This document shows, in pieces, positions 1-64,000 of a stretch of 64,000 bases of DNA (position 1 is the first letter of the stretch; each line of letters opens with the position of its first letter). Under the pieces are notes generated by a model. The model was not told the DNA's origin and searched no databases. It worked only from the letters and a program-made list of their open reading frames with translations. The position numbers were made by a program, and so were the translations under genes. The DNA is taken from the NCBI RefSeq assembly GCF_029814935.1, contig NZ_CP104582.1, positions 4,340,001 through 4,404,000 of the forward strand, given 5' to 3'. This stretch comes from Pseudomonas sp. GD03919. Its GTDB lineage: Bacteria; Pseudomonadota; Gammaproteobacteria; Pseudomonadales; Pseudomonadaceae.

Positions 1-669
1 GGTGAAGAAGCGCACCGTGTAGTAGTTGCGGAAGTCCTCGCGCACGGCACCGAGAATCTGCAGCACTTCATCCAGAGTGAACGGCTCCACATCGGTCTTG
101 GGAACCTTCAGCGATTTGATGTTGAGGTACGGTGAAGTAAACTCGAACCGGTCAGCCGCCTCACTAAGGATCATGCGCAATGGCGTCATGATGTGGTTGA
201 TTCGCGTCGCTGACAGAGCCTGCCCCTTCAGCCCGGGAACTTTGCCGAGTGCCGAGCGGAAGGACAGGATTTCTGCCTTGGTGATGGCGCTGACTTCTTG
301 TCTGCCGAATGTTGGTAGCAGGTATTTATCAAGGGTCTGACGTACCGTCGTCGTATGTGTGTCGCGCCACTCCACACGCTTTTCGTCGAACCAGCGTTCG
401 GCGAAGTCCCTAAACGGTGGAGTCTTCAGTATCGCGCAGCCAGCCTGCAGTCTTGCGAACTCCTGAACCTTGCTGCTTTGCGGAAAGTAAGTGGCATAGT
501 CGAAGCTTCCCAGCGTGATTTCTGCCTCAATGCGCTCAAGGATTTTCTCCAGCTTTTTTCGGTTAGCTGGCGTATCAGGCAGCGTGGTCTGCTCACGGCA
601 GCGCTTGTCCAGATAAGTGAAGTCGAAGAACAACTTTTCGTTGTCGGCACGGGCACGAATCTTACCCAT
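1..669 (-). CDS. Tyrosine-type integrase, truncated by window edge
   Basis: Reading the minus strand from the ATG at 669 gives 223 residues without a stop up to the window edge. The N-terminus (MGKIRARADNEKLFFDF) looks like the arm-type DNA-binding domain of phage/island integrases (DUF3596 type). A SAM-like core-binding region follows (around residues 75-170, including FRDFAERWFDE and TTTVRQTLDKYLLPTFG), and the beginning of the catalytic domain (VEPFTLDEVLQILGAV) is reached at the edge. The catalytic R-H-R-Y residues lie outside the window and cannot be checked. The gene overlaps the upstream excisionase-like gene by 8 bases, a usual int-xis arrangement. It probably integrates and excises an element lying mainly to the left of this window. 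Confidence 0.85.
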   Translation of the reverse strand, partial: MGKIRARADNEKLFFDFTYLDKRCREQTTLPDTPANRKKLEKILERIEAEITLGSFDYATYFPQSSKVQEFARLQAGCAILKTPPFRDFAERWFDEKRVEWRDTHTTTVRQTLDKYLLPTFGRQEVSAITKAEILSFRSALGKVPGLKGQALSATRINHIMTPLRMILSEAADRFEFTSPYLNIKSLKVPKTDVEPFTLDEVLQILGAVREDFRNYYTVRFFT

Positions 670-895
670 GGCAAATGCCTCCGCCGGCCATAGGTATCAA
701 ACTGGAAGTGCGAGAATGCTTCTGCATGTCCTTTTCGATGGCCTCCCAAATGAACAGGATCTTTCGACCACCAAACGGGCGGAAGTAATGGATGCCTTCG
801 AGCAGTACCGAGTCCTTCAGGCGGTTACGGATGGTGCGCACGTCGTACTTCATACGCGTGGCCAGCTCCTCGGTGGTCAGATAGGTGTGAGACAT
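662..895 (-). CDS. Excisionase-like HTH protein
   Basis: A 77-residue protein with an N-terminal winged-helix/MerR-like helix-turn-helix (YLTTEELATRMKYDVRTIRN, residues 5-24) and a following wing (HYFRPFGGRKILFIWEAIEK). Small HTH proteins of this kind encoded just upstream of, and overlapping, a tyrosine integrase usually act as recombination directionality factors (Xis) or as local repressors. The ATGGGTAA overlap with the integrase start implies translational coupling. The specific role is inferred from size and context; it could equally be a transcription regulator. Confidence 0.7.
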   Translation of the reverse strand: MSHTYLTTEELATRMKYDVRTIRNRLKDSVLLEGIHYFRPFGGRKILFIWEAIEKDMQKHSRTSSLIPMAGGGICHG

Positions 896-956
896 AGCAA
901 TGCCCTCTCTGCTAAATTGAACGACAGCGGATTCTTATGAGCTCTTGAGGCCTCAT

Positions 957-1031
957 AATGATCTCCTGCAGATCAATATAACGCTCATTTTGGGCATTGC
1001 AAGCACAAAATGATCTCTAGGAGATCATTTT
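957..1031. promoter_or_regulatory. Divergent control region with two operator-like dyads
   Basis: Between the excisionase-like gene (minus) and the XRE gene (plus) there are two inverted repeats sharing the half-site TGATCT. The first is at 959-975 (TGATCT, 5-base spacer, AGATCA). The second is a perfect 11-base inverted repeat with a 3-base spacer at 1007-1031 (AAAATGATCTC / GAGATCATTTT). The second dyad ends 11 bases before the preferred XRE start. Shared half-sites in a divergent intergenic region suggest operators bound by the neighbouring XRE protein, controlling itself and int/xis. Binding is inferred, the repeats are seen. Confidence 0.6.
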
Positions 1032-1042
1032 TGGAGATTGAG

Positions 1043-1255
1043 ATGGTCAAGTGCCATTTATCTCGCCTACTCGGTGAGCGGAAATTGAAGATCAGTGACG
1101 TGGTTAGGGACACGGGGATCAACCGCGGAACCCTCACGCGGCTCTATCACGAGACCGCGCAACGGGTGGAGCTCAAGGACTTGGAGACGATCTGCCAGTA
1201 CCTGAACTGCCAGGTAGGGGATTTGCTGGAACTGCAGGATGATCCGGAGGGCTGA
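1043..1255 (+). CDS. XRE-family transcriptional regulator (Cro/CI-type HTH)
   Basis: A 70-residue protein consisting almost entirely of a Cro/CI-type helix-turn-helix (LSRLLGERKLKISDVVRDTG then INRGTLTRLYHET), ending in the LETICQYLNCQVGDLLEL segment typical of small XRE regulators of the YozG type. ATG 1043 is preferred over the in-frame ATG at 1010: it has GGAG seven bases ahead, while the 1010 codon lies inside the operator dyad at 1007-1031. The gene is divergent from the int/xis-like pair and probably represses both directions. It ends in a terminator hairpin facing the recombinase trio. Confidence 0.8.
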   Translation: MVKCHLSRLLGERKLKISDVVRDTGINRGTLTRLYHETAQRVELKDLETICQYLNCQVGDLLELQDDPEG

Positions 1256-1267
1256 ATGCCCTCCGGA
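1243..1267. terminator. Rho-independent terminator between convergent genes
   Basis: A perfect 10-base stem (TCCGGAGGGC / GCCCTCCGGA) with the 5-base loop TGAAT, followed by CTTTGT. It overlaps the last codons of the XRE gene and lies just before the stop of the convergent recombinase gene (1273), so it may act on both strands. The T-run is short, so efficiency is uncertain. Confidence 0.6.
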
Positions 1268-1272
1268 CTTTG

Positions 1273-4200
1273 TCAACCACGGAAATGCCAGTCGATGGAG
1301 GCCATCAGCATCAAGTAGCGCAAGGCGGCGCCGGAGTGATGGTTCTGCCTTGCCTCACCCTTCAGCTCAAGCTTCGCCCTTATACCCAAATGTAGATTCG
1401 CTACATCGTTACTCTCCGGCGCGTGCTGACTGAACGACCGGCGAGTGCTCCCGAGTTGCTGACGCCAGTAGGACTTGGTCGTCTTCGGCTTGTTAGCGTC
1501 GTAGACGATCAGCTCGATAGATCGAGCCGGAATACCTATAGCACTCAGCAGCCACAGATAGTCCTGTGCATGGTCCTCGTCACGGTTACGCTGGAATCGC
1601 AGCGTGGTTTCAGTCATCCAACAGCGCTCAACAAAATCATCAATCACGCGCTGGGCGCGTTCGCTGTCGGGGCCTTCGAGCAGGTCGTAGAGGCGCTGCG
1701 CATACTCGGCCACAGCCTCACGCCCACCATGCTTTGGAGGCGAGGGCAACAGCGACAGATACGACGAACCTTCTGCATACAGAGCAGGTTGCAGCCTGTG
1801 TTTAGAGCTTGCGCTGCTTGCTCCCGGTCGCTGTTGCATATCGCGGATACAGCGTGCCCGCTCAAGCATCATTTCACGCGCCTCGGCAGAAAACTCGACC
1901 CAGTCGAGATTGACCGCTCGACCTGTCTGCTCGGCATATGAGGCATACGCCAGCATCGACTCGATAGCCAGAATTCGCCCAATCGCCCAGTTCTGCTCCA
2001 CCTGTTCAGCCTGGCCTCGACTCGCCTTCTTCCGAGCACGCTTACGCTCCTTCAGGGGTCTAATGCGACCGATGATGTCGAGTAGCACGCCGCACTCAGC
2101 TGAAATGCCTTCACGGGGCTCAGTGCTCATGGTGGGTTGGCTTACCTCGGCTATCTTGGCGACGTTTGCGGCGTTGAATATCCAGTTCTGGGGATTCCAT
2201 TGCCACATCATCGCCATGATCTGAGGCAGGCTATGGACGTAGTGCAACAGTGTGGTTTTTGGGCTGCCGTGCCCGAGGATGGCACTGACAATATGGACGA
2301 TTCGCCGGGTGGGGCCCTCTACAGGCAACATCGCCTTACGCAACCTGAGGTCATCTCTGAGCCAGCGAGTGGTAAGGGGCAGATCTTTGAAAATCAGCTC
2401 TGGTGATAGCGCATTCTGCGCACCCATCAACTTGAGCAAAAACCACGTGGCGCAGGAATGGCGCAGGTGATGGTAATGCAGGAACTCGGAACCCGTGACT
2501 GCTCGCATGCAGTCATGTAGAGCTGGGAACAGGCAGCTCTCGCTGACCCACTGAGTTCTCAGCTGTGGGATGCAGAACAGGAATTCCGACGTTGAATTTT
2601 GGCTTTCTTCCTGCTGCCGCTCTCGATACCAGTCGATCAGCAATGTGAGCTCATCGGGCTCAAGCAGCTCACGCAGCGGCAAACTCCGAACCGCATTCTG
2701 GGTTTTCAACCCACGCTGTGCATGGGGGCGAATGAGCAGGTCAACGGGCAGCTCTATTCTGGCCTGTTCATCTTTAGATAGCCTGCGCATATGCGATTGC
2801 CGAGCTTGTATATGCGCGCACTCCGCTGCTGAAAATTCGGGCAGATGCAAATCACGTAGGCGAAGCTTTAGAGCCTCGTTACGCCGCAATCCCAACCGGA
2901 ACCCCAAGATCAACAAAAGCCTCGCAGCCGTCACCAGACGTGGCGTTCGCAGCTCAAGCCCGCATGTGCCGAGCGCCTGCATAACCAATTGGTACTGCTC
3001 CTCGCTGATAATGCGAGCATCTACCCTGGTCACACCTTTGCCGATGCCTAGGATTGAGTAGGGGCTGATTGTCGGGTAGTTGTAACGACGCTGCAGAAAC
3101 GTGTGAAACTCCTGGACTGCCTTGGCCAGGGTGCGCCGTTTGCTATCTGTGGCCTGAGCATCCAGTGCGGATTCATACACAAGTTCGAGCGCGTCAATTT
3201 CGAGCTCGAAGATGCTTATGCCATCTAACCGAGAGGAAAGTGCTGCGCCTAGTACTTGGGTATATCGCTTTATCGTGCTTCGCCCAATACTGTGGCCGTA
3301 TGCGGAGGCGCCACCCAGCATGTAGGCAAGCCAACTCTGGATTAGGCCGGGAAGTTCTCCATGAGACTCCGCTTGCAAAGGGCTCTCTATGGGCAGGTTG
3401 TCCCGGATCCGATCGCGCAGTTCCTCCAACCATGCGGGTGGGTCAGGGTTATCCTCAGTTACATCCGAAACAGATTCATCGTCATAAGTCCCCGCAGGGT
3501 CCTCGAGATCATCTAGGCGGAGAATATTGCCCCAAGATGAGGGGCGCAGTGACTGCGAGACAAAACCCTTGCGGCATGCAAAATTCACCAGCACCTGCGG
3601 CAGCCGCAACTGCATTTGCATCCTTAGAAAATCAAACAGGTCGCTGGGATTCTCTGGATGATACTGTTCAGGTACCTCAACCTTCTTCAGGAATGCACAG
3701 ACACAGCGCATGTGCCAATTTCTACGCTTTAGTTTGCCGGTGCTTTTTTGAACATCATCCACGCAGCGTATCAACAGAGCCAGCGTTGCCGGATCAGGGA
3801 ACCACTGCCGAAATTCAGCGACGGCATTGCCGCGGATCGATAGCGGCAGACGTATCTCGGGAATTCCCGCTACCCACTCGATGCTGTCTGGCGTCGTACT
3901 GAGCATGGCATTCAGCTGAGCCACATCGAGCAATCCGCCGTTGTAGGCCGCACTCATTAGTAGCAGACCAATGCGCTCATCCGTGCTGAGCGCATCGATA
4001 TCCAGTTTCAGACCCTGCTGCAGGGCGTGAATCAGTTGGCTGCTGCGTTGAATTCGCTCAGCCGTGTAGACGTCAGGATTGATCGGGTTTGCTGCACGCC
4101 TGACGGCAATGGCTATTCGTGCCAGCGGAAATCCTGGGATTTGGTCCCGGACTCGCTGAGTGATGCTGCGCAGTACGTTGCGCAACGTGTGATTCGTGCC

Positions 4201-4404
4201 GAGCCGTGCCTCCAGTTCACGGACGTGCGTCGTCGAAATCCCGGCTATGGAGCATTCACCCAGCAGCCATTTCCCGAGTGCTGTACCGGACTCCTCGGCT
4301 ATCGACCTCAGACGTGATCGCACCTCGGGCATCCACTCAGGCTCATGAGGTCGAGCCGACCAGATAACGCTGCCCTGTTGCTCGTTTAGACGGGGCAGAT
4401 TCAT
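1273..4404 (-). CDS. Large tyrosine recombinase, third gene of a recombinase trio
   Basis: A 1043-residue protein with tyrosine-recombinase catalytic motifs in its second half: the first arginine in LGFRLGLRRNEALKLRL, the HxxR box in HYHHLRHSCATWF, and the second histidine plus a candidate nucleophilic tyrosine in LGHGSPKTTLLHYVHSL. The long N-terminal region has no motif I recognise, and about 200 residues follow the catalytic domain. Ordinary integrases are near 400 residues, so this is unusually long. ATG 4404 is chosen because it overlaps the upstream gene's stop as ATGA; a further in-frame ATG at 4467 lies deep inside that gene. It is the last gene of a coupled three-gene set that probably moves the island by site-specific recombination. 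It resembles Tn554/RIT and gamma-mobile-trio recombinases in concept; which family is unproven. Confidence 0.8.
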   Translation of the reverse strand: MNLPRLNEQQGSVIWSARPHEPEWMPEVRSRLRSIAEESGTALGKWLLGECSIAGISTTHVRELEARLGTNHTLRNVLRSITQRVRDQIPGFPLARIAIAVRRAANPINPDVYTAERIQRSSQLIHALQQGLKLDIDALSTDERIGLLLMSAAYNGGLLDVAQLNAMLSTTPDSIEWVAGIPEIRLPLSIRGNAVAEFRQWFPDPATLALLIRCVDDVQKSTGKLKRRNWHMRCVCAFLKKVEVPEQYHPENPSDLFDFLRMQMQLRLPQVLVNFACRKGFVSQSLRPSSWGNILRLDDLEDPAGTYDDESVSDVTEDNPDPPAWLEELRDRIRDNLPIESPLQAESHGELPGLIQSWLAYMLGGASAYGHSIGRSTIKRYTQVLGAALSSRLDGISIFELEIDALELVYESALDAQATDSKRRTLAKAVQEFHTFLQRRYNYPTISPYSILGIGKGVTRVDARIISEEQYQLVMQALGTCGLELRTPRLVTAARLLLILGFRLGLRRNEALKLRLRDLHLPEFSAAECAHIQARQSHMRRLSKDEQARIELPVDLLIRPHAQRGLKTQNAVRSLPLRELLEPDELTLLIDWYRERQQEESQNSTSEFLFCIPQLRTQWVSESCLFPALHDCMRAVTGSEFLHYHHLRHSCATWFLLKLMGAQNALSPELIFKDLPLTTRWLRDDLRLRKAMLPVEGPTRRIVHIVSAILGHGSPKTTLLHYVHSLPQIMAMMWQWNPQNWIFNAANVAKIAEVSQPTMSTEPREGISAECGVLLDIIGRIRPLKERKRARKKASRGQAEQVEQNWAIGRILAIESMLAYASYAEQTGRAVNLDWVEFSAEAREMMLERARCIRDMQQRPGASSASSKHRLQPALYAEGSSYLSLLPSPPKHGGREAVAEYAQRLYDLLEGPDSERAQRVIDDFVERCWMTETTLRFQRNRDEDHAQDYLWLLSAIGIPARSIELIVYDANKPKTTKSYWRQQLGSTRRSFSQHAPESNDVANLHLGIRAKLELKGEARQNHHSGAALRYLMLMASIDWHFRG

Positions 4405-6848
4405 TCTGTCACCCACTGGCTGTTTAGGGCCGACCAGCCAAGCTCCCTGAGTAGTGGGGTAATCCACTCATCTAGAACCTTGGCGTATACCGCAGGGCAG
4501 AATGTCGAATAGGCGTCCTGAGGCTCCTCACCCCTGAGCCAGTGCCCCATGAACGCAGCCAGCGCTTCTGAAGGACAGCCCCGCTCTGTGAGTTCCGTGC
4601 GGATGAATTTCCGGTAGGCATTGACTCGATGCGTGGTGTAGCCAGATAACAGCCCCATCTGGTCGTAGATATTGCCCGGGGCAATCTCAGCGCGGCGCAC
4701 TCCAGCCTGGCCAATCTGCAGGAAAAAACCCCGCGACCACTGATGATCCTCCTCATCCTGTGGCAGATAACCAATCAATTGTCGGCTGATAGACGCGCAA
4801 TGCGCGAAGTAGCTTGTTATTTGCCGCCTCAACATCGGCGGTATGCAAATCAGCCGACTCATATGACGATCGTCAGAGTCCTTGTCTGACAGCGCACCCA
4901 TGCCCAACACAGAATCAAACTCGTCGATGAGCATCAGAGGGTTGCGGATTGCCCTACAGGACGTGACCAACATAAACATCTGCACTGTCCAGAGGGTGAA
5001 ACAGTTGTGCCAAGCGACCATCTCGCTGAGACGCCCGTTCGCTTTCCTCCTCAAGACCCTGGCCATTGCACTGATATTGCGCGCAATGGTTGCAGGCAGC
5101 AGGCAATGAGTTGCACCCAACCCGCCCTGTTGGTCTGGATCTAGGTCGACATATTCATATGCGAGACCAGCACAGGCATAAACCTGCGTCAGCACCCGTA
5201 CCAGTGAGGTGGTGTAAATTTTGCGAAGGTGACTGGCATCGAGCTGAAGGTAATAGCGTGGGGTTTGCGCCGAGGGGATTTCAGCGCCAGACAGCATGGA
5301 TGCTGCTGCTACGTCCTGAGTATCAGCGACTATCTGGTGGAACAAATAACTGCGCAGTTTGGTTCGCGTATAGCGTCGATCCCCCCCACCCAATTCCAGC
5401 AGCAATGTCCTGATCTCCGCGTCCAGCTGCTCAGCTTGATAAGTGAATATCTGGTTGGCTGAGTGAGGAAATGCCCTGATCAGTTGCTTTATCAACTGGG
5501 CACTACCAGCTAGATCGGGCAATAGAATTCGCAGCAACGACAGTCGGACACCAGAAGAGGCCTGCCAACGATCGTCGCCAGCCAAATCTGGGCGCTTAAC
5601 TACCATACTGAACTGCGCCGAATCCCCTAAGATCAATGCCAGACCATCGGCCTCATCTGTCTCATCATCAACGACGGATAACTGGACGACCTGCGTCATC
5701 GACTGCCCCAGCCACAGGCTGATATGCAGAGCAACAATTGCCTCCATTCGTAGCTGGATCCGAGCTGGGTCTTTTGTGCTGGATAGTTCTTGCAGACACG
5801 AATGGAATAGGTCGCTGGCGCCAAACAATAAATTCCGCAACTCCATCAGCGTTAGCTGGTTATATGAAAATGGCAGGAACTGTCGGCTACGGACAATATG
5901 CGCCTCGACATTTTTTTGACCTAGCAGATCAGCAACATATGGCCGTTCACAGCCCTCATCGTCCAGCACCCAAATTTCGGTTGCTGGACTCATTTCTCCG
6001 GGCGAGAGATCACCCCCAGCAGTATCGGTATACCCAACGATGACGTCGTAATGACCTGGTAGCTGATCAGGATCATCGGGATCCCCCAGCACAAACCCTC
6101 GAATATCCTCACTGATGTAGTGGTTCAGCTCAGGCAAACTCTGCTTTTTACGCTTGCCTCTATGACCGCCTCCGCCGCCACCCACGCGTGGCAACTCGCC
6201 GTTGCAGTAACGAACAAATCTGGCGATAGCAGCAAAACTCTCGGCACTCTCTGATCTTGACTTACTAGGTAAAAAACCTCTGCAACTCGCCACGAACCCC
6301 TCAGTACTCCCCCAAATATTTAGTTCGGAAGCGATTGAGACGGTTTGCAGCTTGCATAGATTGCCGATGGCCTTGTAAACATCATAGCGCTGGTCTAGCA
6401 AGCGATTAGTAGCGGTTTTCTGAGATGCGACGAGCAACTGTGCAAGAAGTCGCTCATAGTTCTGTTTGTTTTCGTGGTCTCTGAATATGTGCAGGAACGT
6501 GGCGTATGGAAATCCGAATGTTTTTACGCCTTTATGTAGAACAGGATTGTTCGCCGACCCTTTATTTCCTAGCCAAAATTGCTCGCCTAGACGTTCTCGG
6601 ACATTTGGTTGGCGGGATAGGGAAATGAGCCATCTGCAGGCCTCATGCAAAACGACGTCATCAGCGCTATCAAGACCAATGGGCAGGCCAACACTGCATG
6701 CGCGGAGCACTCGTAGGAGCTGATCAATCGCACGTGGCAAGTCAATGAGCTCAGGATGAGCACCAAGCAGATTGAGGATTTCGCCGATAACTCGAGGTGA
6801 CTGCCCCTGCTCCGAGGCGAGGTTAAGCAGAATTTCACGCTTGCTCAT
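4401..6848 (-). CDS. Divergent tyrosine recombinase/integrase, second gene of the trio
   Basis: An 815-residue protein with weak but ordered tyrosine-recombinase signatures near the C-terminus: an arginine box (LVTSCRAIRNPL), a lysine-containing beta segment (GALSDKDSDDRHMSRLI), a KxxR in place of HxxR (YRKFIRTELTERG), a GHW box (LAAFMGHWLRGEE) and a tyrosine shortly after (DAYSTF). The first 500 residues have no fold I recognise, apart from a glycine-rich/basic linker (GGGGGGHRGKRKKQ). It overlaps its neighbours by 4 bases on both sides (ATGA), so the three products are made together. Members of such trios act jointly in excision and integration; the role here is inferred from motifs and operon structure. 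Confidence 0.7.
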   Translation of the reverse strand: MSKREILLNLASEQGQSPRVIGEILNLLGAHPELIDLPRAIDQLLRVLRACSVGLPIGLDSADDVVLHEACRWLISLSRQPNVRERLGEQFWLGNKGSANNPVLHKGVKTFGFPYATFLHIFRDHENKQNYERLLAQLLVASQKTATNRLLDQRYDVYKAIGNLCKLQTVSIASELNIWGSTEGFVASCRGFLPSKSRSESAESFAAIARFVRYCNGELPRVGGGGGGHRGKRKKQSLPELNHYISEDIRGFVLGDPDDPDQLPGHYDVIVGYTDTAGGDLSPGEMSPATEIWVLDDEGCERPYVADLLGQKNVEAHIVRSRQFLPFSYNQLTLMELRNLLFGASDLFHSCLQELSSTKDPARIQLRMEAIVALHISLWLGQSMTQVVQLSVVDDETDEADGLALILGDSAQFSMVVKRPDLAGDDRWQASSGVRLSLLRILLPDLAGSAQLIKQLIRAFPHSANQIFTYQAEQLDAEIRTLLLELGGGDRRYTRTKLRSYLFHQIVADTQDVAAASMLSGAEIPSAQTPRYYLQLDASHLRKIYTTSLVRVLTQVYACAGLAYEYVDLDPDQQGGLGATHCLLPATIARNISAMARVLRRKANGRLSEMVAWHNCFTLWTVQMFMLVTSCRAIRNPLMLIDEFDSVLGMGALSDKDSDDRHMSRLICIPPMLRRQITSYFAHCASISRQLIGYLPQDEEDHQWSRGFFLQIGQAGVRRAEIAPGNIYDQMGLLSGYTTHRVNAYRKFIRTELTERGCPSEALAAFMGHWLRGEEPQDAYSTFCPAVYAKVLDEWITPLLRELGWSALNSQWVTE

Positions 6849-7312
6849 TTCTCACCCCCACAGCCCCTAAGCGGTTTTACTCCGACCAGCCGAGATAGAT
6901 GGGCGTGGCTGCGATATTCGTGAGGCCACTGCTCCGCTGCAGATTCTATATGCGCATATAAATCGCGTACCTGCTGTGGCGTAATCTGAGCTAGGGCAGG
7001 CGCAACTAGGCGCTCAATCAGCACGAGTTGGTAGGCGCAATCCCTGATTCGCCCCCTCGACCATTCAATGCACTGCACCGGCGTTTCTGGATCCATATAT
7101 GTTTTTAGCCATCGATACAGCGTCGTTTGGCCGATACAGAGCGCATCCGGCCTACTGATGACCAACGGGTAGAGCATATTGATGCGCAAGGCCATAGCCC
7201 TGGGGATCAGAGCCTGATCTGGAACCCCTACAGGAGCTAGATCCAGATCTCGCTCAATACGAGAAAATTCGGGATGCACTCCTTGGATGTCGCGTAATTT
7301 GATCGTCAACAT
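6845..7312 (-). CDS. Small first protein of the recombinase trio (GmtX/TnpC-like in position)
   Basis: A 155-residue protein with no catalytic motif that I recognise. A central stretch (SRPDALCIGQTTLYRWLKTY) looks like a helix-turn-helix with a W/Y-rich recognition helix, suggesting DNA binding. ATG 7312 has AGAGAGG four bases upstream, and the stop overlaps the next gene's start (ATGA). Three-gene recombinase modules (Tn554 TnpABC, the gamma-mobile-trio) contain one small non-catalytic partner, so I infer an accessory or targeting role. Gene order (small gene first) differs from Tn554, where tnpC is last. Confidence 0.6.
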   Translation of the reverse strand: MLTIKLRDIQGVHPEFSRIERDLDLAPVGVPDQALIPRAMALRINMLYPLVISRPDALCIGQTTLYRWLKTYMDPETPVQCIEWSRGRIRDCAYQLVLIERLVAPALAQITPQQVRDLYAHIESAAEQWPHEYRSHAHLSRLVGVKPLRGCGGEK

Positions 7313-7720
7313 GACGCCTCTCTCTAGTGATATGACTACTAGACAATGCGAGGCGCGAGCCCCCGATTAAGGGGAGTGAATTGGACTGTGACGAAATTTT
7401 TTGTTCGCTAATTGACGTGGTGACTTACCTCTTTGCCAACGGCCGCTTTTGCTAATTCCGCGCATGCGCGGAAAATCGCCGAACACACTGCAACGATGCC
7501 ATCAAAGAAAGCACTGAAATTTCCGCGCATGCGCGGGTTTAACTAGCAAATGGGCTCCGCACGCTGAGCCCGTAATCAGAAGGGCGCCGTACACGCCGAA
7601 GAAATGGAGCGATATCAAATCCCGACTGCATCAACCTGAAAATCAGGGGTAGCCCGACCGCACTCTGAATACGAGGTCAGGCAAAACTGTCTGGCTACAT
7701 CTCGTTTTAGGAGCACGCAT
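7313..7720. other. Intergenic region upstream of the trio, with repeats
   Basis: No gene seen in 408 bp. It holds the leader of the trio, including a CTAGT/ACTAG inverted repeat (7324-7328 and 7338-7342) and CCCC-GATTAA-GGGG (7361-7374). It also holds two copies of a GC-rich palindrome (annotated separately) and the ribosome binding site AGGAG (7709-7713) of the next plus-strand gene. The repeats make it a candidate recombination or control region for the trio. Confidence 0.5.
7456..7536. repeat. Pair of near-identical palindromes (TTCCGCGCATGCGCGG)
   Basis: A perfect 18-base palindrome at 7456-7473 (TTCCGCGCATGCGCGGAA) and a second copy at 7521-7536 that keeps 16 of those bases in the same order, 65 bases apart. 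Each is self-complementary, so they act as both inverted and direct repeats. Neither is followed by a T-run, which argues against ordinary terminators. They lie about 145-225 bp upstream of the trio's first start. A role as recombinase or repressor binding sites is inference. Confidence 0.6.
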
Positions 7721-8146
7721 ATGGGTGATTGGAAGGCATGCATCGGAAAGATGAGCGACCGCGAAGTAGCGCGGCGCTTTGGCCTTGGAGCGAGCACTGT
7801 CCGGCGTTACCGCCACTCAATTGGCATTCCTGAGTTTCACCCAGAAGACATTGAGTTGCCGGCTGAGCTGATTGAGCAGCTCGCTACAAGAACGAACTAT
7901 CAACTGGCAAAAGAGTTCGGGGTCTCCATCAAGCACATCAAGCGAAAGCGAGGTGAGCTGAGAATCCAGGAGCCCAAGACTGCCCGGACACGCTTCAAAC
8001 CCCTTGAGGACATCTGGACCAATGAAGCCATTGCCATGCTCGGGCAGATGCCGGATACCGAGGTCGCTGATCGTCTGGATATCAGCAACTTTCCAGTCAA
8101 AAAGAAACGTCACGAGCTTGGAATACAGGCATACAAACGTCCGTGA
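7721..8146 (+). CDS. Protein of repeated HTH-like units, shortened by an in-frame TGA
   Basis: A 141-residue protein made of three similar units of 35-45 residues, each with the pattern D/N-x-E/Q-(VA/LA)-xx-F/L-G-(5-8)-K/R-x-R-x-x-L/I-x-I: MSDREVARRFGLGASTVRRY, TNYQLAKEFGVSIKHIKRKR and MPDTEVADRLDISNFPVKKK. Each resembles a simple helix-turn-helix. After the TGA at 8144-8146 the same frame stays open to TAA 8267-8269 and encodes a fourth unit (VSDAELARQLGVSVNYIRKA). The ancestral gene was therefore probably 7721-8269, with the TGA arising from CGA or a similar codon. AGGAG lies seven bases before the ATG. A DNA-binding function is inferred; the target is unknown. Confidence 0.65.
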   Translation: MGDWKACIGKMSDREVARRFGLGASTVRRYRHSIGIPEFHPEDIELPAELIEQLATRTNYQLAKEFGVSIKHIKRKRGELRIQEPKTARTRFKPLEDIWTNEAIAMLGQMPDTEVADRLDISNFPVKKKRHELGIQAYKRP

Positions 8147-8390
8147 CCAGAAATAACACCTGAAATTGCATCTGCGTTTGGTGTCGTTTCCGACGCTGAG
8201 CTTGCACGCCAACTGGGTGTATCAGTGAATTACATCCGCAAAGCGCGGATCAAGGCGAGCCAGCAATAAAGCGCAGACTCGCTTCAAAGCAGATGACACG
8301 GGCAGTCAGATCAGAGGGCTGACTGCCAACTAACCACGAAGTCAGGCTTTAAACCGCGCACGGACGGCCTCACCACCTGATGCACAGGGC

Positions 8391-8993
8391 TCATTCAGCT
8401 AGCGCCACTTGCATCCATTTGGGCATATTGCAGTCCAACAAGGTGGCCAGCTCTCCGGGGTGGAGTGCTGCTTTAATCGCATCGATGCACTCCTGAGTGG
8501 CGCCATCTTTTCCGAGATAATAAAGAGCACTGATAGCCATCCCGACCCTGGTTCCGGAGCACTGCATAACCATCGGAGCAGCATGCACGAGCCTGATCTC
8601 GGCCTTCTCTATAGATAGAGATCGACTAGTGCCGCTGGTGTAAAAGATAGGCATGACCGGCATCTGTGTGCTTAGCCCGAATCGCCTCACTGCATCAGCA
8701 CCGTGAATCTGTAGTTTCCAACGGCTCTGCCTGGCAATCACACTCAGCAAGTCCCAAGGCCCAGGGCGACTAACCCGGCCGGTGTATTGGCTGGTTTTCG
8801 GCCGCATGTAGATGCCGCGGTACACGCGCACAAGCTCACCGCGGAGAACCAGTTGGGCGACTGCCTTGGAGATGGCCGAGCTTGAACCAAGCTCTGCAAG
8901 ACACCTGATGCTGAAAGGCCTCCCCCTGCGCAGACGCTTAACACGCTGCGTGACGAGGTGAGATACCGACTGTTCAGAATGGGAGCGGGGCAT
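8391..8993 (-). CDS. AbiEi-like / DUF6088-type antitoxin
   Basis: A 200-residue protein matching the general form of type IV antitoxins of the AbiEi/DUF6088 kind: an N-terminal winged-helix (RPFSIRCLAELGSSSAISKAVAQLV and LVRVYRGIYMRPK) followed by the conserved IHGADAVRRFGLSTQMP and FYTSGTSRSLSI segments. AbiEi proteins repress their own promoter and neutralise a nucleotidyltransferase toxin (AbiEii). No AbiEii-like gene is encoded next to it. Instead it starts 2 bases after the stop of a BPSL0761-like gene, so the two are cotranslated. It may be an orphan antitoxin or may have a different partner. Confidence 0.75.
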   Translation of the reverse strand: MPRSHSEQSVSHLVTQRVKRLRRGRPFSIRCLAELGSSSAISKAVAQLVLRGELVRVYRGIYMRPKTSQYTGRVSRPGPWDLLSVIARQSRWKLQIHGADAVRRFGLSTQMPVMPIFYTSGTSRSLSIEKAEIRLVHAAPMVMQCSGTRVGMAISALYYLGKDGATQECIDAIKAALHPGELATLLDCNMPKWMQVALAE

Positions 8994-8995
8994 CG

Positions 8996-9259
8996 CTATT
9001 CTGTCGAATCCAGCGAAGAGCAGAGCAATGGCTGGTGGAAGGTGATCACTCGTTGCCGGTATTCGACTTCAAGTGCTTCGTTTACCAGGCATTCCTCAAG
9101 GCGTCCCAGCGAGAAAACCTGGGCCGCAGAGGGATAGTGCCTGAGCAGGCTTTTCGCATAGCTGCGGATATCCTGCGGTAATCCCGTATGACGGGATAGC
9201 TCACGCAGGAATTCCTCGGTTTTGACAATGGCGCGGGTTCTTTCATAAGGAAGGGTCAA
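8996..9259 (-). CDS. BPSL0761-like small protein
   Basis: An 87-residue protein resembling the small pseudomonad/Burkholderia BPSL0761 family, whose members begin M-T-(L/M)-P-Y-E-R-T-R and keep an LSR...LP..IR..A..LLRHYP block; here TLPYERTRAIVKTEEFLREL and SYAKSLLRHYPSAAQV. A TTG start at 9259 is preferred over the longer ATG at 9349 because it begins exactly at the family's conserved N-terminus and has AGGAG nine bases ahead. Function of the family is unknown. It forms a tight two-gene operon with the AbiEi-like gene, which suggests a shared function. Confidence 0.65.
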   Translation of the reverse strand: MTLPYERTRAIVKTEEFLRELSRHTGLPQDIRSYAKSLLRHYPSAAQVFSLGRLEECLVNEALEVEYRQRVITFHQPLLCSSLDSTE

Positions 9260-9417
9260 TCTCGCTATCTCCTGGCCATAAACGTAAAGTCCCGGGCCGC
9301 TGGCTCGCCAGCGCCCGCCACCAAGCGCGCAGTTAGGATGCAAGGCCAACCAGTGTTTGCCGAGCAGAAAGCTGCAAAGCCTGCAGTCTTGGGAGATCCC
9401 ATGCAGACCAATCCGGG

Positions 9418-9600
9418 TCAGTGTGCACGATCATGGCTGCGCTCCGTCTTGGCCTCCTGCCGTTCCATCCACTTGGCCAGGCCCCATATCGTGGTTCCCA
9501 GCGCCAGCAACAGCCAAAGCAACCATTGTGGTACTTGATATTGGGCGCTTAGCAAGATACCTGCACCACCGCAAAGCATCACCACGACAAACCATCTCAT
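9418..9600 (-). CDS. Small membrane protein, two predicted transmembrane segments
   Basis: A 60-residue protein with two hydrophobic segments (RWFVVVMLCGGAGILL, residues 2-17, and PQWLLWLLLALGTTIWGLA, residues 25-43) and a charged tail (KWMERQEAKTERSHDRAH). The ATG at 9600 has GGGAG nine bases upstream and puts a short N-terminus directly before the first helix; an ATG at 9711 would add 37 residues of unlikely composition. It lies upstream of the BPSL0761/AbiEi pair in the same direction but about 160 bp away. I do not recognise the family. It could be a small-membrane-toxin type peptide, but nothing proves this. Confidence 0.45.
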   Translation of the reverse strand: MRWFVVVMLCGGAGILLSAQYQVPQWLLWLLLALGTTIWGLAKWMERQEAKTERSHDRAH

Positions 9601-10023
9601 CAGCGTCTGCTCCCGATTACTTACGAGGCACACGTTAACTCGATGTTTCGCTGCGCTAACGCAGATGCTGCAAATTTCGTCAGATCCCAGGCTGGGAAAT
9701 GAGGACGGCATGCTTGCAGGTATGAAGGCGCTGCTTTCCGTGCCCCGAGTCAGCTCGCCGTGGATGACAAGGATTGGGCCGCACGCTAACGGCTAGCTCA
9801 GATGAGGCGCCGGCAAAAGCGAAAAGAAGAAGAGGACGCACCGCTGGTCCAAGCACGAACTCCATAGAGCTCCTACTGCATAAAAATATTGACAGCAGCA
9901 GGAAGCTAGACGATATTTATTTCGCCATCATCTCAGTACGAGCTGTACGGAGAGAAAAATGAGGTGCGGCAGGTTGCAGCCTGCCGCGATTGCAATAACT
10001 GACCCGCTAGGAGAGCTAAAGCT
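9601..10023. other. Gene-poor stretch with a hairpin before the Cas2-like gene
   Basis: Nothing in 423 bp convinces me as a gene; a 62-codon open frame at 9774-9962 has no good ribosome site or family resemblance. A stem-loop at 9966-9987 (GCGGCAGG, 6-base loop, CCTGCCGC) ends 36 bases before the next start. The ribosome binding site AGGAG at 10010-10014 serves that gene. Confidence 0.4.
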
Positions 10024-10305
10024 ATGAAACTGTACCAAATCGCCTATGACCTGCGTAAGCAGCGTAACTACCAAGGCCTGTATGACCGCATCAAAGCCTA
10101 TGGCACTTGGTGCCATGCCCTGGAGTCCACCTGGATCATCGCCACGCAACAGTCTGCAGCCCAGGTTAGAGATAACCTCCGGTCCGCAATGGACGCTGAC
10201 GACGGCCTTCTGGTGACCCGGCTGCAGGGAGACGCCGCCTGGTTTGGGCTGGACGCCGAAAAAACTCAGTGGCTACAAAATCAGTATCAGCGCTGCGAAG
10301 CCTGA
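10024..10305 (+). CDS. Cas2-like (SinR/VapD-fold) small protein
   Basis: A 93-residue protein whose start (MKLYQIAYDLRKQRNYQGLY) gives the beta-strand with a Y-D-L motif seen in Cas2 and in the stand-alone Cas2-like proteins often annotated SinR-family. The next part (WCHALESTWIIATQQSAAQVRDNL) continues the ferredoxin-like fold. The aspartate after the first strand (D9) corresponds to the metal-binding residue of Cas2 nucleases. There is no CRISPR array or Cas1 here. It precedes a type I restriction-modification operon by about 40 bases and is probably cotranscribed. A metal-dependent nuclease or toxin-like role is possible but unproven. Confidence 0.6.
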   Translation: MKLYQIAYDLRKQRNYQGLYDRIKAYGTWCHALESTWIIATQQSAAQVRDNLRSAMDADDGLLVTRLQGDAAWFGLDAEKTQWLQNQYQRCEA

Positions 10306-10348
10306 TGAACGCCTGCGCCAAGGATGGCGCTTCTACCCAGAGTTACTT

Positions 10349-10921
10349 ATGCCAAACCCGTCATTCAAATTGAGCGATGTGGCCGATGTCCGTTCCGGAT
10401 ACACCTTCCGAGGCGCGTTGGAGCATGACCCTGCTGGTGATATCCGTGTTCTGCAGATCAAGGATCTGCGTCAAAGCTCGGCCATTGAGCCGGACACGCT
10501 AACGGCCGTCAGTTGGGATGCGCGTACCTCTCCGCCGCTGCTCCAATCAGGCGACATCGCGGTGATCGCCCGTGGCGATAACAACAAGGCTGCTCTCTTC
10601 ACAGGGCAGCAGCCGGTTGTTGCCACCAGCCAGTTCTTTATTGTCAGCACAAAAAAACAGGACGTCTTACCCGAATACCTGTGCTGGCTCATCAACCTGC
10701 CCCAAAGCCAGCGAAGCCTTGAGCGCAGCGGCAGTGCGATTCAGGCCATCAGCAAAGCGTCCTTGCTGGATATGAAGATTCCCCTTCCGCCACTCGCCAC
10801 TCAGCAGAAGCTGATTGCTCTGCAAGCGCTATGGGACGAAGAGGATGAGCTGATCGCACGCCTGCAAACCAACAGAGAGCAAATGCTGCAAGGCATTTAC
10901 CAGCACCTTATTAAGGATTGA
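10349..10921 (+). CDS. Half-size type I specificity subunit (single target-recognition domain)
   Basis: A 190-residue HsdS-like protein with one target-recognition domain (FKLSDVADVRSGYTFRG at the start, SGDIAVIARGDNNKA and PEYLCWLINLPQSQ in the middle) and one conserved spacer helix (IPLPPLATQQKLIALQALWDEEDELIARL). Full HsdS proteins have two such units. ATG 10349 begins at the domain start; an upstream in-frame ATG at 10244 would overlap the Cas2-like gene. The stop is 3 bases before hsdM. Half subunits can dimerise to recognise palindromic sites, or compete with the full HsdS encoded after hsdM. Confidence 0.8.
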   Translation: MPNPSFKLSDVADVRSGYTFRGALEHDPAGDIRVLQIKDLRQSSAIEPDTLTAVSWDARTSPPLLQSGDIAVIARGDNNKAALFTGQQPVVATSQFFIVSTKKQDVLPEYLCWLINLPQSQRSLERSGSAIQAISKASLLDMKIPLPPLATQQKLIALQALWDEEDELIARLQTNREQMLQGIYQHLIKD

Positions 10922-10924
10922 ACC

Positions 10925-12448
10925 ATGAGCGACAAAGTAAACCAGGACGACATCAACAAGGCGCTGTGGGCTGCCTGCGACACCTTCCGCGGCACCATCA
11001 GTGCGGACACCTATAAAGATTTCATCCTCACCATGCTGTTCCTCAAGTACATCAGCGATGTCTGGCAGGACCACTACGACAGCTACAGGATGGAATACGG
11101 CGATGAGCCGGAACTGATCGAGGAGATGCTCAAGAACGAGCGCTTCGTGTTGCCGCGTAATGCCAGCTTCTATGCCCTTTACGATCGACGTCATGAGCCG
11201 GGCAATGGCGAGCGCATCGATCAGGCACTGCATGCCATTGAAGAAGCCAACGGCACCAAGCTCAAGGATGCCGGCAAGAGCGTATTCCAGGACATCTCCT
11301 TCAACACCGACAAGCTGGGCGAGGAGAAGCAGAAGAACACCATCCTGCGCCACCTGCTCGAAGACTTCGCCCGTGAAGAGCTCGACCTCAAACCATCCCG
11401 CGTCGGCAGCCTGGACGTGATCGGCAACGCCTACGAGTACCTGATCAAAAACTTCGCCGCCAGCGGCGGGCAGAAAGCTGGTGAGTTCTACACCCCACCG
11501 GAAGTTTCCGAGCTGATCGCCGAGCTGCTCGACCCGCAGCCGGGCGACAGCATCTGCGACCCGGCCTGCGGCTCGGCCTCGCTGCTGATGAAGTGCGGGC
11601 GCAAGGTGCGCGAGCACCACAATAGCAAGCAATACGCCCTCTACGGCCAGGAAGCCATCGGCTCCACTTGGTCGCTGGCGAAGATGAACATGTTTCTCCA
11701 CGGCGAGGACAACCACAAGATTGAGTGGGGTGACACCCTGCGCAATCCCAAGCTGCTCGATACCAATGGCCAGCTACTGAAGTTCGACATCGTCACCGCT
11801 AACCCGCCGTTCTCGCTGGACAAGTGGGGCCATGACGAAGCCGAGCATGATCAGTTCGGACGATTCAAGCGCGGCATTCCTCCGAAAACCAAAGGTGACT
11901 TCGCCTTTATCCTGCACATGATCGAAACCCTGAAAGCCAAGACCGGGCGCATGGCGGTAATCGTGCCCCATGGAGTGCTGTTCCGCGGCTCCAGCGAGGG
12001 CAAGATCCGCCAGCAGTTAATCGAAGAAAACCTGCTGGATGCCGTGATCGGTCTGCCGGAAAAGCTCTTCTACGGCACCGGCATTCCTGCGGCGATCCTG
12101 GTTTTCAGCAAGGCCAAGACCAATGAGAACGTTCTGTTTATCGATGCAAGCCGAGACTTCAAGTCCGGCAAAAACCAAAACGTTCTGGGTGATGAACAGA
12201 TCAACAATATCCTGATCACCTACCGTCATCGCATCAACTCGGATAAATACAGCCATCGCGCGAGCCTGCAGGAAATCCGCGATAACGATTACAATCTGAA
12301 TATTCCTCGTTATGTGGATACCTTCGAGGCGGAAGAAGAAATCGATTTGCTGGCAGTCCGTGCCGAGCGCAAGCTACTCAAGGCGCAACTGGCCGAGTTG
12401 GAAGTGCAGATGGATGGGTACTTAAAGGAGCTGGGATATGGTGCCTAA
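10925..12448 (+). CDS. hsdM: Type I restriction-modification DNA methyltransferase subunit
   Basis: A 507-residue N6-adenine methyltransferase. The N-terminal HsdM domain (NKALWAACDTFRGTISADTY) is followed by the AdoMet-binding motif DPACGSASLL (residues 212-221) and the catalytic NPPF (residues 293-296). Usual HsdM length is about 500-530, so it is complete. It modifies host DNA at the site chosen by HsdS and forms the M2S core of the restriction enzyme. It follows the half-size specificity gene by 3 bases, and its 3' end overlaps the full-length hsdS by 11 bases. Confidence 0.95.
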   Translation: MSDKVNQDDINKALWAACDTFRGTISADTYKDFILTMLFLKYISDVWQDHYDSYRMEYGDEPELIEEMLKNERFVLPRNASFYALYDRRHEPGNGERIDQALHAIEEANGTKLKDAGKSVFQDISFNTDKLGEEKQKNTILRHLLEDFAREELDLKPSRVGSLDVIGNAYEYLIKNFAASGGQKAGEFYTPPEVSELIAELLDPQPGDSICDPACGSASLLMKCGRKVREHHNSKQYALYGQEAIGSTWSLAKMNMFLHGEDNHKIEWGDTLRNPKLLDTNGQLLKFDIVTANPPFSLDKWGHDEAEHDQFGRFKRGIPPKTKGDFAFILHMIETLKAKTGRMAVIVPHGVLFRGSSEGKIRQQLIEENLLDAVIGLPEKLFYGTGIPAAILVFSKAKTNENVLFIDASRDFKSGKNQNVLGDEQINNILITYRHRINSDKYSHRASLQEIRDNDYNLNIPRYVDTFEAEEEIDLLAVRAERKLLKAQLAELEVQMDGYLKELGYGA

Positions 12449-13667
12449 AGGATGGAGCCTGGTAGAAGCTCAAGATATATGCACATCCATCTCAGTGGGT
12501 GTTGTTATAAAGCCATCACAATATTATGTTTCTGCCGAAAGCGGCGTTAAAGCTTTCCGATCAGCGAACGTGCGAGAAGGCTTTATTAATGACACAGACT
12601 GGGTTTATTTTTCCGAAGAGGGGCACAAGGCCAATAAAAAAAGCCATCTTAAAACGGGCGATGTTCTGATTGTCAGAAGCGGCCTGCCAGGCGTTGCATG
12701 TGTTGTCACGCCAGCATTTGAAGGGTTTAATGCAATTGATATTGTCATTGCCAGACCTAACCAAGATAAAGTTATCCCGGAGTATTTGTGCGCCTACACC
12801 AACTCCCATATAGGGAAATCACAAGTTCTTAACTTGCAGGGAGGGATGGCGCAAAAACATTTAAACGTTGGCGCATATCAAACCCTTAAGATCAAATTGC
12901 CACCGCTGCTTGAGCAAAAAGAAATATCAAGAATTATCGGCACTTGGGATAAAGCAATCACAACAACTGAAAAGTTGCTGAAAAACAGCCAGCAGCAAAA
13001 GAGAGCACTAATCCAAGAGCTTCTCGGAAGCCCAGAAAAAACCAAGAATAGAATACCGCAAAGGGAATTTAAGCACATATACGATATTGCTGATCGCATC
13101 CAAAGAAAGTCTGATGGGGGCGAGCACCCGGTGCTAACCATATCGTCCCTTAGTGGATTTGTTCGGCAGGACGAAAAATACAGCCGCTTTATGGCTGGCA
13201 AGAGCGTTGAGAACTACATCCTACTCAGGCGGGGAGAATTCGCTTACAACAAAGGCAACTCCAAGACCTATGAGTTTGGTTGCATATTTGATCTAGATTC
13301 TTTTGACGCTGGACTAGTGCCTCATGTGTATGTCTGCTTTAAGCTAAAGCCGGGTCTTAGCCACCGCTATTTCAAGTATCTATTTGAGGCTGACTACCTG
13401 AAGCCTCAGCTTGGCCAGCTGGTCAATACTGGTGTTCGCAACAATGGCCTGCTCAACATCAAGCCTAGTGAGTTCATGAACACTAAGGTTCCGGTGCCTT
13501 CTCTGGAGGAGCAAGAGCGGATTGCAGATATCCTGCATGTCGCCAGCAAGCAGATTATTGCGCTAGAGCAGAAGCTCGCTTGCCTAAAGCAGGAGAAAAA
13601 AGCCCTGATGCAGCAGCTACTTACCGGCAAGCGTAGAATCACTGTTGATGCCAAGGGGGCCATGTGA
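12438..13667 (+). CDS. hsdS: Type I restriction-modification specificity subunit
   Basis: A 409-residue HsdS with two target-recognition domains (about residues 1-150 and 205-345), each followed by a conserved helical region (KLPPLLEQKEISRIIGTWDK and VPSLEEQERIADILHVASKQ). It sets the bipartite DNA sequence recognised by the complex. The gene is noticeably AT-richer than hsdM before it and hsdR after it, as expected when recognition domains are exchanged between strains. ATG 12438 overlaps the hsdM end, and its own stop overlaps the next start (ATGTGA). Confidence 0.92.
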   Translation: MVPKGWSLVEAQDICTSISVGVVIKPSQYYVSAESGVKAFRSANVREGFINDTDWVYFSEEGHKANKKSHLKTGDVLIVRSGLPGVACVVTPAFEGFNAIDIVIARPNQDKVIPEYLCAYTNSHIGKSQVLNLQGGMAQKHLNVGAYQTLKIKLPPLLEQKEISRIIGTWDKAITTTEKLLKNSQQQKRALIQELLGSPEKTKNRIPQREFKHIYDIADRIQRKSDGGEHPVLTISSLSGFVRQDEKYSRFMAGKSVENYILLRRGEFAYNKGNSKTYEFGCIFDLDSFDAGLVPHVYVCFKLKPGLSHRYFKYLFEADYLKPQLGQLVNTGVRNNGLLNIKPSEFMNTKVPVPSLEEQERIADILHVASKQIIALEQKLACLKQEKKALMQQLLTGKRRITVDAKGAM

Positions 13668-14896
13668 AGGATCGCACTATTAATTTTCGGCTGACCGATT
13701 GCGCTGGGCATGTAACGAATTTTCTAAGCTTGCGTTCCTTTCTGACGTTCTGTGAGGCAGAAGCAAGCTTTTGGAAGGAGCGTAAACAGATAGTCCAGGC
13801 CGATAGAAATAGCGCTAACCATACACATCTGAATGCAGGCGATGTATTCACCCGAGCGGCAGATACGATTCAGGGTTGGAAGGACAACATAGAGGTTTGG
13901 AGCGACGATGATCTAAGCCGTCAGCTACAGCAGCTTCAGCAAAGCTATTTTCAGCGATTACAGCGAGACTGGCTTTGGCGTGGTCATCCTTTTGTTGAGC
14001 CATTCGTCCAGTGCCTCAAAGAACATGGCGATAATACAGCTAATGCATTCTTGGACTTTTCGATTCGAAAATCCGTACAGAATATTAGCAATATCGAGCA
14101 TTTCAAAGGCTACATGTATGCTTATGAATTTGCCAATCAGGACTCTCAAATAATAAAGCGCCGCCATGGTGAGAAATTGTCTCTTGGGCATCTGCGCACG
14201 CAGTTCGCCGACGCCCAAGACAAACTATTCACTGAGTTTGGCGAGCTGAAATCTGAAATTACAGATTGGGATACACAGAATAGGGCTTCTAGCAGCAGAC
14301 TTGCTAAAGTACAAAAAGCATTAGGCCGCCGAAAGATAAAATCGCAATCCAATGCATTTGAACGACAATTAGCCGAATGGACTGAGAAAGTCACGACCCT
14401 TGAAAGCACTTATGAAGAAAAGCTGAAACTGAAAAAACCTGCCGAATATTGGGCAAAATCGGCGCGTAAGTATGGAATACAAGGCGGGCTTTGGACGCTA
14501 GCTATTGTTGCTTTGGTTATCGTCGCAGCGATCAATTTTCAAGAAATCTTTGTCACGTGGCTGCAAGGCCGCGAGACTCCCGTTCAGCTCAACACGATAC
14601 AAGGGGTTATCCTTTTCGGTTCCCTTGCGGGTGTGTATGCGTTCTTGCTGAGGGTATTGTCGAGGCTGGCTTTTAGTTCGTTCCACCTTATGCGCGATGC
14701 CGAAGAGCGTGAGCAGCTAACCTACCTATATTTGTCACTCACTAACGAAGCAGAGATCGACAAGGAATCGAGAGATATTGTCTTGCAGGCCCTATTCAGC
14801 CGCAGCGAAACCGGCTTACTGGCGCAGGAGCATGGACCGACCATGCCCGGAGCATCAGAGATGCTGCGCTCAACGCTAAGAGGTAGAGGCCAATAA
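13664..14896 (+). CDS. DUF6161-like membrane protein inside the restriction-modification operon
   Basis: A 410-residue protein with a soluble N-terminal half, a charged coiled-coil-like stretch (about residues 180-258) and two hydrophobic segments (TLAIVALVIVAAINFQEIFV, about 278-297, and IQGVILFGSLAGVYAFLLRV, about 312-331), then a 75-residue cytosolic tail. It resembles the DUF6161 family found in defence loci; I am moderately sure of that name. It is coupled to hsdS by a 4-base overlap and shares that gene's low GC, so the two may have arrived together. A membrane-linked effector or partner role in defence is plausible; no enzymatic motif is visible. Confidence 0.6.
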   Translation: MKDRTINFRLTDCAGHVTNFLSLRSFLTFCEAEASFWKERKQIVQADRNSANHTHLNAGDVFTRAADTIQGWKDNIEVWSDDDLSRQLQQLQQSYFQRLQRDWLWRGHPFVEPFVQCLKEHGDNTANAFLDFSIRKSVQNISNIEHFKGYMYAYEFANQDSQIIKRRHGEKLSLGHLRTQFADAQDKLFTEFGELKSEITDWDTQNRASSSRLAKVQKALGRRKIKSQSNAFERQLAEWTEKVTTLESTYEEKLKLKKPAEYWAKSARKYGIQGGLWTLAIVALVIVAAINFQEIFVTWLQGRETPVQLNTIQGVILFGSLAGVYAFLLRVLSRLAFSSFHLMRDAEEREQLTYLYLSLTNEAEIDKESRDIVLQALFSRSETGLLAQEHGPTMPGASEMLRSTLRGRGQ

Positions 14897-14897
14897 C

Positions 14898-15911
14898 ATG
14901 GATGCTAATGACCTGATCCTTTACACCAGTGACGACGGCGAAGCTCAACTAGTGCTCCGCGTACTGGATGGCCAAGTATGGCTGACGCAACTAGAAATGG
15001 CCGAGCTGTACCAAACCAGCAAACAGAACATCAGCTTGCATGTGCAGAACGTCCTCGCTGAGGGCGAATTGACAGAGGAGGCAACCGTCAAGGAAAACTT
15101 GACAGTTCAAGCCGAGGGCTCGCGCCAAGTCAGGCGCAACCTAGCGTACTACGCTCTCCCGATGATCATCGCCGTGGGCTACCGGGTGCGCTCAACTCGT
15201 GGCACCCAGTTTCGTCAGTGGGCCACCCGCACCTTGGGTGAGTACCTGCAGAAGGGCTTCGTGATGGACGACGCCCGATTGAAGGAGCCCCGCTGGGACT
15301 ACTTCGATGAGCTGCTCAAGCGCATCCGTGACATACGAGCCTCGGAGAAGCGCTTCTACCAGAAGGTACGTGACCTCTTCACCCTGGCCGAGGATTACCG
15401 CGCCAATGAGCAGGACACCGCCCGCTTGTTTGCCGAAGTGCAGAACAAGCTGTTCTTCGCCGTTACCGGCCATACCGCCGCCGAGCTGATCGTGCAGCGC
15501 GCCGATGCCAGCGCACCCAATATGAACCTGCTTAGTTTCAAGGGCGACCGGGTGCGCAAGGCCGATGTTGTGGTGGCCAAGAACTACCTGAATGCCGAGG
15601 AACTAGACCAGCTCAATCGCTTGGTCGGCATGTTCCTCGACTTCGCCGAGCTGCGCGCCGAGCAGCGTAAGCACTTGATGCTCGCCGATTGGCGGCAATA
15701 CATCGACAGCTTCATGGCCTTCAACGAGCAACCGCTACTGCGCACTGCTGGCAGCATCAGCCACGAGCAGATGAAACAAGTGGCACATGAGCGTTACGAG
15801 CAGTTCGACCAGCACCGCCGACAGGCCGAAGCCCTAGCCGCCGATGCTCAAGAGCTGGCAGAGCTTGAGCGTCTTGAAAAGCGCCTGAGCAGCCAAAAAA
15901 AGAAACGCTGA
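14898..15911 (+). CDS. rhuM: RhuM-family protein
   Basis: A 337-residue protein with the RhuM/Fic-doc-associated fold seen in proteins annotated virulence protein RhuM: LDGQVWLTQLEMAELYQTSKQNISLHVQNV, then VRRNLAYYALPMIIAVGYRVRSTRGTQFRQWATRTL are the family's hallmark segments. The first part is a DNA-binding-type HTH. It starts one base after the preceding stop, within the restriction-modification operon. RhuM genes occur often in type I restriction loci and pathogenicity islands; their biochemical role is not established. The C-terminal third is charged and helical. Confidence 0.9.
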   Translation: MDANDLILYTSDDGEAQLVLRVLDGQVWLTQLEMAELYQTSKQNISLHVQNVLAEGELTEEATVKENLTVQAEGSRQVRRNLAYYALPMIIAVGYRVRSTRGTQFRQWATRTLGEYLQKGFVMDDARLKEPRWDYFDELLKRIRDIRASEKRFYQKVRDLFTLAEDYRANEQDTARLFAEVQNKLFFAVTGHTAAELIVQRADASAPNMNLLSFKGDRVRKADVVVAKNYLNAEELDQLNRLVGMFLDFAELRAEQRKHLMLADWRQYIDSFMAFNEQPLLRTAGSISHEQMKQVAHERYEQFDQHRRQAEALAADAQELAELERLEKRLSSQKKKR

Positions 15912-15965
15912 TCGCTCGCGAGTCGCCACTGCGTGTGCCCCGGAAGAAGAAGAAGGAATTACCCA

Positions 15966-18900
15966 GTGACCCCTGCCCCAAAATTTCAGGAAGAATACAG
16001 CGCAAAGCTTCCGGCGCTGGCACTTCTGTGCAATCTCGGTTGGGAGTTCCTCTCACCCGAACAGGCGCTGTCCGCACGAGCGGGGAAGAGCGATGAGGTC
16101 GTTCTCCGCGATGTTCTGCGCCAGCAACTGGCTAAGCGTCGCTTCCTGTTCGGTGGGAATGAGTATCCACTTTCGCCCAAGGCAATCGACAATCTGGTCA
16201 ACGAAGTCTGTAGCCCTGCACTCAATGAAGGATTGATGGCTGCAAACGAACGGCTCTATAACCATCTGCTGTATGGCATCTCGGTGACGGAGTTCGTGGA
16301 TGGTAAAAAGGCCAGCCCAACCGTGGCGCTGATCGACTGGCACAATCCAGCCAACAACAGTTTTATCTTCACTGAAGAATTTCGCGTGCTACGCAGCGGC
16401 GGTGTGGAAGCGCGCAGGCCGGATATCGTTTGCTTCGTCAATGGCATTCCTCTGGTCGTAATCGAGGCCAAGCGCCCGGACGGCAACGCACAAAAAGGCC
16501 CGACAATCGACGAAGGCGTTTCGCAAAGCCTGCGCAACCAGCGTCATGACGAAATTCCCAAACTGTTCGCCTATAGCCAGTTACTGCTGTCGATCAATGG
16601 CAGCGATGGGCGCTATGCCACCTGCGGCACGCCAGCTAAGTTCTGGGCGGCTTGGCGCGAAGAGGATATCTCTACCTCTGAGTTGTACACGCTAAAGAAT
16701 CGCCAACTGACTGGTGTGCAGAAGGCGGCAATTTTCAGCCATCGCCCAGCGGCTGATCTGCACTGGTACGAAAACCTGATCGCTGGCGGCGAGCTCGCAC
16801 TGACAGGCCAGGATCAGTTGCTCATTAGCCTATTGTCCCCAGCCAGGCTGCTGGAGATGACTCGTTTCTTCACCTTGTTCGACAAGAAGGCCGGCAAGAT
16901 TGTCGCGCGCTACCAACAGGTGTTCGGCATCAAACGGCTGATTGAACGGATCAATCAGAAACGCAAAGACGGCGGTCGTGAAGGTGGTGTCATCTGGCAT
17001 ACAACCGGCTCGGGCAAATCATTCACCATGGTTTTTCTGAGCAAGGCGCTGATCCTGCATGACTCTCTCAAGCAGTGCCGCATTGTTGTAGTCACCGACC
17101 GGGTTGACCTGGAGAGCCAGCTGAGTAAAACGTTTGCCTCGGGCGGCGAACTGGCTGGCAAGAAGGATCGCGAGGCTGCCATGGCCACTTCCGGCACGCG
17201 CTTGGCTGAGCAAATCGGCAAGGGCAACGAGCGCATCATTTTCTCGCTGATCCAGAAGTTCAACAGCGCTACCAAGCTGCCACAGTGCGTGAACACCAGT
17301 GCCAACATCATCGTGCTTATCGATGAGGGTCATCGTAGCCAAGGCGGTGAAAACCATATCCGCATGAAGCAGGCGCTGCCCAATGCGGCCTTTGTCGCGT
17401 TTACCGGCACACCGCTGCTCAAGGACGATAAGACGACGAACAAGTTTGGCCCCATCGTGCATGCCTACACCATGCAGCGCGCAGTGGAGGATCAGGCTGT
17501 GACACCGTTGCTCTATGAAGAGCGCATACCTGATCTGGATGTAAATGCGCGGGCCATCGACAGTTGGTTTGAGCGAATCACTGAAGGGCTAAACGAACAG
17601 CAGAAAGCCGACCTCAAGCGCAAGTTCGCCAAGAAGGGGCAAATCTATAGCGCGGATGACCGTATTCGCCTGATAGCTCTGGATATTGCTAATCACTTCG
17701 TGAAGAACATCGACGAGGGGCTGAAGGGTCAATTGGCCTGTGAAAGCAAGGCCTCGGCAATCAAATACAAGCAGTACCTGGATGAAGCAGGCTTGCTCGA
17801 GAGCGCCGTTGTGATGAGCCCGCCGGATAGCCGTGAGGGCAACACCGATGTGGATGAGGCGGCCTCTCCCGAGGTAACCCTGTGGTGGAAGAAAAACGTC
17901 GGCAGCACGGATGAGCAGACCTACACCAAGCAATTAATCGAGCGATTCGACAAGGATGACTCACTCAAGCTCCTGATTGTGGTGGACAAGCTGCTGACGG
18001 GATTCGATGAGCCGAAAAACACCGTCCTCTACATCGACAAGCCACTTAAGGAGCACAACCTGATTCAGGCCATTGCCCGGGTAAACCGTCTGCATCCACT
18101 AAAGAAGTTCGGCCTGCTGATCGACTACAGAGGCATCCTTTCCGAGCTGGATACCACGATCCAAAAGTATCAGGATCTGGCCTCGCGCACCCAGGGCGGC
18201 TATGACATCAATGACATCGCTGGCCTCTATAACCAGATGAGCAGCGAGTACAAACGGCTACCCCAACTGCATAAGAACCTCTGGGCGATCTTCTCCGATG
18301 TGAAAAACAAAGGTGATATCGAACAGCTACGCCAAGTGCTGGTGCCCAGGATGCAAGAGCGCGATGGGGAGCTGGTTGATGTGAATCTCAAGGTACGCGA
18401 CGACTTCTACGAAGCTCTGACCGAGTTTGCTACCTGCCTAAAGGTCGCCTTGCAGTCAGCATCCTTCTTCGAGGACACCAGCTTCAGCGATGCCGACCGA
18501 GCTCATTACAAGGAAACTCTTAAACAGTTCTCCAGTCTGCGCCAACTCGCCAAACAAGATGCCGGTGAAACGGTGAACTACGACCAGTATGCCGAGCAGG
18601 TACGTAAGCTGCTGGATAAGCATGTGGTAGGCGTCGAGGTGAAAGACCCCGGCGGGGTTTATGAAGTCGGCAAGATGGGGCAGCAAAAGCCTGAACAGTG
18701 GAGCGAGGAAAAGACGCGCAACGAAACAGACATCATCAAGACCCGTGTCAGCAAGATGATTGAGCAGGAGTTGCGTGATGACCCCTACGCCCAAGAGGCG
18801 TTCTCCAAACTGCTGCGCCAGGCCATCGAAGAGGCGGCAAAGCTATTTGACCACCCGCTTAAGCAATACCTGCTATTCCACGAATTTGAGCAGAAGGTGC

Positions 18901-19241
18901 AGGCCCGCAAGCTCGATGAGCTGCCAGATGCTTTTGCAGGTAACCGGCATGCCCAGGCGTACTTCGGCATTTTCAAGAAGAGCCTTCCTGAGGCCTTGGT
19001 TTCAGCTGATGAACAGGCACAGGATCACTGGGTAAAACTGGCTTTCAGCCTGGATGAAATGGTCACGACCTCAGTGGCTGAGCACTCAATCAACCCACAA
19101 AATATCGAAAGCGATATTCGCAAGAAGCTACTGCCGCTGCTCTTCAAGGAGTGCAAAGCGGTGGGCGCTGGCATGGATCAGGCGAAGGCCATGGTTGAGT
19201 GGGTGGTGCAAATCACGCGAGTAGGCTTGTCGGGCTTATGA
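15966..19241 (+). CDS. hsdR: Type I restriction endonuclease subunit R
   Basis: A 1091-residue motor/nuclease subunit. The PD-(D/E)xK nuclease is at the N-terminus: RRPDIVCFVNGIPLVVIEAK, with D153, E167 and K169 as catalytic candidates. The SF2 motor follows: Walker A TTGSGKS (about residues 346-352), a DEGH box in VLIDEGHRSQGG, AFTGTPLL, and the motif VI-like ARVNRLHP. The C-terminal helical domain binds the M2S core. A GTG start at 15966 is preferred (GAAGGA eight bases upstream) to the ATG at 15933, which would add 11 basic residues. It cuts unmodified DNA after translocation. The stop overlaps the next gene (ATGA). Confidence 0.95.
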   Translation: MTPAPKFQEEYSAKLPALALLCNLGWEFLSPEQALSARAGKSDEVVLRDVLRQQLAKRRFLFGGNEYPLSPKAIDNLVNEVCSPALNEGLMAANERLYNHLLYGISVTEFVDGKKASPTVALIDWHNPANNSFIFTEEFRVLRSGGVEARRPDIVCFVNGIPLVVIEAKRPDGNAQKGPTIDEGVSQSLRNQRHDEIPKLFAYSQLLLSINGSDGRYATCGTPAKFWAAWREEDISTSELYTLKNRQLTGVQKAAIFSHRPAADLHWYENLIAGGELALTGQDQLLISLLSPARLLEMTRFFTLFDKKAGKIVARYQQVFGIKRLIERINQKRKDGGREGGVIWHTTGSGKSFTMVFLSKALILHDSLKQCRIVVVTDRVDLESQLSKTFASGGELAGKKDREAAMATSGTRLAEQIGKGNERIIFSLIQKFNSATKLPQCVNTSANIIVLIDEGHRSQGGENHIRMKQALPNAAFVAFTGTPLLKDDKTTNKFGPIVHAYTMQRAVEDQAVTPLLYEERIPDLDVNARAIDSWFERITEGLNEQQKADLKRKFAKKGQIYSADDRIRLIALDIANHFVKNIDEGLKGQLACESKASAIKYKQYLDEAGLLESAVVMSPPDSREGNTDVDEAASPEVTLWWKKNVGSTDEQTYTKQLIERFDKDDSLKLLIVVDKLLTGFDEPKNTVLYIDKPLKEHNLIQAIARVNRLHPLKKFGLLIDYRGILSELDTTIQKYQDLASRTQGGYDINDIAGLYNQMSSEYKRLPQLHKNLWAIFSDVKNKGDIEQLRQVLVPRMQERDGELVDVNLKVRDDFYEALTEFATCLKVALQSASFFEDTSFSDADRAHYKETLKQFSSLRQLAKQDAGETVNYDQYAEQVRKLLDKHVVGVEVKDPGGVYEVGKMGQQKPEQWSEEKTRNETDIIKTRVSKMIEQELRDDPYAQEAFSKLLRQAIEEAAKLFDHPLKQYLLFHEFEQKVQARKLDELPDAFAGNRHAQAYFGIFKKSLPEALVSADEQAQDHWVKLAFSLDEMVTTSVAEHSINPQNIESDIRKKLLPLLFKECKAVGAGMDQAKAMVEWVVQITRVGLSGL

Positions 19242-20014
19242 GTGTACCCATCGTCATGAGCGCTCCACCTGCCTCCGCAGTGTCGAGCTGGCTGAGCTTC
19301 CACTATGCCGATGAGTTGATACAGGTTGAAAGGGCGCGAAGGGCTCGCGATGTTTCACGCATTCTGATCAAGGTCGATCCAGACTGCCGCGTGCGCGTCA
19401 GTGCGCCGGATGGGGCCAGCGATGAACAGGTATTGGCCGCGCTGAAACGACGCGGTCGCTGGATCTATGAGCAGCTTCGTGAGTTCCGTGCTCAGCTAAC
19501 GCACATTCGCCCGCGGCAGTACATCAGCGGGGAAAGCCACTACTACTTGGGCAAGCAGTATGTGCTCAAGGTGATTGAGGCGCCTGAAGAGCTACAGAAG
19601 GTGCGTTTGTTGCGGGGCAAGCTGGAGGTTTCTGTTCGGGTAAAGTCAGCAGACAAGATCCGCGAACTCCTTTACGCCTGGTACAAAGCTCGCGCCCGAG
19701 AGGTGTTTGATCGACGTCTAGATGCTGTCTTGCAACAAGCCCTTTGGGTTGCAACCAAACCGCCACTGCGCATCCTAAGCATGCAGACACAGTGGGGCAG
19801 TTGTTCACCTGCGGGCCGTATCACGCTCAATCCCCACTTGGTTAAAGCATCCCGCGAGTGCATCGACTATGTGATCTTGCATGAGCTTTGCCACATCGCC
19901 GAACACAACCACAGTGAGCGGTTCTACCGCCTTATGCAGCAGGTCATGCCGCAATGGGAAAAGACAAAAAAACGACTGGACGGTATGGCGGCTGCCTTGC
20001 TGAACGGAGGCTGA
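19238..20014 (+). CDS. YgjP/SprT-like zinc metallopeptidase
   Basis: A 258-residue protein of the YgjP (DUF45) type. The zinc motif HELCH (about residues 215-219) is followed by the third-ligand region EHNHSERFYRLMQQVMPQW, and upstream stands the family's QTQWGSCSPAGRITLN segment. ATG 19238 overlaps the hsdR stop by four bases. Such metallopeptidase genes are regular last members of type I restriction operons. Their substrate is not established; one idea is turnover of restriction subunits to limit self-damage. Confidence 0.88.
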   Translation: MSVPIVMSAPPASAVSSWLSFHYADELIQVERARRARDVSRILIKVDPDCRVRVSAPDGASDEQVLAALKRRGRWIYEQLREFRAQLTHIRPRQYISGESHYYLGKQYVLKVIEAPEELQKVRLLRGKLEVSVRVKSADKIRELLYAWYKARAREVFDRRLDAVLQQALWVATKPPLRILSMQTQWGSCSPAGRITLNPHLVKASRECIDYVILHELCHIAEHNHSERFYRLMQQVMPQWEKTKKRLDGMAAALLNGG

Positions 20015-20167
20015 GCATCTCTTGATTCACGTGCATCCATCAATGCACTTCATCTCCAGCCCCCACAAGCCGGATGAATCCGTCGCCTTGTTTTAAGACT
20101 GAAAAAAGGACACGATCCAAGGACAGCCTTTGAGGCAGCTCACTCGTTCACAAAAAAGGAATTATGT

Positions 20168-23100
20168 GTGCCGCTTGTCCAATGGATTTCAGATTTTTTA
20201 TCTAGGCGTGGACTGCAAGAGCCGGATGGTCGTCCCCTATTCGCCTATAAGACCTCATCAGAAGAATTCGAGACACTGCGCCAGCTCTTGCATGGGCTCA
20301 ACCTAGGGCAACACGCGCACCCCGAATATGCTCAGGCCTGGCTACTTTTTGCGGCCGAATGGTGGAAGCGCGAATATCCAGGGGGAGCATGGCGCTGGGG
20401 ACCACTGTGCGAGGCAGCCGGCCAGAGAAAGGTAGCTCATGAGAAGACCCGCAGCCTGGTAATTGATGGGCGTCGTCAGTGGCGTCTGCAAACCACTATA
20501 AAAAGTGAAGGCAAACGTTTCATCGGCCTGGTCGCGGTGAATGGCGGCCTGCCCATGCGCCTTGTCGAGTCGGCACAGGGCGGGTTATCCCGCCTGCTAC
20601 GCATGGTCACTGAGCAGGCACTGGAATACCGCCTGCAGGATGAGCATCTGCGCCAGGCCATCGAGGCCCAGGCCGAGCTTTTGCCCGCCTGCTACCAGCA
20701 GGCGCCGGTCTACGAACTGCTCGACAGCTTGGTCAAGGCGGTGCTGCACATCCGCAAGGCCTATGCCCTGCAGGGCGCCCAAGACCCAATCGCCCGGCTG
20801 CAGGAAGAGTGCCCTCACTGGGAAGAGCTCTTCCCCATCGCCCTCGATTCCCAGGCCGCCGCCAGCCTGATCAAGGGTCTGGTCCGGGATACAGTCAGCA
20901 TCACGCCCCAGTCGCGGCGGCCTCCTTTCCAGATCCAGCGCGGCCTGCGCTTCAGTTCCGATGGCTCCATACCCGTCTACGAGCTGTCCTTCGTGATGCA
21001 GGCTCAGGCCAGGCGCGATCAGGTTGCCGAGGCGCTGGGGATGGCTGTGGATGCGCTGCCGCCACACTTCCAGCTCCTGCTGCGCATCGGCGAGCGGGAA
21101 TACCTGGTCGGCGAAGCCCTGCTTAGAGACGAGGAATACCAGCTGATCGCCAGGCCGCTGCCGGCCATCCACAGCCTGCACAATGCCGCGCAGCTGATCG
21201 TCAGCCGCTGGGGCGCCACCCTGCACATTGCCAACCTACCGGGCGGCGAAGCCTTGAGCCATGACGAGCCGCTGATCTTCGAGAATACCTACCCCTTTGC
21301 CCGCCTGCTCGCCCAGGGCGATGCGCTGGTCAAGGGCGAGTCGGCACTGGCGGCCATGCCGGCAAGAACCATCGTGTATGCCGAAGAAGGCGAGGCTCGC
21401 GAGCTGCATGACTGCCTGGCCGACGGGCAAATGCTGATGGAACTTCCCGCCGGTACCACCCGGCTCACGTACAAACAACAGCCCTTCGTTGTCACCATCA
21501 GCGCCAGCGCTACCCGCCACCCGGAAGCCTACTGGCATGGCAACAGTCTGGAGGCGCTCTCCGTGCCGGGGCTGCTGTTCCGTGGCACGCCGCGCCTACG
21601 CATTGAGCAGGGAACGGGCTTTTCCAGCTATGCGCCCGCCCATGAGCTGTTTGTCCGCACGCAGGGCAAGGAGCTGCCGCTCGCCCAAGCCCGGGCGCCG
21701 GGGCTGTGCCGGCTGATCTGGCGCAAGGATGGCCAGCGCCTGCTGAACACCCGCGCCGTGCTTCTCCCGGACGAAGCCTCCATCACCTACGCGCCGGGCG
21801 CCACTACCCTCGAGGGCAGCATTCGCCTTCACCACTGGCCTGATGTGCCCGTGCGCTGCGAGAGCGAACAGATCGCGCTGGAGCGCCGCCATGATGGAAC
21901 AGGCCTGACCCTGCGGCTGAAGAGCACCGGCAGCCGGCCGGCCACCACGGTTCCGCTGTGCCTGCAGTGGCCCGACGGCGAGCAGAAGCTCACTCTGCCC
22001 TTCCCCGGCTATGGCGTCACGCTGCTGCGCAACGACACTCCTCTCAAGCTGAATCAGGCCCTGACCATCGAAGAGCTGATCGGATGCCGTGCGGTATTGA
22101 TGTCGACACAGGGCGCCGAGAACTGGCAGATTCGCCTGACCTCCGGCGGCACCGACTCACGCTCCACCCTGTCGCAGGAAATTCGCTACACCGGGATCCG
22201 CGAAATCCGTCTGTTCGAGCTGATTCCGGCAATCCAGCAGATGATGTCCTGCCACCCCGGACTCGATCATACCGTGCAGCTGGAGCTGATCCACGCCCAC
22301 CAGACCCACGCCCGCCTGCAGGTGGGCCGCTACTCGACGCGCATCCGCCTGCACAGCCAAAAAGAAATGGCCTCCCTGAGCGATGGCGCTCGTGATCTCC
22401 TGCCCGAGCAGCCCCAGGCCGAGGGCCTGATACTGGCCCTGCCTCTGGCCGAGCCGGAACATGACCCAGTCAGCCTGCCGCTGCATTTCTCCGAGCAGGT
22501 GTTCACCGGCAACTGGCTGGTCAGCCTGCCGACCGATGCGGTTGGTCCCTGGCTGCTGTACACCCCCGACGACTCCAAACTGCACAGCCGTCCGACCGTC
22601 GTGCCGCCGACCGTGAGACAACTGTCGAAGCCCCTGACCCCGCTGCGCGACGCGCTCTGCGAAGCCGATGGTGAAGAGCGCATGCGCCTGCTCCGAGCCG
22701 CGCTGCGCGCCATGGCCGCGGATCCAGAAGCCGAGGACTGGCAGACGCTGGAGCTGCTGCTGGACCGGCTGCACCATCTGCCGCTGGCCAGCTTGGATAT
22801 CTGCCAGGCACTGATCCGCGAGCCGCAGGCGCTGGCCATGGCCACCCTGCGGCTGGACGATTTCTCCAGCCGCCTGGCCGAGCGCCTGCCCTGCGAGCTG
22901 CCCTTCGAGTGGCTGCTGATTGCCCCGGAGCACTGGTTCGACACCTTTGCGACATTGCGCCAACAGCTGGCCGCCGACAATCCCCGGCTACTGTCGCTGA
23001 TCCGCACCGACATCCAGAGTAAGAGCCAGTTCCTGTCTCGCTGGCAGCCCGCGCTGCGCTTTATCTTCGATCAGGGCCTGCACCACTCCTTCGATCTGCA

Positions 23101-23515
23101 AAGCCCGGATGTGGGGTTCTTCCTGAAAAACCCGGCGATGCTCACCGCCTCCTGGCAGTCGCACCTGTTTGATGGCGAGCACTCGGCCATGCAGCAGATG
23201 TTCCGGCGGAACCCTGCCGAAACCCATCAATACCCCGGCAGCGGCAATACGGATATAGGAGCCTTCCTGAAAACGCCCCACGGGCAAATGCTCCTCCGCT
23301 GCAGCAAGCTCCCTGCCAACGACTTCAAGTTGGCCACGGTCATGCTGCCCTTCATGGCCGCCTTCGATACCTACGCTGGCCGCGGGCAGCAATGGCAAGC
23401 CGACCCGGCACGCCTGTTCAGCCTCAGAGACGCTCGCCAGTTCGATACCGTCTGGTTCGACTCCGCCTATCAACTCGGCCTGGCCATGGCGCAAGCCGCC
23501 TCGATGCAGAAGTGA
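20168..23515 (+). CDS. druH: Druantia type III protein DruH
   Basis: A 1115-residue protein resembling the STY4851/ECs_5259 family, which pairs with a giant DUF1998 helicase in two-gene Druantia systems. I see no enzymatic motif. Key evidence is its size, the N-terminal look (RRGLQEPDGRPLFAYKTS, RLLHGLN-like segments) and the helicase gene starting 5 bases after its stop. A GTG at 20168 is the start, preceded by AAGGA; an out-of-frame ATG at 20164 is not used. About 150 bp separates it from the restriction operon, so it probably has its own promoter. Druantia blocks phage propagation by an undefined mechanism. Confidence 0.85.
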   Translation: MPLVQWISDFLSRRGLQEPDGRPLFAYKTSSEEFETLRQLLHGLNLGQHAHPEYAQAWLLFAAEWWKREYPGGAWRWGPLCEAAGQRKVAHEKTRSLVIDGRRQWRLQTTIKSEGKRFIGLVAVNGGLPMRLVESAQGGLSRLLRMVTEQALEYRLQDEHLRQAIEAQAELLPACYQQAPVYELLDSLVKAVLHIRKAYALQGAQDPIARLQEECPHWEELFPIALDSQAAASLIKGLVRDTVSITPQSRRPPFQIQRGLRFSSDGSIPVYELSFVMQAQARRDQVAEALGMAVDALPPHFQLLLRIGEREYLVGEALLRDEEYQLIARPLPAIHSLHNAAQLIVSRWGATLHIANLPGGEALSHDEPLIFENTYPFARLLAQGDALVKGESALAAMPARTIVYAEEGEARELHDCLADGQMLMELPAGTTRLTYKQQPFVVTISASATRHPEAYWHGNSLEALSVPGLLFRGTPRLRIEQGTGFSSYAPAHELFVRTQGKELPLAQARAPGLCRLIWRKDGQRLLNTRAVLLPDEASITYAPGATTLEGSIRLHHWPDVPVRCESEQIALERRHDGTGLTLRLKSTGSRPATTVPLCLQWPDGEQKLTLPFPGYGVTLLRNDTPLKLNQALTIEELIGCRAVLMSTQGAENWQIRLTSGGTDSRSTLSQEIRYTGIREIRLFELIPAIQQMMSCHPGLDHTVQLELIHAHQTHARLQVGRYSTRIRLHSQKEMASLSDGARDLLPEQPQAEGLILALPLAEPEHDPVSLPLHFSEQVFTGNWLVSLPTDAVGPWLLYTPDDSKLHSRPTVVPPTVRQLSKPLTPLRDALCEADGEERMRLLRAALRAMAADPEAEDWQTLELLLDRLHHLPLASLDICQALIREPQALAMATLRLDDFSSRLAERLPCELPFEWLLIAPEHWFDTFATLRQQLAADNPRLLSLIRTDIQSKSQFLSRWQPALRFIFDQGLHHSFDLQSPDVGFFLKNPAMLTASWQSHLFDGEHSAMQQMFRRNPAETHQYPGSGNTDIGAFLKTPHGQMLLRCSKLPANDFKLATVMLPFMAAFDTYAGRGQQWQADPARLFSLRDARQFDTVWFDSAYQLGLAMAQAASMQK

Positions 23516-23520
23516 ATCAC

Positions 23521-26500
23521 ATGCTCTATCAGAAGAACTATTTCTCCGCCCTCACCGACAACCTGAGCACCCGCAGCGAGCGTGCCGCCCAGGGCCTGCT
23601 CAGCCTCGGCAACCCGCAGCTGCGCCAGTTTCTACATGACCAGCTGACCGCCGCCCCCGGCACGCCGGGCGCCTGGCTGGCCGATCCGGTCTTCGAGCCG
23701 ACCTTCGGCTGGCAGGAAAGTGCTGAAACCATGGGCTCACTGGCCGGCGGCAACCTGCTGCACTGGCGCCTTGCCGATACGATGGCACACCCGCCCAAAA
23801 AGGAAGACGGAGAAGACCTTATAGATCCTTTTCCAGAAGACCGTAGATTGTTTACGCATCAGTTAGCAGCGTGGGAGATCCTCAACCGTGCGGAGCCGCA
23901 ATCGCTTGTGGTGACCAGCGGCACCGGCTCAGGCAAGACCGAATGCTTCCTGGTGCCGGTCCTCAACCAGTTGGCCAAGGCCATCGACGCGGGCGAAGAC
24001 CCGGAAGGCGTTCGCGCCCTGTTCATCTACCCGCTGAACGCGCTGATCAACTCGCAACAGAACCGCCTGGATGCCTGGACCCACGGATTCGGCGGACAGA
24101 TTCGCCATTGTCTATACACCGGTGCCCTGGAGAACGAACGCAGGAATAGAGACCAGCAGTACGATGGCCAGGTGATCGACCGCAAGAGCCTGCGCGCCAG
24201 CCCGCCGCAACTGCTGGTGACTAACGCGACCATGCTGGAGTACATGCTCATCCGTAAGGATGATGAGCCGATCCTGCAGAAGTCGGCCGGCAGGCTGCGC
24301 TGGATCATTCTTGACGAGGCGCACACCCACATCGGCTCCCAGGCCGCGGAGATGGCGCTGCTGCTGCGCCGGGTAATGCTGGCCTTCCAGGTCAAGCCGC
24401 AGGATGTGCGCTTCGTGGCAACCTCGGCCACCTTCGGCTCGGATACCCAGACCATCGAGAGCCTGCGCACCTTCCTCGCCGATATCGGCGGAGTGGATCC
24501 GCAGCAGGTGCATGTCGTGCAGGGTCATCGGGATATCCCGGCGCTGCTGAACGCCACCCCGGATGCCGAGCAGGACACCCCTGAAGCCATCGGCGCCATC
24601 GAGGCGGACCGGGAGCAGTCAGCGCTGCGCTACCAGCGCCTCGAGGCCAGCCCGACCGCTCGGCGGCTGCGCGCCCTGTTCATGCCTGATGGCCAGGTGA
24701 AACCACAAAGCCTGCAAGGGCTGATCCGTGAGTCCGGTCTACCCTCCGCGCAGGTGCTCGCCTGGCTGGATCTGCTGTCCGGCACCAAGAGTGCCGAAGG
24801 GCTGTCCTTCCTGCCGCTGCGCGCACACCTGTTCCATAACGTGATTCCGGCAATCCGCGCCTGCGTGGACCGCCACTGCAGCCACAAGGTTGGCTCCGCG
24901 CTGGAGCATGCCGACTGGCCGTTTGGCATGGTTTACCTGGAAGAGCGAACTCACTGCCGCTGCGGCGCGCCGCTGATGCCGCTGGTGTCCTGCGAGGAGT
25001 GCAACGAGAGCTTCCTGCAGGCGGCGACTACCAACCACGGGAGACTTATCGATCAGTCGCAACAACAGGTCGATGAGTTCTCTCTTGACGAGGAGCCTAC
25101 GGATACCGATGACCAAGCTGATGACATTGCATTACTCAGCCGTGTCCTGATTACCAATCGTCCTACCAACTACAGCTATCCCGAGTTTCTGGATCGTGAC
25201 AGCCAAAGGTTGAAGCACGACGGCCCTAAGGTTGGCTACCTAGAGCTACAAGTTTTTCGCAGCCAAAAGAACGAATGCCCCTGCTGTGGCGCCAACATCC
25301 AAGGCCGCAGCCTGCTGCGCCCGGCGCGCATCGGCACGCCCTTCACCCTGAGCACGGTGATCGGCACCCTGCTGGAGTTCTGCCCGCCGGATCCGATGCC
25401 GACCGGCAAGCCGTTCCAGGGCCGCAAGCTGATCTCCTTCACCGACAGCCGCCAGGGTACGGCGCGGATTGCGGTCAAGCTGCAGCAGGACTCCGAGCGC
25501 AACCGGATTCGCGGACTTGTATACCAGCACTTACTGCACTCGCAGCCAGCCAACCCACTCTCACCTACCCAGCAAGACAAACTGAGAGCTCTTGAAGCAA
25601 AGAAGGCCTGCGACAGTCTCGACGATTCAGAAGAAATGCTGCTTGACGTGCTGAAAGATAAGCAAGCTATAGCGTTATCGGGCATGGAAATCAGCTGGAC
25701 CGATATGGCCAACTATCTGGCCGGAACCCCAGAGCTGCAGATGGGCATGCTCGATTATTACAACAATCTCGCGCCGAACACCTTCGGCAAGCAGGACAGT
25801 GTGGCCCTGGCCAACATGCTGCTGGCCCGCGAGTTCTATCGCCGTCCGAAACGCGCCAACAGCCTGGAAACCTTGGGCCTTGTGCAGGTGTGCTACCCCA
25901 AGCTGGCCAGCATCACCAGCAAGCCCATGGCCTGGCCTGCACACCTGGATGTCGAGTCCTGGCGCATCTACCTGAAGGTGCTGATGGACTTTTTCGTCCG
26001 CGAAAACACCATCCTGAACATCGATAAACGCTGGCAGTCGCTGATCGGCGCGCGTATCAGCCCCAAATGGGCTGTGCCGCCGGTCCTGGGGAAAAAACCT
26101 GAAAAGCTGCAAAGTCGCTTTGCCCGCTGGCCTACGGTCAACACCGTCAATGGCATCCAGTCGCGGGCCATCCTGCTGCTCTGCAAGGCATTCAACTGGT
26201 CGACCGCGGCCCACCAAGACCACATCGACTCGATCCTGAGCGAAGCATGGCGCGTGCTGCAGGGAAAACTGCTGACCTCATTCGGCGATAGCTACCAACT
26301 CGATCTCAAGGATCTGAGCTTCCGGCTGCCCGAAACGGTCTATCTGTGCCCGGTATCGCGGCGCTTCATCGACACCCCGTTCGAGCAACTCAGCCCCTAC
26401 ACGCCACGTACCGACCGCGACATGGTCGTCAAGGTGAGGCCCTACACCCTGCCGCGTCCGCCCGAGGCGCTCCTGCATGTGCCGGGTGATGAGGGCCTGC

Positions 26501-29500
26501 TGGCGGTCCGCGACTGGCTGAACAGCGAGCCGCAGATCCAGCAGTTGCGCAAGGATGCACTCTGGTCGGACATCATGGACCGGGTCATCGAGGGTGGTCA
26601 CTACTTCCGCGCTGCCGAGCATTCTGCGCAGCAGTCGCAGCAGAAGCTAAAGGGCTACGAGAAGCTCTTTGAAAAAGGCAAGCTGAACCTGCTGAGCTGC
26701 TCGACCACCATGGAAATGGGCGTGGATATCGGCGGTATCAGCGTGGTGGCGATGAACAACGTACCCCCGCACCCGGCCAACTACCTGCAGCGCGCCGGGC
26801 GCGCCGGGCGCCGCCGCGAGGGACGCTCGCTGGCCCTGGCCGTCTGCAAGAACACCCCGCACGACCAGAGCGTGTTCAACAATCCGCTCTGGCCGTTCAA
26901 TACGCCCATGCGCATGCCCAAGGTGTCCCTGCAGAGCCCCGATCTGGTACAGCGCCACGTCAATGCCTGGCTGCTGTCGCACTGGCTCAAGCACGTGGTC
27001 GCCGCCCAGGAAATCAAATCGATGACCGCCGGTGCCTTCTTCCTAGACGGCAAACTGCCTATGTCGCTGGCCGCGCGTTTCTGCCTGTGGTGCGACAACC
27101 AGGCGGTCGATACCGAAACGCTGGTGGGACAGGCCCTCAAGGACATCACCCGCCGCAGCATCCTTGATACCGCCCCGCAGCCCAAGCTGTTCGAGCACGC
27201 CAGCCGCCGCATGAAAGAGATCATGCAGGCATGGCAGCAGGAATACTCGGCCAGCGAAGCCCAACTGCAGCAGATTGCCGACAAGAAGGCCGCTGCCTAC
27301 CGAGCCATGGATGCACAGCTCAGCCGCATCGCCAAGGAGTACCTGCTCAGCGAGCTGGCCGACCGGCGCTTCCTGCCGGGCTACGGCTTCCCGACCGACA
27401 TTGTCAGCTTCGATAACCGCTGCATGCAGACCTTGAAGCGGGAGGACGGCGACCAGCGCGAGGACAACCGCGCCCGCTACCGCTCACTGGCTTCCCGCGA
27501 CCGTATCACCGGCCTGCGCGAATATGCGCCGGGTGCCGAGCTGGTCATGGACGGGCTGGTTTACAAATCCTCTGGCATCACGCTGAACTGGCACGCGCCT
27601 GCGTCTGCCGAAAACGTCAAGGAGCTTCAGCTGTTCAAGAAGGCCTGGCGCTGTGGGCAATGCGGTGCCAGTGACTCGGCCATCAATCCCGGACTGGAGA
27701 TCAACTGCCAGGAATGCGGCGCGCCGATCGAGCGCGACAACATCCGTGAATACCTGGTGCCTGCAGGCTTTGCCGTGGACTTCTTCGACGAGCCGCACAA
27801 TGACATCAGCCGCCTGCAGTATGTGCCGGTCAAAGCGCCATGGCTGAACGTACCTGCTAGCTGGGTCTGCCTGGCCAACCCAGCGCTCGGCCAGTTCCGT
27901 GCCAGCCAGCAGGCGCACCTGTTCAACTACACCTCGGGTGCCAATCAGCAAGGCTTTGCCATCTGCCTGGAGTGCGGCAAGGCTGAGCCCATGCTGAGCT
28001 ATCCCGATGCATCCGCCCCTGCCAATGAACAGTATCTGCCGGCTATTTTCCGCCAGAAGGCACAGCACCGCCGCCTGCGCGGTGGCAAAAGCAATGAACA
28101 AGGCGACGGGACAAACATCTGCCCCGGCAGCCACAACAGCTGGAAGATCAAACAGAACGTCCACCTTGGCCATGACAGCCTGACCGATGCGCTGGAACTG
28201 GTGCTGCGCAACCCTACCAGCGGCGAACTGCTCAACGACGATATCACCGCCTACTCGATTGCCGTGGCGCTGCGCGAAGCGATTGCCGCCGATCTGGGCA
28301 TACAGACCGAAGAGCTGGGCTGCGACAGCCACCCGATCAAGGTCGATGGCCAGCCAACCCGCGCCATCCGCGTGTTCGACCTGCGCAGCGGTGGCTATAC
28401 CACCCAGGCCGCAGAGCGGCTGAATGAAGCCAGCCTGTGGCAGCGGGTCATCACCCGCTTGGACAGCTGCAACTGCTCGCATGCCTGCCAGCGCTGCCTG
28501 CTCAGTTTCGATACCCGCTTCGAGGCCGATCGCCTGGATCGCCATGCCGCGCTGGCATGGATCAACCCGGCCTGGCTGGCCGGTCTGGCGCTGCCTGCCG
28601 AGCTCGCTGTCTTTGGTCCGAAAAGCCAGGCAGAAATCTCCACTCTACAGGAAGCGGTCGAAAGAGCGATTACTAGGGACGACAACGCGAAGACCGTAGC
28701 CATTTACTTCACTGCACCCGCCGAAGAGTGGGATCTTGCTGTCGCACGCCGCCTGAGGCATCAACTGCATAGCTGGGAAAGCGTCGGACACCTAGTGCAA
28801 TTACATTTACTGGAAAGTACCGTTTCCAGCCTGCCAAGAGACCAAAAGGAATGGTTGGCAAAGCTAGCCTTCAACGGAGTACAGATATGCCTACACAATT
28901 CCATACCGGATCTCGGGGCGCTGGCACTCAATGTCTCACTGCAAGGCCCACAAGGCTGCATTGCCTGGGCTAGCGACAATACGAACCTGGCCGCACCTGG
29001 CCACACATGGGATCTAGCGGAGGCCGGTGCACGGATCATCCGAGGCACCCCCTCCGACCTCAAGGCAGAGCGCATCTTGAATGCTGCCGATCTCATGCCG
29101 GCCCCACCCCCTGGCTTGATCAAGATCGAGATCGGCAATCAGCTGGATGGCTCGCTCGACAACTTTGCTCGTCGGTTCTGGGAGCACCTAGGTACTGAGG
29201 CCAATGGCCTGATTAATGATGCCCTCACAGGCAAGGATCCAATTACAGAACTGGTTTACAGCGACCGTTACGTATGCAGCCCGCTAGTTGTGAATCTGCT
29301 GGTCAGCGTGATCCACGAGCTCGGACGGCTGAGTGATGCAGATTTCGCTATCCGAATCCTAGGCCGACAATATCAGCGGGAAGACAATCGCTCGCCTTGG
29401 CAGTACCGGCATGACTGGCACTCAGCTCGCGAGCGCGATGAGGCCCTCCGCCAGGCTCTGGCGTACTGCGGCCGCGAGGGAGAGGTGCTAAGCCTGCCTA

Positions 29501-29730
29501 CCTTGCCGCACTACCGCCGGCTACAGCTTAAGCTGCGCTCCGGTAATCAACTGACCATCCAGTTTGATCAGGGGCTTTCGTATTGGGAAGCCGAGCGCAG
29601 CGAAAAGTCTTACCAGCTCAGGTTCGACTTTGCATCACGCGAGCTTGGAGAAGAAATCATGGAGCGCATCAGGTGTAAAGTTTCGGCGGCTGGGGAGGAA
29701 AACACTCAGATATTCCTCTCTTCCTCTTGA
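23521..29730 (+). CDS. druE: Druantia giant helicase DruE (DEAH, DUF1998)
   Basis: A 2069-residue SF2 helicase: Walker A GTGSGKT (residues 134-140), DEAH (about 265-268), TMEMGVDIGG and the arginine-finger motif QRAGRAGRRREG (about 1090-1101). Several cysteine clusters suggest zinc sites (CRCGAPLMPLVSCEECNES, CPCCGANI, CGQCGASD with CQECGAPI). A C-terminal DUF1998-like block CNCSHACQRCLLSF (about residue 1650) precedes a further 400 residues. DruE normally has about 1800-2100 residues, so it is complete. ATG 23521 lies 5 bases after druH; a longer in-frame extension into druH is ignored. It is the common subunit of all Druantia types and presumably acts on invading DNA. Confidence 0.92.
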   Translation: MLYQKNYFSALTDNLSTRSERAAQGLLSLGNPQLRQFLHDQLTAAPGTPGAWLADPVFEPTFGWQESAETMGSLAGGNLLHWRLADTMAHPPKKEDGEDLIDPFPEDRRLFTHQLAAWEILNRAEPQSLVVTSGTGSGKTECFLVPVLNQLAKAIDAGEDPEGVRALFIYPLNALINSQQNRLDAWTHGFGGQIRHCLYTGALENERRNRDQQYDGQVIDRKSLRASPPQLLVTNATMLEYMLIRKDDEPILQKSAGRLRWIILDEAHTHIGSQAAEMALLLRRVMLAFQVKPQDVRFVATSATFGSDTQTIESLRTFLADIGGVDPQQVHVVQGHRDIPALLNATPDAEQDTPEAIGAIEADREQSALRYQRLEASPTARRLRALFMPDGQVKPQSLQGLIRESGLPSAQVLAWLDLLSGTKSAEGLSFLPLRAHLFHNVIPAIRACVDRHCSHKVGSALEHADWPFGMVYLEERTHCRCGAPLMPLVSCEECNESFLQAATTNHGRLIDQSQQQVDEFSLDEEPTDTDDQADDIALLSRVLITNRPTNYSYPEFLDRDSQRLKHDGPKVGYLELQVFRSQKNECPCCGANIQGRSLLRPARIGTPFTLSTVIGTLLEFCPPDPMPTGKPFQGRKLISFTDSRQGTARIAVKLQQDSERNRIRGLVYQHLLHSQPANPLSPTQQDKLRALEAKKACDSLDDSEEMLLDVLKDKQAIALSGMEISWTDMANYLAGTPELQMGMLDYYNNLAPNTFGKQDSVALANMLLAREFYRRPKRANSLETLGLVQVCYPKLASITSKPMAWPAHLDVESWRIYLKVLMDFFVRENTILNIDKRWQSLIGARISPKWAVPPVLGKKPEKLQSRFARWPTVNTVNGIQSRAILLLCKAFNWSTAAHQDHIDSILSEAWRVLQGKLLTSFGDSYQLDLKDLSFRLPETVYLCPVSRRFIDTPFEQLSPYTPRTDRDMVVKVRPYTLPRPPEALLHVPGDEGLLAVRDWLNSEPQIQQLRKDALWSDIMDRVIEGGHYFRAAEHSAQQSQQKLKGYEKLFEKGKLNLLSCSTTMEMGVDIGGISVVAMNNVPPHPANYLQRAGRAGRRREGRSLALAVCKNTPHDQSVFNNPLWPFNTPMRMPKVSLQSPDLVQRHVNAWLLSHWLKHVVAAQEIKSMTAGAFFLDGKLPMSLAARFCLWCDNQAVDTETLVGQALKDITRRSILDTAPQPKLFEHASRRMKEIMQAWQQEYSASEAQLQQIADKKAAAYRAMDAQLSRIAKEYLLSELADRRFLPGYGFPTDIVSFDNRCMQTLKREDGDQREDNRARYRSLASRDRITGLREYAPGAELVMDGLVYKSSGITLNWHAPASAENVKELQLFKKAWRCGQCGASDSAINPGLEINCQECGAPIERDNIREYLVPAGFAVDFFDEPHNDISRLQYVPVKAPWLNVPASWVCLANPALGQFRASQQAHLFNYTSGANQQGFAICLECGKAEPMLSYPDASAPANEQYLPAIFRQKAQHRRLRGGKSNEQGDGTNICPGSHNSWKIKQNVHLGHDSLTDALELVLRNPTSGELLNDDITAYSIAVALREAIAADLGIQTEELGCDSHPIKVDGQPTRAIRVFDLRSGGYTTQAAERLNEASLWQRVITRLDSCNCSHACQRCLLSFDTRFEADRLDRHAALAWINPAWLAGLALPAELAVFGPKSQAEISTLQEAVERAITRDDNAKTVAIYFTAPAEEWDLAVARRLRHQLHSWESVGHLVQLHLLESTVSSLPRDQKEWLAKLAFNGVQICLHNSIPDLGALALNVSLQGPQGCIAWASDNTNLAAPGHTWDLAEAGARIIRGTPSDLKAERILNAADLMPAPPPGLIKIEIGNQLDGSLDNFARRFWEHLGTEANGLINDALTGKDPITELVYSDRYVCSPLVVNLLVSVIHELGRLSDADFAIRILGRQYQREDNRSPWQYRHDWHSARERDEALRQALAYCGREGEVLSLPTLPHYRRLQLKLRSGNQLTIQFDQGLSYWEAERSEKSYQLRFDFASRELGEEIMERIRCKVSAAGEENTQIFLSSS

Positions 29731-29846
29731 GAGCGGCTCAACTGGTATGAGTATCGGAGGCAATTGCCCAAATTTCAGAACTCCGATACGCACAGTAGCG
29801 AAATAAGCCCCTGTTCAATGCAAATTTGGACAGGGTCTCTTACGAT

Positions 29847-30665
29847 TTACGGATTACCAGCCATCTGTCGAGCGTAATTGCGATCGCTGAGGTCTTTCTT
29901 GGGGTCAGCTTTGACCCAGCGCTCAGGTCTGTTGCAGGTCGCGCAGGTCAGTATCTGCTTATCAGGGCTGAGGCTATATAGGCGGTTCTCAGAGCCGACT
30001 TTGACTTTCAATCCAACATCTGAGACCTCGAACCCTGGTGCTTCCTGCCCTATGCGATCCATGGATTCAAATCGGAACGACCAGCGTTTAATCTGATTTT
30101 TGCGCCAGATAGTCATAATGATCAAGGGGTCTTGTTTCGTTGTCCTCTGATAAACCCAGTCCCCTTCATATGCACCTAGTTTGGTTGCTTCCTCGTCTCG
30201 TTTGGCCTGCTCATAAATTTGCTCCTGCATCTTGAGCAGTTCGGCATTTAATGCTTTTTCATCCTTAAGTGCTTGGTCTTTCAGCATCCGCTCTACGTCA
30301 TAGGGCCCTTGAGGGTCATATTTCCAAACCGCCGCATCATTGATTCCAAGCACCTTGCAGTTTAGACAATCGACACTCTGCTCATCTACATTTCGCGTTA
30401 GAGCCAAGCGCTCGGAGCTGTTAACGTCGTCAAGGAGAAGTTTTTTATCTTTTACTGAAACTTTCATTTTAACCAGCGGCTTGATGCGACCATCTCTCGC
30501 GTCCTCTCCAAATATCTCGGCCTCATCACCGTGAACGTTGAGAACAATGACTCTCTCCCCACCAGCTATCTTATAACGATATGCACCTGTGAAATCCTCG
30601 CTGCCGCAACCAGCAAGAATGGAGCTAACAAAAGCTAATGAAATTAACCTAGAAAAGCCTCGCAT
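29847..30665 (-). CDS. Lipoprotein of unknown function
   Basis: A 272-residue protein starting MRGFSRLISLAFVSSILAGC, a lipoprotein signal peptide with lipobox LAGC (C20). The ATG at 30665 has AAGGA close upstream; an ATG at 30695 would give a misplaced signal. The mature part has a KDEKALNAELLKMQEQIYEQ helical stretch in the middle and two short cysteine pairs (DCLNCKV and LTCATCNRPERW). I do not recognise the family. It sits between Druantia and Wadjet, opposite to Druantia, and is followed in direction by nothing nearby. Whether it is part of a defence system is unknown. Confidence 0.7.
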   Translation of the reverse strand: MRGFSRLISLAFVSSILAGCGSEDFTGAYRYKIAGGERVIVLNVHGDEAEIFGEDARDGRIKPLVKMKVSVKDKKLLLDDVNSSERLALTRNVDEQSVDCLNCKVLGINDAAVWKYDPQGPYDVERMLKDQALKDEKALNAELLKMQEQIYEQAKRDEEATKLGAYEGDWVYQRTTKQDPLIIMTIWRKNQIKRWSFRFESMDRIGQEAPGFEVSDVGLKVKVGSENRLYSLSPDKQILTCATCNRPERWVKADPKKDLSDRNYARQMAGNP

Positions 30666-30732
30666 AATATCCTTTACGGCAAGCCGAATAATCAATGGCG
30701 TACGACTAGACTGACGACTGTGGAAAAACTAA

Positions 30733-31032
30733 TCAGCCGCACTGCCCTGCTATTAATCGAACCTTAATGCTGTAGTCCATATGGCGTTCAGCTTCATGTA
30801 GATCCTTTGGCTTGAAGTCTCGTCGAGAAAAATTAACGATCTCCGAATCAGAGAACCCATACTCCTGCATCTGCTTCAGCGTACACGAGCAGAGTGCAGG
30901 TGATGTCCCACGCGCCTTAGAAGCAGACTCGCATCTTTTAACAAGCTGCTGAACTCCAGTTTCACCAGCGAAGGCTCCTGACTGCAAAAGTATTGCAAAT
31001 GATGCGAAAGCAGCTATGCCAATAATCCTCAT
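30733..31032 (-). CDS. Small exported protein, four cysteines
   Basis: A 99-residue protein with a clear signal peptide (MRIIGIAAFASFAILLQSGAFA, probable cleavage after AFA). The mature part of about 77 residues has four cysteines (RCES, ALCSC and the C-terminal QCG), probably forming two disulfides in the periplasm. The gene lies 67 bases upstream of the lipoprotein gene in the same direction, so they may form one operon of envelope proteins. The family is not recognised. Confidence 0.65.
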   Translation of the reverse strand: MRIIGIAAFASFAILLQSGAFAGETGVQQLVKRCESASKARGTSPALCSCTLKQMQEYGFSDSEIVNFSRRDFKPKDLHEAERHMDYSIKVRLIAGQCG

Positions 31033-31170
31033 ATATTTTTAACATCCTTCTATTTAACTGCTTAATTATCGGCAATTAATCGTTTGCACCTGAATTACAG
31101 CCGATTGCGAAGACGGCATGTGTAGGAAAGCGGCCCTGCAATTCGCTGGAGGGTGACGCCATGCCATAAA

Positions 31171-31204
31171 GTCACGTTTTACCAAATTCACAATATACTG
31201 TGAA
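31171..31204 (+). promoter_or_regulatory. Promoter and XRE operator upstream of the Wadjet-side regulator
   Basis: A dyad TTCACA-ATATAC-TGTGAA (31187-31204, perfect 6-base arms) overlaps a good -10 box TATACT (31194-31199). A weak -35 (GTCACG, 31171-31176) lies 17 bases upstream. The dyad over the -10 is the arrangement expected for an autorepressing XRE protein, and transcription starting near 31206 supports the downstream GTG start of that gene. Confidence 0.55.
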
Positions 31205-31253
31205 GACCAGAGATGACGCCGCCCAGATAGTCCTCCCTTTTGGGGAGTCATCT

Positions 31254-31484
31254 GTGGAAGTCGGATTGGCGTTCGGAAAGGTCCTGCGCAGACGCCGTGT
31301 CGAAGCAGGATTCACCCAGGAGCAATTGGCCCATGAGGCGGAATTGCAGCGTAACTACGTCAGCCTGATGGAACGGGGCATCAATCAGCCCACGATCACC
31401 ACCTTGATCAAGCTAGCTAACCCCCTGGGCTGCACCGCAGCTGAGATCGTCGCCGAGGTAGAACAACTCGTTGCGCATCCCTGA
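31254..31484 (+). CDS. XRE-family regulator next to the first Wadjet operon
   Basis: A 76-residue Cro/CI-type protein: LAFGKVLRRRRVEAGFTQEQLAHEAEL, RNYVSLMERGINQPTITTL and KLANPLGCTAAEIVAEVE are the standard helices. GTG 31254 has GGGGAG six bases upstream; an earlier GTG at 31200 lies within the operator dyad and at the likely transcription start, so it is rejected. The gene is convergent with jetD, ending 23 bases from it. It could regulate neighbouring defence genes, but its own promoter is the only target visible. Confidence 0.75.
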   Translation: MEVGLAFGKVLRRRRVEAGFTQEQLAHEAELQRNYVSLMERGINQPTITTLIKLANPLGCTAAEIVAEVEQLVAHP

Positions 31485-31507
31485 GCACTCGGTGTCCTTC
31501 GAGCCCC

Positions 31508-32494
31508 TCAATCGACGACTAGTTGAATGGTCGACTCAAGAGCACTTCTCATCCTAGAGTCGACCACCAAAGGCTCCTGCTCCAACCAAAGACCTTTGTC
31601 CACGAGATCATGCACCAGCTTGGGCGCATGACGAAGATCAAGCCCAGCAGGCCATGGCTTTTTCAACTTCCTAGGCTCAACGCACTCGGTCCAGAAGGAT
31701 GGAACGAACCAGCACAGATCCGACCGAAGCTCTCGTAGTTTCAGGAAGATTCGTACGCCGTTCGGGTCGAGATCACCAAAGTGAACGACAGGAACCTCGG
31801 GCTGCACCTGAGCGAGTAGATGCACAACAGTGGCTATGTCCCAGCCAGGGACATGAGCCAAAAGCCATCCGTCCAGCATCGGCAGGTCACGCCAAGCGCC
31901 AGAGTTTTCCACCAGCAAGACCGCTCGCAAGGGACCTTCCAAGGTGAGGCCATCCAGGAAGGCCCTCTCCGGGATCGGTGCTTCACCAAGAATACGGGCA
32001 AGCTTCCACAGATCCAGGACACCCTGCTCGGTCTGTGCCACCAATCCACGCGGTGGTCGCAAGCGTAACAATCCGTCGTGGGTCGCTTCGGTGCCGGCAA
32101 GCGCGGCTTGCCGGCGCGGCGTGAGTACCGCTTTGGAGTGGGGCGCGGTTAGCGCGGCTGCAGTCCGGCGATTGAGACGTCCTGGCAGCGCCGGAAGCCG
32201 CCCTGCGCGGCGCGCATCTTCCAAGCGAGTCCAACCATCAGGCGTGGGGGAAAACCCACCCGCTGTAAGTGCCGCCAGCGCTTCCTGCCAGTCCGGCCAT
32301 ACCCGCTCAAGCAGCGCAACGAGTTCAGTGCGGCGAGCCTCTACCAAGGCAATCTGATCACGCCGGCCGGTCGAGCGGATCCAGGATAGCTCTGCCAGAG
32401 TGTCATACGCTTTCACCTGTGAGGCGCGGCGCTTGAGCGTCCCCTGCACCAGCAACTCGAGCAGAGCGATGCGCTGCTGCGGCGTCTGCCACAT
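31508..32494 (-). CDS. jetD: Wadjet nuclease JetD (MukBEF-like system)
   Basis: A 328-residue protein with a Toprim/DUF2220-type nuclease domain in its C-terminal half: the catalytic glutamate in AVLLVENSGAW (E196) and the metal-binding DxD in VVHFGDLDPNGVRIF (D241, D243). The N-terminal half is a helical/winged part. In Wadjet, JetD cleaves circular DNA (plasmids) after the SMC complex has extruded it. The ATG at 32494 overlaps the jetC stop by one base (TAATG), fixing the operon order jetA-B-C-D. Confidence 0.88.
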   Translation of the reverse strand: MWQTPQQRIALLELLVQGTLKRRASQVKAYDTLAELSWIRSTGRRDQIALVEARRTELVALLERVWPDWQEALAALTAGGFSPTPDGWTRLEDARRAGRLPALPGRLNRRTAAALTAPHSKAVLTPRRQAALAGTEATHDGLLRLRPPRGLVAQTEQGVLDLWKLARILGEAPIPERAFLDGLTLEGPLRAVLLVENSGAWRDLPMLDGWLLAHVPGWDIATVVHLLAQVQPEVPVVHFGDLDPNGVRIFLKLRELRSDLCWFVPSFWTECVEPRKLKKPWPAGLDLRHAPKLVHDLVDKGLWLEQEPLVVDSRMRSALESTIQLVVD

Positions 32495-35400
32495 TAGCCT
32501 ACGCTCCTAGTGCGACGACCGAACACCAGAACTTCCTCGCGCCCCTCGGGCGTCACCTGGCGCACCAAGCGATAAGTCGTATTGCCTTCGGCACGTGCCA
32601 CTTCGGGGGCCGCGATCATCAACTGCAGATCCAGTGTCTGACACAAATCGAACAGGACGCCGAGATTGTCCGGCGACAGACGGTTCGCTTCGTCCAGGAA
32701 CAGGAAACGCAGCGAACCGTGAGCGCGCTTACCGCGCAGCAAGGTCGCATCGCGTTCCCACTCGGTGAGAACCACCATCATCAACGCAGCACCGACACCG
32801 ATCGCCTCGCCGGTCGACAAACGTGTCGGGTTGGCGACTTCCCACTCGGTGCCGGACTTGCGACGGATCTCCACCTGCAGATGCACGTATTCCCGATAAT
32901 CGAGCAGGCGCTGCCCTGCTGAGCGCCCACCGCCGTAGCGACGAAAGATTTCGTCGAGCGCCTCCTCGATCGGCATGTCCGCCTGGAACAGTAACTCCTG
33001 GGCCGCACCTTCACGCAGGGCGCGCAGGATCTGCTCCATACGCTCGACAGTCTGCATGCGCACACGGATGCCCTGAATGCTGCCGAAACTGACCTTTTCT
33101 AGATTCTTGGTCAAGCGAGTGACTTGGCCGCGCGCTTTGCGAATCTGTACGTCAATGCCGCGTGCTACATCTTCGCTAGCTCCACGCAGGTCGCTTTCCT
33201 GACGGGCGAGACGCTCTTCGAGATCAGACAGTTGGTCGCGCAGCCGGATGAGCGCTTCGCGCGGGTCATCGACCTCGGCCACCTGTGCCGGCAGGCGGCG
33301 GCGCAGCCAGTCGCGCACAGCCAGCCAAAGCGTCAGGATGGCATCAGCGAAGGCGGTATCGGAGGTGTCGCGCAGCTGTTGCAGTTCGGTCAGCAAGATC
33401 TCCCCGCCGCGCGCACTACTCAGGCGCTCCAGTAGGACACCCCGGCGTATTTTGGCTTCCTGGACAAAATTAATGTGGCCACGGATGTCGGCAAACTCTT
33501 CAGGAGTTCTGGTCAGCAACTCACCTACCAGACCATCGCGCATCGCCCAGTCAAGTAGGTCGTCCCAGCGCTTACGTGCAGGCTCGGCCTCACGGCGTTC
33601 GATAGCGAGTTTGTCGTCGGCAGACTGCAGATCCTGCTGGGCGTTCTGTAAGCCATGTTCCTGGTTGCCTTTGGCCGTCAGCAACACATCGCGCCGCGTC
33701 CCATGGGTACGCAGTTCTTGTTCCAACCGCATCACCTCGGCACCAGCCGCCAACAGGGCATCCTCGGTAGGAGCGGGTATGCCGAGGGAATTGAAATGTT
33801 CAGCGGCGGATTCATGTTCCTGTCTTGCATTGTCATACTGGCTTTGCGCTGCAAGAAAGCGCTTGCTCGCCTCGTCATACCGGGCTTCCGCCTGGGTGAC
33901 CTTGTTTTCGCTATCTTGAAGTAGCGTTTCGGCTTCGCTCAGTTGCTCTTGCAGCGCCGGAACCAGTTCCTGCGAGTCTTCGAGCCGACCTGGAGCTTCC
34001 TCCCAAGCCAAGGCTTCGGCGTTTTCGCACAGATATTCGAGTGCTTCGATCCCGGCATCGAGTTGCTGGCGCCGCGTCTCCAAAGCATTGGCGTGAAGCG
34101 TCAGGTTTTCTATATCCGTGTCCGACAACGGAGGCTGGCGCAAGTCACCAAGCCCATTCTCCACACGAAGGACATCTGCCTGGTTGGCGGCGATCCAGCT
34201 CCTGGCCTCGTCTGCTTGCGATGCTTTTTCGCTGAGTACTTGCACGCGCTCGCCATGATCGGGAGGATCGAGAAGCATCGCCTCGGCCAGCAACAAGCGC
34301 AGTCTGCCAATACGCGGCCGCAGTGCCTGTGCCACCGTAGCATTGCGATCAGCCGTTTCGCGCTGCTCCTCGATCTGTTCATCGACCAAGGTGATCGCCT
34401 GCTGCACCTCCGCGATGGCGCCCGCAGGATCGCCCGCCAGCCAGACCTCCAGCCCAGCAAGTAGAGCATCGCCATCGGCCTGCAGCCGCTCCAGCGTGCG
34501 CCGTGCACTCCTCATCGTATGCAGTTCGAGGGCTTTCTCTTCGGCCTGGGCCTGCAGGTCAGCCGCCCTTTTCTCGCGCGCCCGCCGCCCTATGCGCGGC
34601 TTGGTGGGAATACGGGATAAGCGGAGAGCGATACCGTCTTGGATAACAAGATCGCCTTCGCTGGCATTCGTGGTACCAGAGGCTTCTGCCAAGCGGTAGA
34701 GGTCGGCATCACGCGATACCAGTAGTACATCAGCTAGTTCCTCTGGCCGGTCCACAGCCGTACGAGCTGCTGCTGTGAGATCGTCGACGACTAGTGCCTG
34801 CACCAAGGCCCCGAGCCGGGCCTCCAGCACCGCAGCCTCCTCTATCGCCACTTCTTCGTAACTACCAGCCAGTAGTTCAGCACCGAGCCTGTCCTTGAGC
34901 TGCAACAACGCCGGCGAAAACGGGCCTCCGGCCGCCAGTAAATCGCGCGCCTCGCGGATCAGCCGCTCCTGCGCTTGCTGTGCCTGCTGTTCGGCCCGGC
35001 CGGCCTCGGCGTACTGTTTGCCTAAGCAAGCACGGGCTTCATCCAAGCTGCCCCGATTCTCTACTCGTGTACCGAGGTGTTCGGAAAAGCGCATAGCGCA
35101 TTCCGTCAGCTTCCGCCATTGCGGCTCTCGTGCCAGCAACTGTTGATATTGTTGCTGGAGCTCCTCGCGCCGACGCCGTAGCTCGGCAAGCTCGTCATTA
35201 GCCGTCCGTTGCGCCTGCTCGTGTACGGATCGTTCGGCTTCAGTATTGGTGAGCAAAGCGTTGACGACTTGCGTGGCGGGTGCCTCAGTCAAAACCACAC
35301 CCAACTCGCTCGCCTGTGCGCGTACCCGAGCCTGCCGAATCTGCAACTGTTGTGCTTCGGCCAGTTCACGTTCGATGCTGTGAATCTGATCAGCAAGTAC

Positions 35401-36915
35401 GCTCAGTTGCCGGTGAAGACGCAACGCTTCAGTAGCCGCATCGTACGCAGCGATGATTTCGACATCGTGCCCTGCGAGCCGCCGGACAGCCGCCATTAGC
35501 TGCGCATACCGCTCACGATGCTCCAGCGCATCGGACAGACGTGTCCTGGCTTCACGACGCTCCTGGTCGATGGAGTCGAGTGTGTTACGTGCCAATGCGA
35601 GGTGATCGACGAACTGCGCCGGGAGCAAGGGGGCAACCTGCAACGTCACCTCGGCTTCCCGCAGTCGTCGGGTTACTTGGCGATAGGCAGCGGCCCGGCG
35701 ATGCAGTTCCTCTATTCCCCGCTGTAGGTCGGCGAGCCCCTCAGCGGCACGTTTGTAATCCTCCTGGGCACGCTTGAGTTCCTCGCGGCTGCGGAGTCGC
35801 AACGTTTCAGCCTCGCTTCGCAGCCTGCCCGCTTCCTGTGCTTCGGGCTCGGTCTCCGCGAGACGGATAACACTCTGTTGCAGGGTGCACAATGCCGCCA
35901 AGGCATCCTTCAGCTTGGAGTGCCAATTGCGTGCGGATTCGAGCACTGGCTCCAGTTCGACCTTGCGAGCATCGAGCTCATCCAACTCGGTCAGAGTCGC
36001 GTCGAGTGCTTCACGCGCAATTTCCTGCGCATGGAAAGCCTGATCACGCGAGCTCTGAGCCTCGCTCACCCGGCGTGCGAGCTCGTCGGCACGTTCGCGA
36101 GTAGCGAGAAAGGCCGCGCCGAACATGGCCTGGCCGGCTTCGTAGATACTGCCGATTTCTTGCTCCAGACGACGCGACTCTTGCACTTCTACCCGGGTCC
36201 GCCGACAGGCATCCAGGTTTGATCGCATCCTCTGCAAGGTATCAGCGAGGCCACTTTGCTCCCTGAGCAGGAACGAGCGTAGCTCCGAAGTGAGCACCCT
36301 TGAGATGCCGCCGGTCATGCTGGTACGCAACATATCGTTAAACTTATTGCGCTCCTCGTCGGTACCAAGGCGCAGTGGCATGACTCCCTGGTCGAATAGC
36401 GCGGCGAAGTACTCCCGGGCGGAGGGATAAGATTGTAATCGCCCACCGAGCCGCGCCGCGTTGTCGCGCAACTCCTGCAACTCCGGCACAGACTCGACGC
36501 CCCCCTGTGCAACCAGCAGCAGATCTTGCAATCGGATCGCAGGGTCGAGGCCCCAGACAATAAATGGGGTAGGCTCCACGGAGGGTTCACCTTTGCGTTC
36601 CAGATGCACCCCAGCCAGCAGCCTCTGTGCACCTGCAAGGGCAAAATCTACCACCACGTAGGAAGGGCGTCCGGGATCACCTAGACGTCCCCAAATACCC
36701 TTGTCGCCGCCAGTCGCTCCAGTCTCGCCGAGATTGGTGAAGCGCAGGCGGGACATATCGGGCAACAGAGCGACATAGGCGGCAATCATCACCGTGGTCT
36801 TGCCGGCACCGTTGCTGCCTTCCAGCGCAGTGACATGCCGATCGAGTAGATAACGCTCGTAGAAGACACCTTTCCAATTGACCAGGGCTAAAGCATCGGC
36901 ACGTGTTCGACTCAT
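32494..36915 (-). CDS. jetC: Wadjet SMC-like ATPase JetC (MukB-like)
   Basis: A 1473-residue SMC-type ATPase, close to MukB (about 1486) in length. The N-terminus LVNWKGVFYERYLLDRHVTALEG aligns well with MukB's start; Walker A is GSNGAGKTT (residues 33-41). Long coiled coils fill the middle. Near the C-terminus are the ABC signature RLSTGEAIGVGAALM and Walker B LRFLFLDEANRLS. It drives loop extrusion that lets the complex measure and recognise small circular DNA. The start overlaps the jetB stop (ATGA). The MukB-like class distinguishes it from the second Wadjet at 53-60 kb. Confidence 0.9.
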   Translation of the reverse strand: MSRTRADALALVNWKGVFYERYLLDRHVTALEGSNGAGKTTVMIAAYVALLPDMSRLRFTNLGETGATGGDKGIWGRLGDPGRPSYVVVDFALAGAQRLLAGVHLERKGEPSVEPTPFIVWGLDPAIRLQDLLLVAQGGVESVPELQELRDNAARLGGRLQSYPSAREYFAALFDQGVMPLRLGTDEERNKFNDMLRTSMTGGISRVLTSELRSFLLREQSGLADTLQRMRSNLDACRRTRVEVQESRRLEQEIGSIYEAGQAMFGAAFLATRERADELARRVSEAQSSRDQAFHAQEIAREALDATLTELDELDARKVELEPVLESARNWHSKLKDALAALCTLQQSVIRLAETEPEAQEAGRLRSEAETLRLRSREELKRAQEDYKRAAEGLADLQRGIEELHRRAAAYRQVTRRLREAEVTLQVAPLLPAQFVDHLALARNTLDSIDQERREARTRLSDALEHRERYAQLMAAVRRLAGHDVEIIAAYDAATEALRLHRQLSVLADQIHSIERELAEAQQLQIRQARVRAQASELGVVLTEAPATQVVNALLTNTEAERSVHEQAQRTANDELAELRRRREELQQQYQQLLAREPQWRKLTECAMRFSEHLGTRVENRGSLDEARACLGKQYAEAGRAEQQAQQAQERLIREARDLLAAGGPFSPALLQLKDRLGAELLAGSYEEVAIEEAAVLEARLGALVQALVVDDLTAAARTAVDRPEELADVLLVSRDADLYRLAEASGTTNASEGDLVIQDGIALRLSRIPTKPRIGRRAREKRAADLQAQAEEKALELHTMRSARRTLERLQADGDALLAGLEVWLAGDPAGAIAEVQQAITLVDEQIEEQRETADRNATVAQALRPRIGRLRLLLAEAMLLDPPDHGERVQVLSEKASQADEARSWIAANQADVLRVENGLGDLRQPPLSDTDIENLTLHANALETRRQQLDAGIEALEYLCENAEALAWEEAPGRLEDSQELVPALQEQLSEAETLLQDSENKVTQAEARYDEASKRFLAAQSQYDNARQEHESAAEHFNSLGIPAPTEDALLAAGAEVMRLEQELRTHGTRRDVLLTAKGNQEHGLQNAQQDLQSADDKLAIERREAEPARKRWDDLLDWAMRDGLVGELLTRTPEEFADIRGHINFVQEAKIRRGVLLERLSSARGGEILLTELQQLRDTSDTAFADAILTLWLAVRDWLRRRLPAQVAEVDDPREALIRLRDQLSDLEERLARQESDLRGASEDVARGIDVQIRKARGQVTRLTKNLEKVSFGSIQGIRVRMQTVERMEQILRALREGAAQELLFQADMPIEEALDEIFRRYGGGRSAGQRLLDYREYVHLQVEIRRKSGTEWEVANPTRLSTGEAIGVGAALMMVVLTEWERDATLLRGKRAHGSLRFLFLDEANRLSPDNLGVLFDLCQTLDLQLMIAAPEVARAEGNTTYRLVRQVTPEGREEVLVFGRRTRSVG

Positions 36916-37592
36916 GACGACATTTCCTCCCCCTCCGCGTCGCCGCTATCGTCATCCATGTCGTTAGCATCACCCAGTAATACCTCTCCACGCGCAACCA
37001 GCCGCTCTAGGGCGTCGCTGGGATCTGTGAGCCCGCGAACTGGCTCGGCAAAGCGCATGAGTGCCGGACGCAGGCGCAATCTGGCCGCATCAACCACATC
37101 GATGAAACCCAGCTCAGCTAACTTACGCAGCGCCTCGTCCGCTTTCCCTCGCACAGTTTCAGCGGCAATGCGTTCGTCATACTTGCGTCTACGCGGATTT
37201 AGCGTACGCACCAGCACATCGGTGCCCAGTAATCCGGACAGCCGCTGCAATAGCGCTTCACGTGTCGCCATGCCGCCATGCTGCAAAGTCGCGGGATCGA
37301 GATACATCAGCGCCAGCACCTGCCCGATAAGCATTTCGCCGACGGATAGCTGACGTCGCCCCAGCCGCTCGCCGCTGGGCAGCAAATAGAAATAGCCATC
37401 GCTCTGCTGGATCAGCTCACAACCGAAACGCCGATAAAAAGGTTCGAGCAGCGCCTGTGCCTCCACCAGGTAATCATAGGGGCAGCCATCATCTCGACCG
37501 ATATGGCGTCCACGTCGCAGCATCAGATCCACCTCGGGGAATCGCTCGTCGACAATCACCTCTTCCAGAGAATCGAATACGGCATCGCTCAC
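36912..37592 (-). CDS. jetB: Wadjet subunit JetB (MukE-like)
   Basis: A 226-residue winged-helix protein closely resembling MukE: FPEVDLMLRRGRHIG matches MukE's FPALDSALRSGRHIG, and CELIQQSDGYFYLLPSG matches its VELIRAPEGFFYLRP. KITE-type subunits like this bridge the kleisin JetA and the SMC JetC. A GTG start at 37592 gives a 4-base overlap with jetA (GTGA); the longer frame to 37658 would run back into jetA. The tail is acidic, as in MukE. Confidence 0.88.
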   Translation of the reverse strand: MSDAVFDSLEEVIVDERFPEVDLMLRRGRHIGRDDGCPYDYLVEAQALLEPFYRRFGCELIQQSDGYFYLLPSGERLGRRQLSVGEMLIGQVLALMYLDPATLQHGGMATREALLQRLSGLLGTDVLVRTLNPRRRKYDERIAAETVRGKADEALRKLAELGFIDVVDAARLRLRPALMRFAEPVRGLTDPSDALERLVARGEVLLGDANDMDDDSGDAEGEEMSS

Positions 37593-38896
37593 TCCACTTT
37601 CCTCCGGCCCTGGACAGTCCATTCCTCGACTTCGAGCTGTTCGCCCACTTCTAGCCATAGCCGCTCGCGGCTTGAACGCAATCGGGCTAGCCTTGCAGCT
37701 GCGTCAGCGATGCGACCCGCAGCCACGTATTGGCTATCGTCGGTCAGCGTGGCGAGTACCTGCACCGTTAGCCCCGCCAAGGTATCTACGCCCTCGTCGA
37801 GCGCCCGACTCACCAACACTTCGATATCTGCCAGCGCATTTTCAGCTTCCACCCAGGCTGGTTCGGCCTCACGATCAGTCTTTGGCCTGGCCACCACCGG
37901 ACGCTCGACGCGTGCTTCAAGTGTACGTAGCAGGCAGATAGAGCCTGCATGCGCAGCTAGTAGATGGAAAGGCCTGTTTCCCCACTCCGCAATCTGATCG
38001 CGCAAGCGCTGGCTCAGCGCCCGATCAGGATCCAGTCTGACCACGTCGCGCAGGTAGCGGTGTACATACTGGTAGTATTCGGACCATGCCTTTTGGCGTG
38101 CACCGCCCCAGGCTCCGATCCGGTCTACATGTTCGATGACCCGCTGTGCGGCTCCCTCGGCTTCGACATTTTCTGCTGAAACGGCCAGCGCCTGGATGTC
38201 CTGGAGCAACGCAACGAAATGGTGTGTGTCTCGCAGCAGGATTTCATTGAGCTCGCGCAATGTGTGGGTCGTTGCGTCGAGCAGGCTCTGGCATCGATCG
38301 ATTGCGCTAAACCAGTCGTTCGACAGCAGGCTAGCGATTTCCGCCTGGATTTCCTCCTGCTGGGCATCAAGCCCCCGCTGCCGACGTTCGATACCCGCCA
38401 CCATGTCACCGACCGTGATCCTCAGGGGGGCGACCACGCGCTGACGCCAATCCTCATCGTTATGGGCCTTCCTGGCTGTCGCCAGGATGTCGGCAAGTTG
38501 AGCGCGCAAGGTACCGGTCAGTAGGCTGAGGCTTTCCCGAGTCAGGGCCTCGTCCGCCAGAAAGTATTCGATAACCGCAGCAGCAAGTCGTGTCAGCGCA
38601 TACTCGCCCGCCCGAACGATGCCGGCGCCATCAACTCGGGCCAGCATGCGCTGCTCGCGTAATCGTTGAATGGCGTGCGTCGCGCGCTTGCGCGGATTTT
38701 CGGCAGCGGGTTCGACGACATCGCAGACCTGTTCAAACAGGTCGATCAGCAGATCTTCCTCGAACGACGCAAGCCCAGCCTTGTCCGCTCGCAGGTACAG
38801 ACCTGCGAGAAAGCAGACATCCGCTGTTTTCAGGTCAAGATTGACCTGATCCCGTACCAGCGAGGCGATAAGGCGATTCGGATCGGATGCTGTCAT
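37589..38896 (-). CDS. jetA: Wadjet kleisin-like subunit JetA (MukF-like)
   Basis: A 435-residue protein with clear MukF resemblance over its length: DWFSAIDRCQSLLDATTHTL versus [20 protein letters not shown], and DRIGAWGGARQKAWSEYYQYV versus [21 protein letters not shown]. It has an N-terminal winged-helix and helical middle. It links the JetC heads as the kleisin. The start is uncertain: ATG 38896 is used, but a TTG at 38941 would add 15 residues. The gene lies 57 bases after the RloC-like ATPase gene and probably shares its transcript. Confidence 0.85.
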   Translation of the reverse strand: MTASDPNRLIASLVRDQVNLDLKTADVCFLAGLYLRADKAGLASFEEDLLIDLFEQVCDVVEPAAENPRKRATHAIQRLREQRMLARVDGAGIVRAGEYALTRLAAAVIEYFLADEALTRESLSLLTGTLRAQLADILATARKAHNDEDWRQRVVAPLRITVGDMVAGIERRQRGLDAQQEEIQAEIASLLSNDWFSAIDRCQSLLDATTHTLRELNEILLRDTHHFVALLQDIQALAVSAENVEAEGAAQRVIEHVDRIGAWGGARQKAWSEYYQYVHRYLRDVVRLDPDRALSQRLRDQIAEWGNRPFHLLAAHAGSICLLRTLEARVERPVVARPKTDREAEPAWVEAENALADIEVLVSRALDEGVDTLAGLTVQVLATLTDDSQYVAAGRIADAAARLARLRSSRERLWLEVGEQLEVEEWTVQGRRKVE

Positions 38897-38953
38897 AAGC
38901 GCTGAGTAGGCTTCTCTGCTACGCAGTATGAATGTATCCAAGCCTCATATTGT

Positions 38954-41233
38954 TCAGGCATGGACGGCCCCCTGTGCATCGGCCTGCTGTTCCTGAGTTT
39001 TGGCCGCGATCTCAGAATCGTCTGAGTATGCTTCTCGCATCATCATCTTGTAGTGAGCCAAATGCCCGGACTTGACGAAGATCGCCTTGAAGATATTCAG
39101 GTAGCTTTCCACCATTGCATCGTCGACAGCGACATATAGGTCATCGTGTGCGAAGTGAGAACCATCGTTGACCCATGAAAAAAGCGATCGGCATATGACC
39201 TTCTCACGCCCCTCGAACAGGTTGCAGATGTCGTCGGTATCGGATCCACCCAGGATCTTGAAGTAGTTTTCAAGAATGCGCCTGAGGGTGTTCTGGATTG
39301 AAAGGTTGGATCGGTCGGCCCGTCGTACCTCCGCCCACAGCAGTTCGTATGAGGTGACTATCGGGTTGCTTGTGTGGGCCTCTACTCTTGAAGAGTGATG
39401 AGATTTTCGGACGACCCAGAAGGTTTCCTCGCTGCGCATCGCATTTCTATCAGTGCGCCGGGCGTTGAAGGTCACTTCCTTGTGGAAGTAGACGTTATGG
39501 GTCAGTACGAAAACCTGTTTGATGTGACCGGTTCCTTGGCGCACCTCATCGAACAGCGCCTTGATCAGGCTGCTAACGATGAAGAGGATGTCGCTATCCA
39601 GACTCGACACAGGATCGTCGAAGACCACTATACGGTCAGTCGTCACGCCGCTTTCCGAATCGCTGCCTTTGAGCAGATGGTAAAAATAGAGGAAGGTGAC
39701 GAAGGTACGTTCGCCTTCGCTCAAGGTTTCCTTCGCATCCATACCATCCGGTCGCCGCAGCACATAGGCGGTACCGCTATCTGCCTTGGCTAGGGAGAAA
39801 CCATGAAAACCGAACGAGGCTAGCAAGGTATTTATTGCATCGATGGTCGGCTGGATGCTGGTGGTCGCACGCTCCAGCTCAGCTATTTCTTTCTCCACCT
39901 GACGCCGGTCTGCTTCCGCCGCTTCGATCTTTCCGTTCAAGGCAGTGATCGCGCCCACCAACCCTCGCTTCTTCGTCGAGCAATCCTGCAATGCGGGCGC
40001 CAGCTCGATGGCGACGATGTGTTTCCACACCTGGCTTGCCAATTGCTGCTTTTCTTTGCCCAGATTAGCTACCGTAGCGTTGTGTGACTCGATCTGCTCG
40101 TTGGCAAGCGCCAGTGCCTGGGAGATCGCGCCCAGAGCGTCAGCCAGAGGTTCCAGTGCAATGAGCTGGCTTGGCTCGCGTTGCTTATCGGCAAGATGCT
40201 GACGATTGAGGGCAATCCGAGAAGCCAGCAGCGCCACTTCTGTCTTCAGTGTTTCCGCATCGAGGAATCGGGAAGGCGCATTAAGGATCTCGGACAATTG
40301 CGCCAAAAGGTGATCGGCCGCCGCGGCATAGGTCTTAGCCAGTTCATCAATGGCACGACTGTCATCCAGAAACGTTTCGTCGAAATAGGCCTCCAGACTG
40401 GCCGCGAACGAGGCTTCTGTGGCTTGCTGGCAGAAAGGGCAGACTCCTGTCGCCTCATCGAAGTAAGCCCGGCCCTGCCGCACCCAATCGCTGTTGCCCA
40501 GCGCCTTGATCATTGCCGCGATATCGACATCTTCCCGGCCCAGAACGCGCTTGCTCAGGATCGGATTCGATTCGTGGGACAACAGCGCATCGAACGAAGG
40601 CAATACGACGTGGGGCTCCAACATAGGTGAGGGGCCAAAAATGGTCTTGGCTTTCTCCTGGAGATCGGCCAACGAAACCAATGCTGCAGAATTCCCAGCA
40701 TGCTCCTGCAGCACACGGACCTTGAAGTTCTCGGCATTGTTGCGTACGCCCTGGAATGCCAAAGCGAATGCACTATCGTGCTTTTTTTTCTGGGCCCAGC
40801 ATGTCTCCTGAAACCAAGCCTCGAGATCGGCGAGTTCTTTGCGTTTTCCTCCCAGACCATCCAGCCCTTCTAGAGTCTCCCTCAGACTGCTGATGCGTCC
40901 ACTACAGCTACCGGACTCCTGTTTGAGTGCCGCGATCTTGGCAACATTCTCGACGTTCTTTTCACCGAGGGTGAAGATGCCTTTGAGCTCTGCGGAAGGG
41001 CCGAAATTACGTGCAACGAAGTCGCGGTTGTAGACCATAGCCTGAAGGGGCACGCCGCTCTTCCAGCCAACATGGCAACTCGGATAACGAGTGGGGTTGT
41101 CGATCACCCTGGAAATTGTGGTTTTGCCACACCCATTGGCACCGTAGATAAAGTTGAACTTCGTCAGCCCATCAAGCGCTTGTACCTCTTGTCCATACGA
41201 AGCCACCCCCACTATCCGTATTGACTCAATCAT
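38954..41233 (-). CDS. RloC/PrrC-like ATPase, candidate anticodon nuclease
   Basis: A 759-residue AAA_13-type ABC ATPase: Walker A GANGCGKTT (residues 31-39), a zinc-hook-like CPFC (C265, C268) between coiled coils, signature LSEGER (504-509), Walker B RIVVFDDP and H-loop LTHN (577-580). RloC/PrrC anticodon nucleases use an R-x3-E...H triad; here RRILE (R651, E655) and H693 in NDGSHFAHDD fit that pattern. Known relatives cleave tRNA when phages disable restriction enzymes or damage DNA. The type I restriction operon lies 20 kb away, while jetA is the next gene. ATG 41233 has AGAGAGG four bases upstream. tRNA cleavage is inferred. Confidence 0.7.
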   Translation of the reverse strand: MIESIRIVGVASYGQEVQALDGLTKFNFIYGANGCGKTTISRVIDNPTRYPSCHVGWKSGVPLQAMVYNRDFVARNFGPSAELKGIFTLGEKNVENVAKIAALKQESGSCSGRISSLRETLEGLDGLGGKRKELADLEAWFQETCWAQKKKHDSAFALAFQGVRNNAENFKVRVLQEHAGNSAALVSLADLQEKAKTIFGPSPMLEPHVVLPSFDALLSHESNPILSKRVLGREDVDIAAMIKALGNSDWVRQGRAYFDEATGVCPFCQQATEASFAASLEAYFDETFLDDSRAIDELAKTYAAAADHLLAQLSEILNAPSRFLDAETLKTEVALLASRIALNRQHLADKQREPSQLIALEPLADALGAISQALALANEQIESHNATVANLGKEKQQLASQVWKHIVAIELAPALQDCSTKKRGLVGAITALNGKIEAAEADRRQVEKEIAELERATTSIQPTIDAINTLLASFGFHGFSLAKADSGTAYVLRRPDGMDAKETLSEGERTFVTFLYFYHLLKGSDSESGVTTDRIVVFDDPVSSLDSDILFIVSSLIKALFDEVRQGTGHIKQVFVLTHNVYFHKEVTFNARRTDRNAMRSEETFWVVRKSHHSSRVEAHTSNPIVTSYELLWAEVRRADRSNLSIQNTLRRILENYFKILGGSDTDDICNLFEGREKVICRSLFSWVNDGSHFAHDDLYVAVDDAMVESYLNIFKAIFVKSGHLAHYKMMMREAYSDDSEIAAKTQEQQADAQGAVHA

Positions 41234-42006
41234 TCGCCTCTCTCCCTAGGCAATCGGTGCCAATCTCTGGCCGGCTATTCGTTATATAGCTTGCAATGTC
41301 ATTCGAATAGAGTGAGTGAAAGACTAGACCAGTCGAGGTCTAGTGATCTATTCCGGAGGCGCACGCTGGATATGGGCGATTTGGCGGAGAGTTCTGTCGT
41401 CACGAGGGTGTATTTGGCTAGTTCGGCGGAGGTGCCCCAGTGAGCGCTTGTGGCGGGTCAGTGGTTTTTGCAGGACTGCCACCGACATTTTGCGGTAGAC
41501 GAGTGCAGCCACGGTGGCTACGGAGCGAAGTCTCGATGACCTATCAATGAACTGCCGGTGGATTAGCTGAATGTCCTCAACCTGTTTCGGCTCGACCCCA
41601 CTGGCAAGAAGGGAGGTATCAAGACCCGCCGCCTGGTTGCATCCACCTCCGATACCTATCGCGCTGCACTTCTCGGGCTTGGCCAGCCTTCAAGCGATTG
41701 CCCTGCGTCGGTGCCCTGGAAGATTGCAGTTTCTGCGGGCTGCACGGCACTGCGATGCGAACAACGCAACGCTTGCGAGGATCGCCTCACGGCATTCGTC
41801 GTCGCTCGACAGCGAGAAGTGGCGTTTCGTGATGCGCTGATGGATACGCGGTGCGCACGGCGCACCCTGCGGGCCCGGCGAGGCTTGAGCGGCTGCATGC
41901 ATTTCGCACCAGGCTGGCGCGTGACAGCGATTGTGCGACCTGTTGTGGTGCGGGCTGGGCGGCTGGGCGTCGCCCCACCGCCTGCCCAGGGCCGTTGTTG
42001 GCGATC

Positions 42007-42022
42007 TGGCATACTTTTTTCA
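42007..42022 (+). promoter_or_regulatory. Possible sigma-54 promoter of the amide operon
   Basis: TGGCATACTTTTTTCA has the -24 element TGGCA and, at correct spacing, TTTCA where TTGCA is expected at -12. The -12 GC is replaced by TC, an unfavourable change, so this is a weak candidate. Its position, 140 bp ahead of the first gene and before the leader terminator, is what an antitermination-controlled operon needs. Nitrogen control of amide use would fit. Confidence 0.3.
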
Positions 42023-42101
42023 TGGGCAAGCGCATCCACTGCAAGCCGGGCTCTGCCTCGTAAGCCTTGTGACCATTCGCGCCCCCGGGCGCCGGGTAAT
42101 G

Positions 42102-42142
42102 AAGCCCGATCCACCAGCCTGCTGGTCGATCGGGCTTTTTTC
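42102..42142 (+). terminator. Leader terminator ahead of amiC (antitermination site)
   Basis: A strong hairpin: AGCCCGAT (42103-42110) pairs with ATCGGGCT (42129-42136), extended by one C-G pair, one mismatch, and ACCAG/CTGGT, with the 4-base loop CCTG; six Ts follow. It sits 21 bases before the first start codon of an operon encoding its own ANTAR antiterminator. This matches the known scheme in which AmiR binds the leader RNA and stops the terminator forming. The exact ANTAR two-hairpin motif was not resolved by eye. Confidence 0.8.
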
Positions 42143-42162
42143 GTTTCTGGGAACACGGAAAA

Positions 42163-43302
42163 ATGCGTCGAACACTGCCCATCGGCCTGCTGCTCTCCAC
42201 CGACGGCACCTACCGCCGGATGGCCCGCCATGCGTTGGCTGGCGCCCGCGATGCCTTGGCCGAGATCAATGCCGACCCGCAGCTGGACTTCCAGCTGGCC
42301 GCCACCCACTGCAACCCGCGTGGCGAGCTGAGCCGCTACGGCGAGGCAACCGCCGCGCTGATGCAGCAGGGCGTGCGGCACCTGTTCGGCACCATCACCT
42401 CGGCCAGCCGCAAGGAAATCATTCCCGACCTGGAACAGCAGGGCGGGCTGCTCTGGTATGGCTGCCCCTACGAGGGCTTCGAGAGCAGCGAGAGCGTGCT
42501 CTACCTCGGCGCCTGCCCGAACCAGACGCTGGTGCCGCTGCTGCGCTACGCGCTGGCCACCTTCGGCGCGCGCGGCTACCTGATCGGCTCGAACTACGTG
42601 TGGGGCTGGGAGAGCAACCGGATCGCCCGCGAGGTGCTGGAGCTGGCCGGCGGCCGGGTGCTCGGCGAGAAGTACGTGCACCTGGGCGGCACCGGCTTCG
42701 CCGAGGCGATTCCCACGCTCATGGGCCAGGCGCCCTCGTTCGTGCTGAACAACCTGGTGGGCGAGTCCTCCTACGCCTTCCTGCGCGAGCTGGACGCCGC
42801 CTGCGCGCAGGCCGGCATCCGCCTGCCGGTGCTCAGCTGCAACCTCACCGAGGCGGAGCTGGGCGAGGTCGGCGAGCGGCCGAACCTGCGCCTGCTGTCC
42901 TGCGGTCCGTTCTTCGAGAGCGTGCATGCCGAATTCAGCCGGTGCCAGCAACTGGTGCACGGGCTCGACCGCTGCTCGCACTACTACACCGGCGCCTACG
43001 TGGCGGTGCACGCCTTCGCCGAGGCCCTGCAGCACACCGGCAGCGACGCGCCCGAGGTGATCTGCGACTACCTCTACCGGCATCCGCTGCCCGGCGTGCT
43101 CGGCGAGCTGCGGGTGTCGTCGCGCAACAACCATTCGAGCCTGCCCTGCCACATCGCCGAGCTGCGCGCCGGCCGCTTCGAGCTGCTGCACAGCGAGGCC
43201 GCAGCGCTGCCCGCCGACCCCTACCTCACCGCCACCGACCTCGGCGCCTTCCAGGCGCTGCGTCACGAGGTCCCCCGGCAGCACCTGAGGATCGTCAAAT
43301 GA
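42163..43302 (+). CDS. amiC: AmiC-like amide sensor / negative regulator
   Basis: A 379-residue protein of the periplasmic-binding fold type I (AmiC/UrtA/LivJ-like): IGLLLSTDGTYRRMARHALAG at the start, then AALMQQGVRHLFGTITSASR, ALATFGARGYLIGSNYVWGW and ESSYAFLRELDAA. It lacks a signal peptide, as cytoplasmic AmiC does. In Pseudomonas aeruginosa, AmiC holds AmiR inactive until a short amide binds. The stop overlaps the amiR start (ATGA), keeping sensor and antiterminator in balance. AmiC sequences are near 385 residues, so it is complete. Confidence 0.88.
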   Translation: MRRTLPIGLLLSTDGTYRRMARHALAGARDALAEINADPQLDFQLAATHCNPRGELSRYGEATAALMQQGVRHLFGTITSASRKEIIPDLEQQGGLLWYGCPYEGFESSESVLYLGACPNQTLVPLLRYALATFGARGYLIGSNYVWGWESNRIAREVLELAGGRVLGEKYVHLGGTGFAEAIPTLMGQAPSFVLNNLVGESSYAFLRELDAACAQAGIRLPVLSCNLTEAELGEVGERPNLRLLSCGPFFESVHAEFSRCQQLVHGLDRCSHYYTGAYVAVHAFAEALQHTGSDAPEVICDYLYRHPLPGVLGELRVSSRNNHSSLPCHIAELRAGRFELLHSEAAALPADPYLTATDLGAFQALRHEVPRQHLRIVK

Positions 43303-43901
43303 AGTCCCTGTCGCGTCCCGATTTCGAGAACGGCCGGCTGCTGCTGGTCGACTGCGACGAGCGCACCCTGGCCAGCCTGCATAAGAGCCTGCGGCGCCTG
43401 GGCATCACCGCCGAGGCGGTGGCCGCCGACACGTTGCCGGCGCTCGATGGCTGCTTCGCCGCCATCGTCGAACTGGAGCATTTCGCCAGCCCGGCGACCC
43501 TGGCCCGACTCGAGGCCGCCGGCGTGCCGCTGATCGCGCTCACCGCCCACGAGACGCTGTCGCAGATCCAGCGCGCCATCGAGCTCGGCGTCACCGCACT
43601 ACTGAACAAGCCGATCACCCAGGGCTCGGTGTACACCACGCTGATGATGGCCATCGGGCTGCGCGCTCGGCTGGCCGAGGCGAACCGGCAGCAGGCGGCG
43701 CTGGCCCGGCGGGTCGAGGCCGGGCCCTTGCTGGCGCGCACCCTGGCGCGGCTGATGGTGGAGCGGACGCTGACCGAGCAGCAGGCCTACGAGCAACTGC
43801 GCGAGCTGTCGATGCGCCTCAACCGCAGCGTCGAGGCGCTCTGTGCCGAATTCGAGGTCGACCGCCTGGGCGCCGATCCGCGGCAGGAGCGGCAGCGATG
43901 A
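43299..43901 (+). CDS. amiR: AmiR-like ANTAR transcription antiterminator
   Basis: A 200-residue protein with a degenerate receiver-like N-terminal domain (LLLVDCDERTLASLHKSLRRLG to LGVTALLNKPITQGSVYTTL), a coiled-coil link (LRARLAEANRQQAALARRV) and a C-terminal ANTAR RNA-binding domain (RTLARLMVERTLTEQQAYEQ, LRELSMRLNRSVEALC). AmiR binds hairpins in leader RNA and prevents termination; the terminator at 42102-42142 is its natural target. Coupled on both sides by 4-base overlaps (amiC, permease). The classical aliphatic amidase gene amiE is not present here. Confidence 0.88.
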   Translation: MKSLSRPDFENGRLLLVDCDERTLASLHKSLRRLGITAEAVAADTLPALDGCFAAIVELEHFASPATLARLEAAGVPLIALTAHETLSQIQRAIELGVTALLNKPITQGSVYTTLMMAIGLRARLAEANRQQAALARRVEAGPLLARTLARLMVERTLTEQQAYEQLRELSMRLNRSVEALCAEFEVDRLGADPRQERQR

Positions 43902-44746
43902 ACATCCTGCTGGCGCTGCTGCGGCGCCCCTCGGTGGCGCTGTCGCTGCTGTTCGTGCTGACCGTGGTGACCTTCGCCGTGCTGGCTCCCTGGCTCAGCC
44001 CCTACGACCCCTCCGAGCAGTACATCGAGGGCCTGTCGCTGGAAGGCGCGCCGCTGCCGCCGGATTCGACCTACTGGCTGGGCACCGACCTGCTCGGCCG
44101 CGACCTGTTCTCGCGGCTGGTCTACGGCGCGCGCACCTCGCTCTTCATCGGCCTGGTTGCCAACGGCCTGGCGGTGCTGATCGGCACCCTGGTCGGGCTC
44201 ACCGCCGGCTTCGTGCGCGGCTGGCTGGGCAGCGTGCTGATGCGCTTTACCGACCTGATGATGGCCTTCCCGGCGCTGCTGCTGGCGATCGCGCTGGCGG
44301 CGATCTTCCAGCCGAGCGTGTGGATCGTCGCGCTGGTGATCGCCATGGTGAACTGGGTGCAGATCGCCCGGGTGATCTACTCGGAGACGGTGGCCCTGGC
44401 CGCGCGCGACTTCGTCGCGGTGGAGCGCACCCTCGGCGCCAGCGCCCGTCGCATCCTGTTCAGCCACCTGCTGCCGCACCTGCTGCCTACCATTCTGGTC
44501 TGGGCCACGCTGGGCATCTCCACAACCGTGCTGCTGGAGGCGACCCTGTCGTTCCTCGGCGTGGGCGTACAGCCGCCGACGCCGAGCTGGGGCAACATCA
44601 TCTTCGAGAGCCAGACCTACTTCACCGAGGCGCCCTGGCTGGTGTTCTTTCCCGGGGCGGCCATCGTGCTGCTGTCGCTGGCCTTCAACCTGGTGGGCGA
44701 CGCATTGCGCGACGAGCTCGACCCGACCCTGTCGGGGAGACGCTGA
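43898..44746 (+). CDS. ABC transporter permease, Dpp/Opp (DppC) type
   Basis: A 282-residue inner-membrane permease. The N-terminal helix (SVALSLLFVLTVVTFAVLAPWL) and the extracytoplasmic segment YWLGTDLLGRDLFSRLVYGART are the signature of DppC/OppC proteins. The EAA loop region is GASARRILFSHLLPHLLP, and the end FNLVGDALRDELDPTL is typical. It overlaps amiR upstream (ATGA) and the next permease downstream by one base. With its partner it forms the channel for the substrate delivered by the binding protein at 45692. Confidence 0.92.
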   Translation: MNILLALLRRPSVALSLLFVLTVVTFAVLAPWLSPYDPSEQYIEGLSLEGAPLPPDSTYWLGTDLLGRDLFSRLVYGARTSLFIGLVANGLAVLIGTLVGLTAGFVRGWLGSVLMRFTDLMMAFPALLLAIALAAIFQPSVWIVALVIAMVNWVQIARVIYSETVALAARDFVAVERTLGASARRILFSHLLPHLLPTILVWATLGISTTVLLEATLSFLGVGVQPPTPSWGNIIFESQTYFTEAPWLVFFPGAAIVLLSLAFNLVGDALRDELDPTLSGRR

Positions 44747-45672
44747 TGGCTCCTTTCATCCTGCGCCGCCTCGGCTACTCGCTGCTGATCCTGCTCGGCG
44801 TCACCCTGATCACCTACCTGCTGCTGTTTATGCTGCCGGCCGACCCGGCGCGGCAAATCGCCGGGCGCAGCGCGACCCCTGAGGTGGTGGCCAGCATCCG
44901 CGCCCAGCTCGGGCTCGACCAGCCGTTCTACGTGCAGTACGGGCGCTACCTGGCCGGCCTGGTACAGGGCGACCTGGGCCGCTCGTACATCCAGCGCAGC
45001 GAGGTGGCCGAGCTGATCGGCGCACGGCTGAAGCCTTCGCTGCAGCTGATGGCCGCCGGCATCGGCTTCGAGCTGCTGATCGGCATCGGCCTCGGGGTGA
45101 TCGCCGCGCTGCGCCGCGGCGGCTTCGCCGACAAGCTGCTGATGGCCTTCTCCTTCGTCGGCGTGTCGGCGCCGCAGTTCATCGCCGCCATGCTCGCGCT
45201 CTACTTCTTCGCGGTGAAGCTCGGCTGGTTCCCGCTCGGTGGCTACGGCGGCGTTGAGCACCTGCTGCTGCCGGCGCTGACCCTTGGCGTGCTCGGCAGC
45301 GGCTGGTACGCGCGCATGACACGCTCCTCGATGATCGAGGTGCTGCACCAGGACTTCATCCGCACCGCCCGCGCCAAGGGCCTGAGCCGGCTGAGGGTGA
45401 TCGCCCGCCACGTGCTGCCCAACGCCATCGTCCCGGTGATCCCGATGATCGGCATCGATATCGGCATTTTCATGGGCGGGCTGGTGGTGGTCGAGTCGGT
45501 GTTCGGCTGGCCGGGCATCGGCCAGCTCGCCTGGCAGGCCATCCAGCAGGTGGACATCCCGGTGATCGTCGGCGTGACCACCGTGTCGGCACTGGCCATC
45601 GTCCTCGGCAACCTGATCGCGGACCTCACCGTTCCACTGGTCGATCCGCGCATCGACGTCAAGAAACACTAA
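44746..45672 (+). CDS. ABC transporter permease, Dpp/Opp (DppB) type
   Basis: A 308-residue permease with the DppB/OppB start MAPFILRRLGYSLLILLGVT, GLDQPFYVQYGRYLAGLVQGD and the EAA loop RTARAKGLSRLRVIARHVLP. Its ending NLIADLTVPLVDPRI is the DppB C-terminal motif. ATG 44746 is chosen because it shares one base with the preceding stop; an open frame runs farther upstream but only as a shadow of amiR and dppC. Gene order C-B is the reverse of the usual dppBC. Confidence 0.92.
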   Translation: MAPFILRRLGYSLLILLGVTLITYLLLFMLPADPARQIAGRSATPEVVASIRAQLGLDQPFYVQYGRYLAGLVQGDLGRSYIQRSEVAELIGARLKPSLQLMAAGIGFELLIGIGLGVIAALRRGGFADKLLMAFSFVGVSAPQFIAAMLALYFFAVKLGWFPLGGYGGVEHLLLPALTLGVLGSGWYARMTRSSMIEVLHQDFIRTARAKGLSRLRVIARHVLPNAIVPVIPMIGIDIGIFMGGLVVVESVFGWPGIGQLAWQAIQQVDIPVIVGVTTVSALAIVLGNLIADLTVPLVDPRIDVKKH

Positions 45673-45691
45673 CCAGAAAGAGGCAAGGAGC

Positions 45692-47299
45692 ATGAAGCGC
45701 AAGGCAATTTCCCTGGCCATCGCGGCCACCCTGTTCGCCGGCCCGCTGCTGGCCGCCGAGCCCAAGGCCGGTGGCGACATCGTGGTGACCTACCAGAACG
45801 ACGTGGCCACGCTAGACCCGGCGATCGGCTACGACTGGCAGAACTGGTCGATGATCAAGAGCCTGTTCGACGGCCTGATGGACTACAAGCCGGGCACCAC
45901 CGAGCTGGAGAAGGACCTCGCCGAGGACTACGACATCTCCGAGGACGGCACCGTCTACACCTTCACCCTGAAGAAGGGCGTAAAGTTCCACAACGGCCGC
46001 GAGATGAAGGCCGCGGACGTCAAGTACTCGCTCGAGCGCACCGTCAACCCGAAGACCCAGAGCCCGGGCGCCGGCTTCTTCAACTCCATCGCCGGCTTCG
46101 ACGCCATGGCCGAGGGCAAGGCCGAGACCCTGAGCGGCATTGAGGTGCTCGACGACTACACCGTGAAGATCACCCTGAGCGCGCCCAACGCCACCTTCCT
46201 ACACGTGATGGCGATCAACTTCGCCTCGGTGGTGCCCAGGGAAGAGGCCGAGAAATGGGGCGCCGATTTCGGCAAGCACCCGGTCGGCACCGGCGCCTTC
46301 ACCCTGGCCGACTGGCAGCTGGGCCAGAAGCTGGTGTTCAAGAAGAATCCGGACTACTACAAGGCCGGCATCCCGCGTCTGGACGGCATCACCTTCGAGG
46401 TCGGCCAGGAGCCCATGGTCGCCCTGCTGCGCCTGGAGAAGGGCGAGGTCGACATCGCCGGCGACGGCGTGCCGCCGGCCAAGTTCCTGCAGTTCCGCAA
46501 GGACCCGAAGTACAAGGACCTGCTGGTGGTCGGTGACCAGCTGCACACCGGCTACCTGACGCTGAAGACCACGCTGCCGCCGTTCGACAACCTCAAGGTG
46601 CGCCAGGCGGTGAACATGGCCATCAGTAAGGACCGCATCGTGCGCATCATCAACGGCCGCGCCACCCCGGCCAACCAGCCGCTGCCGCCGGCCATGCCCG
46701 GCTACGCCGAGGACTACCAGGGCTACGCCTACGATGTCGAGGACGCGAAGAAGCTGCTCGCCGAGGCCGGCTTCGCCGACGGCTTCGACACCGAGCTGTT
46801 CGTAATGAACACCGACCCGCAGCCGCGCATCGCCCAGTCGATCCAGCAGGACCTGGCCAAGGTCGGCATCCGCGCGCAGATCAAGTCGCTGGCGCAGGCC
46901 AACGTGATCGCCGCCGGCAGCGAGCCGAACCAGGCGCCGATGGTCTGGTCCGGCGGTATGGGGTGGATCGCCGACTTCCCGGATCCGTCGAATTTCTATG
47001 GGCCGATTCTCGGTTGCGCCGGGGCGGTCGATGGCGGCTGGAACTGGGCGCTGTACTGCAACAAGGCGCTCGATGCCAAGGCCGCGCAGGCTGATGCCAT
47101 GGCCGACCCGGCGCAGGAAGCCGAGCGCATCGCGCTGTGGAAGGAGGTGTTCCTCGAGGCGATGGCCGACGCACCCTGGGTACCGATCTTCAACGAGCAG
47201 CGCTTCACCGTGCGCTCGGCGCGCATGGCCGGCGACGACGCGCTCTACGTCGACCCGGTGCACGTGCCGGTCAACTACGACTACATCTCGGTGAAATAA
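45692..47299 (+). CDS. ABC transporter substrate-binding protein (SBP_bac_5)
   Basis: A 535-residue periplasmic binding protein with signal peptide MKRKAISLAIAATLFAGPLLA and family 5 features: VATLDPAIGYDWQNWSMIKS, LFDGLMDYKPGTTELEKDLA, DGTVYTFTLKKGVKFHNGRE and the late GWIADFPDPSNFYGP. Family 5 proteins bind peptides, nickel complexes, opines and similar compounds. The AmiC/AmiR control and the formamidase gene suggest that this one may bind an amide-containing compound. AGGAG stands just upstream of the ATG. Confidence 0.92.
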   Translation: MKRKAISLAIAATLFAGPLLAAEPKAGGDIVVTYQNDVATLDPAIGYDWQNWSMIKSLFDGLMDYKPGTTELEKDLAEDYDISEDGTVYTFTLKKGVKFHNGREMKAADVKYSLERTVNPKTQSPGAGFFNSIAGFDAMAEGKAETLSGIEVLDDYTVKITLSAPNATFLHVMAINFASVVPREEAEKWGADFGKHPVGTGAFTLADWQLGQKLVFKKNPDYYKAGIPRLDGITFEVGQEPMVALLRLEKGEVDIAGDGVPPAKFLQFRKDPKYKDLLVVGDQLHTGYLTLKTTLPPFDNLKVRQAVNMAISKDRIVRIINGRATPANQPLPPAMPGYAEDYQGYAYDVEDAKKLLAEAGFADGFDTELFVMNTDPQPRIAQSIQQDLAKVGIRAQIKSLAQANVIAAGSEPNQAPMVWSGGMGWIADFPDPSNFYGPILGCAGAVDGGWNWALYCNKALDAKAAQADAMADPAQEAERIALWKEVFLEAMADAPWVPIFNEQRFTVRSARMAGDDALYVDPVHVPVNYDYISVK

Positions 47300-47360
47300 C
47301 CGCCGGGCAGCGGGCGCTCGCCGTCCCGCTGCCGCGGACCTGCTAGGAGGGCCTCGCCCC

Positions 47361-48308
47361 ATGTGTCAGAACTGCTTGGTCAAGACGATTCACAGCGTCC
47401 ACAGCCACTTCGGCTGGGACAACAGCTTCACCCCGGTGGAGCGGGTGGCGCCCGGCACTACCCTCGAGTTCGAATGCCACGACTCGTCCAACGGCCATTT
47501 CACCAAGGACTCCGTCGTCGCCGACGTCACCAGCATGCCGTTCGACCGGATCAACCCGGTCAGCGGCCCGGTGTTCGTCGAAGGCGCCATGCCCGGCGAC
47601 GTGCTCAAGGTCACCATCGACAGCTTCAAGCCGTCCGGCTTCGGCTGGACCGCCAACATCCCCGGCTTCGGCCTGCTCGCCGACCAGTTCCTCGAACCGG
47701 CCCTGGCGCTCTGGCAGTACGACACCGAGAGCCTGGCGCCGGCCGCCTTCGGCGACTTCGCGCGGATACCGCTCAAGCCCTTCGCCGGCACCATCGGCGT
47801 CGCCCCGGCCGAACCCGGCCTGCACTCGGTGGTGCCGCCGCGGCGCGTCGGCGGCAACCTGGACATCCGCGACCTGGCCGCCGGCACCACCCTGTACCTG
47901 CCGGTGGAGGTCGAAGGTGCGCTGCTCTCCATCGGCGACACCCACGCCGCCCAGGGCGACGGCGAGGTCTGCGGCACGGCCATCGAAAGCCGGATGAACG
48001 CCGTGGTCACGCTCGACCTGATCAAGGGCGAGAAGCTCGCCGCGCCGCGCTTCAGCACTCCCGGGCCGGTCACCCGGCACCTCGACGGCACCGGCTACGA
48101 AGCCTTCACCGGGATTGGCCCGGACCTGATGCAGGCCGCCCGCGGCGCGGTCAGCAGCGCCATCGACTGGCTCTGCCGCGAGCACAGGATGCCGGCCGAA
48201 CAGGCCTACATGCTCTGCTCGGTGTGCGGCGACCTGCGCATCAGCGAGATCGTCGACCTGCCCAACTGGGTGGTGTCCTTCTACGTGCCGAAGGTGGTGT
48301 TCGCCTGA
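47361..48308 (+). CDS. fmdA: Acetamidase/formamidase family amidohydrolase
   Basis: A 315-residue protein of the FmdA/AmdA family: [42 protein letters not shown] and the hallmark [18 protein letters not shown]. Family members release ammonia from formamide or acetamide; exact substrate here is unknown. AGGAGG lies upstream of ATG 47361. It sits between the binding protein and the ATPase, so uptake and hydrolysis are co-regulated. The 62-base gap before it contains a GC-rich hairpin that may tune expression. Confidence 0.9.
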
Positions 48309-48325
48309 CGGCGACGCCCTTCCTC

Positions 48326-48373
48326 GCAGGAGCGAGCTTGCTCGTGAAAGGCGCTGGCGTCCCTCGCTCCTGC
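48326..48373. repeat. Pseudomonad REP-like element
   Basis: GCAGGAGCGAGCTTGCTCG (from 48326) is the well-known pseudomonad REP core. An inverted copy of its first 11 bases lies at 48363-48373 (CTCGCTCCTGC), giving a BIME-like stem between fmdA and the ATPase gene. It may stabilise the upstream mRNA or attenuate the downstream gene. Confidence 0.7.
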
Positions 48374-48396
48374 CAGAACATCTACAGAGAACCGCC

Positions 48397-50133
48397 GTGA
48401 ACACCTCGACATCCCCCGACCGCCCCGTGCTCTCCGTCGAACGCCTGACCATCGACTTTGGCCCCAGGCGGGTGGTCGACGAGCTGAGCTTCGCCCTGCA
48501 ACGCGGCCGCACGCTGTGCATCGCCGGCGAATCGGGCAGCGGCAAGTCGCTCACCTCGCTGGCGATCATGGGCCTGCTGCCGCGCGCCGCCAGCGTGCCC
48601 GGCGGGGCGATCATCTTCGAGGGCCGCGACCTGCTCGGCCTGCCCGAGCGGCAGCTGCAGCCGCTGCGCGGCAAGCGCCTGGGGATGATCTTCCAGGAGC
48701 CGATGACCTCGCTGAACCCGCTGATGACGGTCGGCCAGCAGCTCGAGGAAACGTTGCGCCGGCACGAGCCGCTGGGGCGCCGCGAGATCGCCCGGCGCGC
48801 CCGCGAGATGCTCGACGCGGTGCGCATGCCGCACGCCGAGAAGCGCCTGGCGCAGTACCCGCACGAGCTGTCTGGCGGCATGCGCCAGCGGGTGATGATC
48901 GCCATGGCGATGCTCTGCCGACCGGACGTGCTGATCGCCGACGAGCCCACCACCGCGCTGGACGTGACCATCCAGGCGCAGATCCTCGAACTCATGCGCG
49001 AGCTGCAGCAGAGCTTCGGCACCGGCCTGCTGCTGATCACCCACGACATGGGCGTGGTCGCCGAGATGGCCGACGAAGTGGTGGTGATGAACCAGGGGCG
49101 GATGGAGGAGCGGGCGCCGGTGCGCCAGCTGTTCGCCGCGCCCGCCGCGGCCTATACGCGCAAGTTGCTCGCCGCGGTGCCGGTGCTGGGCAGCGCCGGC
49201 GAGCCCGAGGCGCTCGGTGAACGCCCACCGCTGCTGGAGGTGAACGACCTGTGCGTGCGCTTTCCGGTGCGTGGCGGCTGGCTCGAACCGGTGCGCAACG
49301 TTCACGCGGTGGAGCACGTCAGCTTCACCCTGCGCCAGGGCGAAACCCTCGGGCTGGTGGGAGAGAGCGGCTGCGGCAAGTCCACCACCGGCAAGGCGCT
49401 GATGAACATGCTCGCCTACCAGGGCAGCGTGAAGCTCGACGGCCGCGAGCTCAACGGCCTGCAGGGCGAGGCGCTACAGGCCGTGCGGCGCGACGTGCAG
49501 ATGATCTTCCAGGACCCCTACGCTGCGCTCAACCCGCGCAAGACGGTGCTGGAACTGGTCGGCGAGCCGCTGCTGATTCACGACCGCCTGCCGCTGGCCG
49601 AACGCCGCGAGCGGGTCGCCGCGCTGCTCGAGGACGTCGGCCTGGCCGCCGACGCCATGACCCGTTACCCGCACCAGTTCTCCGGCGGCCAGCGCCAGCG
49701 CCTCTGCATCGCCCGCGCGCTGTCGCTCAACCCGAAGCTGATCATCGCCGACGAATCGGTCTCGGCGCTGGACGTCTCGGTGCAGGCGCAGGTGCTGGAA
49801 CTGCTCGAGCGGCTGCGCGAGACGCATGGTCTGAGCTACCTGTTCATCTCTCACGACCTGGCGGTGGTCGAGCGCATCTGTCACCGGGTGGCGGTGATGT
49901 ATGGAGGGAAGATCGTCGAGATCGGTCGCCGCGACCAGGTGCTGCACAATCCGCGGCATCCCTACACGCGGCGCCTGCTAGAGGCGGTGCCCATGCCCGA
50001 CGTCGACCGCCGGCGCGACTTCAAGGCGCTGCTCGAGGCCTTCGAGGCGCCCGATCCGATCAAGCCGCAGGGCTTCCGGGCGCCGCCGCAGCGCTTCGAC
50101 GCGGTCGGCGAGGATCATCTGGTGGCGGTCTGA
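48397..50133 (+). CDS. Fused double ABC ATPase of the Dpp/Opp class (DppD-DppF)
   Basis: A 578-residue protein with two ABC modules. First: Walker [12 protein letters not shown], signature [13 protein letters not shown], Walker [12 protein letters not shown]. Second: Walker [12 protein letters not shown], signature [15 protein letters not shown], Walker [13 protein letters not shown]. Such fusions (as in GsiA) supply both ATPases of a family-5 importer. A GTG at 48397 is the start. The ATPase is last in the operon, after the REP-like element, so its level may be lower than that of the binding protein. Confidence 0.92.
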
Positions 50134-50350
50134 GCGCTGCGCCGGCAGGAGTGAGGGGTGCCAGCCCGCGCCTCCGTATCCAATACCAGACGCTGGATAG
50201 CTTCCATGAGAGTGGTAACGCTAACGACGAGGGGGTCTCCCTTCACAAAAGCCTGTGTTTTGATCGTATGAACGAGAACGGTTCTCTTCATGCGATTGCC
50301 CTGGTAAAGGGGGGCCTGACGAAGCCGGCTCGCGAATCAGCGAAACCGGA

Positions 50351-50767
50351 TCAACCACACTTGGAGTTGCCGCAATTGAGGCAGGTCGCGCAGCCGTCCA
50401 TCTGCACCACCGCCTGGGTGTTGCACTTGTTGCACAGCTGCGCGCCGGCCGGGAAACCCTCGCCCGGCTCGACCGCCACCGCACCCTGGCTCGCCTCGTA
50501 GGCGGCACGCTTCTCGGCCAGGTACTTGAGCTGGGTCTCGTCCAGCGCATGGCCTTCGAGCATGCCGATGGCGATCAGATGGCGCTCCAGCACTGCGCCG
50601 ATCTCGGCGACGATCGACGGCATGTAGACGCCGCCCTTCTTCAGGTAGCCGCCACGCGGGTCGAATACCGCCTTCAGTTCCTCCACCAGGAAGGTGCAGT
50701 CGCCGCCCTTGCGGAACACCGCGGACATGATCCGGGTCAGCGCGACGATCCACTGGAAGTGGTCCAT
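50351..50767 (-). pseudogene. nrdJ: 3' fragment of adenosylcobalamin-dependent ribonucleotide reductase
   Basis: About 138 C-terminal residues of NrdJ remain: MDHFQWIVALTRIMSAVFRKG, GGVYMPSIVAEIGAVLERHL and the cysteine-rich tail CNKCNTQAVVQMDGCATCLN ending CGNSKCG, which in intact NrdJ shuttles electrons to the active site. The coding homology stops at about 50767, where an IS21-type terminus begins. The catalytic domain is therefore missing, and an open frame to 50848 reads into IS sequence. It is on the minus strand, with its upstream half presumably relocated or lost. Confidence 0.8.
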
Positions 50768-51533
50768 GTGTTGGCGCTGATGGAAAATTGACCCACCCTG
50801 CCGATTGAAATTTGACCCAGGGCGGATTGCTGATTTTGTTACCAGCAACTGTGGATAAGTCTACCAGCGCAGCTGCTTTTGAACCCACTCCTTCGCTAGC
50901 CCAGTTCAGTTGTTTAAGACCTGCCACACGCAGCCACGTAGCAGGCCGTCGTCGCCATGAAATCAGAACGGCTCATCGTCCTCCGGTTCCTGGCCGCCCT
51001 TACGCTTTCGCTCCCGTGATTTGATCTTGGCCTGGGCCGCCAAGCTACTGTGTTGCAGGCGATAGGACTCGTTACCGGTTTCGACGATGTGGCAGTGGTG
51101 GGTCAGCCGATCCAGCAGGGCGGTGGTCATCTTGGCGTCGCCGAACACGCTCGACCATTCGGCGAAGCTCAGGTTGGTGGTGATCACCACGCTGGTGTGT
51201 TCGTACAGCTTGGACAGCAGGTGAAACAGCAACGCACCGCCTGCCTGGCTGAACGGCAGATAACCCAGTTCGTCGAGGATGACCAGATCCATGCGCAGCA
51301 GTGCCTGGGCGATCCGCCCGGCTTTGCCGTCGTGTTTTTCGCGCTCCAGCAGATTGACCAGATCGACCGTGGAGTAGAAGCGCACGCGCTTGCCATGCCG
51401 GGTGATGCCGGACACGGCCAGCGCGGTGGCTAGGTGGGTTTTACCGGTGCCTGGCCCACCGATCAGCACCACGTTCTGCGCGGTGTCGGTAAAGGCCAGG
51501 CTGGCCAGCTCGCTGATCAGGCGTGCGTCGGCG
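50768..51533 (-). mobile_element. IS21-family element remnant
   Basis: One terminus with the multiple internal repeats typical of this family (GATGGAAAATTGACCCACC followed by GATTGAAATTTGACCCAGG, about 50777-50820) and the 3' part of istB. The istA gene and the other terminus are missing; the remnant stops at the IS5-type insertion (51534). Confidence 0.75.
50963..51533 (-). pseudogene. istB: istB, ATPase helper of IS21 transposition, 5'-truncated
   Basis: About 190 residues of IstB remain: [20 protein letters not shown], Walker [12 protein letters not shown], Walker [18 protein letters not shown], the sensor region [18 protein letters not shown] and [17 protein letters not shown]. The N-terminal part (about 60 residues) is lost where the IS5-type element is inserted. 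IstB is an AAA+ protein that guides IstA to its target; without its N-terminus and istA it is not expected to work. Confidence 0.8.
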
Positions 51534-51537
51534 CTAG

Positions 51538-52868
51538 CAGGCCGTTGAAAAACTCGGCTTCAACTGCCCCAACCCGTCCGGTTTGGCGCTTTTTCAAGCG
51601 CTTTGGCCTAACGGAGTCCACACAAGGCCTGACTTCAGGCCTTTTTGACAGGTTTCAGCACCACGTTCACGCCTTTCGGCGTTTTTTGGGCGTAACTCGC
51701 CCTATACATGCGATCCTCGCCACCAACCCGACAGGCTACCCAGTCGGATCAGGTTGTAGACCGAGAAACCCAGCAATAACTGAGCACTCAGCTTGGCGCG
51801 ACCGATCAGCTTGGTCTTGCGCAGGCCGCCAACCGTCTTCAGCCAGCCAAAACCTTCTTCGATCCGCTTGCGGATCTTCTGGCTGGCGGCATACCCCGGA
51901 TGCCGCGTGGTGCGCCCATCGATGGCGCTGCCCTTGCGCTTCTGCGCCACATGCGGTGTCACTTTCAGCTCGCGCGCCCTCTGCACGAAACGCTTCTGGT
52001 CGTAATTCTTGTCTGCACCTACCGTGCTGCCCGGCTTGGCCGTGCGCTCCAGCATCTCCAGCGCCGCCTCTACCTCGGCACGTCCATTGAACTCGGTGCA
52101 TTCCACATCCACGATCAGACCGTTGCGGTGCTCCATCATCGTGTGGGCCATGTGCGCCAGACGACTGGCATCGCCATTGCTCTTGCGCGCCAGCCGGGCC
52201 TCGGGATCGCTGGTCGATTGGTGGGTCGCGTTGCTGCGCTTCTCGCCCTTGAAGTCGGCATCGGGGTTGCGCGTGCCATCCTCCGGTGGGTCGCCGCCAT
52301 CCTTCTTGATAAAGGACTTGTGCGAGGCCCAGGCGTCGATCAGCGTGCCATCGACGCTGAAATGCTCGTTGCTGGCGTACTCGGACCATGCGGCCAGCGA
52401 CTTGATGCGCTGGAAGAACAGCCGCGCTACATCCTGGTTGAACAAGCGGTCACGGTTCTGGCTGAAGGTCGAGTGATCCCACATGCGCTCGTCCATCGAC
52501 AAGCCGACGAACCAGCGAAACAGCAGGTTGAAATCAATCTGCTCGACCAACTGCCGCTCGGAGCGAATGGTGTAAATCACCTGCAGCAACGAGGCGCGCA
52601 GCAGCCGCTCCGGCGCAATCGAGGCCCGTCCCAGGGTGGAGTACAGCCCGTCGAAGTCCCGATCCATCGAAGCCAGAACGGTATCGACCAGGCCTCGCAG
52701 GGGACGCAGCGGGTGATCGTTCGGGATGCGCTGCTCCAGCGTCGTATAACTGAACAGCTCGTTTTGTTTGAGGTCGAGTCCACGCATCGGCTTGGGCTGG
52801 CTTCGGCAGAAGAGGATGGCCGCCATTTTGCCAGAGCCACACGGGCTCTGGCTTTTTTCAACGGCCTG
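51538..52868 (-). mobile_element. Complete IS5-family element with CTAG target duplication
   Basis: Terminal inverted repeats CAGGCCGTTGAAAAA at 51538 and its complement ending at 52868 bound a 1331-bp element. CTAG is present immediately outside both ends (51534-51537 and 52869-52872), fitting the 4-base YTAR duplication of IS5-type elements. It carries a single intact transposase gene, so it may still be mobile. Confidence 0.85.
51702..52787 (-). CDS. IS5-family transposase
   Basis: A 361-residue DDE transposase: the N-terminal DUF772-type domain (LEQRIPNDHPLRPLRGLVD, LLRASLLQVIYTIRSERQLV) and the catalytic domain with candidates D in FSVDGTLIDAWASH, D in VGADKNYDQ and E in IRKRIEEGFGWLKT, followed by the usual FSVYNLIRL. 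ATG 52787 (MRGLDLKQNELFSY) is preferred; an ATG at 52826 adds 13 residues read from the terminus. No frameshift is seen. Confidence 0.9.
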   Translation of the reverse strand: MRGLDLKQNELFSYTTLEQRIPNDHPLRPLRGLVDTVLASMDRDFDGLYSTLGRASIAPERLLRASLLQVIYTIRSERQLVEQIDFNLLFRWFVGLSMDERMWDHSTFSQNRDRLFNQDVARLFFQRIKSLAAWSEYASNEHFSVDGTLIDAWASHKSFIKKDGGDPPEDGTRNPDADFKGEKRSNATHQSTSDPEARLARKSNGDASRLAHMAHTMMEHRNGLIVDVECTEFNGRAEVEAALEMLERTAKPGSTVGADKNYDQKRFVQRARELKVTPHVAQKRKGSAIDGRTTRHPGYAASQKIRKRIEEGFGWLKTVGGLRKTKLIGRAKLSAQLLLGFSVYNLIRLGSLSGWWRGSHV

Positions 52869-52872
52869 CTAG

Positions 52873-53388
52873 GGGCTGGCTAGGTGTCAAAAAGCGCTGG
52901 GCCCCATTTCTTTTTTGTGCCCTAGATACCCACCCTTAGATATCGTTAAGAGCTATAAACTGCAGGCAGTTAGATAAGGCCAAAGCTTTGCGGGACGGCA
53001 CTTAGAGGCATTTTTGAACGCTTGCCACCAACCAAGATTCCTGTACCGCATTACCCTCCGAAGGGGGGGTCGTGGGTTCGAATCCCGCCTGGTGCGCCAT
53101 ATCTCCTTGATTCACAAGTTTTCCCACAAGACCTTTCCGATTCGATTACCGAATTGGCTGCCCCTTCCAGAATCTACTCCAAGTGCAACCATCGCACATC
53201 AATGAGCACTGCCCTCAACGCACCTTTTTGACTGCTTTTCGGCCTGTGCCAATTTTGTGCCGAATCCGTGCCACGTAGTTTGCTCACTTGTAAAAGACAT
53301 GCCACTCCGGGAGTACTAGCTCGTCGCTCCTTGGCTCATACGGACAGCGATTATCAGTGCGTCCACCGGCAAGGCGTGCGCACGCCAC
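52873..53388. other. Non-coding island-boundary region
   Basis: No protein gene seen in 516 bp. It contains the 3' half of a tRNA-Arg gene (53050-53099). The 150 bases before that fragment are AT-rich and unlike the flanking IS or a tRNA 5' half. The 290 bases after it have no open frame worth naming and lead to the end of the second Wadjet operon. Confidence 0.5.
53050..53099 (+). tRNA. Partial tRNA-Arg(CCG), 3' half only (attachment-site remnant)
   Basis: From the anticodon arm to CCA: anticodon loop CTCCGAA with anticodon CCG at 53058-53060, T-arm GTGGG-TTCGAAT-CCCGC and the acceptor end ending GCGCCA at 53099. The 5' half (acceptor, D-arm) is missing; upstream bases do not fold as a D-arm, and the 3' anticodon stem is GGGGG instead of the pairing GGTAA. 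It cannot be a working tRNA. Tyrosine integrases commonly use the 3' half of tRNA genes as att sites. Confidence 0.75.
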
Positions 53389-54564
53389 TTACAGTGGATC
53401 ACCCAGCAGTTGCAGGCTCTTTCGAGCCCACTGCTCGATAGCGCGCTCAACTTGTTCCTTTGGCAGGTACTCCTGCTCAAGACGTCCTCGTTCTTGCACC
53501 AGCAGATACCGATAGAAGTCCGCTTCGTCAGCCAGCAAATCAGGTGGGGCCGAATCCAGAGCTTTGGTCGGCTCGACGACTGCGCTCACCGGTGAGTGCT
53601 GTTCAAACAGCTCTTGCTTCATTAATAGTGCTTCGACTGCTGGTTGATGGAGTCTCGCTCGCGCCAGCATCAGCAAGCCCCAGGTATCCATATCGCCCCA
53701 GTATGCGATCTGTTTCCCGACCAGGTGCGCGGACGCTAGCCACTGCAAATCGAGTCCTGAGCCCAGCACAGCCAGGGTGTCCGGTAAGCTCTCAGGCAGC
53801 AAGTGAATGCATTGCTCATTTTCCACCACGAGCAATCGCGAACCGGGAAGTGGGGTTTCGGCCAGTTCCGCAGTGGTGAGCCTGAGCCGCTTAAAGGGCA
53901 GCAGCTCAGGCTGAAGGGGAACGACTAGAACCCAATGACTGCTTTCTTCAAAGGCATCCAGAAAAGTCGTCAGGCCTTGCTCGGACGCCGCGCCTTCGAA
54001 GCGCTCGTCGAGGAGCCAGGTCAGCAAGCTGGCGTTACGCTCGAAAAACTTGGTGTCTACGCCGTGCTCGGCAAGCAGGCGCAGCGGACGGCCTCGGGCA
54101 CAGCCTGGCGACAACCGGGTGGCGAGTCGCGCCGTGGCGACGACTTCTTCAGACGGCTTCGTCAACCACAAGCTCCGTTGTGCCACCAGCAGCGCATGAA
54201 AGGCACTGTCTACCTGCTCGACCAGATACTCGAGTTGAGCATATTCCTGGCTGACCCTTGGATCATCGCTCGCGGCAATCCATTCGGAGGGGCTACGCAA
54301 GTGCCAACGCATCGGCAAGGAAATGGGGGACAGCCCTGCTCGGTAGCTGACGGGCTCCCAGTCGACTTTACCAACGTTCACGCTCCGCCAGTTCTCCACA
54401 TGCCGGAGTACCGCCTGGATGTTGTCAGTAAATAGACGTGCCGAAGGCTTGCCGATGTTGAGGCTTTGCGGCCAGCTAGCGGGATTGAGCAAACGTTCCA
54501 AGCGTACGCTGGAGCGCTGCCATTGTTTGGCCAGGCTGCGACTGATGTCAGTGGGCGACTTCAT
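53389..54564 (-). CDS. jetD: Second Wadjet: nuclease JetD (DUF3322/DUF2220)
   Basis: A 391-residue protein with an N-terminal DUF3322-type domain (SLAKQWQRSSVRLERLLNPA, PISLPMRWHLRSPSEW) and a C-terminal Toprim/DUF2220 domain: SRLLVVENEQCIHL (E248) and QIAYWGDMDTWGLLML (D291, D293). Cleaves closed circular plasmid DNA within the JetABCD complex. ATG 54564 (MKSPTDIS) overlaps the end of jetC by 17 bases; the ATG at 54597 lies farther inside jetC and is less likely. Its sequence is only distantly like the JetD at 31508. Confidence 0.9.
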   Translation of the reverse strand: MKSPTDISRSLAKQWQRSSVRLERLLNPASWPQSLNIGKPSARLFTDNIQAVLRHVENWRSVNVGKVDWEPVSYRAGLSPISLPMRWHLRSPSEWIAASDDPRVSQEYAQLEYLVEQVDSAFHALLVAQRSLWLTKPSEEVVATARLATRLSPGCARGRPLRLLAEHGVDTKFFERNASLLTWLLDERFEGAASEQGLTTFLDAFEESSHWVLVVPLQPELLPFKRLRLTTAELAETPLPGSRLLVVENEQCIHLLPESLPDTLAVLGSGLDLQWLASAHLVGKQIAYWGDMDTWGLLMLARARLHQPAVEALLMKQELFEQHSPVSAVVEPTKALDSAPPDLLADEADFYRYLLVQERGRLEQEYLPKEQVERAIEQWARKSLQLLGDPL

Positions 54565-57500
54565 GCATGGCCTTGATGCGCTGTTGATGATGCTCATCCA
54601 AAGCTTCCCAGCTCAGGGAAACCAGACTGGATTCCACGCCGCGCCGATGAACGACGACTGCCGAACGCGTATGGTGGCGCAACAGGCGCATTTCCTTGTT
54701 GGGCGTGATGAAGACAGCATGCAGGCCGAATTCCCTCAGCGCTGCGATGATCCGACCGGCAACCGCATGGGAGCTGCGCGAGAACGCCTCGTCGAGCACG
54801 ATGGTGCCGAACAACGGCCGGCTGCTGCCGTCGGGACAGAGCGCATAGCTGAGGGAAGCGGTCAGCACATAGGAGGCGATGATCTCTTTCTCGCCACCAC
54901 TACCCCCCTGAGAACCTGTTCGGGTTTCGATGACACTCCTGCTTTCGCGATCGATCACCGAGACCGCGAACTCCAGGCGGAAGCGCGGATCCAGCAGCGC
55001 CTTGGCTCCCTGATTCCTGCTGTGCTCGCAAGCATCCTTGAGCAGGCCAACGAGCGCCTGCAATGCCTTGTAGTGGCTCTCGCCTTCATCATCGATGAAA
55101 CGCGCCGAGTTCAGTTGACGCTGAGCCTGTTGCAAGGTGCGAAGGCTTGCATGAATGACCTTTTTCGCGACCAAGCGCAGATAGCGCCCGGGCTGAAAGT
55201 CAACACGCTGCATCGTACTGTTCAGGTCATCCAAACGCTCCTCGATCACCGAGACTTCATGGTCGATATAGCTAAGTAGCTGGGTGACGCCGTCATCCGA
55301 AGAACGATTGAGGTATTCCAGAAAGCGCTTGAGCTTCTCGGGCAGGGCTTCCTCGGTCAGCACGCGTAGACGCTCCAGATACTTGGGTACGTCCACCAGC
55401 TCTCGCCCAACTTCTGCAAGCGCCCCGGTGTCTACCTTCAGGGAGTCGGACATCCGTTTGGCAAGCTCGGATTTCTGATCGCCTAGTTTTTCGCCGAGTG
55501 TTTTGAGCTGCCCTTGCAGCTCATGCGTATGCTTGCGCTCCAGCTCGACAATATCGCCGAGGTCATCAGCACTCAGGGTCGGGAAGTGCGCTAGCGCCAA
55601 CTCACGTTGCGTATCGCTCAGCCCCTTTTCGGCGCCGCGATAAGCCTTACGGGTAGCGGATGCGGCCTGCTCGAACTGAATTTTCAACTGACCGCACTGC
55701 TCGATAAGTTGTTGCCTCTGTCGATCCAGAGAGTCCAGCAATGCCTCAGCTTCATCCAGCTCAGCCTTGATAAGGGCGAGGTCAGAGTCGGGACGTGTCA
55801 GGGTGTCCAGCTGAGCACGCAGCGACTCCAGCTGACGCTCGGCGCCCGGCAGATCAATCTCCTCGAACTGCAGTTCTTCGACGCGCTGCAGCAGCGAAGC
55901 TTGATCCTCCAACTTGCGGACATCGCCCTGGGCAGCATCCAAGGCCAGCTTGGCAGGCGCGAGCTGTTCATTGACCTCGCGAATTTGTTCAGTCAGGAAG
56001 GCCAGACGGTCGAGGTTATCGAAGCCGGTCAGCCAGTCTTCATCGAGGCGCTTCTGGTCCTGCTTGTCGAAGAAGCGTTCTTTACCCGACATCAGCCCCT
56101 GAGCCGTCATGGCGTGCGGGGTATGACGCAATTGCTCCGTGCTCTCCACGCAATGTCGGTCGTTGTCCGCCAGTAGCGCCTTTACCGCTTCGCGGTACGG
56201 ATGCTCCTTGAAGGTCAGCTTGCGGGTATAACCATCGTCGAAGAACACAGGGCGCGACGACGGTTCCTTGACCTCCAACAAGCGCACATGCAAGCGGTTG
56301 TGTCGTTGGTTCACCCAACGCAGTGCAGCCTCGGACGCACCCTGCGGCACCAGGATACGCAGGCGGTGGCTGCCGATTGCCCGCTCGATGGCCCCCCGCC
56401 AGGCCAGCTCCTCGGGCTTGACCTGCACCAGCTCGGCAACGAAAGGCAGGGCCGATTCATCGACGCCAAGCATCTGCGCCAGCTCCCCTCGAAAAGCATG
56501 AAAATGCCCAGGCAGGTTCGAGCCTGGCCGTCGTTCGACCTCGGCACGCTCCTGCTGCAAGCTCTGCAGGCGGCCATCGAGTTCTTTCTGGACAATGCCT
56601 ATATCGAACGACTTTTGCCGTGCCTCAGTAATTTGCTCGGCCAGTACTTCCAGGCGTGCCGTGATCTGCTGCTGATTTTCCTCGAGCGCAGCGGCTGATA
56701 ACTCCTCCACGAGTCCTAGCCCTTTGGCCAAACGCTGGTACTGCTCGGCTTTCAGGCGCCGTTTATCAAACTCCCGAACCCAATCCGCGATGCGCGCGCG
56801 CAATAGATCTATCTCTGCACCGCCTACTCGCAGGTAGCGCTGACGATGCTGATCGACCACGCCCTTCTGGATATCAAACTGTCCCCTGCATTGCTCCTGA
56901 TTCAGTTCGGCCTGTTTTTGCGCCTTCTCAAGCCTGTTGGTTTCGGCCAACCACAGGCGATAACCCTGCTCGGCGAACCAGACCGGAAGAATGCCTTCGA
57001 GCGCCTGCTTGTCCTGCAACTGGGCTTGCAAGACTCGGTAACGCTCCCAGCCATCGGCGACCGGCAGCAGTGAGCGCTGCTGCTTTCTAGCGGTTTCCAG
57101 TTCGCGGTGAATGTCCGTTAGATCATCGAAACTAGTAGCGACCTCGGCAGCCCGCCCGAAAGCGGAGCGGTCATCGAGCACCAACTCGCGAAAGATCTCA
57201 TCAATGCTATTGAGCTGTTTCAGGCCGGCAGCGCGGTTGAGCAAGGTGAAGGCGTTTTCACCGACTTCGAAGTAATCCCTGAGCCTGGCCAGGAACGCTT
57301 TCTTGCTGGGATAAGGCCAGATACCCGTCCCATCCTTCTCCATCTGACGCAACGCCCGCATGCCGCCTGCGTGATGTTGGCTGAGCCAATGCTCCAGCGT
57401 CTGCTCGGGGGACTCGCTTAACAGCCACAGTTTTTTCAGATCGGACGCCGAAGAGCTGGTGCCCTCGAACCAGAGCACAGCGCCCAGTCGCACCTGCGCA

Positions 57501-57853
57501 CCGTCACGCTCGAGCGTGGCGGCAATGGCGGTGACCGTCTTTCCCTGGCGCGCGATATGAGATTGCTCTACACCTCCGTCTCCAGGGCCGGTAACCCCGC
57601 GCACATAGGACACCAGATCACGGTCGCTTTCATGCCCACCTGTGGAAGCCAGATTGTAGCGCGGGTTGGCGCACAGCAAGGTCATCAGCGCATCCACCAG
57701 CGTCGTTTTACCGCTACCCGTTGGGCCGATCACGGCGGTGCCTGAGGGATCGATCTCGGCACGGTGATAGCCCTGAAAGCCGCCCCAGTTATAGAGTTCG
57801 ATGCTGCTGAGAATGAAGGTCTCGCTGTCACGCCAGAGCAGTGCTTGCTTCAC
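54548..57853 (-). CDS. jetC: Second Wadjet: SMC-like ATPase JetC
   Basis: A 1101-residue SMC-type ATPase with Walker A GPTGSGKTT (residues 43-51), long coiled coils, signature GSGGEKEIIASYVL and Walker B FGTIVLDEAFSRSS. It begins FILSSIELYNWGGFQGYHRA, the form seen in Wadjet JetC of the DUF3375/DUF4194 class, and is about 370 residues shorter than the MukB-like JetC at 32494. A GTG start at 57853 overlaps the jetB stop (GTGA). Extrudes DNA loops to find small circles. Confidence 0.9.
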   Translation of the reverse strand: MKQALLWRDSETFILSSIELYNWGGFQGYHRAEIDPSGTAVIGPTGSGKTTLVDALMTLLCANPRYNLASTGGHESDRDLVSYVRGVTGPGDGGVEQSHIARQGKTVTAIAATLERDGAQVRLGAVLWFEGTSSSASDLKKLWLLSESPEQTLEHWLSQHHAGGMRALRQMEKDGTGIWPYPSKKAFLARLRDYFEVGENAFTLLNRAAGLKQLNSIDEIFRELVLDDRSAFGRAAEVATSFDDLTDIHRELETARKQQRSLLPVADGWERYRVLQAQLQDKQALEGILPVWFAEQGYRLWLAETNRLEKAQKQAELNQEQCRGQFDIQKGVVDQHRQRYLRVGGAEIDLLRARIADWVREFDKRRLKAEQYQRLAKGLGLVEELSAAALEENQQQITARLEVLAEQITEARQKSFDIGIVQKELDGRLQSLQQERAEVERRPGSNLPGHFHAFRGELAQMLGVDESALPFVAELVQVKPEELAWRGAIERAIGSHRLRILVPQGASEAALRWVNQRHNRLHVRLLEVKEPSSRPVFFDDGYTRKLTFKEHPYREAVKALLADNDRHCVESTEQLRHTPHAMTAQGLMSGKERFFDKQDQKRLDEDWLTGFDNLDRLAFLTEQIREVNEQLAPAKLALDAAQGDVRKLEDQASLLQRVEELQFEEIDLPGAERQLESLRAQLDTLTRPDSDLALIKAELDEAEALLDSLDRQRQQLIEQCGQLKIQFEQAASATRKAYRGAEKGLSDTQRELALAHFPTLSADDLGDIVELERKHTHELQGQLKTLGEKLGDQKSELAKRMSDSLKVDTGALAEVGRELVDVPKYLERLRVLTEEALPEKLKRFLEYLNRSSDDGVTQLLSYIDHEVSVIEERLDDLNSTMQRVDFQPGRYLRLVAKKVIHASLRTLQQAQRQLNSARFIDDEGESHYKALQALVGLLKDACEHSRNQGAKALLDPRFRLEFAVSVIDRESRSVIETRTGSQGGSGGEKEIIASYVLTASLSYALCPDGSSRPLFGTIVLDEAFSRSSHAVAGRIIAALREFGLHAVFITPNKEMRLLRHHTRSAVVVHRRGVESSLVSLSWEALDEHHQQRIKAMHEVAH

Positions 57854-58599
57854 GCCTCGTCCTCCTCAGCAGCGGCAGCCGGGGTAGTCGCGCCCTCCAC
57901 CTGCTCGCGCAGCCAAACCACCAGTGCCTGCAGGTTCTCCGGGTTGGCCAAGTGGGTAATGATGGGGCGGATGATGACGCGGTCATGGGCGTCCAGAGCC
58001 GACACCAAACCATGCCCCTTGAGCTGATCCAGCAGCGTGATGACGCGATTGCGCTCCTTCGCCTCACTGCCCAGCTCGCCCAGGTAAACCTGCAATTGCG
58101 GAATCAGCTCATCAACAGCTACCAGTGCCTGAGTGGCGCCCGTACCGCTTTCCTGTTCGTAGGCGATGAAATGCTGGCGCAGAATGGCGATCAGCAGGGA
58201 CTGCTCCAGGTTCAGCCTTTGCCTGCGCACAAGGGGGTGCGACCAGTCATCCTGCTCGGCCCCCTCGCCCTGACGAACGGTGACGAACACCAGCCCGCGA
58301 ACCTCGTCGACCCCCATGGCCAGGTCGAGGGCTTCCAGGATTGTGTCGACCGCCTCGATATTGGCAAGCGCCGAGCGATACAGATTGGGCTTGTGACTTT
58401 CTTCCAGCAGCCCGTACTTGAGCATTTCCTGTACGGCCTCACGTACCCGTTGCGGCGTCCGGCGCTCATCGACCTGAACAGCGGCGCTCATAAGAGACTG
58501 TTCATCATCCATGCCGTCATCCAACGCTATGGGCTCCACCGTCAGCTCCGTTTCGTCGGTGCCAGAGGCACCTGCAATTCGATCGAAGATCCCTGCCAT
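57850..58599 (-). CDS. jetB: Second Wadjet: JetB (DUF4194)
   Basis: A 249-residue DUF4194-type winged-helix protein: VREAVQEMLKYGLLEESHKP, YRSALANIEAVDTILEALDLAMGVDEVRG, and HPLVRRQRLNLEQSLLIAIL with an acidic end (AAAEEDEA). It joins the kleisin-like JetA to JetC. ATG 58599 (MAGIFDRI) has GGGAG eight bases upstream; the TTG at 58614 is rejected. It starts 2 bases after jetA ends. Confidence 0.88.
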   Translation of the reverse strand: MAGIFDRIAGASGTDETELTVEPIALDDGMDDEQSLMSAAVQVDERRTPQRVREAVQEMLKYGLLEESHKPNLYRSALANIEAVDTILEALDLAMGVDEVRGLVFVTVRQGEGAEQDDWSHPLVRRQRLNLEQSLLIAILRQHFIAYEQESGTGATQALVAVDELIPQLQVYLGELGSEAKERNRVITLLDQLKGHGLVSALDAHDRVIIRPIITHLANPENLQALVVWLREQVEGATTPAAAAEEDEA

Positions 58600-58601
58600 G
58601 C

Positions 58602-60110
58602 TCACAACTCCCAATCGATGTCTTTGAGTGCCTCGTGGTCGAGTCCGACATAAGGCAGATTGAAGCGCCAGCGTTGCTCATCCTCGTCCACCAGCTCCAC
58701 GAGCTGACGTTCCTCTGTCAGCACCTCGATACCTGCCTCGCGCGCCATCGCCAGCCAGAGCGCAAAGGTTTCCAGGTCGTGAACAGGTGGAAGCAAAGAC
58801 GCAAGCTCCACGAGACTCACGGGGCGACCCTGCTCCACCAGCACAGCCAGGGTGTCATGAATCAGCGCTTCACGATCCAGCCCGTCGAAGGCATCCCAGA
58901 AGTCATCATCAATCTGCTCCAACCCCGCAGGCTTCAAACTCAGATCCAGCTCGCCCGTATCATCGTCATCCAGAGTCTTGAAGCGCAGACGCTCGATTGC
59001 TGGGACACCGGTAATGGCTACACCAACTGGTGGTAAACATGCAGGCTTACGGCGTTCTGACTGGCGTTGCCAGTCGACGCTGAGCGCTAGATTGAAGAAG
59101 TCGTTGAGTAACTGTCCGACGCGATGATGCTCGGCGGCCAGCCCCGTCTTCATGAAGCCACGAACATCGCGCTCGCTTCGGGCGCGCGCTTGGAGCACAG
59201 CCTGCGACTCCCGAACCAGGCGTAACGCCAGCCAACGTAGCTCACGTTGCTGGGGACGATTCAGCGCCTTTGGAACCGCTGGATGACGAAGGATGGTGCG
59301 CAAGCGCTCACGCATGGCCTCCAGCTCAGCGGACTGCCTCAGTTGCTGCTGGAAGCTTTCAAAGACACGCCCTTCCGGCGTGTTGAGTAGGGCATCTTGC
59401 CCGTCCAACAACCGATCGACGATTTCTCCACGGTGAGACTGCTCGCTGATGATGGAGTGTCGAAGGGCGCGATCCGCCTCGCGCCAAGAGTCTTCAACTC
59501 GTCGAAAGTCCGCGCGTAGGCTGGTGGCCAGGCTATACACCTCGCGTATGCCCTCTATCGCCTGCGCTTCATCCAGCACGATGACGTGGCCAGCTTCTAC
59601 CTGCGCTAGCTCGTGCTCCAAATCCTGGATTCGGCGGCGCAGGCTGGCAATACGGCCAGTTGGGCTGGGGTTCAGCCCCGTTTCCAGGTTTTCGATCTCG
59701 CGCTGAACCACCGAAAGGCGAGATGCCGTGGAGGTCATGATCCGACTATCCAACGAATCGACGAACTGGATGGCGGACTCCAACGCGTCGGTTGCATAGA
59801 TACGGCCCTCTCGCTCTACGACGAGGCGCCGCTTGATCCATTCACGAAGTTCACGACCTGCTTGGAGATGCGTTGCATCTGGGTCGATTTCGTAAAGCTC
59901 CTGGCTGGCATAAGCAGCCAGCATTTCGGACAGCGCTTGCAGCGCATCCTCCATGGGGATCCCATCATGCGCCCGCTCGAACAGAGTGCGCAGGCAGCCC
60001 AATACGAGCGGAGCACGCCGCGAGGCAAGCAAAAGCCACGCGGGGTGCTGGCTGCGGGCAGATACATAGCGTTCTGAACGCTGTTGCGCGCTTTCTTCCA
60101 TGACGGCCAC
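58602..60110 (-). CDS. jetA: Second Wadjet: JetA (DUF3375)
   Basis: A 502-residue DUF3375-type protein, the kleisin-like subunit: SARSQHPAWLLLASRRAPLVL, THLQAGRELREWIKRRLVVE, GRIYATDALESAIQFVDSLD and a coiled-coil around residues 130-180. The C-terminal winged-helix region is LEQIDDDFWDAFDGLDREAL. The start may be GTG 60110 or ATG 60101 (three residues later). First gene of the operon jetABCD, whose promoter should lie between 60111 and the hairpin at 60224. Confidence 0.9.
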   Translation of the reverse strand: MAVMEESAQQRSERYVSARSQHPAWLLLASRRAPLVLGCLRTLFERAHDGIPMEDALQALSEMLAAYASQELYEIDPDATHLQAGRELREWIKRRLVVEREGRIYATDALESAIQFVDSLDSRIMTSTASRLSVVQREIENLETGLNPSPTGRIASLRRRIQDLEHELAQVEAGHVIVLDEAQAIEGIREVYSLATSLRADFRRVEDSWREADRALRHSIISEQSHRGEIVDRLLDGQDALLNTPEGRVFESFQQQLRQSAELEAMRERLRTILRHPAVPKALNRPQQRELRWLALRLVRESQAVLQARARSERDVRGFMKTGLAAEHHRVGQLLNDFFNLALSVDWQRQSERRKPACLPPVGVAITGVPAIERLRFKTLDDDDTGELDLSLKPAGLEQIDDDFWDAFDGLDREALIHDTLAVLVEQGRPVSLVELASLLPPVHDLETFALWLAMAREAGIEVLTEERQLVELVDEDEQRWRFNLPYVGLDHEALKDIDWEL

Positions 60111-60223
60111 ATTGACAAGAGTTATCTGAGAGCGAGCTTACCAAGCTACCCGCTGCCTCATGATACGTATTTGTCCTGGCGGGTGGGCTTCGTTTAATGG
60201 TCCGCAGGAGCTGCGTCATTCGA

Positions 60224-60261
60224 ACTCAACAACCACCGACTGAAGTCGGTGGTTGTTGAGT
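60224..60261. repeat. Perfect 17-base hairpin at the Wadjet/IS66 junction
   Basis: ACTCAACAACCACCGAC (60224-60240), loop TGAA, and its exact complement (60245-60261). No T-run follows on the plus strand. Such hairpins occur at the ends of IS200/IS605-type elements and TnpB-linked elements, and in some palindromic repeats. It lies exactly where the truncated IS66-type element begins and may mark the breakpoint. Confidence 0.55.
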
Positions 60262-60417
60262 CCAATTCCTCTCGTCCCGAGCGTGCCGGCTACCCCGAGT
60301 GCGGCCGACAGGGCCATCCAGATCGCCATTCCCCATCGGGCCGGCAAGCTGTCGGTGCAGTGGCCGGGCAACGACCCTGAAGGCTGCGCCCGCTTTCTGC
60401 GCGAGCTGCTGAAGTGA
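60262..60417 (+). pseudogene. tnpA: IS66 accessory gene tnpA, 3' fragment
   Basis: About 50 C-terminal residues of the IS66 TnpA accessory protein remain in frame to TGA 60415-60417: SAADRAIQIAIPHRAGKLSV, QWPGNDPEGCARFLRELLK. The N-terminal HTH part is lost at the junction with the hairpin. The last codons overlap the tnpB start. Confidence 0.7.
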
Positions 60418-60745
60418 TCCGCATCGAGCGCATCTGGCTCGCCACCGAGCCGCTGGACATGCGCGCCGGCACTGAAACTGCGTTGGCCCGGGTGGTGCAG
60501 GTGTTCGGATCGGCGCAGCCGCACTGTGCCTACCTGTTCACCAACAAGCGCGCCAACCGGATGAAGGTGCTGGTGCACGATGGCTTCGGCATCTGGCTGG
60601 CCGCTCGCAGGCTGAATAAGGGGCGCTTCGTCTGGTCGGGCAATGGGCAGGGGCAGCCGTTGGAACTCAGTACCGAGCAGTTGCAGGCCCTGGTGATCGG
60701 CCCTCGCAGCGTCTTGGGCCCAATGCCGAGATCAGGCTCCTGTAG
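60414..60745 (+). pseudogene. tnpB: IS66 accessory gene tnpB, frameshifted
   Basis: A GTG start at 60414 gives the IS66 Orf2 sequence IWLATEPLDMRAGTETALAR, CAYLFTNKRANRMKVLVHDG, LEQ-type middle and LSTEQLQALVIG. The family then continues with GLPWQRLG, but here GGCCC replaces the expected GGCCTGCCC, a loss of 4 bases near 60701. The correct ending (SQRLGPNAEIRLL, TAG 60743-60745) is therefore out of frame. The shifted frame runs on to 60812. Confidence 0.65.
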
Positions 60746-60808
60746 CCGACGTGCAATTAGGCCAATGGCCTATCGCCGAGGGCGCCGGGATTCCTCACAC
60801 TCGACGCC

Positions 60809-62320
60809 ATGAACCCTGCCGCTTTCGATCACCTGACGCCTGAGCAACTGCGCCAACTGGCCGCGCAGTTGAGTCAGCGCGTCGGTCATCTGGAAACGCT
60901 CAACCAGCGGTTGAACCACGAACTCGCCGTGCTGCGGCGCCACCGCTTCGCCCGCCGCAGCGAGCAGCTCAATGCCGACCAGCTCAATCTGCTCGACGAG
61001 ATGATCGATGCCGACATCGCCGCCATCGAGGCAGAGCTTGAGGCGGTCCGACCAAAGTCCGCCAAGCGCGAGCTACGGCAGCAGCCCAAGCGAGCGCCTC
61101 TGCCGGCCGAACTGCCGCGCACGCTGATACTTCACGAGCCGGACAGCACCCAGTGTGCCTGCGGCTGCCAGCTCAAGCGCATCGGTGAAGACGTCAGCGA
61201 GAAGCTCGACTACACCCCGGGCACCTTCACCGTCGAGCGGCATATCCGTGGCAAGTGGGTCTGCGCCCAGTGTGAAACGCTGATCCAGGCCCCAGTGCCG
61301 GCGCAGGTGATCGACAAGGGCATCCCGACTGCCGGGCTACTGGCTCAGGTCATGGTGGCCAAGTTCGCCGATCACCTGCCGCTATACCGCCAGGAAAAGA
61401 TCTTCGCCCGCGCCGGGCTTGCCATCGCGCGTTCCACGCTGGCGCAATGGGTCGGCGCTTGCGGCGTCCAGCTGCAACCCCTGCTCAATGCCCTGCGCGA
61501 CTGCCTGCTCCAGCAGGACGTCATCCTCGCCGACGAAACCCCGGTGCAGATGCTCGCCCCGGGCACGAAGAAGACCCAGCGGGCTTACGTCTGGGCCTAT
61601 GCACCCAGCCCCTTCGCCGACCTCAAGGCCGTGGTCTACGACTTCAGGCCGAGTCGGGCTGGCGAGCACGCGCGCAGCTTCCTGGGCGACTGGCAAGGCA
61701 AACTGGTCTGCGACGACTTCGCCGGCTACAAGGCCAGCTTCGAGCAAGGCGTGACCGAGATCGGCTGCATGGCCCATGCACGGCGCAAGTTCTTCGACCT
61801 GCATGCCGCCAACCAGAGCCAACTGGCCGAGCAGGCCCTCCAGTACATCGGTCAGCTCTACGATGTGGAACGCGAAGGGCGAGAGCTACTCGCCGAACAG
61901 CGACGGCAACTGCGCCAGGACAAAGCCAGGCCAATCATCGATGGCCTGCATAGCTGGATGCTTGGGCAGCGGCAGAAGGTGCCGGAGGGCAGCGCGATCG
62001 CCAAAGCACTCGACTACAGCCTCAAGCGCTGGGCAGCGCTGGTGCGCTACCTGGATGACGGCAACCTACCCATCGACAACAACTGGATCGAGAACCAGAT
62101 CCGCCCCTGGGCCCTGGGACGCGCCAACTGGCTGTTTGCCGGCTCGCTACGCAGTGGCCAGCGTGGCGCAGCCTTGATGACGCTGATCCAGTCAGCCCGC
62201 CTGAACGGGCATGATCCGTACGCCTACCTGAAGGACGTGCTCACGCGCCTGCCGACGCAGAAGGCCAGCGCTCTGGCCGAGCTGCTGCCGCATAACTGGG
62301 TATCCGTCGGCAAGGTGTAA
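60809..62320 (+). CDS. tnpC: IS66-family transposase TnpC
   Basis: A 503-residue transposase with coiled-coil start (LRQLAAQLSQRVGHLETLNQ), basic LRRHRFARRSEQ, a zinc-finger region (CACGCQLKRIG ... WVCAQCE) and the DDE domain: VILADETPVQML, LVCDDFAGYKASF and PIDNNWIENQIRPWALGRAN. The last motif (NN-IE-IRP) is diagnostic of IS66. It is full length, but the broken tnpA and tnpB and the missing left end make the element immobile on its own. Confidence 0.92.
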   Translation: MNPAAFDHLTPEQLRQLAAQLSQRVGHLETLNQRLNHELAVLRRHRFARRSEQLNADQLNLLDEMIDADIAAIEAELEAVRPKSAKRELRQQPKRAPLPAELPRTLILHEPDSTQCACGCQLKRIGEDVSEKLDYTPGTFTVERHIRGKWVCAQCETLIQAPVPAQVIDKGIPTAGLLAQVMVAKFADHLPLYRQEKIFARAGLAIARSTLAQWVGACGVQLQPLLNALRDCLLQQDVILADETPVQMLAPGTKKTQRAYVWAYAPSPFADLKAVVYDFRPSRAGEHARSFLGDWQGKLVCDDFAGYKASFEQGVTEIGCMAHARRKFFDLHAANQSQLAEQALQYIGQLYDVEREGRELLAEQRRQLRQDKARPIIDGLHSWMLGQRQKVPEGSAIAKALDYSLKRWAALVRYLDDGNLPIDNNWIENQIRPWALGRANWLFAGSLRSGQRGAALMTLIQSARLNGHDPYAYLKDVLTRLPTQKASALAELLPHNWVSVGKV

Positions 62321-62397
62321 TGCCCGTTCGCTTACCGTTCGCTTACCGCGCAGCGCCCCCCTACGCGCAGCTCTATTTTCCGCGCCGCAAAGAAGAA

Positions 62398-63424
62398 GGC
62401 TATATCTGAGTTAACTGTTGCATATCCCTATACCCCAACGCCTCTTTCAAGCAAATCAATGGGTTGAGCTGTGTTTTGTAGCGCTCAAGCAGGCGGCGCC
62501 AGCCCAGGTAGTTCGTTAGGTACTTGGTGGCCACACCATGAAAAGGAATCATCCAGCTCTTGAGTCGGCTGTCGTAGGCATTCACGTTCTGGATGTGGAA
62601 AGCACCATCAACCCGTCGATTCTGGCTCGGGTTAATCGGTCGGTGAGTGATGCCTTCAACCTTGGCGAAATGGGCGTAGACACTTGCGCTGTCAGTACAG
62701 AGAATCGCATCCGCGTCTATCAGCGGGCGTAGCCGCTCCCCTATGTGCTGTGCATCCAGCTTTTCCAACTTGAAGTCTGCCTGCTGACCACTGCGATCTC
62801 TTACCACCAGCACAGGAATTTGCTCGGCAGACAGTCCGCGTCGTTTGGCGCTGCCACCGCGCCGACGAGGCGGTCGAGGCAGTTCGCGTTGCCCCTTGAA
62901 GGACTCCAGGAAGAAGGTTTCATCTGCTTCGACAATGCCTGACGCGTGCTGGGCCTGGTGATCGGCAATCCGAGAAAGAAACCTATGTCGCCACAGGAAA
63001 GCTGTGTTTTTGCTGACGCCACAATGAACGGCGGCCTTGCGCACGCTCAGGCTCTGGGTCAGTGCGTCCGCATAGTCTTGCCAGAGATGGCGCTTTCTCA
63101 GTCGCGCCATTGGGGTGCCCGTCAGGGCATTGCTGGTTTTGCCGCAAACCTTGCAGCGGTATCGCGGCAAGTCACCACTGGAACCCCAGGGGCGCAGTTC
63201 CCGCGATTGACAATGCGGGCAATGGCTTGGGGCCTTGATTGCGTCCTGCGAGTGCCTGGCAGCTGGCAAGAGCTTGGATCTCAACTGGTCGCGTTGCTCT
63301 GGGTTGAGGCTGGAGAGCTGTGCCATCCACCGCGAAAACTGAACCGCTTTCATGATAGATCCCTCATGCTGGGAAAGATCACGATTCAGTTTAGACCACT
63401 GCAACAGCTAACTCAGACAGAGCC
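62398..63424 (-). mobile_element. Complete IS1595-family element with 8-bp target duplications
   Basis: Terminal inverted repeats of 25 bases with 3 mismatches at 62398-62422 (GGCTATATCTGAGTTAACTG...) and 63400-63424. AAGAAGAA occurs directly outside both ends (62390-62397 and 63425-63432), the 8-base duplication expected for IS1595-type elements. Length 1027 bp with one transposase gene. Confidence 0.88.
62400..63353 (-). CDS. IS1595-family transposase
   Basis: A 317-residue transposase with an N-terminal zinc ribbon (CPHCQSREL ... RYRCKVCGKTSNALTGTPM), an HTH (SVRKAAVHCGVSKNTAFLWR) and a DDE/ISXO2-type domain: GIVEADETFFLESFKG, ILCTDSASVYAHFA, and a terminal H/N region (FHIQNVNAYDSRLKSWM). 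ATG 63353 has GAGGG seven bases upstream; the longer ATG at 63404 would start in the terminal repeat. The TAG stop lies inside the other terminal repeat. Confidence 0.92.
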   Translation of the reverse strand: MKAVQFSRWMAQLSSLNPEQRDQLRSKLLPAARHSQDAIKAPSHCPHCQSRELRPWGSSGDLPRYRCKVCGKTSNALTGTPMARLRKRHLWQDYADALTQSLSVRKAAVHCGVSKNTAFLWRHRFLSRIADHQAQHASGIVEADETFFLESFKGQRELPRPPRRRGGSAKRRGLSAEQIPVLVVRDRSGQQADFKLEKLDAQHIGERLRPLIDADAILCTDSASVYAHFAKVEGITHRPINPSQNRRVDGAFHIQNVNAYDSRLKSWMIPFHGVATKYLTNYLGWRRLLERYKTQLNPLICLKEALGYRDMQQLTQI

Positions 63425-63430
63425 AAGAAG

Positions 63431-63461
63431 AAACCCCAGACCGCTAGGCGATCTGGGGTTT
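63431..63461 (-). terminator. rRNA operon terminator
   Basis: On the minus strand AAACCCCAGA pairs with TCTGGGGTTT around an 11-base loop, just downstream of 5S rRNA. Its U-tract (TTTCTTCTT on the minus strand) is the target duplicated by the IS1595-type element, so the element now follows it directly. Confidence 0.85.
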
Positions 63462-63469
63462 CGTATAGG

Positions 63470-63588
63470 AGCTTGACGATGACCTACTCTCACATGGTGA
63501 AGCACCACACTACCATCGGCGATGCGTCGTTTCACTACTGAGTTCGGGATGGGATCAGGTGGTTCCAACGCTCTATGGTCGTCAAGCA
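63470..63588 (-). rRNA. rrf: 5S ribosomal RNA
   Basis: The minus strand reads TGCTTGACGACCATAGAGCG at the 5' end, contains the conserved CCCATCCCGAACTCAG and ends in GTAGGTCATCGTCAAGC, pairing with the 5' end. Length near 119 nt and sequence are of pseudomonad type. Ends are estimated to within a few bases. Confidence 0.95.
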
Positions 63589-63726
63589 ATTCGGTTGGGA
63601 TGTCGCGGTTAGGCGCTATCCCTTGGATACGTGATAGAGGCTTGTAGCTCTCGCAAATTTTCGGCTTTGTGTCGGCTTCACCATCGACACCCTCTGCTTT
63701 GAGGGCAGATTGTTTGGGTGTTATAT

Positions 63727-64000
63727 GGTCAAGCCTCACGGGCAATTAGTATGGGTTAGCTCAACGCCTCACAGCGCTTACACACCCCACCTATCAACGT
63801 CGTAGTCTTCGACGGCCCTTTAGGGAGCTCAAGGCTCCAGTGAGATCTCATCTTGAGGCAAGTTTCCCGCTTAGATGCTTTCAGCGGTTATCTTTTCCGA
63901 ACATAGCTACCCGGCAATGCCACTGGCGTGACAACCGGAACACCAGAGGTTCGTCCAACCCGGTCCTCTCGTACTAAGGTCAGCCCCTCTCAAATCTCAA
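63727..64000 (-). rRNA. rrl: 23S ribosomal RNA, 3' end (partial)
   Basis: The minus strand ends with GAGCTAACCCATACTAATTG then CCCGTGAGGCTTGACC, the standard gammaproteobacterial 23S 3' end. It also contains the sarcin-ricin loop region (complement of CGTACGAGAGGACC-like at about 63963-63976). It runs off the window edge. The 138-base spacer to 5S has no gene. Confidence 0.95.

What the first reader, a model, noticed from the sequence alone, without database searches (positions are those of the whole stretch)
31508..60110. Two unrelated Wadjet plasmid-defence operons in one window
The operon at 31508-38896 is MukBEF-like (JetA like MukF, JetB like MukE, JetC 1473 residues like MukB). The operon at 53389-60110 is of the DUF3375/DUF4194 class with a 1101-residue JetC. 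Each has its own Toprim-type JetD and full ATPase motifs, so neither looks decayed. They lie 14.5 kb apart in the same orientation. Carrying both suggests different preferences for circle size or topology, or protection against plasmid anti-defence factors.
Basis: partly seen in the sequence, partly recalled or inferred. Interest (0 to 1): 0.75.

Follow-up and report, generated by a model that had tools for sequence, protein, structure and literature searches.

The report
MukBEF carrying a Wadjet nuclease
A Pseudomonas-like bacterium carries, beside an ordinary Wadjet plasmid-defence operon, a second operon in which the E. coli-type chromosome-folding machine MukBEF is paired with a Wadjet-type DNA-cutting enzyme, a combination that annotation pipelines call housekeeping MukB and that bears on how MukBEF arose.

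Summary
In detail: two complete jetABCD-type operons, same strand, 14.5 kb apart, open frames, intact motifs. Operon 2 (53389-60110) is textbook Wadjet type I. Operon 1 (31508-38896) fits none of PADLOC's Wadjet types: it is a MukFEB set (Pfam MukB head and MukB hinge; NCBI's MukB model far above cut-off; solved MukB matched end to end) followed directly by a JetD/MksG-type nuclease (model pLDDT 96; best matches MksG, JetD, topoisomerase VI-A; catalytic residues in 27 of 27 loci compared). It belongs to a family found in several phyla, often named 'chromosome partition protein MukB'. Its JetD and MukB diverge together. JetD-bearing and JetD-less MukBEFs interleave on the tree (single split rejected, p 2e-6), compatible with loss of the nuclease in chromosomal MukBEF, though my tree could not be rooted. 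Genes beside JetD-bearing loci match many more defence models than those beside JetD-less loci. The two operons look separately acquired, and their co-occurrence is not clearly enriched. Most likely operon 1 reels in small circular DNA with a MukBEF motor and cuts it; plasmid restriction is inferred, not shown. Published supplementary data that I could not open may already list the family. New variant of a known kind.

The parts
31508..32494 (-). jetD of operon 1: CAP + Toprim nuclease, 328 aa
32494..36915 (-). mukB/jetC of operon 1: SMC ATPase with MukB head and MukB hinge, 1473 aa
   Evidence: Pfam MukB 265 bits, MukB_hinge 137 bits; NCBIfam MukB 1129.5 vs cut-off 699; PDB MukB over residues 4-1468, E 7.5e-105
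36912..37592 (-). mukE/jetB of operon 1: KITE subunit, 226 aa from the GTG start
   Evidence: Pfam MksE 115.5 and MukE 113.8 bits; start inferred from the 4-base overlap with mukF
37589..38896 (-). mukF/jetA of operon 1: kleisin, 435 aa
   Evidence: Pfam KicB + MukF_M over cut-off, MukF_C below it; NCBIfam MukF 381.5 bits, below its cut-off of 407
38954..41233 (-). AAA_13 ATPase, PADLOC candidate PDC-S06; travels with operon 1 in close relatives, not core
   Evidence: PDC-S06 962.6 bits; found upstream only in L005 and L050 among the fetched loci; inside the 97.2% shared module
31200..31484 (+). HTH (HTH_3) gene convergent with jetD, inside the shared module
   Evidence: Pfam HTH_3 53 bits; module limits
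31176..41573 (.). module shared with S. stutzeri TS44 in another setting
   Evidence: one blastn match of 10,404 columns at 97.2% identity to L005; flanking DNA differs on both sides
53389..54597 (-). jetD of operon 2, type I
   Evidence: PADLOC JetD1 656.5 bits; DUF3322 + JetD_C
54548..57853 (-). jetC of operon 2, type I SMC ATPase
   Evidence: PADLOC JetC1 1593.5 bits
57850..58614 (-). jetB of operon 2, type I; N-terminal IFDR motif
   Evidence: PADLOC JetB1 408.4 bits; DUF4194; motif read by eye
58602..60110 (-). jetA of operon 2, type I kleisin
   Evidence: PADLOC JetA1 928.7 bits; DUF3375 371 bits

Best explanation
Operon 1 is a defence form of MukBEF: a MukB-MukE-MukF loop-extruding SMC motor with an operon-encoded JetD/MksG-type Toprim nuclease. 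Inferred mechanism, by analogy with Wadjet I: the MukBEF motor loads on DNA, reels in circular molecules small enough to be extruded completely, then hands the remnant to a dimeric JetD, which makes a double-strand cut; the chromosome is too large to be finished and is spared. Operon 2 is an ordinary Wadjet type I doing the same job with a different motor. Shown here by sequence: gene content, domain identity, intact active-site residues, predicted JetD fold, matched divergence of JetD and MukB, more defence-type neighbours beside JetD-bearing loci, patchy spread, absence of each operon from a genome that holds the other. Inferred: DNA extrusion, activation of JetD by MukBEF, plasmid restriction, any division of labour.
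For: MukB identity. Nuclease identity: Pfam, model, Foldseek and VIA; E196, N197, D241, D243, E305, E307 in 27 of 27 JetD+ loci, window included. Of the 70 scanned loci 47 had a near-complete MukB; JetD follows in 26, not in 20, and 1 contig is too short; no JetD profile hit anywhere in the 21 JetD-less loci checked, these 20 and L111. MukB and JetD distances correlate, r 0.955, 0 of 5000 permutations, 27 loci. Flank genes of JetD+ loci hit 139 PADLOC families (116 genes scanned; Lamassu LmuA/B/C, PDC-S02, PDC-S06 among the 25 shown); flank genes of non-gamma JetD-less loci hit 23, mainly PD-T4-6 (107 genes). Rare in its genus, 2 of 398 with the window's own genome. The host has its own Smc (1193 bits) and an MksBEF-like operon with no JetD hit in the 13 kb around it, so operon 1 is not its only condensin. 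The island also holds Druantia III and type I restriction-modification.
Against: No functional data. The MukBEF core could still fold chromosomes. The IFDR motif reported to touch JetD in type I JetB (PMC10586767, passages read) is in operon 2's JetB but not in operon 1's MukE, so JetD recruitment would have to differ. The neighbourhood comparison counts matched families, not loci, and rests on heuristic ORF picks; families of one system inflate it. JetD+ loci share few flank genes with each other, but so do JetD-less Myxococcota loci (12 of 351 and 7 of 105 pairs). Operon 1's JetD has 1 good hit among 72,556 plasmid records.
Confidence: 0.73

Rival explanations
1. Operon 1 is an accessory chromosome condensin or decatenase: MukBEF recruits a topoisomerase VI-like partner (JetD) much as E. 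coli MukB recruits topoisomerase IV, and cuts catenated or damaged chromosomal DNA.
Against: No tyrosine is among the invariant or nearly invariant columns of 66 JetDs, so topoisomerase chemistry is unlikely. Patchy presence, 2 of 398 genus genomes, more defence-type neighbours and the host's own Smc and MksBEF-like operon argue against a housekeeping role.
Confidence: 0.12
2. Operon 1 is just a divergent Wadjet II or III that the models miss.
For: Pfam JetD_C hit; PADLOC JetC2 model 31.7 bits and JetC1 34.1 bits on the SMC; types II and III are also said to tend to long coiled coils and channel-less hinges (PMC12647877, passages).
Against: PADLOC scores E. coli K-12 MukB higher on the same models (57.0 JetC1, 33.1 JetC2); operon 1's kleisin and KITE hit no Jet model but hit MukF and MukE.
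Confidence: 0.1
3. The system acts mainly against phages or other circular intermediates rather than plasmids; the co-travelling AAA_13 gene (PDC-S06) is part of it.
For: AAA_13 and the HTH gene travel with operon 1 in the 97.2% module; PDC-S06 is a PADLOC candidate defence gene.
Against: AAA_13 was found only in L005 and L050 among the fetched loci, so it is not core.
Confidence: 0.15

Closest known systems
Wadjet type I (JetABCD / MksBEFG)
   Same: Four-gene SMC + kleisin + KITE + Toprim nuclease logic; JetD fold and catalytic residues; operon 2 is a member
   Different: Operon 1 has MukF/MukE/MukB proteins with the MukB hinge and a 1473-residue SMC; no DUF3322 hit in its JetD; no IFDR motif found in its KITE
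MukBEF (E. coli and relatives)
   Same: MukB head, hinge and full length, MukE, MukF, gene order F-E-B
   Different: Operon 1 adds a directly downstream JetD nuclease, is rare in its genus, lies in a defence island, and its host already has Smc and an MksBEF-like operon
Wadjet types II and III
   Same: SMC motor with a JetD-type nuclease (as described in PMC12647877, passages, and in PADLOC)
   Different: PADLOC's type II and III models do not recognise operon 1, apart from 31.7 bits for the SMC against a JetC2 model

Membership tests
Wadjet type I (operon 2) | JetA DUF3375, JetB DUF4194, JetC DUF3584/MukB-like, JetD DUF3322+DUF2220 all present and contiguous | tested here: met
Wadjet type I, II or III as typed by PADLOC (operon 1) | JetA, JetB, JetC and JetD models of one type all hit | tested here: not met
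   JetA and JetB: no hit; SMC at most 34.1 bits to a Jet model; JetD at most 25.8 bits
Wadjet group in the broad sense, MukBEF-like SMC + MksG/JetD (operon 1) | Operon of SMC, kleisin, KITE and Toprim nuclease with intact active-site residues | tested here: met
MukBEF (operon 1) | MukB head and MukB hinge, MukE, MukF | tested here: met
   Pfam above cut-off for MukB, hinge, MukE, KicB and MukF_M, MukF_C below; NCBIfam MukB above cut-off, MukE and MukF models below theirs
MukBEF (operon 1) | No MksG/JetD nuclease (stated for MukBEF in PMC7617805) | tested here: not met
   JetD directly downstream
JetD/MksG nuclease (operon 1) | CAP-Toprim fold with E and DxD metal residues, no conserved CAP tyrosine | tested here: met
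   nuclease activity itself not tested
Wadjet (both operons) | Restricts small circular plasmids | not testable with these tools
   needs transformation or cleavage assays

The most novel reading that the evidence does not exclude
MukBEF-JetD is a fourth Wadjet architecture, present in Pseudomonadota, Myxococcota, Acidobacteriota and others under the name 'chromosome partition protein MukB', and it represents the nuclease-armed stock from which chromosomal MukBEF arose, JetD having been lost more than once. Carrying it together with type I gives a host two motors with different hinges, one able and one unable to bypass tethered obstacles, and so cover against plasmids that escape one of them.
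Probability: 0.4. Interest if true: 0.82.

Novelty: new variant of a known kind. Interest (0 to 1): 0.62.

Why it matters
It joins two fields by gene content: the E. coli-type chromosome-folding motor and a plasmid-cutting type of nuclease in one operon. A review proposes, as speculation, that MukBEF descends from a defence system (PMC10586767, passages read). A MukBEF that carries the nuclease makes this testable: add or remove JetD from otherwise similar motors and ask whether they cut plasmids or fold chromosomes. It also suggests that database entries named MukB that are followed by a JetD gene are defence genes, and that a finder built on the three known types (PADLOC here) does not type this family.

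Tried and rejected
Recent duplication of one operon: rejected, different families. Decayed copy: rejected. AAA_13 as a fifth core subunit: rejected, found only in L005 and L050, though some loci lack upstream DNA. A JetB-like IFDR docking motif in operon 1's MukE, or an N-terminal MukE motif that tells JetD+ from JetD- loci: not seen by eye. The 363-385 aa ORF behind MukB in Syntrophobacter-like loci as a divergent JetD: rejected; no JetD profile hit even at E 1000; its glycosyltransferase-like look is my reading by eye, Pfam gave no hit. Enrichment of both systems in one genome: not shown against the phylum (p 0.35), nominal against the genus (p 0.025). Rooting the MukB tree with JetC1 and MksB heads: failed, the outgroup was too distant and partly misaligned, so gain or loss of JetD is not settled by my trees. 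One search put JetD+ L073 beside the gamma-proteobacterial MukBs (SH-aLRT 95); one search put it on the other side of the midpoint root. A conserved place for JetD-less Myxococcota MukBEF, as expected of housekeeping genes: not seen, 7 of 105 locus pairs share a flank gene. First iterative profiles were polluted by overlapping ORFs and were replaced. The neighbour comparison used 116 of 138 flank genes picked for JetD+ loci and 107 of 111 for non-gamma JetD-less loci, picked; gamma loci were not scanned.

Full report
What is there. The window is bases 4340001-4404000 of a single-contig 4.66 Mb genome. Its closest named relatives at operon 1 are Pseudomonadaceae: Stutzerimonas stutzeri TS44, 95% in MukB protein and 97.2% in DNA, and Pseudomonas oryzihabitans MukB, 92%. 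The right end holds 5S and part of 23S rRNA. Between a gene at 1273-4467 with a borderline Phage_integrase match and the rRNA lies a defence island: a type I restriction-modification set, Druantia III (DruH 2083 bits, DruE 2408 bits), PDC-S06 and operon 1, a GC-rich stretch with ANTAR, ABC-transporter, FmdA/AmdA and transposase genes, then operon 2, IS66 and an IS1595-type transposase.

Operon 2 is Wadjet type I by all four PADLOC proteins: JetA1 928.7, JetB1 408.4, JetC1 1593.5, JetD1 656.5 bits, with DUF3375, DUF4194, DUF3322 and JetD_C in Pfam. Its JetB has near its N terminus the IFDR motif that a review describes as contacting JetD (PMC10586767, passages read).

Operon 1 is different. PADLOC finds no JetA or JetB, gives the SMC at most 34.1 bits and JetD at most 25.8. 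The same library gives E. coli K-12 MukB 57.0 bits, so to that tool operon 1's SMC looks like Muk. Pfam finds MukB (265 bits) and MukB_hinge (137), MksE/MukE (115.5 and 113.8), KicB and MukF_M. NCBI's equivalog model for MukB scores 1129.5 against a cut-off of 699; its MukE and MukF models hit below their cut-offs. Many of the listed relatives that bear a name are called chromosome partition protein MukB. Against solved structures the SMC matches MukB over residues 4-1468.

A family, not an oddity. Homology searches gave 613 JetD and 871 MukB relatives at E 0.001 or better (I saw only the best 120 of each, and did not sort JetD-linked from other MukBs). The genome scan gave 70 loci. Of these, 47 have a near-complete MukB: JetD follows in 26, not in 20, and 1 contig is too short. 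The other 23 were dropped as fragments or by the length filter; among them L019 and L069 have JetD, L043 and L064 have none. JetD-bearing records include Pseudomonas, Sorangium, Hyphomonadaceae, Bryobacterales, Thermoanaerobaculia and Binatia and a Burkholderia plasmid. MukB and JetD distances correlate at r 0.955, 0 of 5000 permutations, over 27 loci, as expected if the pair is inherited together.

Tree. On heads plus hinge of 63 MukBs (28 JetD+, 33 without, 2 unknown), the label changes at least 4 times, and one clean split between JetD+ and the rest is rejected (AU p 1.9e-6, quick tree). JetD-less rows are the gamma-proteobacterial MukBs, a Syntrophobacter-like group next to JetD+ Chromatiaceae, most Myxococcota rows of one subtree that also holds 19 JetD+ rows, and L074. 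With JetD in other Wadjets too, several losses are the simplest reading, but the outgroup was too distant to root the tree, so direction is inferred.

Defence setting. Flank genes of JetD+ loci match 139 PADLOC families at 1e-15, Lamassu, PDC-S02 and PDC-S06 among the 25 shown (116 genes scanned); flank genes of non-gamma JetD-less loci match 23, mainly PD-T4-6 with C3a189, mad6, MkoA and DpdE (107 genes). These are counts of models, not of loci. Gamma loci share neighbours in 37 of 91 pairs, JetD+ loci in 12 of 351, Syntrophobacter-like in 4 of 10 and JetD-less Myxococcota in 7 of 105: the last shows no conserved place, so calling those housekeeping would be premature. In the window's genus the MukB hinge occurs in 2 of 398 genomes, its own included. 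The host has Smc (1193 bits) and an MksBEF-like operon with no JetD hit in the 13 kb fetched around it.

Are the two operons linked? Apparently not. The operon-1 module (31176-41573: HTH gene, jetD, mukB, mukE, mukF, AAA_13) sits in S. stutzeri TS44, in whose draft genome no DUF3375 was found. A same-species draft genome has operon 2 with its IS66 flank in one 9.5 kb block (window 52906-62397, 94.8%) and the adjoining 63422-63784; the rest of that 38.1 kb contig matches the window only at 56-883 (77.6%, matches over 200 bases), and no MukB hinge was found in the genome. Wadjet I is in 5 of 28 MukBEF-JetD genomes, 34 of 299 genomes of the phylum and 8 of 149 of the genus; Fisher p 0.35 against the phylum, 0.025 against the genus without the window's own genome. 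Two systems in one island is what ordinary island growth could give.

What is in print. Searches for Wadjet with MukBEF, JetD, MksG, subtype, co-occurrence and 'type IV' wording listed no paper whose title or abstract start describes MukBEF with its own JetD as a class; 'Wadjet type IV' and four similar phrases gave 0 papers. This is a held open-access library only. [quoted passage not shown] this clade may be in it. PMC12647877 (passages) recognises three Wadjet types and notes that MukBEF, II and III lack the hinge channel. PMC9252829 (passages) says PADLOC reports MukFEB cases as Wadjet 'other'. Passages of PMC10512200 and PMC12287153 did not touch this combination. Petrushenko 2011, Doron 2018 and Deep 2022 were not held.

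Verdict. Confirmed observation; operon 2 ordinary; operon 1 a new variant of a known kind, a MukBEF armed with JetD, most likely a plasmid-cutting defence system and a useful test case for the defence origin of MukBEF. On checking, confidence in the main reading was lowered from 0.75 to 0.73 because the neighbourhood result counts models rather than loci.

Noticed in passing
L123:15865-16890 (Aeromonas caviae record NZ_AP026896): A lone JetD-like gene (Pfam JetD_C 35.3 bits) lies about 7 kb downstream of the mukFEB operon, past an IS605-type transposase; its best match in 369 class genomes is in a complete MukFEB-JetD operon (L140).
   Followed up: partly
window 32494-36915: NCBI's MukB equivalog model (NF003422) accepts this JetD-linked SMC far above cut-off, so a likely defence gene would be named chromosome partition protein MukB.
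   Followed up: yes
window 10244-19241: Type I restriction set with an extra half-length HsdS (225 aa), a DUF6161/AbiZ-like gene and a RhuM gene between hsdS and hsdR.
   Followed up: no
window 20168-29730: Complete-looking Druantia type III (DruH, DruE) in the same island.
   Followed up: no
L008 and L034 (Myxococcales bacterium 68-20): One genome bin carries both a JetD-bearing and a JetD-less MukBEF.
   Followed up: partly
window 41931-50501: GC-rich (up to 70%) block with ANTAR, ABC-transporter and FmdA/AmdA amidase genes sits as cargo between the two defence operons.
   Followed up: no
L015:14281-15426: JetD split over two frames in a metagenome-assembled genome: decay or sequencing error.
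   Followed up: no
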